NCBI RefSeq assembly: GCF_007362775.1 | Contig: NZ_CP041692.1 | Coordinates: 4,340,001 to 4,404,000 of the forward strand | Direction of reading: 5' to 3' | Origin: Microlunatus elymi | Lineage (GTDB): Bacteria > Actinomycetota > Actinomycetes > Propionibacteriales > Propionibacteriaceae | Length of the DNA: 64,000 nt | Shown here: piece after piece, positions 1 through 64,000 of the stretch | Position numbering within the stretch: position 1 is the first letter of the stretch | Layout: each line of letters opens with the position of its first letter | Position numbers and translations under genes: made by a program | Notes under the pieces: generated by a model | Told to the model about the DNA's origin: nothing | Seen by the model: the letters and a program-made list of their open reading frames with translations, nothing else | The model's database searches: none

Positions 1-73
1 CGCGATCGACATCCACCGAGGTAGTTGATCTTGGTCCGTGGCGGTCGTGATCGTTGATGATCTTGGAGCAGCG

Positions 74-736
74 ATGAGGTTCCGTGACCGCGCCGAGGCG
101 GGTGATCAACTCGCCGATCAGGTCGCCGCGCTGCTGACCGGCGCCGGTCCCGATCGAGAACTGCCCCGCAGGCTTCAGGTGCTCGCGCTGCCGCGTGGCG
201 GCGTACCGGTGGCTCGGCCGATCGCCGATCGACTGGACCGTCCGCTGCGGCTGCTGCTGGTCCGCAAGCTCGGGCTGCCCGGGCATCCGGAGTTGGCGAT
301 GGGTGCGATCGCCGCGCTCGGCGGCCGGATCGAGATCGTGCACAACGATGCCGTGCTGCATCAGCACCGGGTCGATCCCGACGAGTGGGCTGCGGTGCTC
401 GAGGCCGAGACCGCCGAACTGCGCCGCCGGGTCGACGAGTTCGGCGCCTGGACCGGGGCCGATCCCGCCGGCGCCGCGGTCGTCCTGGTCGATGACGGAC
501 TGGCCACCGGCGCCACCATGCGGGCCGCGGTCGCGGTCACCCGCGCCGTCGGAGCTGGACGGATCGTGGTCGCCGTCCCGGTCGCCTCGACCTCCGCGGT
601 GGCGCAGCTGCAGCAACCCGGCGTCTCGGTGCTGGCTCTGTCCCGGCCGGATCCCCTGATCGCCGTCGGCGAGGCGTACCGCGACTTCCATCAACTCGAC
701 GACTCCGAGGTGATCGCCCTGCTGCAACGCCGCTGA
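74..736 (+). CDS. Phosphoribosyltransferase-family protein
   Basis: A 220-residue protein of the type I phosphoribosyltransferase fold. The PRPP-binding loop is clear at residues 136-149 (VVLVDDGLATGATM), with the usual paired acidic residues before a glycine-rich turn. Conserved blocks LALPRGGVPVA (38-48) and VRKLGLPGHPELAMGAIA (63-80) match the actinobacterial subgroup often annotated simply as phosphoribosyltransferase. The ATG at 74 was chosen because GGAG lies five bases upstream and the family usually begins near MRFRDR; a GTG at 38 is an in-frame alternative adding 12 residues. The natural substrate base cannot be told from sequence. It stands alone, converging on the MarR-like gene at 780-1190. 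Confidence 0.85.
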   Translation: MRFRDRAEAGDQLADQVAALLTGAGPDRELPRRLQVLALPRGGVPVARPIADRLDRPLRLLLVRKLGLPGHPELAMGAIAALGGRIEIVHNDAVLHQHRVDPDEWAAVLEAETAELRRRVDEFGAWTGADPAGAAVVLVDDGLATGATMRAAVAVTRAVGAGRIVVAVPVASTSAVAQLQQPGVSVLALSRPDPLIAVGEAYRDFHQLDDSEVIALLQRR

Positions 737-779
737 GGTTTGGGCCCGGCCGATCGACCGGTGCGGCGCGTGGTCGAGT

Positions 780-1190
780 TCATGCAGCCCTGGACAACAC
801 CTCCCGGCCGCGTTCGAGCAGAGTGTTGAGGATGCGTTCGGTCGCCGCGACATCGGCTGCCGGCAGGTCCTCCCATAGACCCCCTGCCAGGGCCGCCGTA
901 CGTTCGCGAACGCCTGCCATCAGCGTCCGCGCGGATTCGGTGAGCGCTCCGTCGGCCAACAGGTCGCGAGCCGTGAGCGTCTCGACCAGGTCGGCGGCGT
1001 TCTCGAAGTGGGCCCGGTCGCGCGCTGCGGCCACCAACGCGTCGGCATCAGCACTTTCGCCCCGCCCAGCCAGTCGCAATGTCACCCACTGCGGTTCGGT
1101 GAGTTCGGTGCCGTCGAGCGCGCGCCGGAGCAGTACCTGCAGCGTCTTCGCTGTCGTCCCGACCAGTTCGGGTCCGAAGGAAATGGACAT
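780..1190 (-). CDS. MarR-like winged-helix protein
   Basis: A 136-residue soluble protein. The stretch TEPQWVTLRLAGRG at about 30-43 and the helical flanks resemble MarR-family dimer and winged-helix segments, but the recognition helix is less typical than in the neighbour at 1266. An excellent ribosome binding site (AGGAGG, five bases before the ATG at 1190) supports the start. It is divergent from a clear MarR regulator, and the shared 75-base gap carries two palindromes, so the two genes are probably co-controlled. It could be a regulator or a helical effector; the DNA-binding role is inference. Confidence 0.7.
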   Translation of the reverse strand: MSISFGPELVGTTAKTLQVLLRRALDGTELTEPQWVTLRLAGRGESADADALVAAARDRAHFENAADLVETLTARDLLADGALTESARTLMAGVRERTAALAGGLWEDLPAADVAATERILNTLLERGREVLSRAA

Positions 1191-1207
1191 GATGTCCTCC
1201 TAAATCG

Positions 1208-1244
1208 TTGGATGGCCCAACAGTAGCGTTATTGGTGCCACCAA
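1208..1244. promoter_or_regulatory. Twin palindromic operators between divergent MarR-type genes
   Basis: Two 13-bp palindromes, TTGGATGGCCCAA (1208-1220) and TTGGTGCCACCAA (1232-1244), share TTGG-N5-CCAA ends. Their centres are 24 bp apart, a little over two helical turns, so two dimers would sit on nearly the same face. They lie between the starts of the genes at 1190 (leftward) and 1266 (rightward). MarR proteins bind such short palindromes; assignment to the product of 1266-1721 is inference. Confidence 0.65.
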
Positions 1245-1252
1245 CAACCCCT

Positions 1253-1258
1253 TTAGAC
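1253..1258 (+). promoter_or_regulatory. Candidate -10 box of a leaderless promoter
   Basis: TAGACT fits TANNNT and ends seven bases before the GTG at 1266. No ribosome binding site lies between, so transcription probably starts at or next to the start codon. Confidence 0.45.
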
Positions 1259-1265
1259 TGATTTC

Positions 1266-1721
1266 GTGCCCCTTCGCCGCGTCGCCGGTCAGCCCACCTG
1301 GCTGCTCAGCCAGGCCAACCACCGTGCCCAAACGATCCTGCAGGCAGCCTTCGCCGGGGCGGGTGCGCGGACCTACCACTACCGACTGATGGCAGCCCTC
1401 GAGCAGTACGGGGACCTGTCCCAGGCGGAGCTCTCCCGGCGGACCGGGATCGATCGCAAGGACGTGGTGCACGCGCTCAACGAGCTCGAATCCGGCGGAC
1501 TTGTGGTCCGCGATCCGGATCTCGCCGACCGGCGCCGCAACGTCATCCGGCTCACCGCCGCCGGCAACGCCGAACTGATCCGACTGGATCGGGTGCTGGC
1601 CGACGTCCAGGATGAGGTGGTCGCCCCGCTGTCCGCCGCCGAACGCAGCCGGCTCGCCGAACTGCTCGGCAAGCTCGCCGGCGTCGAAGGACACACCCCA
1701 CCAGGTGTGACCCGGACATGA
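1266..1721 (+). CDS. MarR-family transcriptional regulator
   Basis: A 151-residue winged-helix regulator. The helix-turn-helix is visible at about 53-78 (SQAELSRRTGIDRKDVVHALNELESGGL), followed by the wing with the family's D-x-R-D/RR signature (DPDLADRRRNVIRLTAAG, about 81-98). Flanking helices would form the dimer. The GTG start has no Shine-Dalgarno sequence and follows a TANNNT box, suggesting a leaderless message. It most likely represses itself and the divergent gene at 780-1190 through the twin palindromes at 1208-1244. The ligand is unknown. Confidence 0.9.
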   Translation: MPLRRVAGQPTWLLSQANHRAQTILQAAFAGAGARTYHYRLMAALEQYGDLSQAELSRRTGIDRKDVVHALNELESGGLVVRDPDLADRRRNVIRLTAAGNAELIRLDRVLADVQDEVVAPLSAAERSRLAELLGKLAGVEGHTPPGVTRT

Positions 1722-1722
1722 C

Positions 1723-1757
1723 TCGGCCCCGGACACCGCCGTGGTGTCCGGGGCCGA
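1723..1757. terminator. Bidirectional hairpin terminator
   Basis: A perfect 15-bp stem (left arm 1723-1737, right arm 1743-1757) with a five-base loop sits two bases after the MarR stop and before the converging DUF3117 gene. There is no T-tract, as is common for actinobacterial terminators. Confidence 0.8.
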
Positions 1758-1774
1758 TCAGGTCGGTACAGCCG

Positions 1775-1942
1775 TCAGCCGACAACCTCTTTGAGTGCGC
1801 CGGCAAGCTCGGCTGCCTCATCAGCATTGAGCTCGACCACGAGCCGGCCGCCACCCTCGAGGGGAACTCGCATGACGATTTCCCGGCCTTCCTTGGTGAC
1901 CTCCATCGGACCGTCACCGGTTCGCGGCTTCATCGCAGCCAT
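1775..1942 (-). CDS. DUF3117 small conserved protein
   Basis: A 55-residue protein, MAAMKPRTGDGPMEVTKEGR at the start and a C-terminal stretch LNADEAAELAGALKEVVG. This matches the DUF3117 family, which is short and nearly invariant across actinobacteria (Rv1211 in M. tuberculosis, recalled from memory). The start at 1942 gives the usual family length; an in-frame start 13 codons upstream gives a tail the family lacks. It lies close to tag and a DivIVA-domain gene, as in mycobacteria. The molecular function is not known. Confidence 0.92.
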   Translation of the reverse strand: MAAMKPRTGDGPMEVTKEGREIVMRVPLEGGGRLVVELNADEAAELAGALKEVVG

Positions 1943-2046
1943 TGCATCCTCATCTCTGTCATCAACTGCAGCATCCAGCATGGGGCAGGCCTATTATCCC
2001 GTATCCGGCCCGCCGCGGCCATTCGGGGCGGCAACAGCCTCCGCGC

Positions 2047-2664
2047 TCAATCGGTCCCGCTGCGATCCCCGGCGGTGACGAAGCAGTCGGCCAGGTGATC
2101 ATCGACCAGGCCGGTGGCTTGCATCATCGCGTACGCCGTGGTCGGGCCGAAGAAGCGGATGCCCTTCTTCTTCAGCGCCTTGGACAGCGCGATCGACTCC
2201 GGTGTCACCGCCGGCACCTCGTCCCCGCTGCGCGGCCGCGGCCGGTCCGGCTGGGCGAAGGACAAGATCAACTCCGCGAACCCGTCGCCCCAGTCGGCGA
2301 CCACCCGGGCGTTGCTGATCGCGGCGTCGATCTTGGCCCGATTCCGTACGATCCCGGCATCGGCCATCAGCCGGGCCACGTCAGCCTCGCCGAAGGCGGC
2401 GACCCTCTCCGGGGCGAAGCCGGCGAAGGCCGTACGGAAGGCCTCCCGTTTGCGCAGGATGGTGATCCAGGCCAGGCCGGACTGGAACGCCTCCAGCGTC
2501 AGCCGCTCGTACAGCCCCTGGACCGAGGTGACCGGACGGCCCCACTCGGTGTCGTGATAGTCGAGGTAGAGCGGATCGCCGGTCCCCCACGCGCACCGCA
2601 GTCGGCCGTCCGGACCGAGCGTCGCGCCGAAGGCGCGCTCAGTCTGCCCCAGGGCGTCGCTCAC
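2047..2664 (-). CDS. tag: DNA-3-methyladenine glycosylase I
   Basis: A 205-residue base-excision repair enzyme that removes 3-methyladenine from alkylated DNA. Family marks are RCAWGTGDPLYLDYHDTEWG near residues 23-42, LTLEAFQSGLAWITILRKREAF (about 55-76), and the C-terminal ALKKKGIRFFGPTTAYAMMQATGLVDDH. The tryptophan and tyrosine residues of the base-stacking pocket are present. The GTG start overlaps the upstream stop by four bases (GTGA), so it is translationally coupled in a three-gene operon with the SRPBCC and DivIVA-domain genes. The length is normal for Tag. Confidence 0.95.
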   Translation of the reverse strand: MSDALGQTERAFGATLGPDGRLRCAWGTGDPLYLDYHDTEWGRPVTSVQGLYERLTLEAFQSGLAWITILRKREAFRTAFAGFAPERVAAFGEADVARLMADAGIVRNRAKIDAAISNARVVADWGDGFAELILSFAQPDRPRPRSGDEVPAVTPESIALSKALKKKGIRFFGPTTAYAMMQATGLVDDHLADCFVTAGDRSGTD

Positions 2665-3242
2665 GACCGGGCGACGCGGCGTCGCTGCTGTCGGCGCTGA
2701 CGCTTCTCGGCCTCGTCGGCGAAGATCGGCGCCTTGTTGCGCCGGGACAGATAGCGCCGGGCCGGGTCGGTGAGCTCCGTCGGCCGCGGCGCGTTGTCGG
2801 CGACCAGCCGGACGAACCGCTGCAGGCTGTCGGCCAGCTGTCGCTGCAGCAACGGGCGGAACGCCAACGCTGCCTTCTCGGCGACCTTGCCGCCACGCAC
2901 GGTGATCCGCTCGCGGACCGACAGCCAGGTCCGCAATCCGCGGGCCTCGATCGTGAACACGCCGACGCCGGTGAACCAGGGACCGAGGTGGGTCATCTCC
3001 AACTCGTACGGAGGTTCCCAGCAGGTGACCACCATCTCGTCACTGAAGCCGAGCCGGCGGCCGCCGATCGAGGGACCGTGCCGGCCGCGGATCCGGGTGC
3101 CCAAGCCCTCGACCTGCCGGCCGATCGCCTGCATGGTGGTCATCGGGATCCACTGGCCCTGGCCGGTCCAGTCGACCAGTTTGGGCCAGACGTCCTCCGG
3201 CGTGGCCGCGACCATGATCGAGCCGTTGAACAGCAGGCTCAC
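2661..3242 (-). CDS. SRPBCC / polyketide-cyclase-like protein
   Basis: A 193-residue START-like (Bet v1 fold) protein. The N-terminal FNGSIMVAATPEDVWPKLVDW (residues 5-25) is the typical first strand and helix, and the central strands include SDEMVVTCWEPPYELEMTHLG. Such proteins bind hydrophobic small molecules in a cavity; the ligand here is unknown. The C-terminal 30 residues are very basic (RRNKAPIFADEAEKRQRRQQ). It overlaps both neighbours by four bases (GTGA at each end), so it lies in a tightly coupled operon with a DivIVA-domain gene upstream and tag downstream. Confidence 0.85.
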   Translation of the reverse strand: MSLLFNGSIMVAATPEDVWPKLVDWTGQGQWIPMTTMQAIGRQVEGLGTRIRGRHGPSIGGRRLGFSDEMVVTCWEPPYELEMTHLGPWFTGVGVFTIEARGLRTWLSVRERITVRGGKVAEKAALAFRPLLQRQLADSLQRFVRLVADNAPRPTELTDPARRYLSRRNKAPIFADEAEKRQRRQQRRRVARS

Positions 3243-3553
3243 CGCGCCACCGTCCCTTTCTGTGCTTCGGGGCCGTCCGGGCCGCCGGTCAGTTCGGCGA
3301 TCAACGCGTCTCGATCGGCAATCTCCTGACCGAGCCGGACCAGCACGTCATCCACCTGATCCATCGCATAGCCACGCAGCGTGACGCCGAACCGGAGCTC
3401 CTGCAGATCGGCGCCGGTCAGCGGGTGTTGCGGCAAGTCCTGCCGATAGCCGTCCCGTACGGGTTCGGTCTTCATCTCGCCCACGCCTCCTGCCGCGACC
3501 GCCGCAGCGACGCCGAGCACGGCGATCACCAGCACCGCGATCGCCCATTCCAT
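3239..3553 (-). CDS. DivIVA-domain membrane-anchored protein
   Basis: A 104-residue protein with an N-terminal transmembrane helix (about residues 3-23, [20 protein letters not shown]) followed by a short DivIVA-domain motif, [26 protein letters not shown] at about 55-80, the membrane-curvature and coiled-coil segment seen in Wag31-related small proteins. The ATG at 3553 puts the membrane helix at the N-terminus; longer in-frame starts add low-complexity sequence overlapping the dapD promoter. It is the first gene of the operon with SRPBCC and tag and is divergent from dapD. Mycobacteria have a similar gene next to tagA (Rv1209-Rv1210, from memory). A role in polar growth is inference. Confidence 0.85.
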
Positions 3554-3651
3554 GCAGGGAAGCCTAACGCCGATCACCGACAGCTCCACTCGGGTATTCC
3601 GCGTGCGGTCAGCACCCGATCGCGGGATGTGGGGACCGGCGTGTCGGCACC

Positions 3652-3657
3652 CTAAGG
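3652..3657 (+). promoter_or_regulatory. Candidate -10 box for dapD
   Basis: TAAGGT ends eight bases before the dapD ATG at 3666, with no Shine-Dalgarno sequence between, so the dapD message is probably leaderless or nearly so. Confidence 0.45.
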
Positions 3658-3665
3658 TTGTCCCC

Positions 3666-4637
3666 ATGCCTGACACCGATCCGACGATCTCTGCTGACAC
3701 GTACGCCCGACCGGCCTGGGGATGGGGCTTGGCCACGGTGCACGCCTCGGGGCAGGTGCTGGACACCTATTACCCGCAGCCGTCGCTCGGCCTGCCGGAC
3801 TCCGCCGGCGCTCCCGAGGAACTGGCCATCACCGCGGCCGGCGCCAGCAGCAGTGACCCGGTGCGACAGGTGCACACCGATCTGGTCCGCACCGTGATCG
3901 ACCTGGATCGGGCACCGCACAGCGCCTCCGACGTCTACCTCCGGTTGCACCTGCTGAGCTATCGGCTGGTCCGCCCCCGCGAGGTCAACCTGGACGGCTG
4001 GGCCGGTCTGCTGAACACCGTGGTCTGGACCTCGGCCGGTCCGTGCGCGGTGGAGGGCTTCGAGCAGATCCGGACCCGGTTCCGGGCCGACCGCAAGGAG
4101 CTCACCGTCCTCGCGGTCGACAAGTTCCCGCGGATGCTGGACTACGTCACCCCGACCGGCGTTCGGATCGGTGACGCCTCCCGGGTCCGGCTGGGTGCTC
4201 ACCTGGCCCCCGGCACGGTCGTGATGCACGAGGGCTTCGTCAACTTCAACGCCGGTTCGCTCGGCCCGGCGATGATCGAGGGCCGGGTCAGCCAGGGCGT
4301 CATCGTGGGCAAGGACTCCGACGTCGGCGGCGGCGCGTCGATCATGGGCACGATGTCCGGCGGCGGCACCCATATGGTCACCGTCGGCGAGCGCTGCCTG
4401 ATCGGCGCCAACGCCGGCATCGGCATCTCGCTGGGCGACGACTCGGTGGTCGAGGCCGGTCTCTACGTCACCGAGGGCACCAAGGTCACCCTGCCGGACG
4501 GGCAGATCGTCAAGGCGGCCGAGTTGTCCGGCTCACCCAACCTGCTGTTCATCCGCAACTCGGTCACCGGCACCGTCGAGGTACGAGGCCGGGCCGGCCG
4601 CACGGTCGAGCTGAACGCGTCGCTGCACGCGCACTGA
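3666..4637 (+). CDS. dapD: 2,3,4,5-tetrahydropyridine-2,6-dicarboxylate N-succinyltransferase
   Basis: A 323-residue acyltransferase of the succinylase branch of lysine and meso-diaminopimelate synthesis, using succinyl-CoA. The C-terminal half shows the hexapeptide-repeat left-handed beta helix: [60 protein letters not shown]. The N-terminal domain matches the actinobacterial DapD type (about 317 residues in M. tuberculosis) rather than the shorter E. coli type. Start at 3666 follows a TAAGGT box. It acts one step before dapC, found here at 13928-15055, so two steps of the same pathway lie about 10 kb apart. Confidence 0.95.
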
Positions 4638-4654
4638 GCCCCGGTAACCAGACG

Positions 4655-5509
4655 ATGGCTCGAACTGCCCGTCGACTGGGCGCCGTGGTCGCGGCGCTCG
4701 TCTGCGTGGTGGCACTGCTGGTCGTGTTGGCGGTGATCATCATCAAGTCGATCCCGAATCATCAGCCGCTGCCCGGCGAGCAGCGGTGTGTGGCCACCGC
4801 GGCGGATCAGTCGGTCGCGGTGGACACCGAACAGGCGCACTATGCGGCGTTGATCGCCGGCATCTCGGTTCGCAAGGGGCTGGCTCCGCGGGCCGCGTCG
4901 ATCGCGCTCGCCACCGCGTACCAGGAAAGCAATCTGCGCAATCTTGATCATGGCGATCGGGATTCGGTGGGCCTGTTCCAGCAGCGGCCGTCGATGGGTT
5001 GGGGCACCGAGAAGCAGTTGATGAATCCGTACTACGCCACCACCCGCTTCTACCGCGCGTTGATCAAGATCCACGGCTGGGAGAAGGGCGACATCACCGA
5101 GATCGCCCAGAAGATCCAGATCAGCGGCTATCCGGACGCCTACCGTGATCATGAAGCCGATGCCCGGGTGCTGGCCTCGGTGCTGACCGGTCAGAGTCCG
5201 GCCGGGATCCGTTGCCTGATTCGAGATCAGCGGCCGGGCGACGTGAGCGGATTGATCAAGGACCTGCGCAAGACGTACCAGCTCAAGCCGAAGCATTCCG
5301 GCTCGGTGATCACCATCTCCGCCGGTTCCACCACCCTGGCCTGGTCGTACGCGCAGTTCGCAGTCGCGAACGCTCGGCAGTACGGGGTCGCGCGGGTCGA
5401 GGTCGGATCGCACAGCTACCAGGTCGACAACCGAATCCTGGCGGAGTGGAAGACGACCCAGGACTCGATCGGCGCCAAGTCGGTGAAGATCACCACCCGA
5501 GCATCCTGA
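4655..5509 (+). CDS. Membrane-anchored lysozyme-like protein
   Basis: A 284-residue protein with an N-terminal signal anchor (about residues 8-32, hydrophobic and after RTARR) and an extracellular domain. The stretch ALATAYQESNLRNLDHGDRDSVGLFQQRPSMGWGT (about 84-118) has the glutamate and GLFQQRPS pattern of a goose-lysozyme or Slt-like fold seen in many actinobacterial proteins of unknown role, with PYYATTRFYRALIKIHGW after it. Peptidoglycan cleavage is plausible but unproven; the glutamate in YQESN is the candidate catalytic residue. It starts 17 bases after the dapD stop and may be co-transcribed with it. Confidence 0.75.
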   Translation: MARTARRLGAVVAALVCVVALLVVLAVIIIKSIPNHQPLPGEQRCVATAADQSVAVDTEQAHYAALIAGISVRKGLAPRAASIALATAYQESNLRNLDHGDRDSVGLFQQRPSMGWGTEKQLMNPYYATTRFYRALIKIHGWEKGDITEIAQKIQISGYPDAYRDHEADARVLASVLTGQSPAGIRCLIRDQRPGDVSGLIKDLRKTYQLKPKHSGSVITISAGSTTLAWSYAQFAVANARQYGVARVEVGSHSYQVDNRILAEWKTTQDSIGAKSVKITTRAS

Positions 5510-5556
5510 GCTGACTCAATGGCTCAAAGCGCCGCGCGAATGACTGTTCTTGATAG

Positions 5557-6195
5557 ATGTTCACGACACAAATACCCCCGAACCAATCCGATTCCAGCCG
5601 TCCGCTGCGCCGGGCATTCGCCGACTCCCTCGGCTACACGGTGCGGATGCACTGTCCGGCTCCCCGGATCGACCCGGGCAGCGCGGCCGGCCGGCAGTGG
5701 ATCAGCGAACAACACCTGCCCGAGGGCTATGCGACGGTGGCCATGACCGAGCTGCCGACGGATGCGGTGGTTCGGGCGTGGGCGACGTCGTACGGCTGGG
5801 CCCATCGTCCGCTCGGCGGAGTTCACGCCGACCGACTGCCGCACGTCTGGACGGATTACAGCCGCGGCGTCGACCCGGACATGTCGATGCTCACACTGGA
5901 CCGATCCGGCGAGATCGTGGCCTTCAGCCTGGTCAGTCCCGACGTCTGGGACGGCCGCACCATGATCATTTCCGAGACGGTCGAATTCGATCAACCCGAC
6001 GGAACGGGGTTGCAGAAGGCAACGGTTGCGGCATCGTTGGCGGTGCTGGCGCAGAACAAGCTGCACCCGGTCGACCTGCATCGGATCGAATTCGAGGGAC
6101 ACTCGACCGATCCGCATACACCGGCGCTGTTCGACAGCCTGCCCGACGCGGGCGCCGACCCGATGGACATCGTCGAGCTCGCCCCGCCGTTGTGA
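5557..6195 (+). CDS. Hypothetical GNAT-like protein
   Basis: A 212-residue protein that I do not firmly recognise. The segment MSMLTLDRSGEIVAFSLVSP (about 109-128) followed by GTGLQKATVAASLAVLAQNKL resembles the last strands and acetyl-CoA-binding turn of GNAT acetyltransferases, and the protein resembles the distal half of two-domain family members. The usual R/Q-x-x-G-x-G/A loop is replaced by GTGLQKA, so catalysis is uncertain. It is a stand-alone gene converging on ribokinase, with a hairpin between them. Confidence 0.6.
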   Translation: MFTTQIPPNQSDSSRPLRRAFADSLGYTVRMHCPAPRIDPGSAAGRQWISEQHLPEGYATVAMTELPTDAVVRAWATSYGWAHRPLGGVHADRLPHVWTDYSRGVDPDMSMLTLDRSGEIVAFSLVSPDVWDGRTMIISETVEFDQPDGTGLQKATVAASLAVLAQNKLHPVDLHRIEFEGHSTDPHTPALFDSLPDAGADPMDIVELAPPL

Positions 6196-6196
6196 G

Positions 6197-6217
6197 TGGC
6201 CGGCCATCTCCCGGCCA
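6197..6217. terminator. Short hairpin between convergent genes
   Basis: TGGCCGG and CCGGCCA form a perfect 7-bp stem around a seven-base loop, just after the stop at 6195 and before the rbsK stop. It could terminate both genes. Confidence 0.5.
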
Positions 6218-6222
6218 GGCGG

Positions 6223-7140
6223 TCAGGCCGACAGGGCGCCTTCCAGCTCCTCGGGCGTGGGGTACGAGGGTTGGGCGCCGGCGCGGGTGACGGCGAAGGT
6301 GCCGACCGCGACCCCGTACCGGACGGCAGCTGCCAGGTCGGCGGATTCGGCCAACTGCCGGGCCAGCCCGCCGACGAACGCATCGCCGGCGCCGGTGGTG
6401 TCGACCACCTCGTCGACCGGCGGCGGCGCGACGTGGCCGGAGTCGTCGGCGGTGGCCCAGCAGGCACCGGCGCCGCCGAGGGTGATCACCACCGAACGGG
6501 CCCGGCCGACCAGCTCGGCCGCGGCCTCCAGCACCTCCGGGATGTCGCGGATGATCCGCCCGATCATGTCGGCGGCCTCGACCTCGTTGACCACCAGCGG
6601 GTCGGCCAATGCCAGCACCTCGTCCGGCAGCTGGGTGTACGGCGCGAGGTTGATCACCGGACGCAGCCCTGCTTCGTCGGCCGCGGCCACCGCAGCGCCG
6701 ATGGTGTTCACCGGGATCTCCGCCTGCACCACCAGGACGCCGCCGGATGCCGCCAGCCGGCGGACTTCCTCGGCCGCACGGTCGGCAGTGACGGTGAAGT
6801 TGGCGCCGGGCACCACCGTGATCGCGTTCTCGCCGCCGGGCAGCACGTTGACCAGCGCCAGCCCGGTCGGTTCATCGGTCACCTCGACCGCTTCGGTGTC
6901 GATGCCCTCGTCCCGCAATGCGGTGATCATCCGACGGCCGTCGTCATCGTCGCCGATCGCACCGACGAAATGGACGGCCGCGCCGAGCCGTGCTGCGGCC
7001 ACGGCCTGGTTCGCGCCCTTGCCGCCGGTCAGCTTCTTCATCCCGTTGGCCAGCCGGGTCTCGCCGGGCTCCGGCAGCCCCGTACTGTCAATCACATAGT
7101 CCTGGTTCGCCGAGCCGACGACGATCACGTTGCTGGTCAC
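6223..7140 (-). CDS. rbsK: Ribokinase
   Basis: A 305-residue PfkB-family sugar kinase that phosphorylates D-ribose with ATP. The first PfkB signature (GGKGANQAVAAARLG, residues 39-53) and the second with the catalytic aspartate (DTTGAGDAFVGG, 247-258; Asp253) are intact. The N-terminal VVGSANQDYVI matches the ribokinase subgroup's GSxNxD motif. No ribose transporter or repressor lies next to it, so a related substrate remains possible. It is followed on the other strand by a GNAT-like gene and preceded by a DinB gene on the same strand, 66 bases away. Confidence 0.92.
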   Translation of the reverse strand: MTSNVIVVGSANQDYVIDSTGLPEPGETRLANGMKKLTGGKGANQAVAAARLGAAVHFVGAIGDDDDGRRMITALRDEGIDTEAVEVTDEPTGLALVNVLPGGENAITVVPGANFTVTADRAAEEVRRLAASGGVLVVQAEIPVNTIGAAVAAADEAGLRPVINLAPYTQLPDEVLALADPLVVNEVEAADMIGRIIRDIPEVLEAAAELVGRARSVVITLGGAGACWATADDSGHVAPPPVDEVVDTTGAGDAFVGGLARQLAESADLAAAVRYGVAVGTFAVTRAGAQPSYPTPEELEGALSA

Positions 7141-7206
7141 AGACCGACTCCTTCGGGTGCGGACATCGGCGAGCCTATCGTCCGCGGCTCCCTGCGTTGC
7201 TCCGGT

Positions 7207-7785
7207 TCAGCCGGACCGGAATTTCTCTGCCGCGTCTCGGATCTGTCGGGTGAAACGCGCCAAGAAGGCCGGGTCGCCGCCGAGTTGATCCTCGGTGTTG
7301 CCGGCCCGGTGGTCGATCAGCTCCCGCACGATGTCGGCGTGACCGGCGTGCTGTGCGGTCTCGGCAAGCATCCGGATCAACAGCACCCCGAGGGTGGTGT
7401 CGGGCTCCGTCCACCAGGGCACCCGGCCCGGGCTGTCGAGGTCGAGCTCGTCGATGGTCCGGTCGGCGTGCGTCGCGGCGCGTCGGTACAAGCCGAGGAT
7501 GTAGTCGCTGGACTCATCCGCGGTGGCCCACATGTCGGCGCCCTCGGCGATGGAGCCGTCCTCGATCCAGCTCAATTTCTCCTGCGCCGGGCGGCCCACA
7601 CATCCGCCGAGGTAGCCGAATTCCAAGCCGGCCAGATGCTTGACCAGCCCCAGCAGATTGGTGCCTGTGGGCGTCAGTGGCCGTCGCAGGTCGTACTCAC
7701 CAAGGTCATCGAGATTGGCCAACAGGTTGGCCCTGGCGACGCGCAACTTGCGGTGCAACTCGTCCTTGATGCCCACGCTCATCAT
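7207..7785 (-). CDS. DinB / DUF664 family protein
   Basis: A 192-residue four-helix protein of the DinB (DUF664) superfamily, which often has a mononuclear metal site bound by three histidines. Candidate ligands are in LVKHLAG (His at about 50) and in AETAQHAGHADIVRELID (about 142-159, H-x-x-H). Members include mycothiol- and bacillithiol-dependent transferases, and an S-transfer role would suit a mycothiol producer (mshB lies at 18945), but nothing in the sequence proves it. Two adjacent ATG codons could serve as start; the distal one is given. Its promoter side abuts a decayed GrpB gene. Confidence 0.85.
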   Translation of the reverse strand: MMSVGIKDELHRKLRVARANLLANLDDLGEYDLRRPLTPTGTNLLGLVKHLAGLEFGYLGGCVGRPAQEKLSWIEDGSIAEGADMWATADESSDYILGLYRRAATHADRTIDELDLDSPGRVPWWTEPDTTLGVLLIRMLAETAQHAGHADIVRELIDHRAGNTEDQLGGDPAFLARFTRQIRDAAEKFRSG

Positions 7786-7795
7786 GATCTTGACG

Positions 7796-7978
7796 CTAAC
7801 TGAGTACGCCGGCCACGATCTTCACGGACGCGCACCCGGTGGTTTCGAGGTTGCCGCCGGATCGCCAGCCAACCGGAGCTGTTCAAGTCGTGCCGCCCCT
7901 CCCGACCACGCGCAGTTGCTCAGCCGCCTGCTCGAACGCACCAGCCCAGCAAGCGTTGTACTCGACGATCTCGATCAC
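7796..7978 (-). pseudogene. Remnant of a GrpB/UPF0157-family gene
   Basis: From a GTG at 7978 the translation begins VIEIVEYNACWAGAFEQAAE, very close to the usual start of GrpB (UPF0157) proteins. An in-frame TGA stops it at 7883-7885. In the same frame further on, LETTGCASVKIVAGVL aligns with the family's IEHxGSTSVPGLAAKP motif but has lost key residues, and a TAG follows at 7796-7798. The rest of the domain is missing. The surrounding stretch 7786-8161 has no other gene. Confidence 0.55.
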
Positions 7979-8148
7979 CCCGGCACGTTACACAAGCCAG
8001 CACGGCCGACTTCAGTCACCACAAGCCGGTCTTGATGCCGGACGTCGTCGACTTCGGGCAGGTCGCGGGACAGATCCGAAAACTTGCCGCGCTCGGTCAG
8101 ATTCACCCGTCGGATCGACTGTCGGGATGAATTGTCGGAGGTCTGGTC

Positions 8149-8154
8149 TAGATT
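8149..8154 (+). promoter_or_regulatory. Candidate -10 box of a leaderless promoter
   Basis: TAGATT ends seven bases before the ATG at 8162 and no ribosome binding site lies between. Confidence 0.45.
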
Positions 8155-8161
8155 CGTCTGT

Positions 8162-10099
8162 ATGAGCGAATCGTCGGTGGCGGGTTTGGGGGCGCGGGAG
8201 TCTCTCGCGCTGCTGTCGACCTCCCGGACGGCCCGGCGGCGCAGCGAGTGTGACGACCTGATCGTGGTCGCCCATTACGCCGATCTGCACCCACCCCAGC
8301 TGCTGGAAGGACGCCCGGTAGTGCGCGGGATGGAACGAGCGATCCGGCTCGGTGGCGAGGGGACGCCGGCGGTGACCGAGTTCTGCGCGGTCGAGTTGGG
8401 TGCCGCGCTCGGACTGTCCGATCGGCAGGCGCGGGAGCTGATCGCCGACGTGTTGGATCTGCGGCATCGACTCCCGCGATTGTGGGAATTGGTGCTGCGC
8501 GGGATCGCGCCGGTGGACCGGCTGCGGGAGATCGCCCGCCGGACCCGGACCCTGGCAGCCGAGGCGGCGCGGGCGGTCGATGGTGAGGTCGTCGGCTACG
8601 TGAACAGTTTGTCGTCGTGGGGCAGGTTGTTCGACGCGGTCGATGCCGCGATCCTGCGCGCCGACCCCGAGCGCGCCAAACGGATGGCCAAGCAAGCCAG
8701 AGACGGCCGGTATGTGAAGATCTCAAGCAGGTCGCGGTACGGGACGCGGACGGTGTCGGCCCGAATCGATGCCGACTACGCGGTCTGGATGCAGGCCACC
8801 ATCGACACCCTGACCAAGACGATCACCGGCCCGACCGGGCTACCGGCCGAGGTCGGAGACCGACACTGTGAAGAACCGGAAGAATTCCAAGCCCAGGCGT
8901 TCGGACTGATGGGACTGCCCTTGCTGTCGACCCGACTACTGGCCCAACAACAACACCCCGACCTGTTCACCACCGAGGCTGGCCAGCAGTACGACACGAC
9001 CACGACGCATCATGATCGGCACGACCATGATCAACCCCATCAGGATGATCATGATCACGAGCCGGGGAACCGCGGCCACGACGAAACACCGGCCGGTGAA
9101 GCTGGTCGAACCGCCGGTGGAAAGCATTCGCACACCAAGGACCCGAACCATCCAGACTGGCCCGAAGATCAGCAGCCTGCCGACCACTGCCGGCACCCGC
9201 GCAGGAACGACGACGCCGCGCACGGCAAGCTCCCGCCATCCACCGAGACTGCCACCGGAGATCGGGAAACCGTGATCACCGACGATCGCGAGTCTCCGCG
9301 CGAGCATGATCACGAGTCGACGAGCCGGGATGGTTACGGTCTGCTCGGCTACGAAGTTGATCATGGTGACCTGCGCCGGGTCCCGATCCCGGTCAATCCC
9401 GACCCCCGGTTGAGCAGAGACACGGCGTTCTGGTTGGCCCGAATCAACCCGACCAAACTGCTACCCAAAGTGATCTTGCACGTCCACATCACGACCGACA
9501 CGGCGGCTACCGGCCGAGGCGTGGCCCGAGTCGAAGGCATCGGACCGATCCTGGCCACCCAGGTCCGGGACTGGCTCGGCAACGGCTGCCGGATCCGGCT
9601 GCAACCCGTCCTCGACCCCGCCGACATCCACCCGGTGGACGCCTACGAGACGCCCGACCGAATGCGTGACGCCCTGCTGGCCAGGACCCCGGCCAGTTGT
9701 TTCCCTAACTCGGCCAACCGGAGCAGATCGATGCAAGCCGACCACACCATTCCGTACGTGAGAACCGGCGGACCCAGCGGCAACGCCCCACCCGGCCAGA
9801 CCGGCCTGCACAATCTGGGACCCCTCGGCGAGACCGAGCACCGGATCAAAACCCACGGTGGCTGGTCCGTCAGGCAACCCGTGCCCGGCACCTACGTGTG
9901 GCGAACCCGCTACGGCCGGGTCGTGGTCGTCAACGACTCCGGCAGCCACGACCTCGGCGACAACCCCTTCGCTCACGCCGTCTGGCACGCCGCCGTGGCA
10001 GCCGACACCGACGTTGGTGCGGGCATGGACGCCGGTGATGATCACCCACACCGCAGCGACCTGGAGTGGGCCATGCAACGGATGTTGGAGGTCGCCTGA
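8162..10099 (+). CDS. DUF222 / HNH endonuclease (13E12-repeat type)
   Basis: A 645-residue protein of the DUF222-HNH family that is often multi-copy in actinobacteria. The DUF222 part (about 50-260) includes ALGLSDRQARELIADVLDLR and AKRMAKQARDGRYVKI. A long His/Asp-rich low-complexity linker follows (about 280-390). The C-terminal HNH region (about 512-575) keeps the H-N-H triad in QADHTIPY, GLHNLG and TEHRIKTHGGW. However, the structural zinc cysteines are mostly gone: the usual second and third cysteines are replaced (CFPNS, RSMQADH) and the later cysteine is also absent. Activity is therefore doubtful. The ATG at 8162 was chosen because it follows a TANNNT box; an upstream in-frame start would add 26 atypical residues. 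Confidence 0.85.
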   Translation: MSESSVAGLGARESLALLSTSRTARRRSECDDLIVVAHYADLHPPQLLEGRPVVRGMERAIRLGGEGTPAVTEFCAVELGAALGLSDRQARELIADVLDLRHRLPRLWELVLRGIAPVDRLREIARRTRTLAAEAARAVDGEVVGYVNSLSSWGRLFDAVDAAILRADPERAKRMAKQARDGRYVKISSRSRYGTRTVSARIDADYAVWMQATIDTLTKTITGPTGLPAEVGDRHCEEPEEFQAQAFGLMGLPLLSTRLLAQQQHPDLFTTEAGQQYDTTTTHHDRHDHDQPHQDDHDHEPGNRGHDETPAGEAGRTAGGKHSHTKDPNHPDWPEDQQPADHCRHPRRNDDAAHGKLPPSTETATGDRETVITDDRESPREHDHESTSRDGYGLLGYEVDHGDLRRVPIPVNPDPRLSRDTAFWLARINPTKLLPKVILHVHITTDTAATGRGVARVEGIGPILATQVRDWLGNGCRIRLQPVLDPADIHPVDAYETPDRMRDALLARTPASCFPNSANRSRSMQADHTIPYVRTGGPSGNAPPGQTGLHNLGPLGETEHRIKTHGGWSVRQPVPGTYVWRTRYGRVVVVNDSGSHDLGDNPFAHAVWHAAVAADTDVGAGMDAGDDHPHRSDLEWAMQRMLEVA

Positions 10100-10242
10100 C
10101 CGAACGGAGCACGTCGGCAGAATTACCTTGCACAGAAGGAATCCGGTCGGCACGATCGGTACGTCACCGCTGCAGGTGAGACCGGCACCGTCCGGAGTTG
10201 ATCATGCCCGAGAGCACTCATCCGCGGGGAATGCCGGATTAG

Positions 10243-10401
10243 GCACCGACCCGACGCGGCGGATCGCTGTACTACCAGGAGCTCGCCGGGCCTGCGCCGA
10301 CGGTGATCTTCGAGGCCGGTCTTGCGTCGACGCGATCCCACCCACGATCGCCGTACATGCCGGTGGGTCCGTATGCCGGAGCAGCGCGGGATGGGTGTTG
10401 A
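10243..10401 (+). pseudogene. Fragment of an alpha/beta hydrolase gene
   Basis: The reading frame opened by TAG at 10240-10242 and closed by TGA at 10399-10401 contains GSLYYQELAGPAPTVIFEAG followed by LASTRS, the typical first strands and oxyanion region of an alpha/beta hydrolase. After the stop another frame yields a VDRAPLVGS-like piece reminiscent of the YDRSGLGRS motif, so frameshifts are likely. No nucleophile elbow or catalytic histidine remains. The whole 10100-10570 stretch has no intact gene. Confidence 0.5.
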
Positions 10402-10570
10402 TCGTGCGCCCCTGGTAGGCAGTCGGAACCCGCGGCCCAACCTTCCTCAGGTAACCGGCGAGGGCCACCGGATCGACTCGGCCGTACTCCCGGCGCCGGA
10501 TCCGATCACTGCTAGTCGCTTCATCGAAGACACATCCGAAACCTAGTGCCTGTGCTGGTCGAGCCGAGCC

Positions 10571-10783
10571 TCAGTTGTAGTTGGCGGTGACGGTGCGGGC
10601 TGCGACCGCCTCGAGGTAGCCACGTTCGCCCAGCCCACGTACCCATCGTTCGACGTCGGCCGCAGCCGGCAGCTGCTCGCTGGTCTCCAGCAGCAGGATC
10701 CCGCCGTCCAGACTCTCGGCTTCAGGCATCCGGCCGGCCATCGCGATCTGGTCGATCACCTCGATGCAACCGCCCCACGCGCC
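10571..10783 (-). pseudogene. Internal fragment of an S66 (LD-carboxypeptidase-like) peptidase gene
   Basis: The frame reads GAWGGCIEVIDQIAMAGRMP, then ESLDGGILLLETSEQLPAAADVERW and GLGERGYLEA in separate blocks. These are the middle part of S66 peptidases of the MccF / LD-carboxypeptidase family (the GG-C-E-V and LLLETSEE blocks). The catalytic serine domain and the C-terminal part after GERGYLEA are missing. The homology stops at about 10780, exactly where a kinase fragment begins on the other strand, so this is a rearrangement scar. Confidence 0.6.
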
Positions 10784-11063
10784 ATGTCTCCGCGCTGGCC
10801 CGGAACTTCCTCGAGCACGGCTTCGACGTCACGATCGCGGACTTCGTCACCGCCAGGTCAATCGATGTCTACCGTCGGGAACTACCGGACTGCTTTGTCG
10901 TCCACTTGCAGATCTCTTTCTCGGAAGCACGTGAGCGGAGTTCGAACTGCTGCACCGACAGGCCTCGATCCCACTGCAGGCAGACCTCGTCATCGACGTC
11001 GACCATCTCACGCCGGAACAGCAGATCAGCCGTGTCCGAGGCGCGTGGACCGCGGCCGGATGA
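10780..11063 (+). pseudogene. 3' part of an AAA/P-loop kinase gene, frameshifted
   Basis: One frame gives RHVSALARNFLEHGFDVTIA then DVYRRELPDCFVVHLQISFSEARERS, typical of the middle of AAA-family small-molecule kinases. From about 10937 the homology moves to another frame: EFELLHRQASIPLQADLVID then VDHLTPEQQISRVRGAWTAAG and a TGA at 11061-11063. The N-terminal half with Walker A is absent and a stretch between the two frames is lost. It is a broken gene whose 5' end coincides with the S66 fragment. Confidence 0.6.
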
Positions 11064-11086
11064 TGCGGCCGCGGTGACTCATGCGG

Positions 11087-12184
11087 TCAGGATCGCCCGA
11101 CGAGCTGGGCCAGGCCGTCGGCGGCGATCACGCGGGCGTGGTTGATCTTGCCCCAGGTGCGGCTGGGATGGACGCGGTTGGTGAGCAGGATCGCGTACGC
11201 GGCTCGGTCGAGGTCGATCACCAGCGACGTACCGGTGTAGCCGGTGTGTCCGATCGTGTGCAGTGAGGCCAGCCGGCCCATGTACCAGGGCTGATTGATC
11301 TCGAACCCGAGACCATGATCATGATCGCCGAATTCCGGCGTCTGGTTGGTGATCATCTCCGCATACAACTCCTCGTCGAGCAGTCGCCCGCCGTCGTACG
11401 CGGTCCGGTTGATCATGCACTCCGCGAGCTTGCCGAGGTCGGCGGCAGTGGAGAAGACACCGGCGTGCCCGGCCACTCCGCCCAGCGACCAGGCGTTCTC
11501 GTCGTGCACCTCGCCCCAGACCACACCACGATCGGGTACGCGCTCGTACTCGGTGGCGGCGATCTGCGGCCGCAGTAACAAGTTGGGGTTGTATCCCGTG
11601 TTGATCATGGACAACGGTTCGGTGATGCCGGTCCGGACCAGTTCATCCAGCGGTCGCCCGGTGAGGCGATGCGCCATCACGCCGAGAGTGATCAGGTTCA
11701 GATCGCTGTAGCAGTAGGCGGTTCCGGGCTCGACGACCAGTTCTGCGGCCAACGCGCCCTGGACGCGTGCCGGCACATCGTCGTACAGCCGCCAGAGCGG
11801 GATCTCGGCCGGGAAACCGGAGGTGTGGATCAGCAACTGGCGTACGGTGATCGCCGACTTGCCCGCACCCGTGAAGTCGGGCAGGTAGTCGACCACCGCC
11901 CGATCAAGATCGATCTTGCCCTGCTCGACCAGCTGCAAGATCACGATCGAGGTGAACAGCTTCGAGATCGAGGCCAGGTCGAAGATAGTGTCCGTCCGCA
12001 TCGCGATCCGGTCCGACTCCGGCAGCAGCGATCCCTCACCGTCGGCGTAGCAGCGCGCCCACCCGCGGGCCTGGACCGAGATGATCTTGCCGTCGGTGCC
12101 CCATTGCATCACCGCGCCGGGAAACAGCGGATGATCACCGCCCTCGCTCCGCAGACCGAGCAACCGCCCCCAGGTCTCCTCCAC
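11087..12184 (-). CDS. Beta-lactamase-family serine hydrolase, AmiE-like muropeptide amidase candidate
   Basis: A 365-residue class C beta-lactamase-fold hydrolase. The SxxK motif is at 72-75 (SISK), the tyrosine motif at 159-161 (YSD, in YCYSDLNLITLG) and the third motif at IGHTGYTG near 312. There is no signal peptide, so it acts in the cytoplasm. In Bacillus subtilis a related enzyme, AmiE (YbbE), is paired with NagZ and removes peptides from MurNAc. Here the gene follows nagZ on the same strand, so the same role is likely; esterase activity is the alternative. The GTG start has a strong upstream AAGGGGGAG. A 12-bp inverted repeat separates it from nagZ and may give it its own control. Confidence 0.85.
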   Translation of the reverse strand: MEETWGRLLGLRSEGGDHPLFPGAVMQWGTDGKIISVQARGWARCYADGEGSLLPESDRIAMRTDTIFDLASISKLFTSIVILQLVEQGKIDLDRAVVDYLPDFTGAGKSAITVRQLLIHTSGFPAEIPLWRLYDDVPARVQGALAAELVVEPGTAYCYSDLNLITLGVMAHRLTGRPLDELVRTGITEPLSMINTGYNPNLLLRPQIAATEYERVPDRGVVWGEVHDENAWSLGGVAGHAGVFSTAADLGKLAECMINRTAYDGGRLLDEELYAEMITNQTPEFGDHDHGLGFEINQPWYMGRLASLHTIGHTGYTGTSLVIDLDRAAYAILLTNRVHPSRTWGKINHARVIAADGLAQLVGRS

Positions 12185-12204
12185 AACTCCCCCTTCATCT
12201 GGAC

Positions 12205-12248
12205 TTGTCAGTCGGTGGTGTGGCTATAGGCAAACTACCGACTGACAA
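12205..12248 (-). promoter_or_regulatory. Inverted repeat between nagZ and the amiE-like gene
   Basis: TTGTCAGTCGGT (12205-12216) and ACCGACTGACAA (12237-12248) are perfect 12-bp arms; three further pairs, one of them G-T, extend the stem inward. The loop contains TATAGC on the minus strand, a possible -10. It may be an operator over an internal promoter or an RNA hairpin reducing read-through. Confidence 0.5.
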
Positions 12249-12253
12249 ATCGG

Positions 12254-13915
12254 CTAGTTGGGGACGATACCGGCGCCGAACGGGAACAGCGGATGGTCGG
12301 GATTCTCGCCGACCGCAACCGGGAGTCGGCCGGTCGGTTGCCGGCGGCCGAGCAGCACGTCGGCGACCGCATCGAGCGCGACCGGAGTGGCCGAGTAGCT
12401 GAGCAGCATGGTGCCGCCGGCGGTCACCAGTCCGGCATCGTACGGCTCGGTGATCGCGACCATGCTGACCTGCGGCGCGATCTCCCGCACGCTGCGCACC
12501 AGGGTGCGCTGCCAGCGTTCCCGCCAACCGGACGAGGTGACGATCACCGTCTGCGAAGCTGCCCGAGCCAGCCGTCGGGCTGCGTTGATCAGATCCCGAT
12601 CCGGCCGCTGCCCGGTGACGAGTTCGGAAACCTCCAGGCCGTCGTCCTTCAATGCCGCGGCCAGCCGGCCGATCGCGACGGCGTCGGCGCCGAGCAGGCA
12701 GACCGAGCCGCGCTTCAGGGGGAAGAGTTGATCATCGTCACGGATCAGAGTGAGGGTCCGGGCGGTGATCTCGGCTGCGCGCGCGTGCGACTCCTGACTG
12801 CCGACCTCGGCGGTGATCTTGGCCGGTACGGTCGGCGCCGGTTGCAGAATTCCACGCCGTTGCTTGAGTTGCAGGACGCGTACGACACTCTCGTCGATCC
12901 GCTGCTCGGTGAGCCGACCGCTCGCCACGGCATCCGTCAGTGCCGACACCGCACGTTCCGGATCCGCGGGTTCGAGCAGCACGTCGACGCCGGCCTCGAT
13001 CGCGCGCACCGCGACCTCGCCGTCGTCGTACAACTCGCGAACGCCCTGCATCCGCAGCGAATCGGTGATGATCACCCCGGTGTAGCCGAGATACTCCCGC
13101 AACAGCCCGGTCAGGATCGGCCGGCTCAGCGTGGCCGGGTCACCGGACGGGTCGAGCGCCGGGAACGACAGATGCCCGGTCATGATCATCTCCACCCCGG
13201 CACTGACCGCCTCCCGGAACGGCAGCGCGTCGATCGACTCCCAATCGATCATGGAGTGGGTGATCGTCGGCAGCCCGTGATGGCTGTCGGTGCCGGTGTC
13301 ACCATGACCCGGGAAGTGCTTGGCGGCAGCGATCATGCCCGCGTCACGCTGCAGGCCGGCAATCGCTGCGACCACCTGTTCGCCAACCACGTCGGGCTCA
13401 CTGCCGAAGGACCGAACGCCGATCACCGGATTGGCCTGATTGACGTTGACGTCGGCAACCGGCGCAAAGTCGGCGTTCACACCGACGGCAGCCAGCTCCC
13501 GGCCGGTGATCTGATATGCCTCCCGGGTCAGGTCAAGATCATGAGCCGCGGCCAGCGCCATCGCCCCGGGGAATTGCGTGGCCGGCGGACCCATCCGCGC
13601 CACCCGCCCGGTCTCCTGATCGGTGCCGATGATCAAGCCGATCTCGGAGGCGGCCTGCAAGCCGTTGCTGAGTCGTCCGATCTGCTGCGGATTCTCGGTG
13701 TTGCCGGCCCAGGCGAAGTAGATCACCCCGCCGAGCCGATACTTGGCCACCACGTCGGCCGGCGTGTCCACGCCGAACAACGCTCGATTGCGGTCGTCGG
13801 CCTGATCGGCCGCCGAACCGTAGACCAGATGGAAGATCAACTGGCCGAGCTTGTCCGGCAGGCTCATCCCGGCCAGCAGGTCTGAAATCACGGGCTGCTG
13901 TGAGACATCAGTCAT
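12254..13915 (-). CDS. nagZ: Beta-N-acetylhexosaminidase (NagZ-type, GH3)
   Basis: A 553-residue glycoside hydrolase family 3 enzyme. It carries the NagZ signature AAAKHFPGHGDTGTDSHHGL (near residue 200) with the catalytic His/Asp dyad loop, and the nucleophile aspartate in VIITDSLRMQGV (near 300). A C-terminal GH3-C-like domain follows, as in Gram-positive two-domain NagZ. No signal peptide is seen. It should release GlcNAc from muropeptides, after which the AmiE-like hydrolase downstream could cleave the peptide. The ATG at 13915 is preferred to the GTG one codon upstream. It lies 12 bases after dapC in the same operon. Confidence 0.9.
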   Translation of the reverse strand: MTDVSQQPVISDLLAGMSLPDKLGQLIFHLVYGSAADQADDRNRALFGVDTPADVVAKYRLGGVIYFAWAGNTENPQQIGRLSNGLQAASEIGLIIGTDQETGRVARMGPPATQFPGAMALAAAHDLDLTREAYQITGRELAAVGVNADFAPVADVNVNQANPVIGVRSFGSEPDVVGEQVVAAIAGLQRDAGMIAAAKHFPGHGDTGTDSHHGLPTITHSMIDWESIDALPFREAVSAGVEMIMTGHLSFPALDPSGDPATLSRPILTGLLREYLGYTGVIITDSLRMQGVRELYDDGEVAVRAIEAGVDVLLEPADPERAVSALTDAVASGRLTEQRIDESVVRVLQLKQRRGILQPAPTVPAKITAEVGSQESHARAAEITARTLTLIRDDDQLFPLKRGSVCLLGADAVAIGRLAAALKDDGLEVSELVTGQRPDRDLINAARRLARAASQTVIVTSSGWRERWQRTLVRSVREIAPQVSMVAITEPYDAGLVTAGGTMLLSYSATPVALDAVADVLLGRRQPTGRLPVAVGENPDHPLFPFGAGIVPN

Positions 13916-13927
13916 CACGGCGGAACA

Positions 13928-15055
13928 TTACTGGTCGGCAGCCAGCCGATGTACGGCCGCCTCGATCCGTTCATCGGATGCGGTCAGCGAAACCCGTACG
14001 TGATCATCACCGGCCGTCCCGTAGAAGGCACCCGGCCCGACCAGGATGCCGAGATCGGCCAGCCGGTCGACCGACTTCCAGCAGTCGTCGCCGATGCCCG
14101 CGCTCTGATCAAGGGGGCCCTGAGTTGCCCACAGATACAGCGAACCCTCGGAGTGATCGATCCGGAAACCCGCCTGTTCCAGTGCCGGTCGCAGTAGCTC
14201 GCGCCGGCGGCGGTAGCGCTCCTGCTGGACGCGTACATGATCATCGGTGCCGAGCAGTGCGATCATCGCCTGCTGCACCGGCCGGGACACCATCATGCCG
14301 ACGTGGCGCCTGATCAAGGTCAGCTCGGCGACGATGGTCGGATCGCCGGCCACGAAGGCGGCCCGATAGCCGGCCAGGTTGGCGATCTTGGACAGCGAAT
14401 GCACCGCGAGCAGGCCGGTGTGATCGCCGCCGCAGATGTCGGGATGCAGCACCGACAGCGCCGGCGCGTCCCAGGCGAAGTCCAGATAGCACTCGTCGGA
14501 GGCGACCACGGCGCCCCGTTCGCGGGCCCAGTCCACCCAGGCCTTGAGCTGGTCGGGGCTGAGGATCCGGCCGGTCGGATTGGACGGCGAGTTCAGCCAG
14601 ACCAGCTTGGGATGTTCGTCGCGTACCGAATCCAGATCGTCGGTCGCGATCACCCGGCAACCGGCCACCTTGGCTCCGACCGCGTAGGTCGGATAGGCGG
14701 TGGCCGGGATGATGATCAGGTCATCGGGCTGCAGGGCCAGCTGGGTCGGCAACCAACCGACGAACTCCTTGCTGCCGATGGTGGCCAGGCAAGCCCCCGG
14801 CTCGACCGTCGCGCCGCGCCGGCCCAGATAACCGGCGATCGACGCACGCAGCGCGGGCGGACCGACCACCGTCGGGTAGCCCGGACTGTTGCCGGCTGCA
14901 GCCAATGCCTCCTGCGCGATCGCCGGAGTGTCGTCCACCGGCGTACCGATGGACAGATCGACGATCCCGTCCGGATGCTCGGCCGCCCTTTGCTGGGCGG
15001 ACGCGAGCGCATCCCAGGGATAATCGGCAAGGGCTGCGGCCAGCGGGTTGGTCAC
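13928..15055 (-). CDS. dapC: N-succinyldiaminopimelate aminotransferase
   Basis: A 375-residue PLP-dependent fold-type I aminotransferase. The substrate/PLP blocks LNSPSNPTGR, ASDECYLDFAW and the PLP lysine in HSLSKIANLAGYR are visible. It matches the actinobacterial DapC type that accompanies fdxA (Rv1177-Rv1178 in M. tuberculosis, from memory). The GTG start at 15055 overlaps the fdxA stop by four bases (GTGA), so translation is coupled. It transfers the amino group to N-succinyl-2-amino-6-ketopimelate, the step after dapD (3666-4637). nagZ and the AmiE-like gene follow on the same strand. Confidence 0.92.
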   Translation of the reverse strand: MTNPLAAALADYPWDALASAQQRAAEHPDGIVDLSIGTPVDDTPAIAQEALAAAGNSPGYPTVVGPPALRASIAGYLGRRGATVEPGACLATIGSKEFVGWLPTQLALQPDDLIIIPATAYPTYAVGAKVAGCRVIATDDLDSVRDEHPKLVWLNSPSNPTGRILSPDQLKAWVDWARERGAVVASDECYLDFAWDAPALSVLHPDICGGDHTGLLAVHSLSKIANLAGYRAAFVAGDPTIVAELTLIRRHVGMMVSRPVQQAMIALLGTDDHVRVQQERYRRRRELLRPALEQAGFRIDHSEGSLYLWATQGPLDQSAGIGDDCWKSVDRLADLGILVGPGAFYGTAGDDHVRVSLTASDERIEAAVHRLAADQ

Positions 15056-15378
15056 TCGTCGTGCTCCTGCGGGGGCAGCGCGGCGATCATCGGGTGGTCC
15101 TTGTCGATCGGACCCAGCTTGGCGGCGCCGCCCGGCGAACCGAGATCGTCGAAGAACTTGACGTTGGCGTCGTAGTAGTCCTTCCACTCCTCCGGCGTGT
15201 CGTCCTCGTAGAAGATCGCCTCGACCGGGCAGACCGGCTCACACGCACCGCAGTCGACGCACTCATCGGGGTGGATGTAGAGCATCCGCTTGCCTTCATA
15301 GATGCAGTCCACCGGACATTCCTCGACGCACGCCAGATCCTTCAGATCGACACACGGCTGCGCGATGACGTACGTCAC
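15052..15378 (-). CDS. fdxA: Seven-iron ferredoxin
   Basis: A 108-residue FdxA-type ferredoxin. Cysteines at 9, 17, 21, 25, 40, 43, 46 and 50 match the 3Fe-4S plus 4Fe-4S pattern of 7Fe ferredoxins (9, 17 and 50 for the first cluster; 21, 40, 43 and 46 for the second). The acidic tail (YEDDTPEEWKDYYDANVKFF) is typical of actinobacterial FdxA/FdxC. It carries electrons in the cytoplasm; the partner is not evident. It heads the operon with dapC, and the overlap of four bases ties their translation. Confidence 0.97.
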   Translation of the reverse strand: MTYVIAQPCVDLKDLACVEECPVDCIYEGKRMLYIHPDECVDCGACEPVCPVEAIFYEDDTPEEWKDYYDANVKFFDDLGSPGGAAKLGPIDKDHPMIAALPPQEHDE

Positions 15379-15480
15379 AGCGTCCTCCTTGGTTACTCGT
15401 CCACAGATATCCCGCTTAGTATCGCGCCTTGACCGCCGGGAATCGAAGGAAGCCCCCTATCTGGACAGGAATGCCGCCTG

Positions 15481-16497
15481 ATGGACCAGACACCGCCCCG
15501 CGCGATCGGAGCCGACGCGCTGTCCGCAATGGTGCCACCGCTGGGGATCGACGACCGGGTGACCATTCGCTACCGCCTCACCGACGGTTCGGCGACCGAC
15601 GTGGTGGGCTGGGTGGTCGGGCTCGACGACGACCAGGTACGAGTACAGCCGCCCGCCCCGGACGGTCGTCCACAGCCGGCGCTGGTGGATCGCGATCGGA
15701 TCATCCTGGCCAAGCGCGTGCCACCGGTCCCCGGCGGTCGTCCGGTGAGCAGGACGACGGCCGAGGAACTGGAACGGATCGCGATGCAGGGCTGGATCGA
15801 CGAGTCCGCACCCCTGCTGCCCGGGCATCACGGATGGACGCTGCGCTTCGGCAACGGCTTCACCGGACGGGCCAATTCCTGTTTGGCAGTAGGCGATCCG
15901 GGACTTCCCTATCCCGAGGCGTCGAAGTTGATCATCGAGCAGTACCAGGCCGCGGGGCTGCCGCCGTGGGTGCAGGTGATCACCGACTCGGTGCCGGACC
16001 GCCGACTTGTTGATCTTGGTTGGCAGCCGACCTACGTGCCGACCACGGTGATGACGGGCACGCTCGGCGCGGTGGTCGGTGATCATCGGCGCACCGACCG
16101 AGTGCAGGTCGCCGAGCAGCTCACCGAGGACTGGTGGCAGGGCTATCTGCAGTACCGGCCGATTCCCGATCATGAAACCGCGCGCCGGATCTTGATCAAC
16201 AATCCACCGGTCGGACTGGCATCGGTGCACCACGACGGCCGGCTGGTCGCGCTGGGACGTGGCCAGATCACCGCCGACTGGCTCGGCATCGCCGGCCTGT
16301 GGACCGATCCGGCGTTCCGTCGTCAAGGCCTGGCGACCATGATCATCCGCGAGCTCGCGCACTGGGCAGCCCGGCGCGGCGCCCGCTACGGCTATCTGCA
16401 GGTGGCCCAGGAGAACGCCGGCGCCATTGCTGCCTACTCGCGGCTCGGCTTCGTACGCCATCACGATTACCGCTACCTCGCACCGGCGCCGGTCTAA
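15481..16497 (+). CDS. GNAT-family N-acetyltransferase (CG3035/Rv0428c-like)
   Basis: A 338-residue two-part protein. The N-terminal 80 residues form a small beta-rich domain (VTIRYRLTDGSATDVVGWVV), followed by a GNAT catalytic domain whose acetyl-CoA loop is clear near residues 277-287 (FRRQGLATMII), then YLQVAQENAGAIAAYSRLGF. The architecture matches the actinobacterial family named after CG3035 and Rv0428c (from memory), sometimes annotated as N-acetylglutamate synthase on weak grounds. The substrate is unknown. It is divergent from fdxA and precedes the toxin-antitoxin genes. Confidence 0.85.
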   Translation: MDQTPPRAIGADALSAMVPPLGIDDRVTIRYRLTDGSATDVVGWVVGLDDDQVRVQPPAPDGRPQPALVDRDRIILAKRVPPVPGGRPVSRTTAEELERIAMQGWIDESAPLLPGHHGWTLRFGNGFTGRANSCLAVGDPGLPYPEASKLIIEQYQAAGLPPWVQVITDSVPDRRLVDLGWQPTYVPTTVMTGTLGAVVGDHRRTDRVQVAEQLTEDWWQGYLQYRPIPDHETARRILINNPPVGLASVHHDGRLVALGRGQITADWLGIAGLWTDPAFRRQGLATMIIRELAHWAARRGARYGYLQVAQENAGAIAAYSRLGFVRHHDYRYLAPAPV

Positions 16498-16512
16498 GTC
16501 CAGACTTGCCCG

Positions 16513-16529
16513 GATCAGATAATCTGATC
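16513..16529 (+). promoter_or_regulatory. Palindromic operator overlapping the -10 of the toxin-antitoxin operon
   Basis: GATCAGATAATCTGATC is a perfect palindrome with 8-bp arms around one base. It contains GATAAT (16518-16523), a good -10, eight bases before the antitoxin ATG at 16532. Antitoxin binding here would block RNA polymerase directly, and the message would be leaderless. Confidence 0.65.
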
Positions 16530-16531
16530 GC

Positions 16532-16783
16532 ATGCGGACCATGACAGCAACCGAGGCCAGTCGATCGTTCGCCGCGCTGCTCGACGACGCGGAGCGCGGT
16601 GAAACCACCATCGTGACCCGTGGCGGGCGACGGGTAGCAACGATTGGTCCGGCACCGTCCGGAAACGGTCGAGGCGTTGCCGAATTGCTGTCGGCCGGCT
16701 TGGTTGACGATGAATTCGCCGGCGATGTCGCAGCTGCGCGCGAGTCGGTCGAACTCCAGGATCCGCAATGGCTCGCCGGCTGA
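16532..16783 (+). CDS. Phd/YefM-family antitoxin
   Basis: An 83-residue antitoxin. The N-terminal part MRTMTATEASRSFAALLDDA, then GETTIVTRGGRRVATIGP, is the standard Phd/YefM DNA-binding and dimer domain. The C-terminal half is acidic and likely wraps the toxin. It overlaps the PIN-domain toxin gene by 16 bases and should repress the operon through the palindrome at 16513-16529. The start has no Shine-Dalgarno sequence, in keeping with a leaderless transcript. Confidence 0.9.
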   Translation: MRTMTATEASRSFAALLDDAERGETTIVTRGGRRVATIGPAPSGNGRGVAELLSAGLVDDEFAGDVAAARESVELQDPQWLAG

Positions 16784-17172
16784 TCCTCGACACCGGAATC
16801 CTGATCAACTCCGAACGCGGCGGCCCCCCACTGCAGGAGGTCATCGAGGACGACGACGATCTGGTGATCGCTGCGATCACGGTCGCCGAACTCCGCACCG
16901 GAATCGAACTCGCCTCCGACGCGCATCGCGCCAATCGCAGCGAGTTCCTGGTCCGGGTACTGGAAACCCTGCCGATCCAGTCGTACGACCTTGCTGCGGC
17001 CGAAGTGCATGGCCGCCTGCTCGCCCATGTCCACCGGGCCGGGGCCAAACGTGGCGCCCATGACTTGATCATCGCCGCCACGGCGGTCGCCACCAACCGC
17101 ATCGTGCTGACCCGAGATCGGCAGGCGCGCTTCGGAGAATTGCCCGGCGTCGAGTGCATCACGATCGACTGA
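16768..17172 (+). CDS. vapC: VapC-type PIN-domain ribonuclease toxin
   Basis: A 134-residue PIN-domain protein. Acidic active-site residues are at Asp8 (LILDTGILI), the glutamate in AAITVAELRTGIE (about 41), the aspartate in GAHDLIIAATAVA (about 98) and the aspartate in VLTRDRQARF (about 116). VapC toxins cleave tRNA or rRNA with Mg2+ when free of antitoxin. Length and overlap with the upstream antitoxin are normal for a type II pair. All catalytic residues are present, so the toxin is probably active. Confidence 0.92.
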   Translation: MARRLILDTGILINSERGGPPLQEVIEDDDDLVIAAITVAELRTGIELASDAHRANRSEFLVRVLETLPIQSYDLAAAEVHGRLLAHVHRAGAKRGAHDLIIAATAVATNRIVLTRDRQARFGELPGVECITID

Positions 17173-17194
17173 GCGGGCCGCACCGGGCTCCGAC

Positions 17195-18937
17195 TCAGAC
17201 GCAAGTGCGGCGATCGGTGGGGTGGTAGGTCCAGGCGAAGTCTTCCTTCTTCACCTGGTTGCCGTCGCGGTAGAACAGCCGCGAATAGCTGACGTCGAAT
17301 CCCTGCACCGGCGCGGTCGCGACACAAGTCGCGCTGTCGTCGGTGAGGTCGCGGCCGGTGGTGAAGTTCGACTTCACCGGTTCGGTCGATTCGATCTTGT
17401 CGTAGGTCTTGGTCGACCACATCCGCACGGTCAGGGAACCCTGACCGCCCGGCTCGGCCTTCTTCAGTTTGGCCTGCACCAACACGCCGTAGTCGGTGTT
17501 GTTGCGGAACTTCAGGTCCAGCGTCGGCCAGGCGACTGTGGCCTCCCGGCCCGCCGGGTAGCGGTCGATGTAGAGCGTGTGCGGCTGGTGCTGAATGTCC
17601 TCGAGGCCGGCGAAGAACATCGCGTTGTAGGTGGTGGTCGCGCTCTGCGAGACGCCGCCGCCCAACTCCTGCTTGAATCGGCCGCCGGTGATGATGCTGC
17701 CCTCGGTGAAGCCGTTCGCCCGGGTTCGTTCGCCGACCACCTTGTTCAGACTGAAGGTCTCCCCCGGCTTCAGCAAGGTGCCGTTGATCAACTCGGCGGC
17801 CCGGCCGATGTTGACGTTGCGGTATTCGGCGTACGGGTAGTGGGTGGTGAATTCGCCGGTCACTTCCTCGACGCCGAGCTTGTGCGCGTCGGCCGTGTTG
17901 AACTCCGGCTCGACCTCGGTGGTCTGGACCGCTGCCGTCCGCTCGCTGCCAGTCTTGGTCATGGCCGCGTCGACGGCCGTGGCCAGCTCGTCGGCCGAGA
18001 TCCCGGTGCCCGGCTTGCCCTCGACCACGGTCGGCTTGCCGTTCTTGATCTTGATCGTGGCGTCAGTCGCCTTCTTGGTGTCGAACGTCGCCAGTGCCGA
18101 TTTCGCTTTCTGGTGAAGCGTTCTGGCGTTGAGCGTTGCGGTTGGTCTGCCGTGGGTCTGGTCGATCTCGATCGCTTTGGCGATCATCGCCGGCGTGATC
18201 TCGGCCTGGCTGCTGTCGGCGGTCACCGTGACTGGGCCGGACAACGCCGGCTGCACCCGGTCCTTGATCAACTTCGCCACCTCGTCGTCGGTGATCTGCG
18301 GCTGCGATGTCCGGACCGGCAGCGCCACCGGCTCTTCGGCGAGCAGACCGTCCGGGATCGCCCGTGCCGCCGCGGCACGGTCCAACGACAGTCCGGTGAT
18401 CATCTTCGTACTGTTGATCTTCGGCTGATCGGAGTCGTTGATCTTGATCTTCGCGTCCTTCGGCTTGCGATCATGGTCGTCGGCCAGCCCGTCGACCGCA
18501 GCCTTCAGCTTCGCGTTGTCGGTCGCGATCACCGGATCGACCTCGTGCCCACCGGTCAGCCCGGCCCAGATCCGGCGCGGATCGAGGCTCCGGCCGATGC
18601 CGACCCGGTCGACGGTCGCCTGGTAGTCGACGCCGACACCTGCATCGGCCGGATCGACCTCGGCACTGCGGTTGTCGATCGTGACCGCGATCGGTTCCGT
18701 GGCCCTCGGTCCGAGCGCCTGCTGCAGCTGCTCGACCGCGTCGGTCCGGCTCATGCCGCCGATCGGGATCCCTGCCACCGAAGCATTCCGCGCGGTCTTG
18801 TCGCCGGTCATCAGGTAGCCGATCAGATAGAGCCCGAAGGCGAGCACCACCACCGCGCCGGCACCGAGTCCGACGACCTTGGCCCTGCTCCGCGCCGGTG
18901 GCGCGGACTTCTCCCCCGTCATGTCGCTGTCCCCCAA
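17195..18937 (-). CDS. VanW-family cell-surface protein
   Basis: A 580-residue protein with an N-terminal transmembrane anchor (about residues 21-43), two or more peptidoglycan-binding-4-like modules (about 50-340, with repeated ITPAMIAKAIEI and SADELATAVDAAM type segments), and a C-terminal VanW domain (about 360-500, with FTTHYPYAEYRNVNIGRAAE and GGGVSQSATTTYNAMFFAGL). VanW proteins are common in actinobacteria, sit outside the membrane and have no settled function; an L,D-transpeptidase-related cell-wall role is often suggested. It lies seven bases after mshB on the same strand. Confidence 0.9.
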   Translation of the reverse strand: MGDSDMTGEKSAPPARSRAKVVGLGAGAVVVLAFGLYLIGYLMTGDKTARNASVAGIPIGGMSRTDAVEQLQQALGPRATEPIAVTIDNRSAEVDPADAGVGVDYQATVDRVGIGRSLDPRRIWAGLTGGHEVDPVIATDNAKLKAAVDGLADDHDRKPKDAKIKINDSDQPKINSTKMITGLSLDRAAAARAIPDGLLAEEPVALPVRTSQPQITDDEVAKLIKDRVQPALSGPVTVTADSSQAEITPAMIAKAIEIDQTHGRPTATLNARTLHQKAKSALATFDTKKATDATIKIKNGKPTVVEGKPGTGISADELATAVDAAMTKTGSERTAAVQTTEVEPEFNTADAHKLGVEEVTGEFTTHYPYAEYRNVNIGRAAELINGTLLKPGETFSLNKVVGERTRANGFTEGSIITGGRFKQELGGGVSQSATTTYNAMFFAGLEDIQHQPHTLYIDRYPAGREATVAWPTLDLKFRNNTDYGVLVQAKLKKAEPGGQGSLTVRMWSTKTYDKIESTEPVKSNFTTGRDLTDDSATCVATAPVQGFDVSYSRLFYRDGNQVKKEDFAWTYHPTDRRTCV

Positions 18938-18944
18938 CCGCGAT

Positions 18945-19856
18945 TCAGAGCCCGACGAACAGGTCGTCGGCCCACTTGTCGGAATCGGGGAACGGTTCTC
19001 CGGCCGCGAGCCGGAAGTGCTCGGCGGCCCAGAAGTCCTCGATCGTTTCGGTGGCGGTGAAGAACCAGCTGTCCTGGGCGATCTGGGTCGGGTAGGCGCG
19101 CAGCGCGGCGATCTTGCGGTCGACGTACTCCGGTCCGCGAACCTCGGCGACGATCGACTCGTCCGGCACCGTCATCGGCAGTGAGCCGGCCACATCGGGA
19201 TCGACGCCCTCCCAGGTGGTGGTGTCGCCGGCCGCCCGCAACGCCCGAATGCCTTCACGCATCCGGGTCTCGCTGTTGGCGGTCCAGAGCACCCGGCGGA
19301 CCGTCCACGGCTCGCCGAGATCGGGGCGGTAGGTCGGCACCCCGGCCAGCAGATAGGCGTACATCGCCACCCGGTGGGCCTGGATGTGGTCGGGATGGCC
19401 GTAGGCGCCGACCTCGTCGTAGGTGACCAGCACCTGCGGCTTGCGATCGCGGATCAGCGGCACCAGTTCGTTGGCCGAGGTGAGCAGGTCGGTGGTCCAG
19501 AAGATCCCGTCCCGCAGCGCGTCCCGCGGCACCGCAAGGTGCCCCTCCCACTTCATCCCGGAGTCCCGGAAGCGGTAGTCGCCGCCGAGCCGGACGTAGT
19601 CGGTGACGCCGAGCGCGGCCATCGCGTTGTGCAGTTCGGTGATCCGGTGCGGGCCGAGCCGATCCTCTTCCTCGGCGCCGAGATGTACGAGGTCGGGCAC
19701 CAGCACCTCGCCCTCCTCGCCGAGGGTGCAGGTCACCAGCGTCACGCCGGCACCCTCGGCGACGTACTTCGCCATGGTGATGCCGGTGCCGATGGATTCG
19801 TCGTCGGGATGGGCGTGGACCAGCATCAGGCGCCGGTCGGGAAGCTCAGAAGTCAC
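18945..19856 (-). CDS. mshB: GlcNAc-inositol deacetylase of mycothiol synthesis
   Basis: A 303-residue zinc deacetylase of the LmbE-like family. The motif AHPDDE is at 15-20, giving zinc ligands His16 and Asp19 and catalytic Asp18; the second metal-binding motif GHPDH is at 153-157. The length and the C-terminal WFFTATETIEDFWAAEHFRL block fit MshB rather than Mca. It converts GlcNAc-inositol to GlcN-inositol, the second committed step in making mycothiol, the low-molecular-weight thiol of actinobacteria. VanW follows on the same strand. Confidence 0.92.
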   Translation of the reverse strand: MTSELPDRRLMLVHAHPDDESIGTGITMAKYVAEGAGVTLVTCTLGEEGEVLVPDLVHLGAEEEDRLGPHRITELHNAMAALGVTDYVRLGGDYRFRDSGMKWEGHLAVPRDALRDGIFWTTDLLTSANELVPLIRDRKPQVLVTYDEVGAYGHPDHIQAHRVAMYAYLLAGVPTYRPDLGEPWTVRRVLWTANSETRMREGIRALRAAGDTTTWEGVDPDVAGSLPMTVPDESIVAEVRGPEYVDRKIAALRAYPTQIAQDSWFFTATETIEDFWAAEHFRLAAGEPFPDSDKWADDLFVGL

Positions 19857-19865
19857 GGCGCAAGC

Positions 19866-20711
19866 CTACGAAATGCCGCCGACAGTCAACGAACGCTCGT
19901 CCGGGTCGCAAATCGCATCGGTCAGCCAGCCGAGATAACGCTCGGCCGATTCGGCCACCACCCGCTTGGCGTCGGACTCGATGCAGGTGCCGAACGCGCC
20001 GTAGATCCGGTCGTAGTCGTACGGCTCCACGGCGGCGACGATCTGCCGCACCAGCCGCACCGACAGCGGCAGGTAGTTGGGGAACGATCGCATGAAGCTG
20101 GCGGTCCGGTTCGGCGTGACGGCGATGGTGTCGCCGCTGAACAGCACCCCGCGACCGTCCGCGCCGTCGGCCCAGTGCGCCACCGAGCTGCCGGGAAAGT
20201 GTCCGCCGGCCTGCACCAAGGTGATGCCGGGAAGGATCTCGAGCCGATCCCGCCAGAGCCCGATCCGGTCGTCGGGATGGCTGATCCAGCGCCGATCGTC
20301 GGCGTTGAAGTAGAGCGGTACGTCGAACTCGCGGGCCCAGACCGCGGCCGCCCCGACCAGGTGCGGATGGCTGGCCGACACCGCCGCCACGCCACCGTTC
20401 TCGGCGGCAGCGGTGAGCATGGCGTCGGTGACGACCCCGTTCGGCTCCCAGACCAATTGACCGGTCGGGGTCTTGATCAACATCGTCTTCTGCCCGATCC
20501 CGAACGTGGGCCTGACTTCCAGCCGAGTCAGCCCCGGCTCGACCTCGACGAACCCGAATTCGTGATCACCGGCGATCTCGGAGCATTTGGTCCATTGCTG
20601 GCCGTCCTGGGGCACCCACTGCCGGTCGTCGGCACAGATCGGGCACACCCCGGGCAGGTCCTGATCGATCGGAAATGCGTTGCCGCAGGTGCGACAGAGG
20701 TAGATGTCCAT
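19866..20711 (-). CDS. Metallo-beta-lactamase-fold protein with N-terminal zinc ribbon
   Basis: A 281-residue protein. The first 30 residues form a rubredoxin-like zinc ribbon (cysteines 6, 9, 23, 26). The rest is an MBL-fold domain, but the canonical HxHxDH motif is changed to SHPHLVGA, keeping two histidines and losing the D-H pair; the later GGHFPGSSV and LFSGDTI blocks are kept. Metal binding is thus probably altered. Similar proteins are annotated as MBL-fold hydrolases of unknown substrate. The ATG at 20711 places the zinc ribbon at the N-terminus. Confidence 0.85.
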   Translation of the reverse strand: MDIYLCRTCGNAFPIDQDLPGVCPICADDRQWVPQDGQQWTKCSEIAGDHEFGFVEVEPGLTRLEVRPTFGIGQKTMLIKTPTGQLVWEPNGVVTDAMLTAAAENGGVAAVSASHPHLVGAAAVWAREFDVPLYFNADDRRWISHPDDRIGLWRDRLEILPGITLVQAGGHFPGSSVAHWADGADGRGVLFSGDTIAVTPNRTASFMRSFPNYLPLSVRLVRQIVAAVEPYDYDRIYGAFGTCIESDAKRVVAESAERYLGWLTDAICDPDERSLTVGGIS

Positions 20712-20874
20712 GACCCCAGCCAAGCCCCTCAACCCGGGTCGAGGTCAAGGTGTACGAGTCAAGCCTGAACTTGGGGCGCCGCTGAGCGCCCGCTGTCAGC
20801 CGACCCGCTGGCTTCGGCCGGAGATCTATCGTGATCCAGCCGTTGCTCGCGGCTAGTTCAGGAAGAGGTGTTCG

Positions 20875-21405
20875 GTGAGTCCGGTGAGGAGTTCGCAGGT
20901 GGTGAACGTGGCCGACGATCCAGAGCTCGAGCCGGACCTGATGGTGCCGACCCAGCTGGGCCGGACCGGTGCCCTGGTCGGGGCGACGGTGAGTTTCGGC
21001 GCTTCCTTGCTGTACGTGGCCTGCTTGCTGCTGTTCCAGCTCGGCGTTCACACGGCAGGAGCGACCAGCCGGGCGCTGATGCCCCAGACCGCCGAATGGG
21101 CAACCTTGCTGCTGGTCTATTTGATCTTCGGCACAGTCGCCTCGGTCGTGCTCGGCGCCGCTGTCGGTGCGCTGAACGGAGTCATCCAGACCAAGACATG
21201 GAAGAGTCAGTCACCCGGTCTGGCCTGGACCATCGGCATGGTGATCGGGCTGGCCGTCGCGCTGCTCGTCCAGCTGATCTTAAACGCCGAGGGGCTGCAT
21301 CATGACCTGTCCGAGCAACTGCGCTTTTTCACCATCCCGAGCATGATCTTCGTGATCTCGACAGCGTTGACCAGCGTGCTCACCCGCCAGCGGCATCGAT
21401 TGTGA
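20875..21405 (+). CDS. Four-helix membrane protein of unknown function
   Basis: A 176-residue integral membrane protein with four predicted helices at about 32-58, 73-100, 115-138 and 149-168. No catalytic motif or family was recognised. The GTG start has AAGAGG a short distance upstream; a second GTG ten codons on is possible. It is divergent from the MBL-fold gene and followed by 650 bases without a gene. Confidence 0.65.
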   Translation: MSPVRSSQVVNVADDPELEPDLMVPTQLGRTGALVGATVSFGASLLYVACLLLFQLGVHTAGATSRALMPQTAEWATLLLVYLIFGTVASVVLGAAVGALNGVIQTKTWKSQSPGLAWTIGMVIGLAVALLVQLILNAEGLHHDLSEQLRFFTIPSMIFVISTALTSVLTRQRHRL

Positions 21406-21597
21406 ACGCGGCGACCCGCGGTGCACAGAACTGGTCGAACGCACCCTCGGTTCGTTGACGGATCCCTTCACACCAACGAGTGCAGCGATTCTCGCTCCCG
21501 GCCATCGGGCCACAGCCCACGACACCGTCACCGACCGAGGAGTGCCTCGCTGAGACGCTCAGCGCGATCGTCGACGTGAGCGCCGATGCACCGCTAG

Positions 21598-21738
21598 TGT
21601 GCGCTAACGCACCGTCCGAGCGAGCCGAAGACCGCGAATGTGCGCTAGCGCACCGATTTCTTCGCCGATAGGGACGAGAACGGTGCTTCTTCGCACACTC
21701 GCGCTCTCTGGCGCGTGCAAACGGTGCGTTTGCGCACA
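21598..21738. repeat. Cluster of four 17-bp hairpin repeats, two in each orientation
   Basis: Copies: TGTGCGCTAACGCACCG at 21598-21614, TGTGCGCTAGCGCACCG at 21639-21655, and on the minus strand TGTGCGAAGAAGCACCG at 21681-21697 and TGTGCGCAAACGCACCG at 21722-21738. Each folds on itself (GTGCG/CGCAC type arms). Three share GCGA[AG] just before. Start-to-start spacing is about 41 bases throughout. The head-to-head arrangement recalls REP/BIME elements. Confidence 0.7.
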
Positions 21739-22025
21739 CTCGCCGATTCGCTCGGGTTGGCGACGATCCGGGGGTGGTGCGCGAGGCTTCGCCCGAATAG
21801 CGCGTCGCACAGTCCTTGGCCGCGCGGCGGATGCCGAAGGCGGGTGTTCGGATCTTTGCGCGCGCGACGTGGATGGGACTGGCCGTCCGTACGATGCCCG
21901 ACTACCGCCCAATCAACCGGGCCGTCTCCAACGCGCTCGGCGACCAGGGCATCGTGCGGACCGGATGTCGCGCGCACAAAGACCCGAATACCCGACTGAC
22001 CACCAATCAGCGCTCGCGTCCCGGC

Positions 22026-22041
22026 CCTTCGACAAGCTCAG
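22026..22041 (+). repeat. CTTCGACA[AG]GCTCAG-type repeat copy
   Basis: CCTTCGACAAGCTCAG matches, with one difference, the core of the element inserted in pepN at 29986-30020. I recall similar CTTCGACA-GCTCAG elements in many high-GC genomes, but this was not checked. Confidence 0.5.
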
Positions 22042-22055
22042 CGGCCCTGGTTGGA

Positions 22056-23072
22056 TCAACTCATCGGCTCGGCGAAGTGGCAGGCGGAGTCGTGTTCGTC
22101 GATGCCGTCGGGGCGCGGGATCAGGATCGGTTCCTCGACCGAGCAGCGATCCTGGGCCTTCCAGCAGCGGGTGTGGAAGCGGCAGCCGGTGGGCGGGTTT
22201 GCCGGACTCGGTACGTCGCCGGTCAGCACGATCTGATTCTTGTTCTGGCGCTGAGTCGGGTCCGGCACCGGCACCGCCGACAGCAACGCCTGGGTGTACG
22301 GGTGGGTGGCGTGCTCGTAGATCTGTTGATCATCACCGATCTCGGCGATCTTGCCGAGGTACATCACCGCGACCCGGTCGGAGATGTGCCGGACCACCGA
22401 AAGATCATGGGCGATGAACACGTACGACAGACCCAGCTCGGTCTGCAGATCCTTGAGCAGGTTGACCACCTGAGCCTGCACCGACACGTCCAGCGCGGAC
22501 ACCGGCTCGTCGCAGATGATCACCTTCGGGTTCAGCGCCAGCCCGCGGGCAATGCCGATCCGCTGCCGCTGACCGCCGGAGAACTGATGCGGATAGCGAT
22601 GCAGATGCTCCGGATTCAGCCCGACCAGCTCGAGCAACTCCTGCACCCGCTTGCGACGATCACCGCGCGGCAGCACCGACGGGTGGATGTCGAACGGCTC
22701 GCCGACGATCTCGGCCACCGTCTTGCGCGGATTCAGCGAGGTGTACGGGTCCTGGAAGACGATCTGGATGTCGCGGCGCAGCCGGCGCATCGCGTTGCCC
22801 TTCTGGGCGTACACGTCGACGCCGTCGAAGGTGAGCTTGCCGGCGGTCGGTTCCTCCAGCCGCATCAGCAGCCGGCCCAGGGTCGACTTTCCGCAGCCGG
22901 ACTCGCCGACGATGCCCAGCGTCTCGCCGCGGTAGAGCTCGAAGTCGACCCCGTCGACCGCCTTGACGTGGCCGACCGTACGGCGGAACACGCCGGCCCT
23001 GATCGGGTAGTGCTTGACCAGCCCTTCGGCCTTCAAGATCACCTCGGTGCCGACACCGGTCTGGGTACTCAT
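22056..23072 (-). CDS. dppF: Peptide ABC transporter ATP-binding protein (DppF/OppF type)
   Basis: A 338-residue ABC ATPase with Walker [10 protein letters not shown]-loop [11 protein letters not shown], signature [16 protein letters not shown], Walker [13 protein letters not shown] and the H-loop histidine in [11 protein letters not shown]. The C-terminal oligopeptide/dipeptide extension has the cysteine cluster GCRFHTRC and HFAEP typical of the subfamily, likely an iron-sulfur or metal site. The ATG at 23072 overlaps the dppD stop by four bases. It is the last gene of the operon and powers uptake together with DppD. Confidence 0.93.
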
Positions 23073-24145
23073 CGGCTGACTCCTTCTGCAAGCACATCCT
23101 CGGCAAAGTGACACGCGGCCCGACGTTGCAGGCCCACGTCACGCAGTTCCGGCGGCGAACCGGCACGACAGACATCCTGCGCATACCGGCAGCGCGGATG
23201 GAAGGGACACCCCGGCGGAATTGCGGTCAGATTCGGCGGCAGGCCCCCGATCGCGGCCAGCTGCTGGCCCTTCTGATCAAGTCGCGGGATCGACTCCAGC
23301 AGGCCCTTGGTGTACGGGTGCGCCGGGGCCGCGTACAGGTCGAACACGTCTGCCTGCTCGACGATCTTGCCGGCATACATCACCGCGATCCGGTCGGCAA
23401 CGTCGGCCACCACACCAAGATCATGAGTGATCAGGATCAACCCCATCCGGCGCTCGTCCTGCAGATCGGCCAGCAGCCGCATGATCTGTGCCTGCACGGT
23501 CACGTCCAGTGCCGTGGTCGGCTCGTCGGCGATCAGCACCGCCGGGTCCAGTGCGATCGCCATCGCGATCATGATCCGCTGTCGCATGCCGCCGGAGAAC
23601 TGATGCGGATAGGCCTTCACCCGCTGGTTCGCACCGGGGATCTGCACCCGTTCCATCAGCTCGACGGCACGTTTCATCGCGTCGGACTTGTTCATCCCGC
23701 GGTGTTTGCGGAACATCTCGGCGATCTGCCAGCCGACCGGGAACACCGGGTTCAGCGCGCTCAACGCGTCCTGGAAGACCATCGAGATCTCCGGACCTCT
23801 GACCTTGCGGCGTTGGGCTTCCGGCAGTTTCAGCACATCGGTGCCGCAGTAGCGGACCTGCCCGCCGGTGATGTAGCCGGGCGGGCTGTCCAGGATGCCC
23901 ATGATCGCCTGCGCGGTCACCGACTTGCCGGAGCCGGACTCGCCGAGAACCGCCAGGGTCTGGCCCTCGTACAGGTCGAAGCTGACGCCGTTGATCGCTT
24001 TCGCCACGCCCTCTCGGATGCGGAATTCGACCTGCAGGTCGTCGACCTCCAGCAGCAGGCCATCCGGTCCGGGCTGCCAGAGGTTGCCGATGGTCTCCGT
24101 GCCGTCCTTGTTGATCTTGGTGTTGCTGCGCATCGTCTCGGTCAT
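23069..24145 (-). CDS. dppD: Peptide ABC transporter ATP-binding protein (DppD/OppD type)
   Basis: A 358-residue ABC ATPase with Walker [10 protein letters not shown]-loop [12 protein letters not shown], signature [16 protein letters not shown], Walker [13 protein letters not shown] and [14 protein letters not shown]. The C-terminal extension has [15 protein letters not shown]. The ATG at 24145 was chosen because GAGG stands at the right distance; a GTG two codons upstream would overlap the dppC stop. It forms the ATPase heterodimer with DppF and docks on DppB and DppC. Confidence 0.93.
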
Positions 24146-24147
24146 GA

Positions 24148-25104
24148 TCACCTCAGTCTCGGATCAAGCGCATCCCGGACCGCGTCGCCGAGCATGATGA
24201 AGGCCAGCACGGCAACGGACAGGAACAGGCTGGGGAACAACAACATGTGCGGTGCCGCGCGGATCAGTCCGATACCGGAGGCGTCGGAGATCGCCACACC
24301 CCAGGAGATCACCGGCGGCTGGAATCCGATCGCCAGATAGGACAACGTGGCCTCGACCCCCATGTAGACACCCAGGTTGATGGTGGAGACCACGATGGAA
24401 GCCGCGATCGCATTCGGTACGACGTGGGAGAAGATGATCCGGAAGCCGCCACCGCCCAGGGCGCGGGCGGACTGGATGTAGTCGTTCGGCAACACCTGCA
24501 TGACGCTGGAGCGCATGATCCGGGCGGTCACCGGCCAGCCGAAGGCGGACAGGATGAGGATGATCCGGGCCACCTGCAGCGCGTACGGATCGTCCGGATC
24601 GGCGGGGAACTGATACAAGATCAACAGCCCGCCGAGCAACAGCGGGAAGGCCATGAAGATCTCCCCGGTCCGTTGCAGCACCGCGTCCAGCCAGCCGCCG
24701 AAGTAGGCAGCCATCACACCCATGAAACCGCCGAAGATCAACGTCACCAGCGCCGTCCCGGCGCCGACCAGGATCGACGCCCGAGCGCCGTAAATCGTTC
24801 TGGCGTAGACATCCGCGCCCTGACCGTCCATCCCGAACCAGTGTTCGGCCGACGGCTTCTGCCGCGCCTTGGACAGGTCCGCATAGGTCGGATCGACGGA
24901 GGTGAAGAGTTGCGGCACCACCGCCATCGCGAAGAACAGCAAGATCAACACCGCGGACACCCAGAACACCGGGCTGCGGCGCAGCTCGTACCAGGCGTCA
25001 ACCCAGCCCGACCGCGGCCGGCGCTGCTTCTTGCCGATCTCGTCGGCCGGCGGTTCGGTCGGCGCGACCGGCAGGTCCGGCCGCTCGGTGATCGGTTCAG
25101 TCAT
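24148..25104 (-). CDS. dppC: Peptide ABC transporter permease (DppC/OppC type)
   Basis: A 318-residue permease. An N-terminal cytoplasmic segment of about 45 residues is followed by a first helix (SPVFWVSAVLILLFFAMAVV) and the OppC N-terminal domain, then five helices of the BPD_transp_1 domain. The EAA-like loop is seen at DYIQSARALGGGGFRIIFSH near residue 215. It overlaps dppB by eight bases and abuts dppD, so it is translated with both. Confidence 0.92.
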   Translation of the reverse strand: MTEPITERPDLPVAPTEPPADEIGKKQRRPRSGWVDAWYELRRSPVFWVSAVLILLFFAMAVVPQLFTSVDPTYADLSKARQKPSAEHWFGMDGQGADVYARTIYGARASILVGAGTALVTLIFGGFMGVMAAYFGGWLDAVLQRTGEIFMAFPLLLGGLLILYQFPADPDDPYALQVARIILILSAFGWPVTARIMRSSVMQVLPNDYIQSARALGGGGFRIIFSHVVPNAIAASIVVSTINLGVYMGVEATLSYLAIGFQPPVISWGVAISDASGIGLIRAAPHMLLFPSLFLSVAVLAFIMLGDAVRDALDPRLR

Positions 25105-26017
25105 TGCTGATCCTCGGGTCGAGTACGCCGTACAGGATGTCGACGATCAGGTTGGCGAGCAGGTAGACCAGCACCAGGACCAGCACCGCGCCGACCACCG
25201 AGACGCCGTCCTTCTGGTTCAGACTGCGCCAGATGAAGAAACCGACCCCGTTGATGTTGAAGATCCGTTCGGTGACGATCGCGCCGCCCATCAGCAGGCC
25301 GATGTCGGTGCCGATCTGGGTGATCACCGGGATCAACGAGTTGCGCAGCGTGTGCACACCCGTCACTCGGGACGGGGCCAGCCCCTTGGCCCGGGCCGTC
25401 CGGACGTAATCGGACCGCACGTTCTCGACCAGACTGGTACGGGTCAATCGAGCCACGTAGGCGATCTGCAGCGAGCCGAGAACGAAACCAGGTAACAAGA
25501 GTTGATACCAGGTCCCTTCGCTGGCGGTGACCGGGAAGATCCCCCACCGGACACCGAAGAGCAGCTGGGCGACGCTACCGAGGACGAACACCGGCACCGA
25601 GATCACGAACAGGCTGGACACGGTCACCAGATAGTCGACGAACCGGCCACGGAAGACCCCGGCGAACACTCCGGCGACGATGCCGACGACGATCTCGCAC
25701 ATCAGTGCGATGAACGCCAACTTGATCGTGGTCGGATAGCGGATGGCCAGTTCGTGCGCGACCGAGTTGCCGTAGAAGTTGGTGCCCAGATCACCGTGCA
25801 GCAGCTTTCCCAGATACAGCATGTACTGCACGATCAGCGGCTTGTCGAGGTTGTACTCCTCGGTGAACTTGGCCACGTAGGCCGGTGGGCAAGGCCGCTC
25901 CCCGCAGCGTCCCTCGGCCGGGTTGCCCAGGGCGAACACGGCCGCGTACAGGATGAAGGTCGCCCCGAGGACGACCGGGATCATCTGGAGAATCCTGCGC
26001 ACGATGTAACTGATCAC
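25097..26017 (-). CDS. dppB: Peptide ABC transporter permease (DppB/OppB type)
   Basis: A 306-residue permease with six predicted helices. The start ISYIVRRILQMIPVVLGATF is typical of DppB, and the coupling loop is DYVRTARAKGLAPSRV near residue 205. The GTG at 26017 was preferred over a TTG five codons upstream because GAGGAGG lies at a normal distance from it and the N-terminus then matches the family. A 165-base gap with a strong hairpin separates it from the upstream binding-protein gene. Confidence 0.92.
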   Translation of the reverse strand: MISYIVRRILQMIPVVLGATFILYAAVFALGNPAEGRCGERPCPPAYVAKFTEEYNLDKPLIVQYMLYLGKLLHGDLGTNFYGNSVAHELAIRYPTTIKLAFIALMCEIVVGIVAGVFAGVFRGRFVDYLVTVSSLFVISVPVFVLGSVAQLLFGVRWGIFPVTASEGTWYQLLLPGFVLGSLQIAYVARLTRTSLVENVRSDYVRTARAKGLAPSRVTGVHTLRNSLIPVITQIGTDIGLLMGGAIVTERIFNINGVGFFIWRSLNQKDGVSVVGAVLVLVLVYLLANLIVDILYGVLDPRISND

Positions 26018-26086
26018 GCGCTGCCTCCTCAATCGTTACGTCGGGCCCCACGTCGGCGTGGTCGTCGTCGATTGCGGGAGTCCCGG

Positions 26087-26136
26087 GCGTGGTTGTGGCG
26101 ATCCGGCGCGTTCGGCCGAATCGCCACAACTCACGC
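26087..26136 (-). terminator. Intercistronic hairpin between the binding-protein gene and dppB
   Basis: GTTGTGGCGAT (26092-26102) and ATCGCCACAAC (26120-26130) form a perfect 11-bp stem, extended outward by about five pairs past one bulged base, with a CGGC/GCCG pair inside. It probably lets only part of transcription from dppA read into the permease genes, and may stabilise the dppA message. Confidence 0.65.
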
Positions 26137-26182
26137 TTGTCGGCGGGTAGGACGGGTCAGACTGTCGGGTCGGTCAGGTTGA

Positions 26183-27844
26183 TCACTGCTTGACCTGAAT
26201 GGACGCGTAGTCCAGCACGCCGAAGGCGTTCACCTTCACATTGCTGACCCGATCCGACCAGGCCACCAAGGCGTCGTCGGTCCAGGTCGGGAAGGTCGGC
26301 ACGTCCTGCGCCAGATGGGATTCGGCTTCCTGGTAAAGCTTGTTGGCCTCGTCCGTGCTGGGAGCCGCAGCTGCCTGCGACAGCAGCTTCTGGAATTCCG
26401 GGTTGTTGTAGCGGGTGTCGTTGCTGGCCGCGCCCTTGGCGTAGATCGGGGCCAGGAAGTTCTCGATCGACGGGTAGTCCATCTGCCAGCCGTTGCGGAA
26501 GATGCCGTTCAACTCGCGGTTGTTCAGCTCGTCCCGCAGGGTCTTGAAGTCCGGTTCGATCTTGGCCACGCAGTTCACGCCCAGGTTGTTCTTCAACTGG
26601 TTACAGACCGCCTCGGCCATCGCCCGGTGACCACCGTCCTGATTGACTGCAAAGGTCAAGGTGCCCTTGTATCCACCGGCCTCGGTGTAGAGCTGCTTGG
26701 CCTTGGCGGCATCGAAGGTGCACACGTCACCGCAGGCGCCCTTGTTGTAACCGTCCACCACCGGGGACACCCAGCTGTCGGCCGGAGTCGAGCGTCCGTT
26801 GTAGATCTGCTTGGTGATCTCGTCGCGATTGATCGCCATCGAGATCGCCTTGCGCATGTTGGCGTTCTTCAGTTGCGCGTCGTTCGGCGAGAATCCGATC
26901 GCCTGGATGACGCCCTGCGGCTGCTTCAGCCAGCGGTCCGGAAGCTCGTTCTGGTAACCGTTTCCGACCAACCGGTCGGTCGGGATGATGTCGGTGTAGT
27001 CGAGCTGATTGGCCACCACGTCGTTGTAGGCCGCGCCTTCGTCGTTGTAGATCTTAAACGTGATCTTGTCGACGTTGCCACCGAATTCGCCGGAGTAGTT
27101 CTTGTTCTTGCTCAGCGCGATCGAGGTGTCGCTGACACTGTCGACCTGGTACGGGCCGGCGCCGATCGGCTTGGTCTTGAACGAATCCGGGTCGGCGAAG
27201 AACGCGTCCGGCTGCGGCGCGAAGGCGGTGTAGCCCAAGCGCACCGGCAGGTTCGAGACCTTCTCGGTGGTCTTGATCGAGAACGTGTAGTCGTCGACCA
27301 CCTTCAGCCCGGTGAGTTTGTCGGTCTTGGCCGGATGCCCCTTGCAGTCGGCCTCACCGTCCTTGCCGGCACCGCATTGGGTGTCGGCGTACCCTTCCAC
27401 CGGCTCGAAGAAGTACGAGCCCTGCTGGCCGTTCTCGCCGGCGGCGGTGTAGTTCCAGGCGTCGACGAAGTTCTTGGCCTTGATCTCGGTGCCGTCGGAG
27501 AACTTGTACCCCTTCTTGATTTTGACGGTGAAGTTCTGGTTGTCCGAGGTGTCGATGTTCTCGGCGATGTCGTTCTGCGGATTTGCGGTCTTGGGGTCGT
27601 ACTTGACCAGCCGAGCCACGAACGCGTCCAGGATGTTGCCGCCACAAACCTCGGCTGTGTTGCCGGCGACCAGCGGATTCTGCGGCGTACACCCTCGCAG
27701 GGTGATTTCGCCGCCGGTGGCCTTGGCCGCGTTGGTCTGGGTGTCGTTGCCGGTCTCGGACCCGCCGCCACCACAAGCCGCTGCAACCAAAGCGACCGCT
27801 GCGATTCCAGCCGCAGCGGCCATTGCGCGAGTGCGTCCTCGCAT
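26183..27844 (-). CDS. dppA: Peptide ABC transporter substrate-binding lipoprotein
   Basis: A 553-residue SBP_bac_5 (cluster C) solute-binding lipoprotein. A signal peptide ends in a lipobox with the lipidated cysteine at residue 24 (LVAAACGGGG). Family blocks include VKIKKGYKFSDGTEIKAKNF and the NMRKAISMAINRDEI motif near residue 330. It captures peptides or similar ligands outside the membrane and delivers them to DppBC. A strong ribosome binding site (AGGAGG) precedes the ATG. The exact substrate cannot be told; nickel or sugar ligands are known in the superfamily but the operon type favours peptides. Confidence 0.93.
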   Translation of the reverse strand: MRGRTRAMAAAAGIAAVALVAAACGGGGSETGNDTQTNAAKATGGEITLRGCTPQNPLVAGNTAEVCGGNILDAFVARLVKYDPKTANPQNDIAENIDTSDNQNFTVKIKKGYKFSDGTEIKAKNFVDAWNYTAAGENGQQGSYFFEPVEGYADTQCGAGKDGEADCKGHPAKTDKLTGLKVVDDYTFSIKTTEKVSNLPVRLGYTAFAPQPDAFFADPDSFKTKPIGAGPYQVDSVSDTSIALSKNKNYSGEFGGNVDKITFKIYNDEGAAYNDVVANQLDYTDIIPTDRLVGNGYQNELPDRWLKQPQGVIQAIGFSPNDAQLKNANMRKAISMAINRDEITKQIYNGRSTPADSWVSPVVDGYNKGACGDVCTFDAAKAKQLYTEAGGYKGTLTFAVNQDGGHRAMAEAVCNQLKNNLGVNCVAKIEPDFKTLRDELNNRELNGIFRNGWQMDYPSIENFLAPIYAKGAASNDTRYNNPEFQKLLSQAAAAPSTDEANKLYQEAESHLAQDVPTFPTWTDDALVAWSDRVSNVKVNAFGVLDYASIQVKQ

Positions 27845-27866
27845 GGATTCCTCCTACTTCGAGCGC

Positions 27867-27917
27867 CCTTGTCTCGAGCGCAGGGCTACTGACGGCAACC
27901 CTGCCGTCTCGACAAGG
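27867..27917. promoter_or_regulatory. Composite inverted repeat upstream of dppA
   Basis: Left arm 27867-27885 and right arm 27899-27917 pair in three blocks (CCTTGTC/GACAAGG, GAG/CTC, GCAGGG/CCCTGC) separated by small internal loops. It sits 22 bases upstream of the dppA start, in the leader or promoter, and could be an operator or 5' hairpin. Confidence 0.4.
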
Positions 27918-28001
27918 CTGACGCGGAGCCACCCTAGAAGAAGAAACCCGATCGTGACCTGGTTGGCACAAGACTTTCTTGATACAACGCGCCGGCCACC
28001 A

Positions 28002-30515
28002 TCAATTCGCGCTTGTGGCGAACCGCTGCACCGATGCCAGCGCCCGGCGCAGCGGATCGGTCTCCTCGGCCATCACCCGGGCGATCACCGGCGGAGCCTC
28101 GATCGACGTGCGCAGCCGGTCGGCCCGCGCCAGCACCTCCGGTTCGGTGATCGCCATCGGGAAGGCCAGGCTGGGCACCTTGCCGAGCACCCAGCCGGAG
28201 CGGAACTCGGCCGTGCCGGCGATGTCGTCGAAGAACCGCAACGCGTACGCCCGGGTCAGCGCGACCTGTTCGGCGGAGTAGCCGAACATCGCTTCGGCCG
28301 TGGCGTACAGCTCGTAGGCCGAGAGGTCGGACGGCTCGGTGAGCAACCGGTACGCGGCCTGTTTGGCTGCTGCGGTCGGCAGCGCCGCCCGGGCCCTGGC
28401 GGCGTTGACCTGGGCCGCGGCCGAGGTGTCGACGCGCAAGGTTTCGTCGATGATCTCCGGCCGGTCGGCCAGCGAGCACAACCGGGTGACGACGGCCCAG
28501 CGCAGCTCCGGGTCGAGCTCGATGCCTTCCGGCAGCTGCTGTTCCCGTCGCCAGGCGTCGAGTTGATCTTGGTCGACCTGACTGGTGATCGCTGCCCGGA
28601 AGGCGATCAGCTGTCGATCCGAACCGGGTTCGGCGGCCGCCAGCATCTCGTCCGCCAACCGATGCACCGACGCGAGCCGGGACGCGCGCTGGGCGACCGG
28701 GGCGAAGGCGCCGGCCAGTGTGCGTTGGGCGAACGTGAGCATGCTCGCCGCGATCACGTCCTCCGACTCCGAGCCGAGGTTGTCGATGATCACCTGCAGT
28801 GCCTGCTGCGGATCCAGCTCGGCGTCGCGGACCTGATCACGCAGGCTGTTGAAGATCACCACCCGGGTGCGCGGATCGCTGATCCTGCTCAGCCGAGCGG
28901 TCAGCGCGGACCAGTCCGCCGACTCGAATCTGATCTTGGCCCAGGTCTCGTCGTGGGCGTCCGGCACCATCGCGACCGCGCCGTCCGGCCGCTGCACCGG
29001 CTGACCGAGATCACCGACCACGGCCCGGTCGGCGGTGATCAGGGCGCCGTCGTCGCCAACCGCGGCGACGGCGACGGCGTGCAGCCGTTGCGCCGGCCGT
29101 TGCTCCGGCGGGGTCCGGACCAGCTCGCGGCTGCCGTCGGCAAGGCTGCAGATCTGCACGGTGTCCAGACCGGCGGTGAGCAGCCACTCCTTGGTCCACC
29201 GATCAAGATCAACTCCGCCGGCCGCGTCCCAGCAGGCCACCAACTGGGCGAACTCGGCGTTGCCGAAACGATGATCATCGAAGTACTGCCGCAACCCGGT
29301 CAGGAACACGTCGTCGCCGAGGTAGCTGGCCAACTGGAGCAACACGGCGGCGCCCTTGGCGTAGGAGATGCCGTCGAAATTCTGCAGCGCGGTGGCCGCG
29401 TCCACCGCTCCGTTGCCGGCCACCGGGTGGGTCGCGTCGGACTGATCGACGACATACCCCCACGCCTTGCGGACGATGCCGAACTCGGTCATCAGCGGGT
29501 AGTCGGTCGCCTCGGTGCAGCAGCGGTGCGCCATGTACTCGGCGAACGACTCGTTCAGCCACAGGTCGTCCCACCAAGCCATCGTGACGAGGTCGCCGAA
29601 CCACTGATGGGCCATCTCGTGTGCGATCACGCCGGCCCGGCTGGCCCGCTCGGCGCGGGTCGCCCGGGATCGATAGATGAAGGAGTCCCGGAAGGTGACG
29701 CAGCCGGGGTTCTCCATCGCACCGGCGTTGAAGTCGGGCACGAAGGCCTGGTGGTATTCGCCGAACGGATAGCGGACGCCGAAGATCCGGTGGTAGTAGT
29801 CGAAGCACTGGCCGGTGACGGTGAAGATGTCGTCGGCCTCGCGCTGCAGCGCGTCGCCGAGCGAGGCCCGGACGTGGATGCCGTACGGGATCCCGTCGTG
29901 CTCGGAGTAGATCGAGGCGTACGGGCCGGCGATCAGGGTGACGAAGTAGGTCGACAACGGCTGCTGTGGTGTGATCGTCCACCGGGTCAAGGGTCCTGAG
30001 CCTGTCGAAGGATCCTTGACTGCGGGGCCGTTGCCGTGGATCGTCCAGTCTGCGGGAGCCAGGACTTCCAAGCTGTACAGGGATTTCAGGTCCGGCTGGT
30101 CGAAGCAGGCGAACCAGCGCGGAGCCGCGTCGAGGAAGCTCATCGCGTACAGGTAGATCTTGCCGTCGGCGGGATCGACGTGCCGGTGCAGGCCCTCGCC
30201 GTCGCTGGAGTAGGCCATCACACCGTCCACCACGACCGTGTTGGTGCTCTGCAGATCGGTCAGGGCGATCCGCTCGTCGGACCAGGCCGACGTGTCGATC
30301 GGACGGCCGTTCAGGGTGACCCGGTTGAGTCGTACCCCCTTGAAGTCGAGGAAGGTCTGCGCCCCGGGAGTCGCGTCGAAGTCGACGGTGCTGATCGAGC
30401 CGAACTCGGACTCCCCCGAACCGTGTTGATCACCGAGATCCAAGGTGATCCGGGTGTTGCGGACGGTGATCAATTCGGCTCGTTGACGGGCCTCGACCTG
30501 ACTCAGACTGGGCAC
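28002..30515 (-). CDS. pepN: Aminopeptidase N (M1 family)
   Basis: An 837-residue M1 zinc aminopeptidase of the actinobacterial PepN type. The substrate-binding motif GAMEN is at 265-269, the zinc motif HEMAH at 299-303 with the third ligand Glu322 (NESFAEY), and an ERAP1-like C-terminal helical domain follows. It has no signal peptide and acts in the cytoplasm. Residues 167-176 (KDPSTGSGPL) are encoded by a 35-bp palindromic repeat in a loop of the N-terminal domain, where family members have no such stretch. Its neighbour is the peptide importer at 22-27.8 kb, which fits a peptide-uptake and breakdown role. Confidence 0.94.
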   Translation of the reverse strand: MPSLSQVEARQRAELITVRNTRITLDLGDQHGSGESEFGSISTVDFDATPGAQTFLDFKGVRLNRVTLNGRPIDTSAWSDERIALTDLQSTNTVVVDGVMAYSSDGEGLHRHVDPADGKIYLYAMSFLDAAPRWFACFDQPDLKSLYSLEVLAPADWTIHGNGPAVKDPSTGSGPLTRWTITPQQPLSTYFVTLIAGPYASIYSEHDGIPYGIHVRASLGDALQREADDIFTVTGQCFDYYHRIFGVRYPFGEYHQAFVPDFNAGAMENPGCVTFRDSFIYRSRATRAERASRAGVIAHEMAHQWFGDLVTMAWWDDLWLNESFAEYMAHRCCTEATDYPLMTEFGIVRKAWGYVVDQSDATHPVAGNGAVDAATALQNFDGISYAKGAAVLLQLASYLGDDVFLTGLRQYFDDHRFGNAEFAQLVACWDAAGGVDLDRWTKEWLLTAGLDTVQICSLADGSRELVRTPPEQRPAQRLHAVAVAAVGDDGALITADRAVVGDLGQPVQRPDGAVAMVPDAHDETWAKIRFESADWSALTARLSRISDPRTRVVIFNSLRDQVRDAELDPQQALQVIIDNLGSESEDVIAASMLTFAQRTLAGAFAPVAQRASRLASVHRLADEMLAAAEPGSDRQLIAFRAAITSQVDQDQLDAWRREQQLPEGIELDPELRWAVVTRLCSLADRPEIIDETLRVDTSAAAQVNAARARAALPTAAAKQAAYRLLTEPSDLSAYELYATAEAMFGYSAEQVALTRAYALRFFDDIAGTAEFRSGWVLGKVPSLAFPMAITEPEVLARADRLRTSIEAPPVIARVMAEETDPLRRALASVQRFATSAN
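29986..30020 (-). repeat. 35-bp palindromic repeat inserted in frame within pepN
   Basis: Arms GTCAAGG (29986-29992) and CCTTGAC (30014-30020) pair perfectly, continue with TCCT/AGGA past one mismatch, and enclose the core CTTCGACAGGCTCAG read on the minus strand. The core recurs with one change at 22026-22041. Thirty bases translate as KDPSTGSGPL and keep the pepN frame open. Confidence 0.65.
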
Positions 30516-30544
30516 GGATGTCGACGCTACCCCATGATGTGATC

Positions 30545-31786
30545 ATGGACCTGACGATCCGCAAACCCAGCAGTCCCGATGAGTACGAGCAGTCCCGCCG
30601 GCTGGCCGGCGAGGCGTTCGGGATGCCGGCCCAGCCACCGTCCGAACCGGCCGGACCCGACGGGCCGGGTGCCACCACGTTCGCCGCCTTCGACGGCTCG
30701 ATCATGGCGGCGCGGATGATCGAACGCGACTACCAGTCCTGGTTCGGCGGCCGGCTGGTGCCGACCAGCGGCATCGGCGGCGTCACGGTCGCGGTCGAGT
30801 ATCGCGGCCGCAAGCTGCTCGCCGGCTTGTTCACCGAGTTGTACGCCGCCGCCCGGGAGCGCGGTGCGGTGATCTCCACGCTCTACCCGTCGGCCCCGGC
30901 GATCTACCGCCGGCTGGGCTACGAGGTGATCGGCACCGCCGAACCGGTTCGGGTGCCGATCTCTGCCCTGGCACGGATCCGCCGCCCCGAAGCAGTGATC
31001 ACCCGGCGGGCCACCGCCGCCGACGTGCCGGCAATTCGCCGGCTCTACGACGGCTGGGCGGCGGCGCACAACGGCCCGCTGAGCCGCCGCGGCCCCTCCT
31101 TCCCGACCACCGACGAGGAGTTGATCACCGCGTTCACCGGCATCACCGTCGCCGTCCGGGACACCGGCAACTCCGCTCCCGCTTCCGGCGAGGTGATCGG
31201 CTACGCCAGCTGGCAGCGCGGATCGGACTGGGGCGCCGACGCGGTGATCAAGATCAGCGATCTGATCGCAACGGCGGCCGACGGCTACCGCGCCCTGCTG
31301 GCCGACTTCGGCACCTTCGCCGGCCTGCTCGGCCAGCTGTCGCTGGACACCTCCGGGCTGGACGTGGTGCGGTACCTGCTGCCCAGCTCGGATTGGCGTC
31401 CAGGCAACTGCGACCCGTACATGCTCAAGATCATCGACGTGCCCGGCGCCATGCGGGCCCGCGGCTTTCCGCAGGGATTCTCACTGTCGTTGGAGTTCGG
31501 CCTGTCCGGTGATCCGATCACCGGCATCGACGGCCACTACCGGCTCGACCTCGCCGACGGCAGCGCCGACTGCCGGCGGCTCGCCGATCTTGGCCCAGGC
31601 CCCGAGGCACAGGGCCGGTTGGAGTTGCCGATCTTCACACCGAACGGGCTGGCCCTGGCCTACGCCGGTGCGCAGTCGCCAGCGGCCATCCGGACCGTCG
31701 GCGGGCTGTGGGGACCGGATGGTGACGACGATGCCTGGGGCGCGATCTTCGCCGGCCGGCCGGTCCGGATCCGCGACCACTTCTGA
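30545..31786 (+). CDS. Eis-like GNAT acetyltransferase
   Basis: A 413-residue protein with the Eis layout: an N-terminal GNAT domain (acetyl-CoA loop VEYRGRKLLAGLFTELYAAARERG at about 86-109), a second GNAT-like domain, and a C-terminal sterol-carrier-like (SCP2) domain from about 310. Eis enzymes acetylate amines of many substrates, including aminoglycosides and proteins; the substrate here is unknown. The ATG at 30545 is divergent from pepN. A second Eis-like gene lies at 43044-44315. Confidence 0.88.
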   Translation: MDLTIRKPSSPDEYEQSRRLAGEAFGMPAQPPSEPAGPDGPGATTFAAFDGSIMAARMIERDYQSWFGGRLVPTSGIGGVTVAVEYRGRKLLAGLFTELYAAARERGAVISTLYPSAPAIYRRLGYEVIGTAEPVRVPISALARIRRPEAVITRRATAADVPAIRRLYDGWAAAHNGPLSRRGPSFPTTDEELITAFTGITVAVRDTGNSAPASGEVIGYASWQRGSDWGADAVIKISDLIATAADGYRALLADFGTFAGLLGQLSLDTSGLDVVRYLLPSSDWRPGNCDPYMLKIIDVPGAMRARGFPQGFSLSLEFGLSGDPITGIDGHYRLDLADGSADCRRLADLGPGPEAQGRLELPIFTPNGLALAYAGAQSPAAIRTVGGLWGPDGDDDAWGAIFAGRPVRIRDHF

Positions 31787-31794
31787 CACAGGGT

Positions 31795-32541
31795 TCAGCG
31801 CTTGGACTCGACCCACGTGTCGTAGGTCGTTGCCCCCAAGACGGCATCGGGCCCGGGCACGAGCGAATCGTTGGCAAGTTCGGTACCGAAGTACTTCGCG
31901 TGCGGGTCGACGACCAATTCGCGGATGTCACCGTTGCCCTTCAGGGCGGCCGGAATGAACTCATCCATTCGGACCCGATCCGGGCCGCCGGTCTCCCGCA
32001 CGCCATTCACCGGAGAGCCGGCAGTCGCACGCGCGACCGCAGTCGACACGTCATCGGCGGCCATCGGCTGATAGTGCACCGGCGGGAGGTGGAGCTTGCC
32101 GTCGATCATGGACTCGTCGGCAATCGCTGTGGTGAACTCGAAGAACTGGGTCGCCCGCACGATTGTGTAGTCGATCCCGGATTCCTTGATCAACTTCTCC
32201 TGGGCAGCCTTCGCTCGCAGATATCCGCTGTCGGGCAGTCGGTCGTTCCCAACCACGGACAGAGCGACGTAGTGGCCGACACCGGCGGCCTTGGCCGCGG
32301 CGATCAGATTGTTGGTTGCGGTGACGAAGAACTTCAGCACATCGTCGTCGGCGAACGACGGTGAGTTGGAGACGTCGACGAGCACCTCCGCTCCGGCGAC
32401 TGCTGCGTCGACGCCTTCATTGGTGAGAGTGTTGCAGCCGGTCTGCGGTGATGCCGGAGCGGCGTCATGACCGTGTGCATTGAGTTTCTCGATCAGCCTG
32501 GAGCCGATTCGTCCGGTTCCGCCGATGACGACAATCTTCAT
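31795..32541 (-). CDS. NAD(P)-binding SDR/NmrA-like protein
   Basis: A 248-residue atypical short-chain dehydrogenase. The Rossmann motif IGGTGRIG is at about 6-13 (MKIVVIGGTGRIGSRLIEKL), then ALSVVGNDRLPDSGYLRAKAAQE with the tyrosine-lysine region replaced by a YLRAK pattern, as in NmrA-like and NAD(P)H-binding proteins. The redox substrate is unknown. The start at 32541 has an A/G-rich upstream region. Its promoter is probably the leftward half of the symmetric element at 32748-32810, 230 bases upstream. SDR/NmrA genes are frequent partners of ECF41 sigma factors (from memory), and an ECF gene is close by. Confidence 0.85.
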   Translation of the reverse strand: MKIVVIGGTGRIGSRLIEKLNAHGHDAAPASPQTGCNTLTNEGVDAAVAGAEVLVDVSNSPSFADDDVLKFFVTATNNLIAAAKAAGVGHYVALSVVGNDRLPDSGYLRAKAAQEKLIKESGIDYTIVRATQFFEFTTAIADESMIDGKLHLPPVHYQPMAADDVSTAVARATAGSPVNGVRETGGPDRVRMDEFIPAALKGNGDIRELVVDPHAKYFGTELANDSLVPGPDAVLGATTYDTWVESKR

Positions 32542-32747
32542 GATGAAGACACCTTTCTGTTCGGGTGGAGAACTCCTGCGGCGATCCGCAAGGAGCCGAC
32601 AAAAGAGGCAAGGTGGCGAGCGGGTCCAATCGCTCTCTGCTTCCAGCCTGGCGGCTGTGCACATGACAAGGTCGACCCGGGCCGCCCCGGTGATACCCGG
32701 TCAGACTCGCCGTTACCTGCGACTCGACCTGGCCTCCGTCACCCGGA

Positions 32748-32810
32748 TCGACCGGGCTGATGCCCCAGGTGTGACACAGATTGTCACACCGCATAGCCGA
32801 GCGCGGTCGA
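32748..32810. promoter_or_regulatory. Symmetric pair of divergent ECF-type promoters
   Basis: On the plus strand TGTCACA (32782-32788), 16 bases, then GGTCGA (32805-32810). On the minus strand TGTCACA (32776-32770), 16 bases, then GGTCGA (32753-32748). The two -35-like boxes form a palindrome GGTGTGACA / TGTCACACC with a five-base centre. I recall TGTCACA as the -35 of ECF41 promoters. Expected targets are the small gene at 32859 and the SDR gene at 32541. The rest of 32542-32858 holds no gene. Confidence 0.6.
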
Positions 32811-32858
32811 GAGGAGAGATCGGCGGAAGCCAGTTCGGCGCAAGCGAAGGAGACAACC

Positions 32859-33089
32859 ATGGCCGACCAGACCGGCGCCCGAGTGAACCTCCTCCATCTA
32901 CGAGCAGAGGTGGAGACCGAAATCGAATTGACCGAGTCGGTCGCGGATCCCAACAACATCGAAGATCCCGACACCGAGGCGTACGACATCAGGCTGCGCA
33001 GCCTCCGTGACGCCGTCGAGGTAGCTGCATTGTACGAGCACGGGTCCGATCAGCCGGCGTGGCTCTCCCCGGAAAAACGAGATCGCTGA
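32859..33089 (+). CDS. Small acidic hypothetical protein
   Basis: A 76-residue, acidic, mostly helical protein (MADQTGARVNLLHLRAEVET, later NNIEDPDTEAYDIRL). AAGGAG stands seven bases before the ATG, and an ECF-like promoter lies about 50 bases upstream, both in favour of a real gene. No family was recognised. Its last 40 bases overlap, tail to tail, the end of the large LuxR-type gene on the other strand. Confidence 0.6.
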   Translation: MADQTGARVNLLHLRAEVETEIELTESVADPNNIEDPDTEAYDIRLRSLRDAVEVAALYEHGSDQPAWLSPEKRDR

Positions 33090-35860
33090 TCTGGGAGGCG
33101 GTCCGCGATCCGACGGCGAGATCGGATGCCGAGCTTGCCGAAAACCTTGCGCAGATGCCATTCCACGGTGTGTGGACTGATGAACAGCCGAGCACCGATC
33201 TCGGGATTGCTCAGGCCGTCGGCAGCGAGTAGGGCGATCTGTAACTCCTGCGGCGTCAACTCCTCGCCGGGCCGATTCGTTCTCGATGGTGACCGACGCA
33301 GCGTGCCGCCGGTGGCTTCATACTCACGACGCGCGCGGTCGGCGAAGGCCGTTGCACCACTGTCCCTCAACACCTCGTGCGCCATGCCGAGTTGAGCCCG
33401 GGCATCGACCCGGCGATTCTTCCGCCGCAGCCATTCGCCGTACAACAAGCGAAGCCGGGCTGTCTGGATCCGCACCCCGATGGGCCGCAACCGGTCGATA
33501 GCTTCGCGGAAAAGCTCCTCTGCCTTGGCGCCGTGACTGATCTGGGCCAGCACTTGGGCACGGGTGCCCAGCGCCCAATCGGTTCCGCTCGCCTCGGTGA
33601 GCTCACGAATGCGCTCAATCGCGGCATGAGCCTGCTCCGGTCGGCCGACGTGCACCGCGGCCTCGACAAGCTCGATCATCGACCACGTGGACAAGCCCAA
33701 CTCCTGCGGATGGGCCGCACCCCGGCGTGCCGCGGCCAACGCGTCTTCATACCGGCCGTGGCCGTTGTGCAGAACTGCCGTCGCCCATTCCGTCGCGGTG
33801 AAAACCTTGCCCTCGCCGGACAGCGCAAGATCACCTCTGATCGATGCAATCGCGGCGCGCGTGCTCGGCCCGTCGCCTCGCCATGGCTGGAGGACCAGCT
33901 GTCCGTAATGGGCGAAGAAGCTGCTGCCGGTGACCTCCCCGATCGCCAGCGCCTCGGCAGCCAGCGAATCGGCGCCGGCCAGATCGCCCGCATACACCCG
34001 ATTGGACAGCCGAAGCAGCAACGCGGAGGGCAATATCGACAACGCACCGGACTCGCGCGCCAAGTCGACCAACCGGGCCGACAACACCGACCAGTTGCCG
34101 AAGTCCCACCCGTTGTGCGCCATCCGGCTCGCCAGCGGCAACCACCCCAACCCTTCAGCGATCGAGATGTCCGGATCGCAGAAGTCGGCGACCGCCCGCA
34201 GCAGCAGTGGCACGCCGGCTGAATATCTCTGGGTGATCACCCGGGTCAGGCCGTCCAGCAAGACCTCACCGCGGCACGGATTCGGGCTCCGCGGCATCGT
34301 CCGGTAGGCCGCGGCGAACTGCTCAAGGCCGTCTGTGCTGGACAGCTGTCCGGCAGTGAGGGCCGCGTAGCCGGCGTCTCGATAGGTCTCGCGGGCCAAC
34401 GTCGGGTCCAGTGTCTGCAACTGCCCGGCCGCGGCCAGCAGGATCGGCAACCCTGCGCTGGCGCTTCGCGCGGCGAACATGATCTGCCCACGCACGAGCT
34501 CGGCACGAGTCCGGCCGAGGTCGTCCATTCGGCTGAGGTCGGCGGCATCCAGCAGCTCCAACGCCTCGGCGAACGCACCCGCCTGGTACCTGGCCTCGGC
34601 GGCTGCCAAGGTCCGCGCGCCGCGTTGTGCCGGGTCAGCCGTGAGCTGTGCGGCGCGGTCCAGGAAGGAAGCAGCAGCGGACAGACCGCCTCGCGAGCGG
34701 GCTCGGCCGGCAGACGCCTCCAGAGCCGCCGCAGCAGTCTCGTCCGGTCCGACGCTCGCTCGGGCAAGATGCCAGGCCCGACGGTCCGGATCGGTCACGG
34801 GGTCGGTTGCTCTGGCCAGAACGCGATGCGCTTCCTGCCGCTGCACCGGCGTCCCTGCCTCGTACGCCACCGACCGAACCAGCGGGTGCCGGAAAGTCAC
34901 CGAGCCGTCAACCCTGATCAGTTCCGCGTCGACGACAGCTGCCAGGGCGGCTACGACGTCGATGCCGGCGAACGAGGCGGCCCGACGCAGCAGATCCACG
35001 TCTCCGATCGGCTCGGCCGCAGCAATCAGGGCGAGCTGCCGGGTCTGCGGAGGCAGAGCCGCCAGCCGACGCAGAAACCCTCGCTCGATGTGACCCGCCG
35101 AATGCTGGCCGCCCGAGGGCATAAGTCCATCGATGGGTTCGGCGGAGTCCAACCCTGTCCACGACTCGAGTAACGCCAGTGGATTTCCCTGCGTCTCGGC
35201 AACGATCCGATCCCGGATCCGGTTGTCAAACGGGCCGACCCGCATCGTCGCCAGCAACGCGCGGGCGTGATGATCATCCAGGCCACGCAACCGAAGTCGC
35301 TCCAGGCCGTCCAGAATGTGACCACCGATCGGGTCACGGATCGCGAAGACCAACAGGACGGAGTCAGCGACCAGGCGCCGAGCGACGAATGCCAGCGTCT
35401 CGGCGCTGGCCCGATCGAGCCATTGAGCATCATCGATCAAGCAGACCAGCGGTCGATCCGCGGCAACCTCGGCAAGAAGGTTCAACACCGATAATCCGAT
35501 CAGGAACCGATCGGGCGGATCGCCCAAGACCAGACCGAACGCTGTGCCGAGGGCGTCGAGCTGCGGCGACGGCAACCGATCGAGTTGATCAAGGAACGGC
35601 GCGCACAGCTGATGCAGCCCGCCGAAGGCGAGTTCCTCCTCGGACTCAACTCCCGCCGCGCGAGCCAGCCGGCAATCCGCGGCGCGCCACATCGCGTAGT
35701 CGAGCAGAGCGGTCTTGCCGATGCCTGGCTCGCCGTGTAGCACCAACGAGGCACTCCGGCCACCGTGAATGTCGTCGATCAGCCGGTCGATAATCCGACG
35801 CTCGGCGCTCCGACCGATCAGGTCTGGCCGCGCGTCACCCGATTCAGCCCATCTCCTCAT
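33050..35860 (-). CDS. LAL-type LuxR-family regulator with ATPase domain (first copy)
   Basis: A 936-residue regulator of the MalT/LAL type. An N-terminal STAND-like ATPase has Walker A GEPGIGKT (43-50) and Walker B VCLIDDAQWLD (about 138-148). A long helical TPR-like middle region follows. The C-terminal LuxR helix-turn-helix is at about 870-925 (LTPQELQIALLAADGLSNPE, then SPHTVEWHLRKVFGKLGIRS). Such proteins bind a small ligand plus ATP and activate promoters. It lies 49 bases after the ECF sigma gene on the same strand, so the two may be co-expressed. It is a clear paralogue of the gene at 36799-39561. Confidence 0.92.
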   Translation of the reverse strand: MRRWAESGDARPDLIGRSAERRIIDRLIDDIHGGRSASLVLHGEPGIGKTALLDYAMWRAADCRLARAAGVESEEELAFGGLHQLCAPFLDQLDRLPSPQLDALGTAFGLVLGDPPDRFLIGLSVLNLLAEVAADRPLVCLIDDAQWLDRASAETLAFVARRLVADSVLLVFAIRDPIGGHILDGLERLRLRGLDDHHARALLATMRVGPFDNRIRDRIVAETQGNPLALLESWTGLDSAEPIDGLMPSGGQHSAGHIERGFLRRLAALPPQTRQLALIAAAEPIGDVDLLRRAASFAGIDVVAALAAVVDAELIRVDGSVTFRHPLVRSVAYEAGTPVQRQEAHRVLARATDPVTDPDRRAWHLARASVGPDETAAAALEASAGRARSRGGLSAAASFLDRAAQLTADPAQRGARTLAAAEARYQAGAFAEALELLDAADLSRMDDLGRTRAELVRGQIMFAARSASAGLPILLAAAGQLQTLDPTLARETYRDAGYAALTAGQLSSTDGLEQFAAAYRTMPRSPNPCRGEVLLDGLTRVITQRYSAGVPLLLRAVADFCDPDISIAEGLGWLPLASRMAHNGWDFGNWSVLSARLVDLARESGALSILPSALLLRLSNRVYAGDLAGADSLAAEALAIGEVTGSSFFAHYGQLVLQPWRGDGPSTRAAIASIRGDLALSGEGKVFTATEWATAVLHNGHGRYEDALAAARRGAAHPQELGLSTWSMIELVEAAVHVGRPEQAHAAIERIRELTEASGTDWALGTRAQVLAQISHGAKAEELFREAIDRLRPIGVRIQTARLRLLYGEWLRRKNRRVDARAQLGMAHEVLRDSGATAFADRARREYEATGGTLRRSPSRTNRPGEELTPQELQIALLAADGLSNPEIGARLFISPHTVEWHLRKVFGKLGIRSRRRIADRLPDQRSRFSGESHAG

Positions 35861-35909
35861 GCGGTATATCCCCCGAGGCAGGAGACTACCGGTCGTGAGC
35901 AGATCCGGG

Positions 35910-36617
35910 TCAGGCAGCGCGCGCTTGCTGACCTAACAGGTGGTCACGGAGAACGCCCTCCAGGTGTGTCAGATCGCCGGACTGCGCGGCGCTCATGAAA
36001 GCCGCGGTCAGCCGACGCCCAGTGCGGACGTCTGCGAGTCGGATCCGCGGCCCTTGGATTCTCGTCCGGGACCGGGAGACCAATTGGCGTGCATTGGCAA
36101 CGCTGACGCTCAGCACCCGAGCTATCTCGGCGTACGGGTAGTCGAAGGACTTCCGCAACAGACAGGCAGCCAGTTCGGCGGGGTTCAGCCTGGTCAAGAG
36201 ATACTCGATGATCAACTCGACATCGGCTTCCTGCCCCGGTTCGCCAATCGGGTCGTCCCGCCCAGGCTGCATCAGCTGGCCCTCCCTGGCTCGATCTGGG
36301 AAGATCTCGGCCGTTGTCTCGTGGCGATGACGAGCCGAGTGGATCAGGTTGATGGCCAGCCGGGTGGCGGTCGTGGTGAGGAATGCAGCCGGGTTCTGCA
36401 CCACACGCCGATCCGCGTGCTGCCAGCGGATCCATGCTTCCTGAACCAGGTCCTCGGCCGTATCGGCGTCACCGACGATTCGTCGCACGATCCGCAGCAA
36501 TCCATCGCGTTCTGCGAGAAAGACCCGCACGTCTTGCTCCCACTCGACCTCACCCGCGGCCGACCGGTAACCGGCGCACGGAAGCGCCGAGGGAACTTCC
36601 AGAAATGACGCTGACAT
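35910..36617 (-). CDS. ECF sigma factor, ECF41/SigJ-like, with truncated C-terminal domain
   Basis: A 235-residue ECF sigma factor. Region 2 is at about 25-85 (ERDGLLRIVRRIVGDADTAE then DLVQEAWIRWQHAD) and region 4 at about 135-185 (LNPAELAACLLRKSFDYPYA then VSVANARQLVSRSRTRI). The linker and the start of the C-terminal segment (RLTAAFMSAAQSGDLTHLEG) match ECF41/SigJ sigma factors, which carry a SnoaL-like domain of about 100 residues that controls them. Here the protein stops some 30 residues into it, with no remnant in other frames downstream. The ATG at 36617 has GGAGGAG upstream. Flanked on both sides by LAL regulators. Confidence 0.88.
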   Translation of the reverse strand: MSASFLEVPSALPCAGYRSAAGEVEWEQDVRVFLAERDGLLRIVRRIVGDADTAEDLVQEAWIRWQHADRRVVQNPAAFLTTTATRLAINLIHSARHRHETTAEIFPDRAREGQLMQPGRDDPIGEPGQEADVELIIEYLLTRLNPAELAACLLRKSFDYPYAEIARVLSVSVANARQLVSRSRTRIQGPRIRLADVRTGRRLTAAFMSAAQSGDLTHLEGVLRDHLLGQQARAA

Positions 36618-36747
36618 TGCAGACTCCTCCAGCTCGACCGCGGCAGAGTTGCCGTGGTCGTGCCAGCGTCGGGCGTTCGTACAGCGGCTCGCGCCCTGGA
36701 GTTGCGTGGTGTGACGCGGGGCCACACAACCACGCACCGGTGCCTGG

Positions 36748-36769
36748 GCCACCACTGATCACTGGTGGC
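36748..36769. promoter_or_regulatory. Near-perfect 22-bp palindrome between the second LAL gene and the ECF gene
   Basis: GCCACCA and TGGTGGC arms enclose a central TGATCA, with one mismatched pair on each side of the centre. It lies 30 bases beyond the end of the LAL gene and 131 bases before the ECF start, so it may terminate the first or regulate the second. Confidence 0.5.
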
Positions 36770-36798
36770 TGCATGTGTCGGCGCCGATGCTCCGACGA

Positions 36799-39561
36799 TC
36801 AGTTGGTGCTTCTGGCCGGTAGCTTGTCGGCCAGTCGCTTGCGGGAGCGCACCCCGAGCTTGTTGTACACCTTCCTGAGGTGCCATTCGACCGTGTGCGG
36901 ACTGAGGAACAGTTGGGCGCCGATCTCGGGATTGGTCAGCCCGTCGCTGGCGAGCCGGGCAATCTGAGCTTCCTGCCCCGTCAGAGTTGCGGCCGCGTCG
37001 AGACTTTGCGCTTGCACGGTGACGCCGACTGCTCGCAGTGTCCGCCGGGCGCGTTGAGCGAAGCCAACGGCGCCCATCGTCGTGAACAGCTCATGGGCGG
37101 TCGTCAACTCCGTGCGAGCCTCGGCTCGCCGACCGCCGCGATGTAACCATTCGCCGTACAGCAACCGGCTGCGGGCCAGTTCAGCCACCATCCGGGTCGT
37201 GCCGAGCCGGCCGATCGATTCACGAAATGCGTTGTCGGCCGCGCTGTCTCCTGCCAGGAGCGCCCGCCCCCTGGCCTCGACGCCCAGAGCCCAGTCCGTC
37301 CCGCTGACCGTGGCGAATTCGGCCAGTCTCTCCAGTACCTCGAAAGCTAGGTCGCGGTGCCCGGCTCCGGCTGCCGCTTCGATCATCTCGCTCATCGCCC
37401 ACTTCGGGACCGCCAGCTCGTCGGGGTACGAAGCGGCGTCGGTCGCCGCACTCAGCGCCGCTTCGTAGTTGCCGAGTCCGAGCTCGAGCAACGCTTCGGC
37501 CCAGTAGGACATTGCCACGCCTACGCCTTCACCACGCGCGCGCACGTCGGCCAAGTTGGTCTCGATCAAAGTGCGCGCACTTCCCGCGTCCCCGCGCCAG
37601 GCGGCGAGCGCCATCGCCGCGTATGCGGCAACATGCGTGCCGGTGCTCGCGGTGACGTTCGGGATCTCGGCCACCAGCGATGCCGCCGCGTCCCCCTCAC
37701 CGGCAAACAGGTGGACCACGGCCCGCGAGTTCAGCGCCAGCGGAAGCTCGGTCAGAGAACCGGTCTCGCGGGCGATCCGTACGTGCTCGGTCGCCAGGCG
37801 CTGCCAACTCTCGCCGTCCCAGACGTCGGCCGCCGTAGCAGCGGCCAGCCACAGGTAGCGCAGCTGCCCGGCGGTGAGTTCGCCGTCGCAGATGGCCTGC
37901 AGCATGGCCCGGACGGAGTCGATCGATGCCCGATAGCCGTCGCTGAACCGCGCGGTCAGAGCCCGCAGAAGTTGATCACCAAGGCTGTCTCGCGATCGGG
38001 AGACCGTGCCGGACCGGGCGTCGCGCGCAACCTGGGCGACGTTCGGCGAGCCCGCCAACCGGCCGGCGAACATCGCAGCCGAGATCGCTTCCAGAAAGGT
38101 GTCCATGGCCAGACGGGGATCGATCGGTTCGAGCCGACGCGCGGCTTGCAGCAAGAGCGGCACCGCGTCGCGTCCCCGGTCCGCGACGAACCGGCTCTGG
38201 GCCCTGACCAACGCCGCTTTGGCTCGATCGGAATCCGACAGTGGACTGGTTTCGGCGATGGCGAGCAGGCTCAGGGTTTCGTCGACCGCACCGGCCCGCA
38301 GCTTGGCCCCAGCCGCAGCCAGCGCTCGTTCGCCTCTCCTACGTGGCTCGGGCGTCAGCTGCACGGCACGCTCCAGCAGGGCCGCCTCGGCCGCCACGCC
38401 GCCACGCTGTCTGGCCCGGTCGGCCGAGGATTGCAGTTCGGCCGCTACCTCCTCGTCGGCGGTTCGGGCGGCCAGTGCTCGATGCCAGGCCCGACGGTCT
38501 GGGTCGAGGTCGGCGTCGATCGCTTCGGCGAGCGCCTGGTGCGCACGTTGTCGATCTTGTGCGGTGGCGGCGGCGTGAACAGTCGCCCGCAGCAGCGGGT
38601 GCCGGAACCTGACCCGATTGCCGATACTGATCAACCCTGCCGACTCGGCGGGCAAGGCAGCGTCGGCATCGATCCCGAGGAGGTCGACCGCGCGCCACAG
38701 CAGTGCCGCGTCGCCGGTCGGCTCGACCGCAGCGATCTGCAGTAGTTGTCTCGTCGGCTCCGGCAGCGCGGCGATGCGACGCGCGTAGCTGTCCTGCAGT
38801 TGTTCGGTGATCGGCCGGGGGCTGGGGATCGCGAAGCCACCGGTCAGACGTGGATCGAGCCGGCTCGGCAGTTCGATCAGAGCCAGCGGGTTGCCACCGG
38901 TCTCGGCGATGATCCGGCTGCGAACGTGGGCGTCGATTCGACCCGGGATGATCGAATCGAGCAGAGCCCCCGCGTCAAACGTGTCCAACCCCTGCAGTCT
39001 CAACTCGGGGAGGCCGCGGAAGTCGGAGTCATCCTCCTCACGGGTGGCGAACACCAGCACAATCGGCTCGGCGAGCAACCGCCGCGCGACGAATGCGAGC
39101 ACCTGGACCGAGGATCGATCCCACCATTGAACGTCGTCGATCAGACAGATCAGCGGTCGCTCGCCCGCGACTTCTGCGAGCAGGCTGAGGGTCGCCAGGC
39201 CGACCAGGAATCGGTCCGGCGGCGGTCCCAGCTTGATCCCGAAGGACGTCTCCAACGCGTCTCGCTGCGGGGGAGGCAACTCGGCGATCGGGCCCAGGAA
39301 CGGGCCGCACAACTGGTGCAAACCGGCGTACGGCAGCTCCATCTCCGCCTGGACGCCGGCTGCCCTCGCCAGGTGGCATTCCGCGGCCCGATCGGCCAGG
39401 AACTCCAGCAGTGCGGTCTTGCCGATGCCGGCCGCACCCCGCACCACCAAGACCTCGCTCTGCCCGGCTCGGGCCTTCTCGACCAACCGAGCCAAGGCCT
39501 CGCGCTCCCTGCGCCTTCCGCGCAGGGAGTGCCCGGGGTCGGTGTCGTTGGTTGGTGACAT
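36799..39561 (-). CDS. LAL-type LuxR-family regulator with ATPase domain (second copy)
   Basis: A 920-residue paralogue of the gene at 33050-35860. Walker A is GAAGIGKT (42-49), Walker B ICLIDDVQWWD (about 139-149), and the LuxR helix-turn-helix is at about 860-912 (LTGQEAQIARLASDGLTNPE, then SPHTVEWHLRKVYNKLGVRS). The near-identical recognition helices of the two LAL proteins suggest overlapping target sites. The ATG at 39561 is divergent from an alpha/beta hydrolase gene, a likely target. The ligand is unknown. Confidence 0.92.
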   Translation of the reverse strand: MSPTNDTDPGHSLRGRRREREALARLVEKARAGQSEVLVVRGAAGIGKTALLEFLADRAAECHLARAAGVQAEMELPYAGLHQLCGPFLGPIAELPPPQRDALETSFGIKLGPPPDRFLVGLATLSLLAEVAGERPLICLIDDVQWWDRSSVQVLAFVARRLLAEPIVLVFATREEDDSDFRGLPELRLQGLDTFDAGALLDSIIPGRIDAHVRSRIIAETGGNPLALIELPSRLDPRLTGGFAIPSPRPITEQLQDSYARRIAALPEPTRQLLQIAAVEPTGDAALLWRAVDLLGIDADAALPAESAGLISIGNRVRFRHPLLRATVHAAATAQDRQRAHQALAEAIDADLDPDRRAWHRALAARTADEEVAAELQSSADRARQRGGVAAEAALLERAVQLTPEPRRRGERALAAAGAKLRAGAVDETLSLLAIAETSPLSDSDRAKAALVRAQSRFVADRGRDAVPLLLQAARRLEPIDPRLAMDTFLEAISAAMFAGRLAGSPNVAQVARDARSGTVSRSRDSLGDQLLRALTARFSDGYRASIDSVRAMLQAICDGELTAGQLRYLWLAAATAADVWDGESWQRLATEHVRIARETGSLTELPLALNSRAVVHLFAGEGDAAASLVAEIPNVTASTGTHVAAYAAMALAAWRGDAGSARTLIETNLADVRARGEGVGVAMSYWAEALLELGLGNYEAALSAATDAASYPDELAVPKWAMSEMIEAAAGAGHRDLAFEVLERLAEFATVSGTDWALGVEARGRALLAGDSAADNAFRESIGRLGTTRMVAELARSRLLYGEWLHRGGRRAEARTELTTAHELFTTMGAVGFAQRARRTLRAVGVTVQAQSLDAAATLTGQEAQIARLASDGLTNPEIGAQLFLSPHTVEWHLRKVYNKLGVRSRKRLADKLPARSTN

Positions 39562-39635
39562 CGCAGATGGCCTCGCCCGAGGTTACTTCGCGGCCGCCCT
39601 TCGCGGGCGAACTGGGTGTGATTGCTCGAACCCGC

Positions 39636-39665
39636 CGTCACATCCGAGACCTGCCGCATGGTCGC
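39636..39665 (+). promoter_or_regulatory. ECF-type promoter upstream of the alpha/beta hydrolase
   Basis: CGTCACA (39636-39642), 17 bases, then GGTCGC (39660-39665), the same arrangement as the two elements at 32748-32810. The transcript would begin about 40 bases before the ATG at 39713. Confidence 0.5.
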
Positions 39666-39712
39666 TCCAGGTGAGAGATACCGCTCCGTTTGATCCCACG
39701 AAGGAACCTCCC

Positions 39713-40663
39713 ATGACCGAGCATTTCCTCGAGCCCGAGGCACAGCGGCTGGCCGATGCGACCGAGCAGCCGCCGTACCTGTTCGAGCTCACCGTTGATC
39801 AGGCACGAAAGGTCCTTGACGACCTGCAGGCAGCGCCGGTGGCCAAGCCTGACATCGACGAGACCTGGGTCGTCGTACCAGCAGCCGTCGGCGACGTACA
39901 AGTCAGAATTGTGAAACCAGTCGGCAGCACCGGATCGCTGCCGACGGTGCTCTATCTGCACGGCGGCGGCTGGGTGCTGGGCAACTCCGGAACGCACGAT
40001 CGGCTGGTCCGTGAGCTCGCCATGGGCGTCGATGCCGCAGTCGTGTTTGTCGAGTACGACCGTTCACCCGAGGCACGCTACCCGGTCGCGATCGAGCAGG
40101 CGTATGCCACCGCTCAGTGGATTCGCCAGCACGGCGCAGAGCATGGCCTCGACGCCGACCACCTGGCGATCGCCGGCGATTCGGTCGGCGGCAACATGAC
40201 CGCGGCGGTGACGATCCTGGCCAAGCAACGCGGTGACGTGGCTTTCTGCCACCAGTCGCTCTACTACCCAGTCACCGATGCCAAACAGGACACCGAGAGC
40301 TATCTCGAATTCGCCCACGGACCGTATCTCCGGGCCGCGTCGATGAGGTGGTTCTGGGACGCTTACCTGCCGGACCTGTCCGCCCGCGATCAGATCACGG
40401 TCTCGCCGCTGCGGGCGACGCTGGCCGACCTCGCCGGGCTACCCGACGCGTTCGTGATCGTCGACGAGAGCGACGTGCTCCGAGACGAGGGCGAAGCGTA
40501 CGCCCGTCGACTGCTCGATGCTGGCGTCCGGACCACGGCGGTCCGCTACAACGGCACGATTCACGACTTCATGATGCTCAACCCGCTGCGGGCAACCGCG
40601 GCCAGCACTGCCGCGATCGAACAGGCGATCTTCGTTCTGCGCAAGGCACTTCGCCCTGCCTGA
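39713..40663 (+). CDS. Alpha/beta hydrolase (HSL-type esterase/acetylhydrolase)
   Basis: A 316-residue esterase of the hormone-sensitive-lipase group. The oxyanion-hole motif HGGGW is at 83-87, the nucleophile Ser157 is in GDSVGG, the acid is in the VDESDVLRDEG segment and the base histidine in GTIHDFMML. The substrate is probably a short-chain ester, not known here. The ATG at 39713 has AAGGAA upstream. It is divergent from the second LAL gene, carries an ECF-type promoter, and is followed 49 bases later by another hydrolase gene. Confidence 0.9.
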   Translation: MTEHFLEPEAQRLADATEQPPYLFELTVDQARKVLDDLQAAPVAKPDIDETWVVVPAAVGDVQVRIVKPVGSTGSLPTVLYLHGGGWVLGNSGTHDRLVRELAMGVDAAVVFVEYDRSPEARYPVAIEQAYATAQWIRQHGAEHGLDADHLAIAGDSVGGNMTAAVTILAKQRGDVAFCHQSLYYPVTDAKQDTESYLEFAHGPYLRAASMRWFWDAYLPDLSARDQITVSPLRATLADLAGLPDAFVIVDESDVLRDEGEAYARRLLDAGVRTTAVRYNGTIHDFMMLNPLRATAASTAAIEQAIFVLRKALRPA

Positions 40664-40712
40664 CTCCACATCAAGCACAGCCTGACATCCGCATCAACTA
40701 CAGGAGATGATC

Positions 40713-41447
40713 ATGAGCAATTCAACCCCGACCGTGTTGCTGGTGCACGGCGCATTCGCCGAATCGGCCAGCTGGAACGCGGTCCTGCACAACTTGTACG
40801 GCCGCGGCATCGATGCCATCGCGGTCGCGAACCCGCTGCGCACCCTCACCGGGGATGCCGCCTATCTGCGTGACGTTATCGCCGGCGTCGGCGGGCCGGT
40901 GCTGCTCGTCGGCCATTCGTACGGTGGCATGGTGATCACCGAGGCAGCCGCGAATAATCCGGCGGTCGTCGGCCTCGGCTACGTCGCAGCCTTCGCTCCG
41001 GACACCGGCGAGAGCGCCCTCGGTCTGTCGACCCAGTTCCCTGGCAGCACGCTGGGCCAAGCGTTGACGTCCTACCCCGTGAGCAGCGGCGGCAACGAGT
41101 TGACCATCCGCCTGGACACGTACGCTGAACAGTTCGCTGCCGACGTGCCGCAGTCCGTGGCCGGCGTCATGGCCCGTACCCAGCGGCCGGTCGCCGAGGA
41201 CGCACTGAGCGAGGGACTGCCGACACCTGATCCGGCCTGGAAGTCACTGCCGTCGTGGTTCGTCGTCCCAGACCAGGACCGCAACATTCCGCCCACGCTG
41301 CAGCGCTTCGCGGCCGAGCGAGCCGGCGCCCGCGGTGTCCGAGAGGTGCCGGGCGCATCTCACGCGGTCGCCGTGTCCCGGCCGGACGACGTCGCCGGAG
41401 TGATTGTGGAAGCCGTCAACGGTTGCCCTGTCGCTGAGGTGGCGTGA
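40713..41447 (+). CDS. Alpha/beta hydrolase (EstC/methylesterase-like)
   Basis: A 244-residue hydrolase. The N-terminal VLLVHGAFAESASWN and the nucleophile elbow GHSYGG (near residue 70) fit the compact plant-esterase / EstC-like group, with the histidine in PGASHAVAVSRPDDVA. The second ATG (40713) was chosen since AGGAG lies six bases before it; the one at 40707 is too close. It is probably co-transcribed with the upstream esterase. Its stop is directly followed by the stop of the convergent GH1 gene. Confidence 0.88.
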   Translation: MSNSTPTVLLVHGAFAESASWNAVLHNLYGRGIDAIAVANPLRTLTGDAAYLRDVIAGVGGPVLLVGHSYGGMVITEAAANNPAVVGLGYVAAFAPDTGESALGLSTQFPGSTLGQALTSYPVSSGGNELTIRLDTYAEQFAADVPQSVAGVMARTQRPVAEDALSEGLPTPDPAWKSLPSWFVVPDQDRNIPPTLQRFAAERAGARGVREVPGASHAVAVSRPDDVAGVIVEAVNGCPVAEVA

Positions 41448-42884
41448 TCAGCCGGGGAGGACGCCGGTCCGGGCGAGTTCGGCGTACCAGCGGGCACTGT
41501 CCTTCTCGATCCGTTCCAGGGTGTCGTAGTCGACCCGGACGATGCCGAACCGCTTGCTGTAGCCGAAGCTCCACTCGAAGTTGTCCAGCAGCGACCAGAC
41601 GAAGTAGCCACGCACGTCGACACCGTCCTCGATCGCCCGATGCACCGCGGCCAGATGTCGTTGCAGGTAGTCGATCCGGTCCCGATCCTGCACCCGTGGC
41701 CGGCCGTCGACCATGGTCACCTGGTCGGCGAAGGCGGCGCCGTTCTCGGTGATCATCAACTGCTGCCCCGGGAATTGATCATGAACCGAGAGCAGCAGGT
41801 CGTAGAGCCCTTCCGGTTCGATGTTCCAACCCATCTCGGTGTACGGGCCCGGTTGCGGCAGGAATTCGATGTCGTCGGTGCCCGGCCAGGGCGAGGCGCC
41901 GCCGGCCGGATGGCTGTCGGCGCGCTGCTTGGCGCCGGCACCGTCCCAGAGCCGGACCCGGCTGGTCGAGTAGTAGTTGATCCCGAGCACGTCGATCGGC
42001 TGGTGAATGACGGCAAGATCATCATCGGCGACGAAGGGCCAGTCGGTGATCGTCGCGGTGTCCGCGATCAGGTCGTCCGGGTAGGCGCCACGCAGCATCG
42101 GGCCGGTGAAGGCGCGGTTGCCCAGCGCGTCCAGCCGACGTACCGCCTCCGGACCGGTCGGGCCCTCGGGCCGGATCACATGCAGATTATGGGTGACCGA
42201 ATACCGCGGGTCGTTGCTGACCACACCTCGCAATGCCTCGATGCCCAGCCCGTGGGCCAGATTGAGGTGGTGCACGGCGCGCAGTGCCGCCGCGGGCTCG
42301 GTCCGCCCCGGCGCGTGCACCCCGGCCGCGTACCCCAGGTAGGCCGCGCACCACGGCTCGTTCAGGGTGGTCCAGACCGCGACCCGATCGCCGAGTGCAC
42401 GACCGACGATGTCTGCATAGGCGGCGAACCGTTCGGCGGTGGCACGGACTGGCCAACCGCCCTCGTCCTCCAGGGTCTGTGGCAGATCCCAGTGATAGAG
42501 GGTCGCGACCGGCAGGATGTCGCGTGCCAGCAGCCCGTCCACCAGTCGGGAGTAGAAGTCCAGGCCGGCCTGATTGGCCGGGCCGCTGCCGGTCGGCTGG
42601 ATCCGGGGCCAGGAGATGGAGAACCGGTACGCACCCAGCCCCAGTCGCTGCATCAGATCAAGGTCGGCCTCGAGCCGGTGGTAATGATCAACGGCAACGT
42701 CGCCGGTGTCACCGTTCAGCACCTTGCCCGGGGTATGGCTGAAGGTGTCCCAGATGGAGCGGCCGCGGCCGTCCTCGTCCGCCGCGCCCTCGACCTGATA
42801 GGCCGCGGTCGCGGAGCCGAACAGGAAGTCCGTACCGAAGTCGAGTTGGCTGCTTGGCCGCGTCGCGGCGCTGGTTGACGTCAT
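41448..42884 (-). CDS. Beta-glucosidase (GH1)
   Basis: A 478-residue family 1 glycoside hydrolase. The N-terminal signature [21 protein letters not shown], the acid/base glutamate in [10 protein letters not shown] and the nucleophile glutamate in [10 protein letters not shown] are all present, as is the WSLLDNFEW aglycone/substrate block. No signal peptide, so it acts on imported beta-glucosides. The ATG at 42884 follows a purine-rich stretch (CCAGGAGAGGCAGC). A composite inverted repeat lies about 60 bases upstream. The sugar symporter at 48919 could feed it, but it is 6 kb away. Confidence 0.94.
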
Positions 42885-42942
42885 GTGCTGCCTCTCCTGG
42901 TTCGTCGCCGAAGCGACTGCTGTCGAAGGCCAACTTAACCGC

Positions 42943-42976
42943 TTCATCCGCGAATGAGGCTATTCGCTCCGATGAA
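42943..42976. promoter_or_regulatory. Composite inverted repeat upstream of the GH1 gene
   Basis: TTCAT and GCGAAT on the left pair with ATTCGC and ATGAA on the right, around GAGGCT. It lies between the divergent GH1 and Eis-like genes, about 60 bases from each, and may bind a sugar-responsive repressor. Confidence 0.4.
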
Positions 42977-43043
42977 ACCTGAGCACGCTCGCACCGTTCG
43001 AACACGCTCGCCACGGATACGGCGGCCATGATTGACTCCAGAC

Positions 43044-44315
43044 ATGACAGACGTCGCGTCCCCGACCCACACTCCCCCTCACCGCAGCGAACTGACCCTC
43101 AGCCCGCTGACCGAACAGGACTTCGAGAACTACTTCACCGTCGTGGCGCGCGGCTTCCACAGTGAGTTGCACGCCGACGACCTGGAGATCCAGCGGGCGA
43201 TGACCGACGTCGATCGCTGCTTCGGATTCTGCTCCGGTGATCGTTGGGTCAGCACCACCCTGTCCTTCGCCCAAAGGATGGCCGTTCCCGGCGGCTCGGT
43301 GCCGACCGCCGCGGTGACCGACGTGACCGTGACGCCCGGCCATCGCCGACGCGGGCTGCTGACGCAGATGATGCGGCACCAGCTGACCGGGCTGCGCGAA
43401 CGGGGCGAGGAGCCTGTCGCCTTGCTGTGGGCCAGTGAGTCGTCGATCTACGGCCGGTTCGGCTACGGCCAGGTCACCCGCCGGTTCAATCTGTCCGGAC
43501 AGACCCGGGAGTTGGGATTCCTGCGCGAAGTTGATCTTGGCGACGGGTCCGCGGACGAGGTCACCGCCGATGCCTACTTGGCCGCAGCGGCGCCGTTGCG
43601 GGAAACGATCTTCACCGATCGGCCCGGTCATCTGCATCGCAGTGATGCCTGGTGGCGCCGCAATCAGCACGATCCGGAACGCAACCGGCACGGCGCCGGC
43701 CCGCTGCGCTTCGTCCTGCACTTCGCCGCCGACGGTACGCCGGACGGATTCGCCAATTTCCGAATCAAGGAAGACAGTTCGATCACCGATCTCGGCGGCG
43801 AGGTCATCATCGGTGATCTTGATGCTGCCGATCCCCAGGCCTATGCAGCGCTCTGGCGCTGGCTGCTGGATCTGGATCTGATTCGAGCGTTCCGGCGGCA
43901 TGTCGCACCGACCGACGAGCCGCTGCTGCAGTTGGCCGCCAACCCGCGGATGATCAAGACCGAGTTGGGCGACGCCACCTACGCCCGGATCGTCGACGTG
44001 CCGACGGCCTTGCAGGCCAGGACGTACGCGCAGGAAGTTGATCTTGTGCTGGAGATCGAGGACTCCTTCCTGCCCGAGGCCGGCGGCCGCTTCCGGCTGG
44101 CTGGTGGACCCGACGGTGCAGACGTCAGCAGGACCGATCACACACCGGACCTGAGCCTGACCGCGCGCCAGCTCGCGATGATCTATCTGGGCGGTACCCC
44201 GGTTCGCGATCTTGCTGTAGCCGGCCAGGTCGTCGAACACACGGCCGGTGCGGTGCAGCGAGTCTCGGCGGCCTTTGCCGGACCGCGAGCGCCGTTCTGC
44301 CGGGACTTCTTCTAG
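43044..44315 (+). CDS. Eis-like GNAT acetyltransferase
   Basis: A 423-residue member of the Eis family. The acetyl-CoA loop is TVTPGHRRRGLLTQMMRHQL (about 98-117), followed by ESSIYGRFGYGQVTRRFNL, the family's hallmark, a second GNAT-like domain and an SCP2-like C-terminus. The C-terminal residue is phenylalanine, as usual, whose carboxylate acts in catalysis in Eis. The ATG at 43044 is preferred to a TTG four codons upstream. The acylase gene starts two bases after its stop, so the two are translationally linked. Confidence 0.9.
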   Translation: MTDVASPTHTPPHRSELTLSPLTEQDFENYFTVVARGFHSELHADDLEIQRAMTDVDRCFGFCSGDRWVSTTLSFAQRMAVPGGSVPTAAVTDVTVTPGHRRRGLLTQMMRHQLTGLRERGEEPVALLWASESSIYGRFGYGQVTRRFNLSGQTRELGFLREVDLGDGSADEVTADAYLAAAAPLRETIFTDRPGHLHRSDAWWRRNQHDPERNRHGAGPLRFVLHFAADGTPDGFANFRIKEDSSITDLGGEVIIGDLDAADPQAYAALWRWLLDLDLIRAFRRHVAPTDEPLLQLAANPRMIKTELGDATYARIVDVPTALQARTYAQEVDLVLEIEDSFLPEAGGRFRLAGGPDGADVSRTDHTPDLSLTARQLAMIYLGGTPVRDLAVAGQVVEHTAGAVQRVSAAFAGPRAPFCRDFF

Positions 44316-44317
44316 AC

Positions 44318-46375
44318 ATGGTCGCCGAGGTTTTCCGGGACCCGTGGGGCATCCCGCACTTGCGGGCCGACAGCGTCGACGAGCTGGCCCGGTTGCAGGG
44401 CCGGATCGCCGCCACCGACCGGGCCTGGCAGTTGGAGTGGAACCGGCGCCGGGCCGAGGGGCGTACCGCAGAGGTGGTCGGCAGCGCGGGCGTCACCTTC
44501 GACCGATTCGCCCGCCGAGCACGGATCGACGAGACCGCGCGCCGCGGCTTCGATCGACTGGACCCCCGGACCCGGAACTGGTGTACCGCCTACGTCGACG
44601 GCGTCAACGACGGGCTCGATGCCGGCGCCGCCGGAGCGTACGAGTTCGTCAGCCTGGAGATCGGGCCCGGCCGTTGGCAGCCGTGGACGCCGTTGGCCGT
44701 TTTCGCCGTCCAGCAACTGCTTTTCGGCGGTTTTCCGTACAAGCTGTGGCGCCGGCACATCGACCAGCGGCTCGGCCAGGGGGCGATCGGGCTGCTGGAG
44801 TCGGCGATCGAGGACAGTCCGGGCAGCAACGCCTGGGCGGTGACCGGCGATCGCGCTCGCGGTGGACTGCCGATGATCGCCGGCGATTCCCATCGCACGA
44901 TGGACTTTCCGGGGGTGTATCAGCAGGTCCGGTTGGCCTGTCCGGAGTTCGACGTGATCGGGTTCAGCTTCCCCGGTGTCCCGGGCATCCAGCATTTCGG
45001 CCATGCCGGCGAGGTGGCATGGGCGATCACCAACGCGATGGCCGACTACCAGGATCTCTTCCTGGAGGAGCTGCGCGCCGACGGTGATCAACTCAGCGCC
45101 CGAGGTCCGGACGGCTGGCGCCCGGTCCGCCACAGCGAGGAGTTGATCATGGTTCGCGGCGGCGAACCGGTACCGGTGAAGATCAACATCACCGAGCGCG
45201 GCCCGGTGATCATCGACGAGCCGGACGGCCCGACGATCAGCCTGCGGACGCCGTCCCAGGTTGAGGCAGATCTCGGTTTCGGCGCCCTGCTGCCGCTCCT
45301 GCGTGCACGCACCGTCGACGACGTCACGGCCGCGTTGTCGCACTGGGTCGAGCCGGTGAACAGTGCGTTGATCGCCGACCGCGCCGGCGCAGTACGCCAT
45401 CTGATCGCCGGCCGGGTGCCGATCCGGGACGATCGCAATCTGGATGTCCCGGTGCCGGCCTGGGACCCTCGCCACGCCTGGACCGGCGACTACGCCCAGG
45501 TGCCGTACGACGAGGTCACCGACCTGACCGCCAACGGCAACGACCGCGCCAGCGGCGGCGGACTGGGTCGCTACTACGCCTCCGACTGGCGGGCCACCCG
45601 AATCCGCCGACGGCTCGGCGCGTTGCCGCCGCGGTCGGCCGACGCCGAGGCGATGTCGATCATCCACCGCGACGTCCGGAGCGGTCCGGGCGGGCGCGCG
45701 GTGGAACTGATCCGCGCTGCCGAGGTCGACGGACCGGCGAAGTTGATCAAGGACGAGCTGGTGGACTGGGACGCCGAGATGACGGCGGACAGCCGGCCGG
45801 CCCTGCTGTACGCGGCCTGGCGGGAGGCCATGATCGACTGGCTGCTGGAACAACCCGCACTGGCCCGCCTGCACGATCCGGATCCGCTGCCCGCGCTCTA
45901 CGACGCGGTGATGAACGTCCCGTACCGGATCGGATCGTCCTTCGACACCATCTGTGCCAACGCCGATCGTCTCGGGCTGGACCTGAACGCCGGTGTGGTC
46001 AGCGCCTTGGAGGCGGTTGCGGCTGACCCGCCGCACGGGACGTGGGGCGACGTACACCGGCTGTCCGCGGTTCATGCGCTGACCGATCTGGCCGATGATC
46101 ACGTACCGCCGATGCCGCAAACGAGGTTGGCCGGCGACACCGGCTGCGTGTTCTGCACGCACTCCTCCCCCGGCATCAGTCACGAGTGCTCGTTCGCCTC
46201 GGTCACCCGCTATGCCTGGGATCTGAGCGATCGATCGGCCAGCCGGTGGGTGGTGCCGTTCGGCTCGTCCGGTCGCCCGGACAGCCCGCATCACCTTGAT
46301 CAACACGGCTCCTGGGCGCGCGGCGAGCTGCTGCCGGTGATCACTGACTGGGCACAGTTGATCAAGGAAGAGTGA
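44318..46375 (+). CDS. Penicillin-acylase-family Ntn hydrolase
   Basis: A 685-residue protein of the penicillin G acylase / quorum-quenching acylase family. The N-terminal RDPWGIPHLRADSVDELARL is typical, and the nucleophile serine, the first residue of the beta chain after self-cleavage, is Ser170 in DSPGSNAWAV. The FGHAGEVAWAITNAMADYQD block is also conserved. Unlike most relatives it lacks a signal peptide, so it is probably cytoplasmic. Substrates could be acyl amides of unknown kind. Only two bases separate it from the Eis-like acetyltransferase, suggesting acylation and deacylation of related compounds; that link is inference. Confidence 0.9.
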   Translation: MVAEVFRDPWGIPHLRADSVDELARLQGRIAATDRAWQLEWNRRRAEGRTAEVVGSAGVTFDRFARRARIDETARRGFDRLDPRTRNWCTAYVDGVNDGLDAGAAGAYEFVSLEIGPGRWQPWTPLAVFAVQQLLFGGFPYKLWRRHIDQRLGQGAIGLLESAIEDSPGSNAWAVTGDRARGGLPMIAGDSHRTMDFPGVYQQVRLACPEFDVIGFSFPGVPGIQHFGHAGEVAWAITNAMADYQDLFLEELRADGDQLSARGPDGWRPVRHSEELIMVRGGEPVPVKINITERGPVIIDEPDGPTISLRTPSQVEADLGFGALLPLLRARTVDDVTAALSHWVEPVNSALIADRAGAVRHLIAGRVPIRDDRNLDVPVPAWDPRHAWTGDYAQVPYDEVTDLTANGNDRASGGGLGRYYASDWRATRIRRRLGALPPRSADAEAMSIIHRDVRSGPGGRAVELIRAAEVDGPAKLIKDELVDWDAEMTADSRPALLYAAWREAMIDWLLEQPALARLHDPDPLPALYDAVMNVPYRIGSSFDTICANADRLGLDLNAGVVSALEAVAADPPHGTWGDVHRLSAVHALTDLADDHVPPMPQTRLAGDTGCVFCTHSSPGISHECSFASVTRYAWDLSDRSASRWVVPFGSSGRPDSPHHLDQHGSWARGELLPVITDWAQLIKEE

Positions 46376-46390
46376 ACACCGGGATCCGCG

Positions 46391-47122
46391 TCAGGCCGCC
46401 AGACCGTCGGCCTCGACCATGATCCGAACCACCTCGTCGACGTCATCGGTGAGCTTGATGATGTCGAGATCGGCGGCCGCGATGTTGCCGTCGGCGAGGA
46501 CGGCTTTCTCCAACCAGGCCAGCAATCCCGACCAGTAGTCGACGCCGAACAGCACGATCGGGAACCTGGTGATCTTGCCGGTCTGCACCAGGGTGATCGC
46601 CTCGAACAGCTCGTCGAAGGTGCCGAAACCACCGGGCAGCACAACGAAACCCTGGCTGTACTTGACGAACATGGTCTTCCGGGCGAAGAAATAGCGGAAG
46701 TTCACCCCCACGTCGACCCACTCGTTCAGCCCCTGTTCGAAGGGCAACTCGATGTTCAACCCGACGCTGACGCCGCCCGCCTGGCAGGCACCCTTGTTGG
46801 CTGCCTCCATCGTGCCCGGGCCACCGCCGGTGATCACCGCGAACCCTGCCTGAGCGAGCTTTCCGCCCAACTCCTCCGCGGTCGCATACCGCGGATCCTC
46901 GGGTTTGGTGCGAGCCGAGCCGAAGATCGCGACCGCCGGACCGAGCTCGGCCAGCGCGCCGAAGCCCTCGACGAATTCGGCCTGCATCCGCAGCACCCGC
47001 CAGGGATCGGTGTGCACCCAGTCGGCCGGGCCGCGCTCATCCAGCAACCGCTGATCGGTGGTCTTCTGCTCCACCTGCGCACGGCGTTGGATCAACGCTC
47101 CCTTGATCTTGGACTCCACCAT
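46391..47122 (-). CDS. LOG-family (TIGR00730) Rossmann-fold protein
   Basis: A 243-residue protein of the lysine-decarboxylase-like LOG family. The nucleotide-binding motif ITGGGPGTMEAANKGA (about 97-112) and the signature PGGFGTFDELFEAITLVQTG (about 163-182) are intact. Members act as cytokinin-type nucleoside 5'-monophosphate phosphoribohydrolases. In mycobacteria a homologue lies among the dap genes (Rv1205, from memory). It converges on the acylase gene, with 15 bases between. Confidence 0.9.
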   Translation of the reverse strand: MVESKIKGALIQRRAQVEQKTTDQRLLDERGPADWVHTDPWRVLRMQAEFVEGFGALAELGPAVAIFGSARTKPEDPRYATAEELGGKLAQAGFAVITGGGPGTMEAANKGACQAGGVSVGLNIELPFEQGLNEWVDVGVNFRYFFARKTMFVKYSQGFVVLPGGFGTFDELFEAITLVQTGKITRFPIVLFGVDYWSGLLAWLEKAVLADGNIAAADLDIIKLTDDVDEVVRIMVEADGLAA

Positions 47123-47274
47123 GACTGTTGCTCCCCGGATTCGACGACGGTCCGCTCACGCTACTCGGTGTCCTTGCCTCTCACTCACACCCGTGGCAGC
47201 CGACTGCGACATTGCGATCACCGGGTCACCGTCACCCCCTAGAGTTGGCGCGTGATCAACTCAGGAGCACTTCG

Positions 47275-48366
47275 ATGAGCAACACGCTTCCGATCGGTAC
47301 GGCGGCCGGCAACCCCGATCAGCAGGTGGCCCTGCGCGCCGACAAGTTCAATCGGCACACGTTCTGGTGCGGCCAGAGCGGCTCGGGCAAGTCGTACGCG
47401 CTCGGCGTCGTGCTGGAGCAACTGCTGCTGAACACCGATCTGCCGTTGCTGATCATGGACCCGAACTCCGACTACGTCCGGCTGGCCGAGACGCTGCCGC
47501 ATGCCTCGGCGGCCGAGTCGGAGCGCCTGGCAGCTGCCGACGTACGCGTGCTGAACTCCGGCACCCGCGGCGGCGAGCGACTGCAGACCCGGTTCCTCGA
47601 TCTTGACGTGGCCACCAAGGCGGCCACCTTGCGGCTGGACCCGATCACAGATCTGGACGAGTACAACGTCCTCCTGCACATCGACGAGCGGCGCCCGGAA
47701 TCCTGGGATCGGGACAGCTACCTGGAGATGATCCATCACTCCGACGATCCCGGGGAGCGAGCGATCGGCAGGCGGGTGGAGAACCTGCAGGTGTTGGAAT
47801 GGGAGCTCTGGGCCTGGGGCGGGCGTTCGGTCACCGACGTCGTGGACGAGCGTCCGTCAGCGACCGTACTTGATCTTGGTGGCTTCACCCATCGGGGCGA
47901 GTCCGCAGTGGCCGCATTGAGTGTGCTGGAGCATCTGTGGCGGCAACGCGAGGAGCGGCGGCCGGTGCTGATCGTGATCGACGAGGCGCACAACCTCTGC
48001 CCGCCCAATCCGCAGACACTGGTCGAGCGGGCGTTGGTGGACCAGATCGTCCAGATCGCTGCCGAGGGACGAAAGTTCGGGCTGTGGCTGCTGCTGTCGA
48101 CGCAGCGGCCGACCAAGATCCATCCGAACGTCCTGTCCCAGTGCGACAACCTCGGGCTGATGCGGATGAGTTCGCCGCGTGATCTCGGCGAGCTGGCCGA
48201 CGTCTTCGGCTATGCCCCGTCGCATCTGATCCAGGAGTCGCCGCACTTCACCCAGGGTCAGGCCCTGTTCGCCGGCGGATTCGTCTCCGAGCCGACGATC
48301 GCCAGGATGGGCCGCCGGCTGACGGTCGAGGGCGGTTCCGACGTCGGCGTTCCCATCCGCGCCTGA
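47275..48366 (+). CDS. HerA/DUF87-like ATP-binding protein
   Basis: A 363-residue P-loop ATPase. Walker A is GQSGSGKS (33-40), Walker B VLIVIDEAHNLCP (near 236-248), and an STQRPTKIHPNVLSQCDN block near 275 resembles sensor and arginine-finger regions of HerA/FtsK-type hexameric ATPases. No NurA, Sir2 or nuclease gene lies next to it. A ribosome binding site (AGGAG) supports the ATG at 47275. It may be a DNA translocase or a stand-alone defence ATPase; neither is shown. Confidence 0.82.
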   Translation: MSNTLPIGTAAGNPDQQVALRADKFNRHTFWCGQSGSGKSYALGVVLEQLLLNTDLPLLIMDPNSDYVRLAETLPHASAAESERLAAADVRVLNSGTRGGERLQTRFLDLDVATKAATLRLDPITDLDEYNVLLHIDERRPESWDRDSYLEMIHHSDDPGERAIGRRVENLQVLEWELWAWGGRSVTDVVDERPSATVLDLGGFTHRGESAVAALSVLEHLWRQREERRPVLIVIDEAHNLCPPNPQTLVERALVDQIVQIAAEGRKFGLWLLLSTQRPTKIHPNVLSQCDNLGLMRMSSPRDLGELADVFGYAPSHLIQESPHFTQGQALFAGGFVSEPTIARMGRRLTVEGGSDVGVPIRA

Positions 48367-48429
48367 CCTGGCCAGAACAAGGCCCGCGCCCTCAAGCGCC
48401 GGCCAACCGCCTCGCGCTCGCTACCCGAA

Positions 48430-48900
48430 TCAGGGGTGGTCAGGCGGTCGCTGCCCAGTCACCAAGCCGTCCCATCCCCAATGCGGCAACTCCAGTCCGT
48501 CCGGGATGGCGTCGCGCTCGCGTGGCTCGCCCATCATCTGGTACGTGGCCCAACTGAAGTAGTCCAGCAGCGGTCCCCGGGTTTCGTGAGGCAGGTCCGC
48601 GTCGACCAGGGCGAGCTCGAAAAGCTCGATGCACCGACGGTTCAGTTCTTCATGTTCGCCGTTGCCGACGTGCATCCGGACTACCTGTGTCTCGTCGCCC
48701 ATGGATTCGGTGTATGCCGGAGGTCCACCGATCGCCTCACCCCAGTACGCCGCCAGCCGCTCGCTGTGCTGCGGGTGCTGGCCGGGGTGGCTAAACGGAT
48801 GGCTGGCCAGCGGGTCGGCCATGCACCGCCGATGCCACGCGTAGGCCAGCCGGAGCATCCCCTCGGCCCCGCCCGCGGCCTCGTACAACGTCGTTGTCAT
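48430..48900 (-). CDS. Truncated hemoglobin-like protein
   Basis: A 156-residue globin of the trHb fold. The N-terminal LYEAAGGAEGMLRLAYAWHR and the helix with RLAAYWGEAIGGPPAY are typical, and the proximal histidine is probably His77 in VVRMHVGN. The C-terminal tail PHWGWDGL is also usual for actinobacterial members. It binds haem and oxygen or nitric oxide in the cytoplasm. The third of several clustered ATG codons (48900) gives the best fit. Only 18 bases separate its start from that of the divergent transporter. Confidence 0.85.
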   Translation of the reverse strand: MTTTLYEAAGGAEGMLRLAYAWHRRCMADPLASHPFSHPGQHPQHSERLAAYWGEAIGGPPAYTESMGDETQVVRMHVGNGEHEELNRRCIELFELALVDADLPHETRGPLLDYFSWATYQMMGEPRERDAIPDGLELPHWGWDGLVTGQRPPDHP

Positions 48901-48918
48901 GGTCCCCATCATGGCAGG

Positions 48919-50310
48919 ATGCCTACCGTGTCCGAGCATCTCCGGCCGGCGCCGCCGTCGGGCGACGCCGCTTCACCGCCGATGGTCCGCCCCACGCCGC
49001 CCTGGCGTTATGCCATCGGCATGTTCGGCACGTCGATCCCGATCAACATGGTGAAGGGGTCGATGATCCTTTACTACGTTGACATCCTCGGACTCGACGT
49101 CCGAGCGTACGGCGTGGTGATGACGGTTTATGCGGTGATCGACGCGCTGGACAACCCGGTGCTCGGCTACCTGTCCGATCGGACCCGGACCCGATTCGGC
49201 CGGCGGCGACCGTGGTTGGTGATCGCCGGCCCGCTGTTGGCCGCGAGCATGATCGGCTTCTTCTCCGCACCGACCTCGCTGGACGGGATCGGCCTGGTGA
49301 TCTGGTTCGCCGTGTTCGCGATCCTGTGCGAGGCCTGCGACTCGGTGCTGAACGCCAACTACGGCGCGCTGCTGCCGGAGCTGTATCCGCACGAACGCAA
49401 ACGGGCCAAGGCGAATTCGCTGCGGCAGGGCTTCCAGCTGGCAGCGCTGGTGATCTCCTTGGCGGTGACGCCGGCGTTGACGACCAGTGTGCTGGGATCG
49501 GAACGTTCGACCGTCGGCTTCACCACTACGGCGATCGTCTACGGGGTGATTGCGGCCGCGGTGATCATCTTCATGGTGATCGGGATCCGGGAGAATCCGC
49601 ACTATGCAACGGATCAGCGGCCGCGACTGATCGCCGGCATCCGCTCGATCATCGCCAACCCGTTGTTCTGGAAGGTCGGTCTGGTCGGCGCCTGTTACGG
49701 CATCGCGATGGCGATGGTGCTGTCCGGCGTCCAGCTGTACGTGCGCTATTCGCTGGGTCTGGCGGTGTCCAGCGCGCTCTATCTGCAGGGCGTGGTGATC
49801 ATCATGTCGGTCGGCGGGCTGGCGATCTGGACCCGGGTGGTGGCTCGTCGCGGCGCACTGTGGTCCTGGCGATTGGCCTTCGCGATCTTGGCGGTCAGTT
49901 TCATCGGACTGTTCCTCGCGCACGGGTTGGTCACGGCGCTGGCCGCCGGCGTGCTGGTCGGCGCCGGCTGGTCGGGCATGCTGGCGAACAACGACCTGAT
50001 CGTTGCTCGGGTGCTGGACAACGACGCCGAGCGCAACGGCGAACATCGCGAGGGGCTGTTTCTGTCCGCGTTCGGCACCTTCGGCCGGCTGAACGGCATC
50101 GTCAGCGGCCTGGCGTTGACCTCGCTCGGCGTCTTCTTCGGCTACAACTCCGGCCGCGATCCGGGTGATCAGCCGGGGTTCGCGTTCCGGATGTATCTCT
50201 GCGTCTATCCCTTCGTGCTGACCGCGATCGGCGCGATCGCGGCCCGCTTCATCACGGTGCCCGAGCCGGCCGCGGACCGGAGGCGATCCGCCCGCGAACC
50301 GGCTGTCTGA
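48919..50310 (+). CDS. GPH-type sugar:cation symporter (MFS)
   Basis: A 463-residue membrane protein with 12 predicted helices, of the glycoside-pentoside-hexuronide group (MFS_2). The motif YVDILGLDVRAYGVVMTVYA, then DNPVLGYLSDRTRTRFGRRRPW (about 78-99), is diagnostic. It takes up a glycoside with a cation; GH1 at 41448 is a possible partner. The start at 48919 leaves a 30-residue cytoplasmic N-terminus. It is divergent from the globin gene with a very short shared promoter. Confidence 0.92.
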   Translation: MPTVSEHLRPAPPSGDAASPPMVRPTPPWRYAIGMFGTSIPINMVKGSMILYYVDILGLDVRAYGVVMTVYAVIDALDNPVLGYLSDRTRTRFGRRRPWLVIAGPLLAASMIGFFSAPTSLDGIGLVIWFAVFAILCEACDSVLNANYGALLPELYPHERKRAKANSLRQGFQLAALVISLAVTPALTTSVLGSERSTVGFTTTAIVYGVIAAAVIIFMVIGIRENPHYATDQRPRLIAGIRSIIANPLFWKVGLVGACYGIAMAMVLSGVQLYVRYSLGLAVSSALYLQGVVIIMSVGGLAIWTRVVARRGALWSWRLAFAILAVSFIGLFLAHGLVTALAAGVLVGAGWSGMLANNDLIVARVLDNDAERNGEHREGLFLSAFGTFGRLNGIVSGLALTSLGVFFGYNSGRDPGDQPGFAFRMYLCVYPFVLTAIGAIAARFITVPEPAADRRRSAREPAV

Positions 50311-50387
50311 CCCGGCCATCCGGCTCAGTCGACGAGATCGGCGGGACGATCGTCACCTCGCGACCACGAGGTCCGGTGGCACACGGA

Positions 50388-50457
50388 ACAGCCGCGCGCA
50401 AACCTCACTCCCGCATGCCGAATATCGGGTGCGCGAGCAGGTTTTGCGCGCGGCTGT
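50388..50457. repeat. Long inverted repeat in the 331-base gap after the symporter gene
   Basis: The arms (50388-50405 and 50439-50457) pair over 18 bases with one bulged T, with an inner CCCG/CGGG pair at 50410-50413 and 50426-50429. It could be a terminator for the symporter or a small non-autonomous element. The rest of 50311-50641 has no gene; a TAGAGT box near 50575 may be the -10 of the next gene. Confidence 0.55.
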
Positions 50458-50641
50458 GAGGTAGGCGGGCGGCACCAGCACCGGACGATCCGCTCGAGTC
50501 GGGTTCACACCCGACCCCACGGGGGTCGCCGAGGTGAGTCTGTTTCCTTTGGCTACAGGCAGTTCCGTTCGGCTTAGAGTCGTGAATTGAGCACACGACC
50601 ACCCTCGGTCGGGGGCGGCCTTACGCGCAAGGAGGCCATTC

Positions 50642-51232
50642 GTGTTCATTCAAATCATCCAGGGCAAGTGCACCAAACAAGACGAGCTTCACGCGCTGGC
50701 CGATCGCTGGCGCAGTGATCTCAGTCCCGGCGCCACCGGCTGGCTCGGCGGCACGTACGGCTTCACCGACGACGACACGTTCGTCGGCGTGGTCCGCTTC
50801 GATTCCCGCGAGTCCGCGATGGCAAACTCCCAGCGTCCGGAGCAGTCGGCCTGGGCCGAGGAGTTCGCGGCCTGCATGGACGCGCCGATCACGTTCCACG
50901 ACTGCGACGATGTGACGTTGATGATGGATGGCGGCTCCGACGACGCCGGGTTCGTCCAGATCATCCGCGGAAAAGTGGACGATCCGTCGGCGCTGAAGGC
51001 GATGATGGCCGACACCACCATGCTGCACGAGATGCGGCCGGAGATTCTCGGCGCCACTCTGGCGATCGAGGACGACGGCACGTTCACCGAAACGGTCGCC
51101 TTCACCAGCGAGGCAGCGGCCCGCGACGGTGAGCGTCAAGAACCGCCCGAGGACGTCCGGCGGTCACTCGAGACGATGATGGCCGACGCCACCTTCTACG
51201 ACTTGCACCACCCGTGGTTCGAGACGGCCTGA
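50642..51232 (+). CDS. Tandem ferredoxin-like-fold (ABM-like) hypothetical protein
   Basis: A 196-residue protein made of two similar halves. Residues 1-95 begin FIQIIQGKCTKQDELHALAD and residues 103-190 begin FVQIIRGKVDDPSALKAMMA; both continue with a strand-turn-strand ending in DDTFVGVVRF or DGTFTETVAF. The pattern suggests duplicated antibiotic-biosynthesis-monooxygenase-like folds. No catalytic residues are evident. AAGGAGG precedes the GTG start at a good distance, and a UUCG-loop terminator follows, so it is a monocistronic gene. Confidence 0.75.
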   Translation: MFIQIIQGKCTKQDELHALADRWRSDLSPGATGWLGGTYGFTDDDTFVGVVRFDSRESAMANSQRPEQSAWAEEFAACMDAPITFHDCDDVTLMMDGGSDDAGFVQIIRGKVDDPSALKAMMADTTMLHEMRPEILGATLAIEDDGTFTETVAFTSEAAARDGERQEPPEDVRRSLETMMADATFYDLHHPWFETA

Positions 51233-51242
51233 TCACCAACTC

Positions 51243-51266
51243 GCCCCGCCGGTTCGCCGGCGGGGC
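51243..51266 (+). terminator. Intrinsic terminator with TTCG loop
   Basis: GCCCCGCCGG and CCGGCGGGGC form a perfect 10-bp stem around TTCG, ten bases after the stop at 51232. Confidence 0.85.
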
Positions 51267-51452
51267 CTTCACGCGGCGTGCGCAGAGCGGCCGCGGATAG
51301 CGTCCAGGTCTCTCGGGTGCATGCCACCGGTGACGCCGTCGCCGCAATGTAGGCGTCGCGCTCCGGCCTCGGGACAGGACCTGCAGTTCAGCCGCTCGGC
51401 AGGCTCACCGCGATCGGTGATCACGACGGGTCCATTGTCTGCTGACCGGCGA

Positions 51453-52442
51453 TCATCGCCTCCCGTCGGCTGCCTTAAGCATCCTGGTCGCCGCAGCGCG
51501 GACCTGCTCTTTGAGCTCCTGGGGGCGATCGATCACCACCTCGCAGCCGAGAGCCGCGATCACTGACGGCAGCCAGTCCAGGTTCTGGGCGTGGATCTCG
51601 GCCCGATGCCACGGCCGGGCTCGGTCGTCCTGGGTGGCATCGGCCGCAGGATCGAGCCGCTCCAGTCTGGCCACTCCGGCCGGCAGGTATGCCCGGATGT
51701 GCTTCTGGGTTGCTCGGATCCGCAGCACCACCTGCCATCGATAGTCCGCATCGGCGAACCGGTCGAGCAGACGATCTTCGTCAACCGGATGTCGCGGCCG
51801 CGAAAAGGTCCCGGAGGTCTGCCGGGCCGTCCTGATGCGGTCGACCCGGAACGTCCGCTCCTGCTGCTTCTCCCGGTCGAACGCGACGAGATACCACCGG
51901 CTCAGGTGTGCGACCAGGCCATATGGGTGGATGGTGCGCCTCGACGCAACGCCATCGCGGTCGAGGTAGCGCAGGTCAAGCACGTGCCGCAGGTTCACCG
52001 CCTCGGCCAGTGTCAACATCACGGACGGGTCCGGCGTGACTTCGCCGGCACTCGATGTATGGGTCATCGCTGTGAGCAGTTCGTCGATCCGCTGCGCATC
52101 GACAGTCGGGAGCGCTCGTTTGACCTTGGCCAGCGCTGTCTGTGCGGCAACCTCGCGTTCGGGCGTGGCCGCCGGCGCCTCGGCGAGCCCCAGGTACACC
52201 GCGACCACTTCCTGCTTGCTGAACATGAGCGGGAGGATGCGGTGTCCGGGTGCCAGCCGATAGCCGCCGTACCGGCCGCGCACCGTCTCGACGGGCACTC
52301 CGAGGTCGAACAGCCGAGCCACGTCTCGGCGAACGGTCCGCTCGTCGACGCCGAGGCGTTCGGCCAGTTCGGTGACGGTGCGCTGCTGCGCGGACTGCAG
52401 CAGTTCGAGCAGGCGCAGTGCCCGTGCGGTGGTGTCGGCCAT
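51453..52442 (-). CDS. WYL-domain transcriptional regulator (YafY family)
   Basis: A 329-residue regulator. The N-terminal HTH_11-type helix-turn-helix is at about 20-45 (TVTELAERLGVDERTVRRDV) and the WYL domain covers about 135-215, with the characteristic HLSRWYLVAFDREKQQERTF segment, followed by the WCX C-terminal domain. WYL proteins sense ligands such as nucleotides or DNA fragments. The ATG at 52442 was chosen as the natural domain start. It is divergent from a VOC-family gene, and a perfect 10-bp inverted repeat lies between them. Confidence 0.9.
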   Translation of the reverse strand: MADTTARALRLLELLQSAQQRTVTELAERLGVDERTVRRDVARLFDLGVPVETVRGRYGGYRLAPGHRILPLMFSKQEVVAVYLGLAEAPAATPEREVAAQTALAKVKRALPTVDAQRIDELLTAMTHTSSAGEVTPDPSVMLTLAEAVNLRHVLDLRYLDRDGVASRRTIHPYGLVAHLSRWYLVAFDREKQQERTFRVDRIRTARQTSGTFSRPRHPVDEDRLLDRFADADYRWQVVLRIRATQKHIRAYLPAGVARLERLDPAADATQDDRARPWHRAEIHAQNLDWLPSVIAALGCEVVIDRPQELKEQVRAAATRMLKAADGRR

Positions 52443-52459
52443 TGCCCCATCATGCGCGA

Positions 52460-52484
52460 ATACCGGGCAATTTCTGCCCGGTAT
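52460..52484. promoter_or_regulatory. Operator-like inverted repeat between WYL and VOC genes
   Basis: ATACCGGGCA and TGCCCGGTAT are perfect arms with a five-base spacer. TATATC, a possible -10, overlaps the right edge. It is the likely binding site of the WYL regulator for itself and the VOC gene. Confidence 0.6.
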
Positions 52485-52547
52485 ATCTCGTACGGTCATG
52501 ACGTGGTCGCAGATACGGCCACCTGGACGCCCACAGGAGGAACCACC

Positions 52548-52967
52548 ATGCAGCTTGCCGCCACTCGCATCATCACCGACGACGTCGACGCGCTCGTCAC
52601 GTTCTATGAGAAGGTCACCGGGATCACTGCGGATCGGTTGCACCCGATGTTCGCCGAGTTGCGCACCGCGTCCGGAACGTTGGCCATCGCCAGCTCCGCC
52701 ACTACACCGTTGCTCGGCGACAACGTCGCGCACGCTCGAGCCAACCGCAGCGTCCTTCTGGACTTCCTCGTCGACGACGTCGATGCGCTCTACGCGACAC
52801 TTCGAGTCGACGCGGCCTATGCGGCACTGCGGAGTGACCACGACGTCTTCGTCAACGAACCGACCGACATGCCGTGGGGGAACCGCTCGCTGCTGGTCAG
52901 GGATCCGGACGGCAACCTGATCAACTTCTTCACCCCGATCCAACAGGCGGCCCGGACTCGGCCCTGA
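52548..52967 (+). CDS. VOC-family (glyoxalase-like) protein
   Basis: A 139-residue protein with the paired beta-alpha-beta-beta-beta modules of the vicinal-oxygen-chelate fold: FYEKVTGITADRLHPMFAEL in the first and LLVRDPDGNLINFFTP in the second. The metal ligands are not obvious, since the usual histidine and glutamate positions are only partly kept. AGGAGG precedes the ATG. It is the probable target of the divergent WYL regulator. The substrate is unknown. The 209 bases after it (52968-53176) contain nothing I can identify. Confidence 0.88.
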   Translation: MQLAATRIITDDVDALVTFYEKVTGITADRLHPMFAELRTASGTLAIASSATTPLLGDNVAHARANRSVLLDFLVDDVDALYATLRVDAAYAALRSDHDVFVNEPTDMPWGNRSLLVRDPDGNLINFFTPIQQAARTRP

Positions 52968-53176
52968 GGTGTCTGCGTAAACGAGCTTCAGGCGCAGAAT
53001 CGAACAACCTTATGGCCGAGGAGATCTGCTCGCGGTACAGGGCATGCTCCACACAACGGCCAGTGCATGAACAGTAGCGGTCGCCGCGATGAGAGCATCG
53101 CATTCGGCCCAGGCTCCGGAACGTGGAGGCTAGCTGACAGATAGAGGTCCGACGGCGCGCGGTCAGCAACCCAGGC

Positions 53177-54247
53177 TCAGACGTTGAAACGGAACTCCAC
53201 CACGTCGCCGTCCTGCATGACGTAGTCCTTGCCTTCCATCCGGACCTTGCCGCGGTTGCGTGCCTCCAGCAGGGTGCCGGCTTCGACCAGATCCTCGTAC
53301 GAGACGATCTCGGCCTTGATGAAGCCCTTCTGGAAGTCGGTGTGGATCACGCCGGCGGCCTCGGGCGCGGTGGCGCCCTTGCGGATGGTCCAGGCTCGGG
53401 ATTCCTTCGGGCCGGCGGTCAGGTAGGTCTGCAGCCCGAGCGTCTCGAAACCGACCCGGGCCAGATGATCAAGGCCCGGCTCCTCGATTCCCATGTCCGC
53501 AAGGAATTCCGCGGCTTCGTCGGGTTCCATCTCGGCCAGTTCGGATTCGATCTTGGCGTCCAGGAAGATCGCCTCAGCGGGTGCGACCAGCTTGCGCAGC
53601 TCGTCCCGGGTCGCCTCGTCCGTCTCGTCGGCACTGGTGTTGAACACGTACAAGAACGGCTTGGCGGTGAGCAGGAACAACTCCTTCAGCAGCTCTCGAT
53701 CGAGCCCGGCGCCGAAGACGGTCTGCCCGGTCTCGAGTACGGCCTGAGCCTCCTTCACCGCCGCCACGACGGCCTGCTTCTCCTTGGCGAAGCGGGCCTC
53801 CTTCTCCAACCGGGGCAGGGTTTTCTCGATCGTCTGCAGGTCGGCCAAGATCAACTCGGTGGCGATCGTGTCGATGTCGCCGGCCGGATTGATCTTGCCG
53901 TCGACGTGGGTGACGTCGGCGTCCTCGAACACGCGGGTGACCTGACAGATCGCATCCGCCTCACGGATGTGCGACAGGAACGCGTTACCCATCCCCTCGC
54001 CCTTGCTGGCGCCGCGGACGATGCCGGCGATGTCGACGAAACTCACCGTGGCCGGCACGAGGCGTTCTGAGTTGAACAGCTTGGCCAGCACGCCCAGCCG
54101 TGGATCGGGTACGCCGACCACACCCACATTGGGCTCGATGGTCGCGAACGGATAGTTCGCGGCCAGCACGTCGTTGCGGGTCAGCGCGTTGAACAAGGTC
54201 GACTTGCCCGCATTGGGCAGCCCGACGATTCCGATGGTGAGGGCCAT
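53177..54247 (-). CDS. ychF: Redox-regulated ATPase YchF
   Basis: A 356-residue Obg-like P-loop ATPase. The P-loop is GLPNAGKST (about 9-17), the G3 region [17 protein letters not shown], and the NxxE replacement of NKxD at VFNTSADE, which changes specificity towards ATP. The C-terminal TGS-like domain ([20 protein letters not shown], then [12 protein letters not shown]) is complete. It is linked to ribosome function and oxidative-stress control. Full length and typical. It is divergent from a YwaF-like membrane gene. Confidence 0.96.
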
Positions 54248-54312
54248 TCAGCAGACTCCGAGATCAGGGGTGGATCGGCAACGGCCAACCCTACTCGCGC
54301 CGCCCGGGATCG

Positions 54313-54318
54313 TAGATT
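54313..54318 (+). promoter_or_regulatory. Candidate -10 box of a leaderless promoter
   Basis: TAGATT ends six bases before the GTG at 54325, with no ribosome binding site between. Confidence 0.45.
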
Positions 54319-54324
54319 GACCTC

Positions 54325-55071
54325 GTGGACATCATCGGCGAGTCGTTCACCCCGTACGGCTTCGGTCACTGGTTGATGCTGGCGATCACCGTCGTCGGCG
54401 CAGTCGCACTGGTGCTGGCCGGCCGTCGGCTGCGGGATCGACCGGCGTCGACGATCATCGCCCGCACCCTGGCCCTGGTGCTGGCCGTCGCCGCCACCAT
54501 CCACCTGATCGTCGGGCTGGTACCGGCCAATTTCCGGGTCGGCGCATCGCTGCCGCTGCAGTTCTCCGACGCGCTGCGCTTCATCGCGGCGGGCGCGCTG
54601 TGGTTCCGTTGGCGCTGGGCGTTGGTGATCACCTACTACTGGGGCCTGACTTTCAATCCGTGGTCTCTGGTGACGCCGAATCTGGATTACGTGATCGCCC
54701 CCTGGTACGACTTCACCGCCTACTGGGCCTTGCACATCCTGGTGATGTGGGCGCCGATCTATCTGGTCTGGGGACAGGGCTGGCGTCCCGACTGGCGCAG
54801 CTACCGACTGGGCATCGTGTTCACCCTGATCTGGTCGGCGATGACGCTGGGCCTGAACTTCCTGCTCGGCACGAACTACGGCTTCCTGAACCGCAAGCCC
54901 GCTGCTGCGACGCCGCTGGATCTGATGGGGCCGTGGCCGATCTATCTGTTCGTCTGCTTCGTGTTGATGTTCATCATCTGGGCCTTGATCACCTGGCCCT
55001 GGACGATCCGTCGCCGGACCGAACCTCCCGGGAAGGCTAGGCCGCCAGAAACGCTTGCATCGCACGGCTGA
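54325..55071 (+). CDS. TIGR02206/YwaF-family membrane protein
   Basis: A 248-residue membrane protein with about six or seven helices. The blocks GASLPLQFSDALRFIAAGAL, YYWGLTFNPWSLVTPNLDY and LLGTNYGFLNRKPAAATPLD are the family marks. Its function is not known. It has a GTG start and probably a leaderless message. Its last 35 bases overlap the end of the convergent aminopeptidase gene. Confidence 0.88.
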   Translation: MDIIGESFTPYGFGHWLMLAITVVGAVALVLAGRRLRDRPASTIIARTLALVLAVAATIHLIVGLVPANFRVGASLPLQFSDALRFIAAGALWFRWRWALVITYYWGLTFNPWSLVTPNLDYVIAPWYDFTAYWALHILVMWAPIYLVWGQGWRPDWRSYRLGIVFTLIWSAMTLGLNFLLGTNYGFLNRKPAAATPLDLMGPWPIYLFVCFVLMFIIWALITWPWTIRRRTEPPGKARPPETLASHG

Positions 55072-56338
55072 GTGCATACGTGTCCTGCACGCCGGCCAGT
55101 TCGCGGGCCGAGTGCATGCCCAGCAACGGCGCACCGACGTCCACCGTGGTGATGCCGAGCCGGGTTGCGGTGATCGGTCCGATCGTCGACCCGCACGGTA
55201 CGGCGTTGTTGGACACGAATTCCTGGGTCGGTACGCCCGCTGTCGCGCACGCCTGTCGCCACACCGCCGCCCCGACGGCATCGGTCGCATAGCGCTGCAC
55301 GGCGTTGATCTTGAGCAGCGGACCACCGTTGAGCACCGGGCGATGCTGCGGATCGTGATGACCGGGATAGTTCGGATTGACCGCGTGACCGGTGTCGGAG
55401 GACAGGCAGATCGAATCGGCCAACGCACGCAGATGATCTTGACCGGATGCTCCGAGAGCGACGCTGATCCGCTGCAGGGTGCTGTCCAGGATCGGACCGG
55501 CCGCTCCCGAAGGTGTCGCGCTGCCGACCTCTTCATGATCAAAAGCGGCCAGCACCGGGATCCGGTCGCCGTCGTCGGCATGCTCCACGGCAACCAGACT
55601 GGCGTGCACGCTGCTCAGGTTGTCCAACCGGCCGGAGGACAAGAATTCCCCATCCACACCGATGATCGCCGGCGGTGTCGTGTCGTAGGCGGTGACGTCG
55701 AAACCGAGAAGTTGATCATGATCGACACCGGCCATCCGGGCGAGATGATCAAGGATTCTGCGGTCCGGCCGGCCGACGCCCCAGACGGGCGCGGTGTGCT
55801 GCTGCCGATCGAGCTTGAGCGCCTCGTTCACCGTACGGTCCAGGTGCGGTGCCAACTCGGGAATTCTCATCATCGCGTCGGTCTTGATCAGCACGGTCCT
55901 GCTCGACTTCGTACCCGCCGGGTCGCCGTCGGCGATCACCAGTCGCCCGGCCAGACCAAGATCACGATCCATCCAGGTGTTGATCAACGGACCGCCGTAG
56001 ATCTCCACTCCCAATTGCTGCCAGCCGTCGCCCGTCCGGATGTCCGGCCGCGGCTTCAGCTTGAACGTCGGCGAATCGGTGTGCGACCCGACGATCCGAT
56101 AGCCGCCACCGGCGGTCGCACCCGCCGGGATGCGCCAAGTAACCAGGCTGCCGCCACGGACGATGAAGTAGCCGCCCGGCGTCAGCTCCCAGGCCTCGGT
56201 CTCGTCCAACTCCGTGAAGCCCGCTGCGGTCAACCGCCGGGCGCCCTCGGCAGCCGCGTGGTACGGCGTCGGCGAGGCGACCACGAAGGCGGCCAGATCT
56301 TCGGTGTGCGCGCGTGCGGCAGTCGGGTCGACAGTCAT
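55037..56338 (-). CDS. M18-family aspartyl aminopeptidase
   Basis: A 433-residue dinuclear zinc aminopeptidase. Metal ligands and catalytic residues are in GSHTDSPTFKLKP, GRLDNLSSVHA, FDHEEVGSATPSGA, SSDTGHAVNPNYPG and GMHSARELAGV. It removes N-terminal acidic residues from peptides in the cytoplasm. The ATG at 56338 gives the usual family N-terminus (EDLAAFVVASPTPYHAAAEG). It joins PepN (28002) as a second peptide-degrading enzyme in the window. It is divergent from rmuC. Confidence 0.94.
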   Translation of the reverse strand: MTVDPTAARAHTEDLAAFVVASPTPYHAAAEGARRLTAAGFTELDETEAWELTPGGYFIVRGGSLVTWRIPAGATAGGGYRIVGSHTDSPTFKLKPRPDIRTGDGWQQLGVEIYGGPLINTWMDRDLGLAGRLVIADGDPAGTKSSRTVLIKTDAMMRIPELAPHLDRTVNEALKLDRQQHTAPVWGVGRPDRRILDHLARMAGVDHDQLLGFDVTAYDTTPPAIIGVDGEFLSSGRLDNLSSVHASLVAVEHADDGDRIPVLAAFDHEEVGSATPSGAAGPILDSTLQRISVALGASGQDHLRALADSICLSSDTGHAVNPNYPGHHDPQHRPVLNGGPLLKINAVQRYATDAVGAAVWRQACATAGVPTQEFVSNNAVPCGSTIGPITATRLGITTVDVGAPLLGMHSARELAGVQDTYALSRAMQAFLAA

Positions 56339-56435
56339 GGGCTCATCCAACAACACGCGCCGACAGCGGGCGCAATACGGGCGCGCCGGACAGGGTTCCC
56401 CGGTTTTGTCGGAGGCAGGCGACAAGATCGGGCAC

Positions 56436-57992
56436 GTGGCTACTTCGATCCTTCTCCTGCTCTGCGGACTCGTCCTCGGTGCGCTGCTGACCGGCCTGGC
56501 CGGTTGGCTGGTGATCCGGGCCAGATCCGAGACCCGCGGTGCCCAGGACGATGCCCAGGATGCACGCTCCCGCTCCGAGCTGGCGATCGCCCAGAGTCAG
56601 GCGGCCGAGGCCAGATCGGAGGCGTCGCAGGCCCGGTCTGAGCTGGCCGGGCTGCAGCGGGTGGTCGCCGAGGCGAAGGCGGAGGCGTCGGCGGCTCAGG
56701 CCGAGGCGGCCGAGGTGCAGGCCGGTCTGGCCAAGGTGTCCGCCCAGCGGGATGCCGCGGTGCAGCGAGCGACGGAGATCGCGGCCGATCGGGAGGCGAT
56801 GCTGAATCAGTTCAAGGTGCTGTCGGCGGAGACGATCGAGCGGCAGAGCAGGCAGGCCGACGCCGCCGCCGAGCAGCGGCTGAAGGCGACCGAGCAACTG
56901 ATGGCTCCGGTGCGCGAGTCGCTGGACCGCTTCAACAGCCGGCTGACCGACGTGGAGAAGGAGCGAGCGGCGATGTCGGCCGATCTGCGGGCGCAGGTGC
57001 AGACCGTACGGCAGACCGGTGAGACGCTGCGTCGGGAAACCGGGGCGCTGGTCACCGCCTTGCGCAAGCCGCAGGTGCGCGGGGCCTGGGGCGAGGTCCA
57101 GCTGAAGCGGGTGGCCGAGTTGTCCGGGATGCTGGAGCACTGCGATTTCGATCTACAGACCACCACGCGGACCGACGACGGCACCGTCCGACCGGACATG
57201 CGGGTCAATCTCAGCGAGGGCAAGCACATCTTCGTCGACTCGAAGGTGCCGTTGAGCGCCTTCCTGGACGCGGCCGAGACCGAGGACGAGGACCGCCGCG
57301 CCGAGCAGCTGCAGCGCTACGCCAAGCACGTACGCAAGCACGTCGACCAACTGTCCGGCAAGCAGTACTGGAAAGCCGCCGAGACGCCGGAATTCGTGGT
57401 GCTGTTCCTGCCCAGCGAGGCCTTCTACTCCACCGCGCTGGAGCAGCAGCCGGACCTGTTCGACTACGCCGCCCGCAAGGACGTGGTGTTCGCCACGCCG
57501 ACCACGCTGATCGGGATGCTCCGTTCGGTGGCCTACGGCTGGCGGCAGGCAGCACTGGCGGAGAGCGCGGCCGAGGTGTTCAAGCTGGGCCGGGAGCTGC
57601 ACGAGAAACTCGGTCTGATGGGCAACCGGTTCGACAAGCTCGGCCGGGCACTGCGGACGTCGGTCAACGCGTACAACGAGACCATCGCCACCGTCGAGGG
57701 CACGGTGCTCGTCCGGGCCCGGAAGTTCACCGACCTCAAGGTCAGCGAGTCCGAGCTGAAGCCGCCGACCGCGGTGGACGAGCCGGTCCGTCAGATCCAG
57801 GCGCAGGAGTTGGTCGACGACGCGGTCCGGGTCGAACCCCTGATCGGCCGCGACGCGGAACCGAAACGCCGCGGCCGGCGCAGGAACGCCGCGCCGGAGG
57901 CCGACGAACTCGTACGCGGTGAGCCGGACCTGTTCGAACTCACCGCCGGCGAGCTCGACCCGGGCAGGCGAGACGCCGACACCGGCTCCTGA
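56436..57992 (+). CDS. rmuC: RmuC-family DNA recombination protein
   Basis: A 518-residue protein with an N-terminal transmembrane helix (about 3-26), a long Ala/Glu/Arg-rich coiled coil (about 30-230) and the RmuC nuclease-like domain (about 265-440, with LRKPQVRGAWGEVQLKRVAE, DFDLQTTT and IFVDSKVPLSAFLDA). The C-terminal 80 residues are low-complexity. RmuC limits inversion and recombination at inverted repeats. The GTG at 56436 places the helix at the N-terminus; longer in-frame starts run into the aminopeptidase promoter. Confidence 0.92.
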   Translation: MATSILLLLCGLVLGALLTGLAGWLVIRARSETRGAQDDAQDARSRSELAIAQSQAAEARSEASQARSELAGLQRVVAEAKAEASAAQAEAAEVQAGLAKVSAQRDAAVQRATEIAADREAMLNQFKVLSAETIERQSRQADAAAEQRLKATEQLMAPVRESLDRFNSRLTDVEKERAAMSADLRAQVQTVRQTGETLRRETGALVTALRKPQVRGAWGEVQLKRVAELSGMLEHCDFDLQTTTRTDDGTVRPDMRVNLSEGKHIFVDSKVPLSAFLDAAETEDEDRRAEQLQRYAKHVRKHVDQLSGKQYWKAAETPEFVVLFLPSEAFYSTALEQQPDLFDYAARKDVVFATPTTLIGMLRSVAYGWRQAALAESAAEVFKLGRELHEKLGLMGNRFDKLGRALRTSVNAYNETIATVEGTVLVRARKFTDLKVSESELKPPTAVDEPVRQIQAQELVDDAVRVEPLIGRDAEPKRRGRRRNAAPEADELVRGEPDLFELTAGELDPGRRDADTGS

Positions 57993-58011
57993 CGTCACCG
58001 ACCGATCGTGC

Positions 58012-59037
58012 TCAGTCGTTCAGGGCACCCTTGCGCAGGTCGCGGCGCAGTTCCGGGGGCAGCGCGAAGACCAGGGACTCCTCGGTCAGCCGTTCCTCCG
58101 TCGCGGCCGGGAATCCCTTCTGCTGCAGGTGTTCCAGCACTCCGGTGACCAGGTCGTCGGGCACCGACGCGCCGCTGGTGACCCCGACCGACTCGACCCC
58201 GTCCAGCCACTCGTCGGCGATCTCGCCGGCGTTGTCCACCCGATAGGCGGCCTTCGCACCGGCCTCCAGTGCGACCTCGACCAGCCGCACCGAATTCGAC
58301 GAGTTGGCCGAGCCGACCACGATCACCAGCTCGGAGTGCGCGGCGATCTGCTTGATCGCCAGCTGCCGGTTCTGGGTGGCGTAACAGATGTCGTCGCTGG
58401 GCGGGTCCATCAGCGCGGGGAACTTCTCCCGCAGCTTGGTCACCGTCTGCATCGTCTCGTCCACGCTCAGGGTGGTCTGACTCAGCCACGCCACCTTCGA
58501 CGGATCGCGTACCTCGACGCCGGCGACGTCGTCGGGCGACTGGACCAAGATCACGTTGTCCGGCGCCTCGCCGGTGGTGCCCTCGACCTCCTCGTGGCCA
58601 CCGTGGCCGATCAGCAGGATGTCCAGGTCCTCGCGGGCGAACCGCTTCGCCTCGTGATGGACCTTGGTGACCAGCGGACAGGTCGCGTCCACGGTCTTCA
58701 GCTGCCGTACCTTGGCCTCGTCGCGGACGGCCGGTGAGACCCCGTGCGCGGAGAACACCACCGTCGCACCCTCGGGCACCGCGGACAGCTCGTCGACGAA
58801 GATCGCGCCCCGCTCCTCCAGCGATTCGACCACATGCCGGTTGTGCACGATCTGCTTGCGTACGTAGATCGGCGCCCCGTAGGTCTCCAAGGCTCGCTCC
58901 ACCGTGATGACCGCACGGTCGACACCGGCGCAGTAACCCCGCGGCGCCGCCACCACGACCCGCTTGCCGGTCACCGAGGTTTCCGGCCGGTCGGCAGGGT
59001 GGTGGGCAGCGGTCATCGGCTCGAGCTGGGACGTCAT
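58012..59037 (-). CDS. ispH: 4-hydroxy-3-methylbut-2-enyl diphosphate reductase
   Basis: A 341-residue iron-sulfur enzyme that completes the MEP pathway to isoprenoid precursors. The three cluster cysteines are in [10 protein letters not shown] (Cys36), [10 protein letters not shown] (about 119) and [11 protein letters not shown] (about 221). Substrate residues in SAHGVSP and VGSANSSNS are intact. An internal ATG at codon 8 is an alternative start. In mycobacteria lytB2 lies near ychF and xseA as here (from memory). Confidence 0.96.
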
Positions 59038-59151
59038 GGCGGTCAGTGTATGAGCGGTACGGTCGGCGGGTGGACGGTGAGGATCGTGCAGAGCTGCTGG
59101 GTGGCCTGGGGGCCGAAGCCGGCCTGTGTGCCACGTGCCGATTTGCCCTGC

Positions 59152-60111
59152 TCAACCGGACTCGTCGTGGCACCACGTACCTGCGATGCGGGCTGGCGTC
59201 CGGGGACGATCGCTTCCCGCGGTATCCGCGACTGCCGGTTCTTCACTGTGCGGGATTCCAAGCCGCTGCCTGACCAGGCGACGCCACGGCCGACGGTGCC
59301 GTACGGCTATGTCGATGGGCTCGGAGTCCGCCGGGTCCAGGTCGACCACGACGAGTGATTCAGTGCCGTCGGTCGGACCTTGCGCGATCCACCGGCCGTC
59401 CGGGCCGACCACGCCGGAGGGTACGGCAGCGCTGCATTGCGCCGGCACGCTGAACGTCATCCAGTTGCTGTTCGCGGCGGCGTGCCCCCGAGCCAGCACG
59501 CCGAACATCGGATCCTCGGAGAAGGACGAGAACAGCACGCAGTCGACGTCGAGCCGCTCGTACTCGGCGAAGACCTCCGCGAAGTTGATCTCGATGCAGA
59601 GCGCCGTCCCGAACCGCCAGCCGTCGACCTCGAACACCAGCGGGTCGATGCCCGGCGCGTAGAGATAGCTCAGCTCCGAGTGGGAGATCAGACGTTTGTC
59701 GTACCGGTGAACCAGCCGGCCGGTGTCGGAGATGACGTACAGGCTGTTGTACGGCCGTCGCTCGCCGTCCGGTCGAACCAGCCGGGTCGACCGGTGGACC
59801 GAGCCGAGCACGGTCCACAGCCGGAGGTGGCCGGCGAGCGCGGCTGTCCGGCTCAGTTCCTCTTCCAGGACGGGCCAATCGGCCTTGGACCAATCGGCCG
59901 GCCCGAGATCTGCGGTGGACGACATCAGCCGCTTGTCCGGATAGCTCGACAGCGCGCCCTCGGCGAACTGGATCATCCGCGCACCGTGCCGCTCGGCCTC
60001 GCGCATCAGTTCCCGGATCCGCTCCCCGGCGCGCCTGATCTGCGGACCGCTCGGATCCTGACCCACCGTCTGTTGGGCGACGGCGATCCGGAAGGACTCG
60101 GTCGTGGGCAA
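59152..60111 (-). CDS. Carbon-nitrogen hydrolase (nitrilase superfamily)
   Basis: A 319-residue amidase-type hydrolase. The Glu-Lys-Cys triad is visible: Glu51 (QFAEGALSSY), Lys139 (HRYDKRLIS) and Cys172 (TALCIEINF). Residues E and N around the cysteine suit an amidase or carbamoylase rather than a nitrilase. The TTG start is supported by AGGGGG a short distance upstream; no ATG is in frame nearby. It follows a membrane esterase gene and a possible 28-residue membrane peptide gene on the same strand. Confidence 0.88.
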   Translation of the reverse strand: MPTTESFRIAVAQQTVGQDPSGPQIRRAGERIRELMREAERHGARMIQFAEGALSSYPDKRLMSSTADLGPADWSKADWPVLEEELSRTAALAGHLRLWTVLGSVHRSTRLVRPDGERRPYNSLYVISDTGRLVHRYDKRLISHSELSYLYAPGIDPLVFEVDGWRFGTALCIEINFAEVFAEYERLDVDCVLFSSFSEDPMFGVLARGHAAANSNWMTFSVPAQCSAAVPSGVVGPDGRWIAQGPTDGTESLVVVDLDPADSEPIDIAVRHRRPWRRLVRQRLGIPHSEEPAVADTAGSDRPRTPARIAGTWCHDESG

Positions 60112-60129
60112 CGCATCCCCCTGTGAACG

Positions 60130-60216
60130 TCAGCTGCAGGCGCCGATCGTGCCCACTCCGCGCATGATCTGCAGTACGGCCAGCAGCACCAGCACCGCGC
60201 CGGCGACCACCATCAT
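60130..60216 (-). CDS. Possible 28-residue membrane peptide
   Basis: From the ATG at 60216 the frame encodes MMVVAGAVLVLLAVLQIMRG plus VGTIGACS and stops at 60130. It is a single hydrophobic helix. Its two ATG codons overlap the TGA of the upstream esterase gene, an arrangement that favours translational coupling, and the next gene's ribosome binding site starts right after. It may be a real small protein or the leftover C-terminus of a lost membrane protein. Confidence 0.35.
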   Translation of the reverse strand: MMVVAGAVLVLLAVLQIMRGVGTIGACS

Positions 60217-61451
60217 CCAGGTGCCGGTGCGCCGGGTGTGACAGGCCCCGCCACGGCTCGACCAGGCGATCGGGACGCAGGCCAGACAGACCGCGATCCG
60301 TCGAGGACCCAGGAAGCAAACGCCTCGGCCCCGTCAACCACCGCCTCGAAACGCGCCGAGTGGAAGACGTCGAACGAGTGTTGGCCGCCGGGGAGTTCGG
60401 CGTAGACGACGGTGTTGTCCCCAGCGCGACGCAGCCGTGCGACGAAATCTCTGGCGCCCTCGACGGTGCCCCAGCCGTCGTTGGTGCCGTGGGCGACGAA
60501 GATCGGCGGAGTCTCACCTCGTACGAAGCCCTGCGGCTGGAGCTCCGGCGGTGGCCCGGCAGGCTCCTCGCCGAAGTAGCGGCCGTAGAAGCCGTACAGC
60601 AGGATCGCGCCGCTGACGCTGGTGTCGGCCGATTCGAACCCGGGCTGGAACCTCGGATCGTTCGGCGTGAGCGCGCACAGACCCGCCAGGTTGGCGCCGG
60701 CCGAACTGCCCGACACGAACAGTCGCGACGGGTCGGCGCCGTAGGCAGCACCGTGTTCGCGGACCCAGGCGACGACCTTCTTGGCATCGATCTGGTGATC
60801 GGGGAAGGTGACCTCGGGGCGCAGCCGGTAGTTGGCGCTGACGCACACCCATCCTTGGCTCGCGAGCCGGGTCAGCAGCGGTCGGGCCTCGCGGCTTTTC
60901 TTCCCGCCGCTGAAGCCGCCGCCGTGGAAGTAGATCAGCACCGGCGAGTCCTGCGGCGCATCCCGCCGACGGTAGAGGTCGAGCAAGTTCCGGCGACCCG
61001 CGTCGCCGTAGCTGACGTTGCGGATCCGTACCACGTCGGGTCGCGTTCTCAGCCACGGAATGAAGAGGATGCGGCCCCACGGACGATGACGCCGCAGCGA
61101 CGCCGACGCACGGTTCCGCCAGTCGTCACCCAGCCCCACGTGGAGGGCTTCGCCGACCGCCCGGTCGCTGCGGACGCCGCGCCAGGCCACAACGGCAAGC
61201 CCGGCGATGGTGAGCACCGCCACGCCGGCCGCGATCTTGGCGAGGGTCGAGTCCAGATCGCCCTGGGCGACGGCCATCACGGTCGCCGCCGTCAGCAGAT
61301 AGATGGCCAGGAACGGCACTTCGTTGATCACCATGCCGAAGAACCAGCTCGCCCTCGCCACCAGTTGCGGTCGTCGCGGCGCGACGAGGGCGAAGAACGT
61401 ACACCAGGCGGCAATCACCACCGGCAGCAGATATCCGATCGGCACAGTCAT
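60213..61451 (-). CDS. Membrane-anchored alpha/beta hydrolase (esterase/lipase)
   Basis: A 412-residue protein with three N-terminal transmembrane helices (about 3-24, 35-60 and 70-92) followed by an esterase domain. The oxyanion motif is HGGGFSGG (near residue 175), the nucleophile serine is in SGSSAGANLAG (near 256), and the base histidine in GGQHSFDVFHS. The layout resembles mycobacterial membrane esterases of the LipN/LipI type. GGGGAG precedes the ATG at 61451. A divergent TetR regulator is the likely controller. Confidence 0.87.
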   Translation of the reverse strand: MTVPIGYLLPVVIAAWCTFFALVAPRRPQLVARASWFFGMVINEVPFLAIYLLTAATVMAVAQGDLDSTLAKIAAGVAVLTIAGLAVVAWRGVRSDRAVGEALHVGLGDDWRNRASASLRRHRPWGRILFIPWLRTRPDVVRIRNVSYGDAGRRNLLDLYRRRDAPQDSPVLIYFHGGGFSGGKKSREARPLLTRLASQGWVCVSANYRLRPEVTFPDHQIDAKKVVAWVREHGAAYGADPSRLFVSGSSAGANLAGLCALTPNDPRFQPGFESADTSVSGAILLYGFYGRYFGEEPAGPPPELQPQGFVRGETPPIFVAHGTNDGWGTVEGARDFVARLRRAGDNTVVYAELPGGQHSFDVFHSARFEAVVDGAEAFASWVLDGSRSVWPASRSPGRAVAGPVTPGAPAPG

Positions 61452-61567
61452 GCAATCTCCCCTTCGTTGCGGTTTGGACGTACCGACCCAGCCGTGACGA
61501 TACGTAGCGTTGCGCCAACACTGCCGGTGAATCGGCCCCGTGTCAATACGCCACGTTTCGTTTCGCC

Positions 61568-61573
61568 TACGAT
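61568..61573 (+). promoter_or_regulatory. Candidate -10 box of a leaderless promoter
   Basis: TACGAT ends six bases before the GTG at 61580, with no ribosome binding site between. Confidence 0.45.
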
Positions 61574-61579
61574 GAGGGC

Positions 61580-62170
61580 GTGTCACCCGGCCCGAATGCA
61601 GCCCGCCGCAGCGAGTCCAGCCGGAAGGCGATCCTCGCCGCAACGGAGGAGCTCTGTCGCGAGAACGGCTACCGGAAGCTGACCATCGAGGCGATCGCTG
61701 CCCGGGCCGGCGTGGGCAAGACGACCATCTACCGCTGGTGGCCGTCCCGGGGCGCCATCGTCCTGGAGCTCCTGGACGAGACCGCGACCGTCGGCACCGC
61801 TCCCCCGAACACCGGCGATCTGGCCGCCGATCTCCGTGCCCTGCTGCAGGAGGTGATCGACATCATCGTGCCCGCGGACACCTCGCCCGGCGTCGGACTG
61901 ATGGCTGAGTCGCTACAGGATCCCGAGCTCGGCCGGGCCCTCCGGGAGCGGCTGATCGAGCCGCGGATCGAGACGTTCAAGCAGCGCCTTCGACAGGCGC
62001 AGGACGCCGGTCAGCTACCTGCCGACGCCGACCTCGAGGTGGCGCTCGATCTGCTGTACGGGCCCATCTACCACCGACTGGCGCTGCATCTGGGCATGCC
62101 GGACTCCGATCACCTCGACGCCCTGATCGCGCACGTGCTGCGTGCCCTCACTGCCCCGAAGGCCGGCTGA
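61580..62170 (+). CDS. TetR-family transcriptional regulator
   Basis: A 196-residue regulator. The helix-turn-helix is at about 28-55 (LTIEAIAARAGVGKTTIYRW), preceded by AILAATEELCRENGYRKL, followed by a TetR_C ligand domain (DPELGRALRERLIEPRIETF). It probably represses the divergent membrane esterase gene and itself. The GTG start follows a TACGAT box by six bases, so the message appears leaderless. The inducer is unknown. It is followed 30 bases later by xseA with its own promoter. Confidence 0.92.
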   Translation: MSPGPNAARRSESSRKAILAATEELCRENGYRKLTIEAIAARAGVGKTTIYRWWPSRGAIVLELLDETATVGTAPPNTGDLAADLRALLQEVIDIIVPADTSPGVGLMAESLQDPELGRALRERLIEPRIETFKQRLRQAQDAGQLPADADLEVALDLLYGPIYHRLALHLGMPDSDHLDALIAHVLRALTAPKAG

Positions 62171-62188
62171 ACTGTCGGCGGTGACCGT

Positions 62189-62194
62189 TAGGGT
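62189..62194 (+). promoter_or_regulatory. Candidate -10 box for xseA
   Basis: TAGGGT ends six bases before the xseA ATG at 62201; no ribosome binding site is visible. Confidence 0.4.
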
Positions 62195-62200
62195 CTGCGC

Positions 62201-63439
62201 ATGGCCCTGGAGTCTTCGCCCGATCAGCCGCAACCGCTGCGGGTGGTCGCGCAGGCGGTGAAGGGTTGGATCGAGCGCCTCGGCTGGGTCTGGGTGGAGG
62301 GGCAGCTGATCGAGATCAACCGCCGTTCCGGCTCTCGCACGGTGTTTCTCACCCTGCGCGACAAGCTGGCCGAGGTCAGCGCCAGCGTGTCGATCTCACC
62401 GGCCAACCTGGATCTGGCCGGGCCGCTGCGGGAAGGATCGACGGTCGCGGTCCGGATCCGGCCCAGTTACTACACGCCCAGTGGCCGCTTTTCCTTCTAC
62501 TGCGACGAAATCCGGCCGGTCGGCGAGGGACGGCTGCTGGCCCAGCTGGAGCAGACCAAGCGCCTGTTGCAGGCCGAAGGCCTGTTCGATCGGGTCCGCA
62601 AGCAGCCGCTGCCGTTCCTGCCTCGATCGGTCGGCCTGATCACCGGCGCCAACAGCGCCGCCGAACGTGACGTGGTGGAGAATGCTCGCCGCCGCTGGCC
62701 GGCGGTCAGGATCGAGACCCGCAACACTCTCGTACAAGGACCGCAGGCGGCCGAGGAGATCATCCGGGCGCTGCGCCAGCTGGACAACATCGCGGCGGTG
62801 GAGGTGATCGTGATCGCCCGCGGCGGCGGTTCGCTGGAGGACCTGCTGCCGTTCTCCGACGAGGGCCTGATCCGGGCGGTCGCCGGCTGCCGGACTCCGG
62901 TGGTGTCGGCGATCGGCCACGAGACCGATCAGCCGATCCTGGATCTGGTCGCCGACGTGCGGGCCTCCACACCGACCGATGCCGCACGTCGGGTGGTGCC
63001 CGACGTGACCGAGGAGTTGTCGCGCGTCGACCAGGCCCGGCAGCGGGCGTACGGGGCAATGATCAAGATCATCGACCGGCAGCAGGAGTTTCTCAGCACC
63101 TTGCGCAGCCGGCCGGTCCTGGCCGAGCCGACGGCCAGCTTCGATCTGCGCTACGAGCAACTCGATACGCTCCGGCAGCGGGGGCAGCGCGCGATCCGGC
63201 ACCTGCTGGCCAGCGAATCGAACACCATCACCCACACCCTGGCGAGAGTCCGGGCGATGTCGCCGAAGGCGACCCTGGACCGGGGCTATTCGATCTTGGT
63301 CGACGATCAGGACCGGACCGTCACCTCGATCACCGCGGTCGCCGACGGCGCATCGATGACGGCGCACCTGGCCGACGGCCGACTGCTGGCCACCGTGACC
63401 GGCCGCCGGCCAGATCAACACCATCAGCTCGACGAGTGA
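62201..63439 (+). CDS. xseA: Exodeoxyribonuclease VII large subunit
   Basis: A 412-residue nuclease subunit. The N-terminal OB-fold is at about 12-110 (VVAQAVKGWIERLGWVWVEG), and the catalytic domain has LPRSVGLITGANSAAERDVV, VIVIARGGGSLEDLLPFSDE and AIGHETDQPILDLVADVRAS. The C-terminal coiled coil binds several XseB subunits. It degrades single-stranded DNA from both ends. Length is normal for actinobacteria. It starts a two-gene operon with xseB. Confidence 0.96.
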   Translation: MALESSPDQPQPLRVVAQAVKGWIERLGWVWVEGQLIEINRRSGSRTVFLTLRDKLAEVSASVSISPANLDLAGPLREGSTVAVRIRPSYYTPSGRFSFYCDEIRPVGEGRLLAQLEQTKRLLQAEGLFDRVRKQPLPFLPRSVGLITGANSAAERDVVENARRRWPAVRIETRNTLVQGPQAAEEIIRALRQLDNIAAVEVIVIARGGGSLEDLLPFSDEGLIRAVAGCRTPVVSAIGHETDQPILDLVADVRASTPTDAARRVVPDVTEELSRVDQARQRAYGAMIKIIDRQQEFLSTLRSRPVLAEPTASFDLRYEQLDTLRQRGQRAIRHLLASESNTITHTLARVRAMSPKATLDRGYSILVDDQDRTVTSITAVADGASMTAHLADGRLLATVTGRRPDQHHQLDE

Positions 63440-63454
63440 GGACGACCATCGACC

Positions 63455-63691
63455 ATGACCGATGAAGCAGCCGGCACCGAGGACCTCTCCCAGCTCAGCT
63501 ACGAGCAGGCTCGGGAGGAATTGGTCGCCGTTGTCCAGCGACTCGAGTCCGGTGGCGCACCGCTGGCCGAATCACTCGCCTTGTGGGAGCGCGGCGAACG
63601 GCTGGCCGAGATCTGCCAGCAATGGCTGGACGGTGCCAAGGCCAAGGTTGAGGCAGCCCGGGCCTCGGCCACCGACGAAACCCCGTCCTGA
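63455..63691 (+). CDS. xseB: Exodeoxyribonuclease VII small subunit
   Basis: A 78-residue helical-hairpin protein; LSYEQAREELVAVVQRLESG and GAPLAESLALWERGERLAEI are the family blocks. It wraps the coiled coil of XseA. It begins 15 bases after the xseA stop. Confidence 0.96.
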   Translation: MTDEAAGTEDLSQLSYEQAREELVAVVQRLESGGAPLAESLALWERGERLAEICQQWLDGAKAKVEAARASATDETPS

Positions 63692-63698
63692 CTCCGGC

Positions 63699-64000
63699 TC
63701 AAGCCGTGTGGACCTGGCCGAAGCGACGCCGGTACTCGACCGGCGCCAATCCGACGTGACGGCGGAAGTGATCACGCAGCACCACGCTGGAGTTGAAGCC
63801 GACCCGATCGGCGATCTGCTCCACGCTCAGATCGCTCTCCTCCAACAGTCGACGCGCCTCCAGGACCCGCTGTTGGTTGATCCACTTGTGCGGCGTGGCC
63901 CCGGTCTCCGCCACGAAGCGGCGCGCGAACGTGCGCTCGCTCAGATTCAGCCTCCGGGCGAGCGAGGCCGCCGAATGCGGCTCGGCCAGGTTGTCAGAGA
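63699..64000 (-). CDS. AraC-family regulator, C-terminal part (GlxA type)
   Basis: Only the last 99 or so codons are in the window; the start lies beyond 64000. The two AraC helix-turn-helix units are visible: AASLARRLNLSERTFARRFV and SVEQIADRVGFNSSVVLRDH, ending in VGLAPVEYRRRF. This C-terminal form is typical of GlxA-type regulators that carry an N-terminal DJ-1/PfpI domain, which cannot be seen here. Confidence 0.85.
   Translation of the reverse strand, partial: SDNLAEPHSAASLARRLNLSERTFARRFVAETGATPHKWINQQRVLEARRLLEESDLSVEQIADRVGFNSSVVLRDHFRRHVGLAPVEYRRRFGQVHTA

What the first reader, a model, noticed from the sequence alone, without database searches (positions are those of the whole stretch)
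1..64000. TTGATC/GATCAA is massively over-represented throughout the window
By hand count I find about 115 TTGATC or GATCAA sites, against roughly 11 expected from an assumed GC content near 67 percent, and about a dozen full TTGATCAA octamers where far fewer than one is expected. They occur in every reading frame and on both strands, often forcing rare codons (for example GTT-GAT-CTT at 16009, 43530 and 44036, and CTT-GAT-CTT at 47868). Codon bias therefore does not explain them. The pattern recalls iterated palindromes such as HIP1 of cyanobacteria, uptake sequences, or a motif kept by a GATC methylase.
Basis: partly seen in the sequence, partly recalled or inferred. Interest (0 to 1): 0.75.

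Follow-up and report, generated by a model that had tools for sequence, protein, structure and literature searches.

The report
Genome-wide TGATCA palindrome in an actinobacterium
The chromosome of this actinobacterium is peppered with one short palindromic DNA word, far beyond what its codons or base composition explain; some close relatives share the habit and others lack it, which makes this a good case for finding out why genomes accumulate such words.

Summary
Confirmed and sharpened. The window has 124 TTGATC/GATCAA sites (10.6 expected from composition, 82.6 from an order-3 Markov model) and 12 TTGATCAA (0.15 and 1.85). The chromosome has 785 TTGATCAA against 41 and 33 for two palindromes of the same composition. 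Codon shuffles that keep protein, codon usage and junctions do not explain it: 88 observed, 17.7 expected, and 22 against 0.4 in the frame xTT GAT CAA. The unit is an 8-bp dyad, DTGATCAH, whose halves act together; it is enriched between genes too, less strongly. Against the codon null it stands at 2.2-2.6 in seven sampled genomes, 1.45-1.87 in three, 0.84-1.30 in nine. Of 393 other genomes drawn from the class none exceeds 191 TTGATCAA. It works like HIP1 of cyanobacteria, but the methylase link fails here: this genome lacks four of five methylase families searched, and three relatives with the excess lack all five. Best reading: a new HIP-type word kept by recognition of the DNA dyad, most likely by a dimeric binding protein, not yet identified.

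The parts
1..64000 (.). The whole window carries the iterated palindrome: 112 TGATCA, 124 TTGATC or GATCAA, 924 GATC
   Evidence: both-strand counts halved for palindromes
5060..5067 (.). TTGATCAA, read TTG ATC AA in the called gene 4655-5509 (+)
5252..5259 (.). TTGATCAA, read TTG ATC AA in the called gene 4655-5509 (+)
16192..16199 (.). TTGATCAA, read TTG ATC AA in a GNAT acetyltransferase gene 15481-16497 (+)
17784..17791 (.). TTGATCAA in a VanW-domain gene 17195-18937 (-)
18264..18271 (.). TTGATCAA in the same VanW-domain gene
20473..20480 (.). TTGATCAA in called gene 19866-20732 (-)
32186..32193 (.). TTGATCAA in called gene 31795-32664 (-)
35585..35592 (.). TTGATCAA in the frame xTT GAT CAA of a LuxR-type regulator gene 33050-35860 (-)
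45743..45750 (.). TTGATCAA in a penicillin-amidase-family gene 44318-46375 (+)
46296..46303 (.). TTGATCAA in the frame xTT GAT CAA of the same gene
46358..46365 (.). TTGATCAA in the same gene
55980..55987 (.). TTGATCAA outside the called genes
16009..16017 (+). GTT GAT CTT: GTT and CTT are 5.7% and 3.7% of their amino acid's codons, GAT 29%; an example of the asymmetric form GTTGATCTT
43530..43538 (+). GTT GAT CTT in a GNAT/SCP2 gene 43032-44315 (+)

Best explanation
The chromosome carries a HIP-type iterated palindrome. Its unit is the 8-bp dyad DTGATCAH (T/A/G-TGATCA-A/T/C; one half may also be GATCTT). Inferred: a cell component that recognises the dyad, most likely a dimeric sequence-specific DNA-binding protein with a chromosome-wide (nucleoid or chromosome-upkeep) role, makes such sites worth keeping and gaining, about one per 780 bp in this genome. 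Lineages that lost the component drift back to the codon-determined level. The protein is not identified.
For: Codon-context shuffles on 419 of 500 called genes of this genome that passed a codon-position GC filter: TTGATCAA 88 vs 17.7, frame xTT GAT CAA 22 vs 0.4, xxT GAT CTT 121 vs 1.8; in eight non-enriched genomes (236 of 252 genes) DTGATCAH is 72 vs 66.6. Co-operating halves: AH/AH 391 vs 150 and AH/TT 243 vs 105, but AH/AG 106 vs 110 and AH/CN 158 vs 171. One-base changes of TTGATCAA inside GATC bring counts near expectation, e.g. TTGGTCAA 6 vs 8.3. Between genes: in 33.9 kb from six enriched genomes DTGATCAH 28 and TGATCA 58, each about 15 times composition. Level 2.2-2.6 in G000, G011, G006, G012, G008, G004 and G002, and 0.84-1.30 in nine others. 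In orthologues with unchanged amino acids DTGATCAH is kept in 39 of 44 site-relative pairs (19.5 expected from codon retention) and gained 6 times (2.3 expected), in 25 of 30 genes; with all 30 genes 52 of 59 vs 22.7. G004, G002 and G016 have the excess without any of the five searched methylase families. A low-GC 10-kb block with glycosyltransferase and acyltransferase genes has no TGATCA, against a mean of 16.8 per 10 kb.
Against: No binding protein is identified and no gene was found that tracks the trait. Excess retention and gain follow from any force that favours the word, biased mutation included, and the pairs are not independent; some control words also exceed their expectation (TTGGAC 13 of 13 vs 6.4; GTCGAC gains 41 vs 19.5; ATCATC 54 of 58 vs 42.4), so purifying selection is not proved. 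Between genes the word is rarer than inside genes at equal composition (DTGATCAH 28 against 66.5 at the coding rate, none in 3.2 kb of G008), and TGATCA between genes is also above composition in named Streptomyces-group (6 vs 1.0) and Nocardioides-group loci (4 vs 0.5), though DTGATCAH is not clearly so (1 vs 0.4; 0 vs 0.2). Pooled Streptomyces-group loci show a mild coding excess of DTGATCAH (28 vs 16). Across 87 blocks of 10 kb TGATCA density does not follow GC (rho 0.06, p 0.55), so the island rests on one case. Sites cluster at 20-100 bp (1.5-2.1 times), which a plain even grid would not predict.
Confidence: 0.42

Rival explanations
1. Methylation-based upkeep as proposed for HIP1: an orphan methylase of a class not searched here, or another modification such as phosphorothioation, marks GATC or TGATCA, and directed repair ratchets the word up.
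For: GATC core, palindrome, one DTGATCAH per about 780 bp, near the one per 1000 of Elhai's model for HIP1 (PMC4390886, section 3.4 part 1 read). Three PF02384 hits in this genome.
Against: PF02086, PF00145, PF01555 and PF05869 give no match in this genome. Of ten genomes with the excess 4, 2, 5, 3 and 0 carry PF00145, PF01555, PF02384, PF02086 and PF05869; of nine without it 4, 4, 4, 2 and 0. G046 was not in the PF02384 search and G022 not in the PF02086 and PF05869 searches, though one search counted them as without; the PF02086 hits of G006 and G019 are under the family's cut-off. G004, G002 and G016 lack all five. PF07669, PF05063 and dnd genes were not searched, and Elhai too names HIP1-rich genomes without a CGATCG methylase.
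Confidence: 0.2
2. Biased mutation or repair: a context-dependent mutation or gene-conversion process creates and protects the word, with no function.
For: Gains and retention are both raised; the word is spread over the chromosome and evenly along genes; coding and non-coding DNA are both affected.
Against: Near neighbours that could feed such a process are not depleted (CTGATCAA 33 vs 37, TTGATCGA 30 vs 23); CTGATCAG is 6 vs 10.0 but 14 vs 13.5 in the larger. The two bases on either side of GATC must both fit, an unusually long and symmetric context for a mutational effect (inference).
Confidence: 0.22
3. DNA-uptake word: transformation machinery prefers DNA with the word and thereby spreads it.
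For: Genome-wide, coding and non-coding, different between species, missing from one likely acquired island.
Against: Uptake words known to me (recalled) are not palindromes and come from Gram-negative bacteria; no uptake or competence gene was searched.
Confidence: 0.08
4. Ordinary composition or codon usage of a GC-rich actinobacterium.
For: Plain GATC is 1.06-1.29 times the codon null in the 20 genomes with called genes, enriched or not, and order 4 nearly predicts the hexamer in the window (113.2 vs 124).
Against: Codon null, frame test, intergenic test and non-enriched relatives processed in the same way.
Confidence: 0.02

Closest known systems
HIP1 (GCGATCGC) and alternate HIPs of cyanobacteria (Elhai 2015, PMC4390886: abstract, outline, passages, section 2.5.1 and the first part of 3.4 read)
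   Same: Short palindrome with GATC core, massively over-represented, differing between related species, deviations biased to the outer positions
   Different: Other word (T/A next to GATC instead of C/G), other phylum, degenerate outer positions that shut out C (or G on the other side), and no consistent methylase among the families searched
TGATCA in marine Synechococcus/Prochlorococcus group C1 (same paper, passages)
   Same: Same hexamer core
   Different: Described there as 'weak oligomer', modestly over-represented; here TGATCA is 20 times and TTGATCAA 67 times composition
DNA uptake sequences of Neisseriaceae and Pasteurellaceae (features recalled; start of the abstract of PMC1939737 seen in the listing)
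   Same: Many copies of a short word over the genome, linked to species identity
   Different: Not palindromic (recalled), tied to a known uptake process

Membership tests
HIP (highly iterated palindrome) | Palindrome far above Markov expectation genome-wide | tested here: met
   785 TTGATCAA genome-wide; in 464 kb TTGATCAA 73 sites vs 15 by order 3, TGATCA 792 vs 423 (both-strand counts halved)
HIP (highly iterated palindrome) | Present in coding and non-coding DNA, not explained by codons | tested here: met
   weaker between genes than within them
HIP (highly iterated palindrome) | Varies between close relatives | tested here: met
HIP1 proper | Sequence GCGATCGC | tested here: not met
   GCGATCGC 74 vs 52.8 by codon null, far below TTGATCAA at 49 vs 9.2
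HIP1 proper | Orphan GATC methylase of the DmtA class in the genome | tested here: not met
   PF02086: no match in G000; that DmtA falls in PF02086 is recalled, supported only by the hit in the Synechococcus elongatus control
HIP1 proper | CGATCG or other word-specific C5 methylase | tested here: not met
   PF00145: no match in G000; that these enzymes fall in PF00145 is recalled
Restriction-modification site | Recognition word not enriched, usually avoided, with methylase and nuclease present | tested here: not met
   Word enriched; no PF02086, PF00145 or PF01555; nucleases were not searched
DNA uptake sequence | Preferential uptake of DNA bearing the word | not testable with these tools
   needs transformation assays

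The most novel reading that the evidence does not exclude
A methylation-independent, HIP-type recognition grid in Propionibacteriaceae: an unknown dimeric DNA-binding protein reads several thousand DTGATCAH dyads per chromosome, strongly enough to override codon usage, and the system is kept in some sister species and lost in others, so that its gene can be found by comparing them.
Probability: 0.35. Interest if true: 0.85.

Novelty: new variant of a known kind. Interest (0 to 1): 0.7.

Why it matters
Why some genomes accumulate a palindrome is an open question for HIP1, and the model in the paper read here ties it to methylases. This is a strong case in another phylum in which the usual methylase families are missing from the genome and near relatives with and without the trait exist. 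That turns the question into one that gene-content comparison, long-read sequencing and a DNA pull-down can answer.

Tried and rejected
Codon usage, codon junctions and composition were rejected by shuffles. Miscalled antisense genes as the source of the frame xTT GAT CAA were rejected by the position-GC filter. TTCATGAA and AAGTACTT are imperfect controls, since they can be read as preferred codons; the codon null, not this ratio, carries the argument. A shift of protein composition driven by the word is unclear: D[QH] pairs stand at 1.31 and 1.34 in enriched genomes against 0.96, but E[QH] pairs, which the word cannot explain, also rise (1.37 and 1.25 against 1.13). A relation of TGATCA to local GC: none over 87 blocks. 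One block nearly free of the word proved to be an rRNA operon, not foreign DNA. Naming the organism failed beyond the family. In 80 named loci (L121-L200; those long enough tested) no locus reached the counts of enriched genomes, but most have under 5 sites and several small ratios exceed 2 (e.g. Kitasatospora 3 vs 0.8), so single loci decide nothing. Paper searches: the word TTGATCAA (37 papers, 20 listed, titles only), TGATCA with over-representation (one paper each), related terms (4 of 4, 12 of 45, 8 of 18 and 8 of 118 listed) showed no report besides Elhai 2015; most subscription papers are not in the library. Ortholog test: 30 of 45 called window genes had an ortholog in at least one block; 5 of the 30 were dropped for a low share of third-position changes; one search gives all 30.

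Rows left out: G005, G007, G013 and G021 were not in the codon-null table; G015's locus gave no called genes there; G021's 1.5-kb locus was masked; G001 rests on 17 kb and was left out of the state count.
Full report
What was claimed. One search gives 124 and 12, with 10.6 and 0.15 from composition and 82.6 and 1.85 from a third-order Markov model. The claim is right in substance.

Where it lies. The window is bases 4,340,001-4,404,000 of a single-contig genome of 5,121,194 bases. The best-matching titled records for a conserved GTPase of the window are Propionibacteriaceae at 78% identity (records very near the window's own genome may be left out by that tool). The whole genome has 785 TTGATCAA, 41 TTCATGAA and 33 AAGTACTT. 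The word is not tied to one region: 0 to 8 octamers per 20-kb sample (12 in the 64-kb window) and 1.05 to 2.75 TGATCA per kb over the 21 samples.

It is not codon usage. Shuffling synonymous codons among sites with the same amino acid and the same neighbouring bases keeps protein, codon usage and junction dinucleotides. On 253 genes TTGATCAA is 49 against 9.2. With 881 kb sampled, and genes filtered by GC at the three codon positions to remove antisense calls (419 of 500 kept), it is 88 against 17.7. In the frame xTT GAT CAA, which needs less-used codons, it is 22 against 0.4, and xxT GAT CTT is 121 against 1.8. The same pipeline gives 72 against 66.6 for DTGATCAH in eight relatives without the excess (236 of 252 genes). 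Genes were called by a simple script of mine, not by a curated annotation.

Between genes. In 33.9 kb from six enriched genomes TGATCA occurs 58 times and DTGATCAH 28 times, each about 15 times composition; on both strands TGATCA is 116 against 39.4 by order 2 and 60.8 by order 3. This is less than the coding rate would give at equal composition (81.6 and 66.5). In five congeners without the excess there is no TGATCA in 6.4 kb (0.4 by composition), a small sample. TGATCA between genes is also above composition in named Streptomyces-group loci (6 vs 1.0) and Nocardioides-group loci (4 vs 0.5), while DTGATCAH is 1 vs 0.4 and 0 vs 0.2 there.

What the unit is. One-base neighbours of TTGATCAA show the shape: A or G instead of the outer T keeps an excess (3.9 and 2.9 times), C removes it (0.89), and changes inside GATC bring counts near the expected level (several of these counts are small). 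Sorting sites by their two halves, read outward from GATC, AH/AH is 391 against 150 and AH/TT 243 against 105, while AH with AG, CN or T[ACG] is at expectation and AH/GN is 1.38, close to the general GATC ratio. So both halves must be right: a dyad, as expected of recognition by a dimer. Longer favoured forms such as GAAGTTGATCA appear among the top words, and GAAGTTGATCAAG in local clusters.

How it is distributed. Counts of TTGATCAA in the 116 genomes run from 0 to 984, those of TTCATGAA from 7 to 83. Ten of the 116, all in this family and the own genome included, exceed 191. In a separate draw from the class, none of 393 other genomes exceeds 191 (GC is not given there). On the codon-context null, DTGATCAH stands at 2.2-2.6 in seven genomes (G000, G011, G006, G012, G008, G004, G002), 1.45-1.87 in three (G023, G046, G016), 1.30 in G019, and 0.84-1.27 in eight (G003, G009, G010, G014, G017, G018, G022, G024); G001, 1.19 on 17 kb, was too small to place. 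Pooled Streptomyces-group loci stand at 28 vs 16, a mild excess on few sites. On an rpoB/rpoC tree of 20 genomes the states need at least four changes, or two if the three middle genomes are left out. The near-equal strength in the G000 clade and in G004/G008, which are separate on the tree, speaks for one process that is kept or lost.

How it behaves in evolution. In orthologues of window genes from five enriched relatives, at positions with unchanged amino acids, DTGATCAH is kept in 39 of 44 site-relative pairs where codon-wise retention predicts 19.5, and gained 6 times where 2.3 are predicted (25 of 30 genes; all 30: 52 of 59 vs 22.7, gains 7 vs 2.4). CTGATC/GATCAG is at expectation (46 of 77 vs 45.0), as is GTAC (104 of 238 vs 106.0). 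Against this, some controls also exceed (TTGGAC 13 of 13 vs 6.4; GTCGAC gains 41 vs 19.5; ATCATC 54 of 58 vs 42.4, gains 15 vs 5.4), the pairs are not independent, and any force that favours a word raises both numbers. The test shows a continuing force, not its nature. A low-GC 10-kb block with glycosyltransferase and acyltransferase genes, probably acquired, has no TGATCA where 16.8 is the mean, but over all 87 blocks density does not follow GC.

Is a methylase behind it? Elhai (PMC4390886; abstract, outline, passages, section 2.5.1 and the first part of 3.4 read) found that high HIP1 generally goes with GATC and CGATCG methylases, with exceptions, and proposed a repair ratchet. Here PF02086, PF00145, PF01555 and PF05869 give no match in this genome; PF02384 gives three, the family of Type I HsdM subunits (recalled). 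Among ten genomes with the excess PF02086, PF00145, PF01555, PF05869 and PF02384 occur in 3, 4, 2, 0 and 5; among nine without it in 2, 4, 4, 0 and 4. In that tally G046 was not in the PF02384 search and G022 not in the PF02086 and PF05869 searches, and two of the PF02086 hits (G006, G019) are under the cut-off. G004, G002 and G016 (97, 98 and 100% complete) have the excess and none of the five; G016 is one of the middle genomes. An unsearched enzyme class or another modification remains possible.

Most likely working. Shown: a DNA-level, dyad-symmetric preference, steady in enriched lineages and absent in others. Inferred: a dimeric DNA-binding protein reads these sites across the chromosome, and cells gain from having them. 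A mutational or repair bias is the strongest rival. What the sites do is not known from these data.

Novelty. HIP-type words are a known kind; the same paper notes TGATCA as a modest word in marine Synechococcus. A strong, degenerate TGATCA word in an actinobacterial clade, without the usual methylases in the genome and with sister species that lack it, is a new variant. The searches showed no report of it among the papers listed.

Noticed in passing
window 50388 (+) and 50446 (-); also L001 1424, 1716, 8827; L006 7711, 7762, 7813; L008 16727-16866: A dispersed repeat of about 40 bp beginning ACAGCCGCGCGC and often ending near CCGATATT, 24 copies of its 12-mer head in 881 kb of this genome, sometimes in tandem at 51-bp steps or as inverted pairs. 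Looks like a REP-type family.
   Followed up: partly
L243 10000-20000 (G000:C1:2700001-2710000): Low-GC block (60.7%) with glycosyltransferase and acyltransferase genes and no TGATCA at all; probably acquired glycan genes.
   Followed up: partly
L009 12481-17650: rRNA operon (16S, 23S, 5S) after a tyrosyl-tRNA synthetase gene; nearly free of the word.
   Followed up: yes
own genome sample (464 kb, 881 kb): CTAG is about five times below its dinucleotide expectation (188 on both strands). Against the codon null TGTACA is 30 vs 83, CCATGG 54 vs 102, CGTACG 268 vs 152 and GAATTC 73 vs 44.
   Followed up: no
genomes G024, G047 (same family) and G076, G102 (same order): TTGATCAA is absent (0 sites) from these genomes of 3.8-4.5 Mb, with 22-28 TTCATGAA each; whether this is avoidance or only rare codons was not settled.
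   Followed up: no
window 33050-35860 and 36799-39561: Two neighbouring large AAA_16-LuxR regulator genes on the same strand.
   Followed up: no
window 47128-48366: HerA/FtsK-like ATPase gene (PF01935, PF05872) with no ortholog passing my thresholds in the syntenic blocks of five relatives.
   Followed up: no
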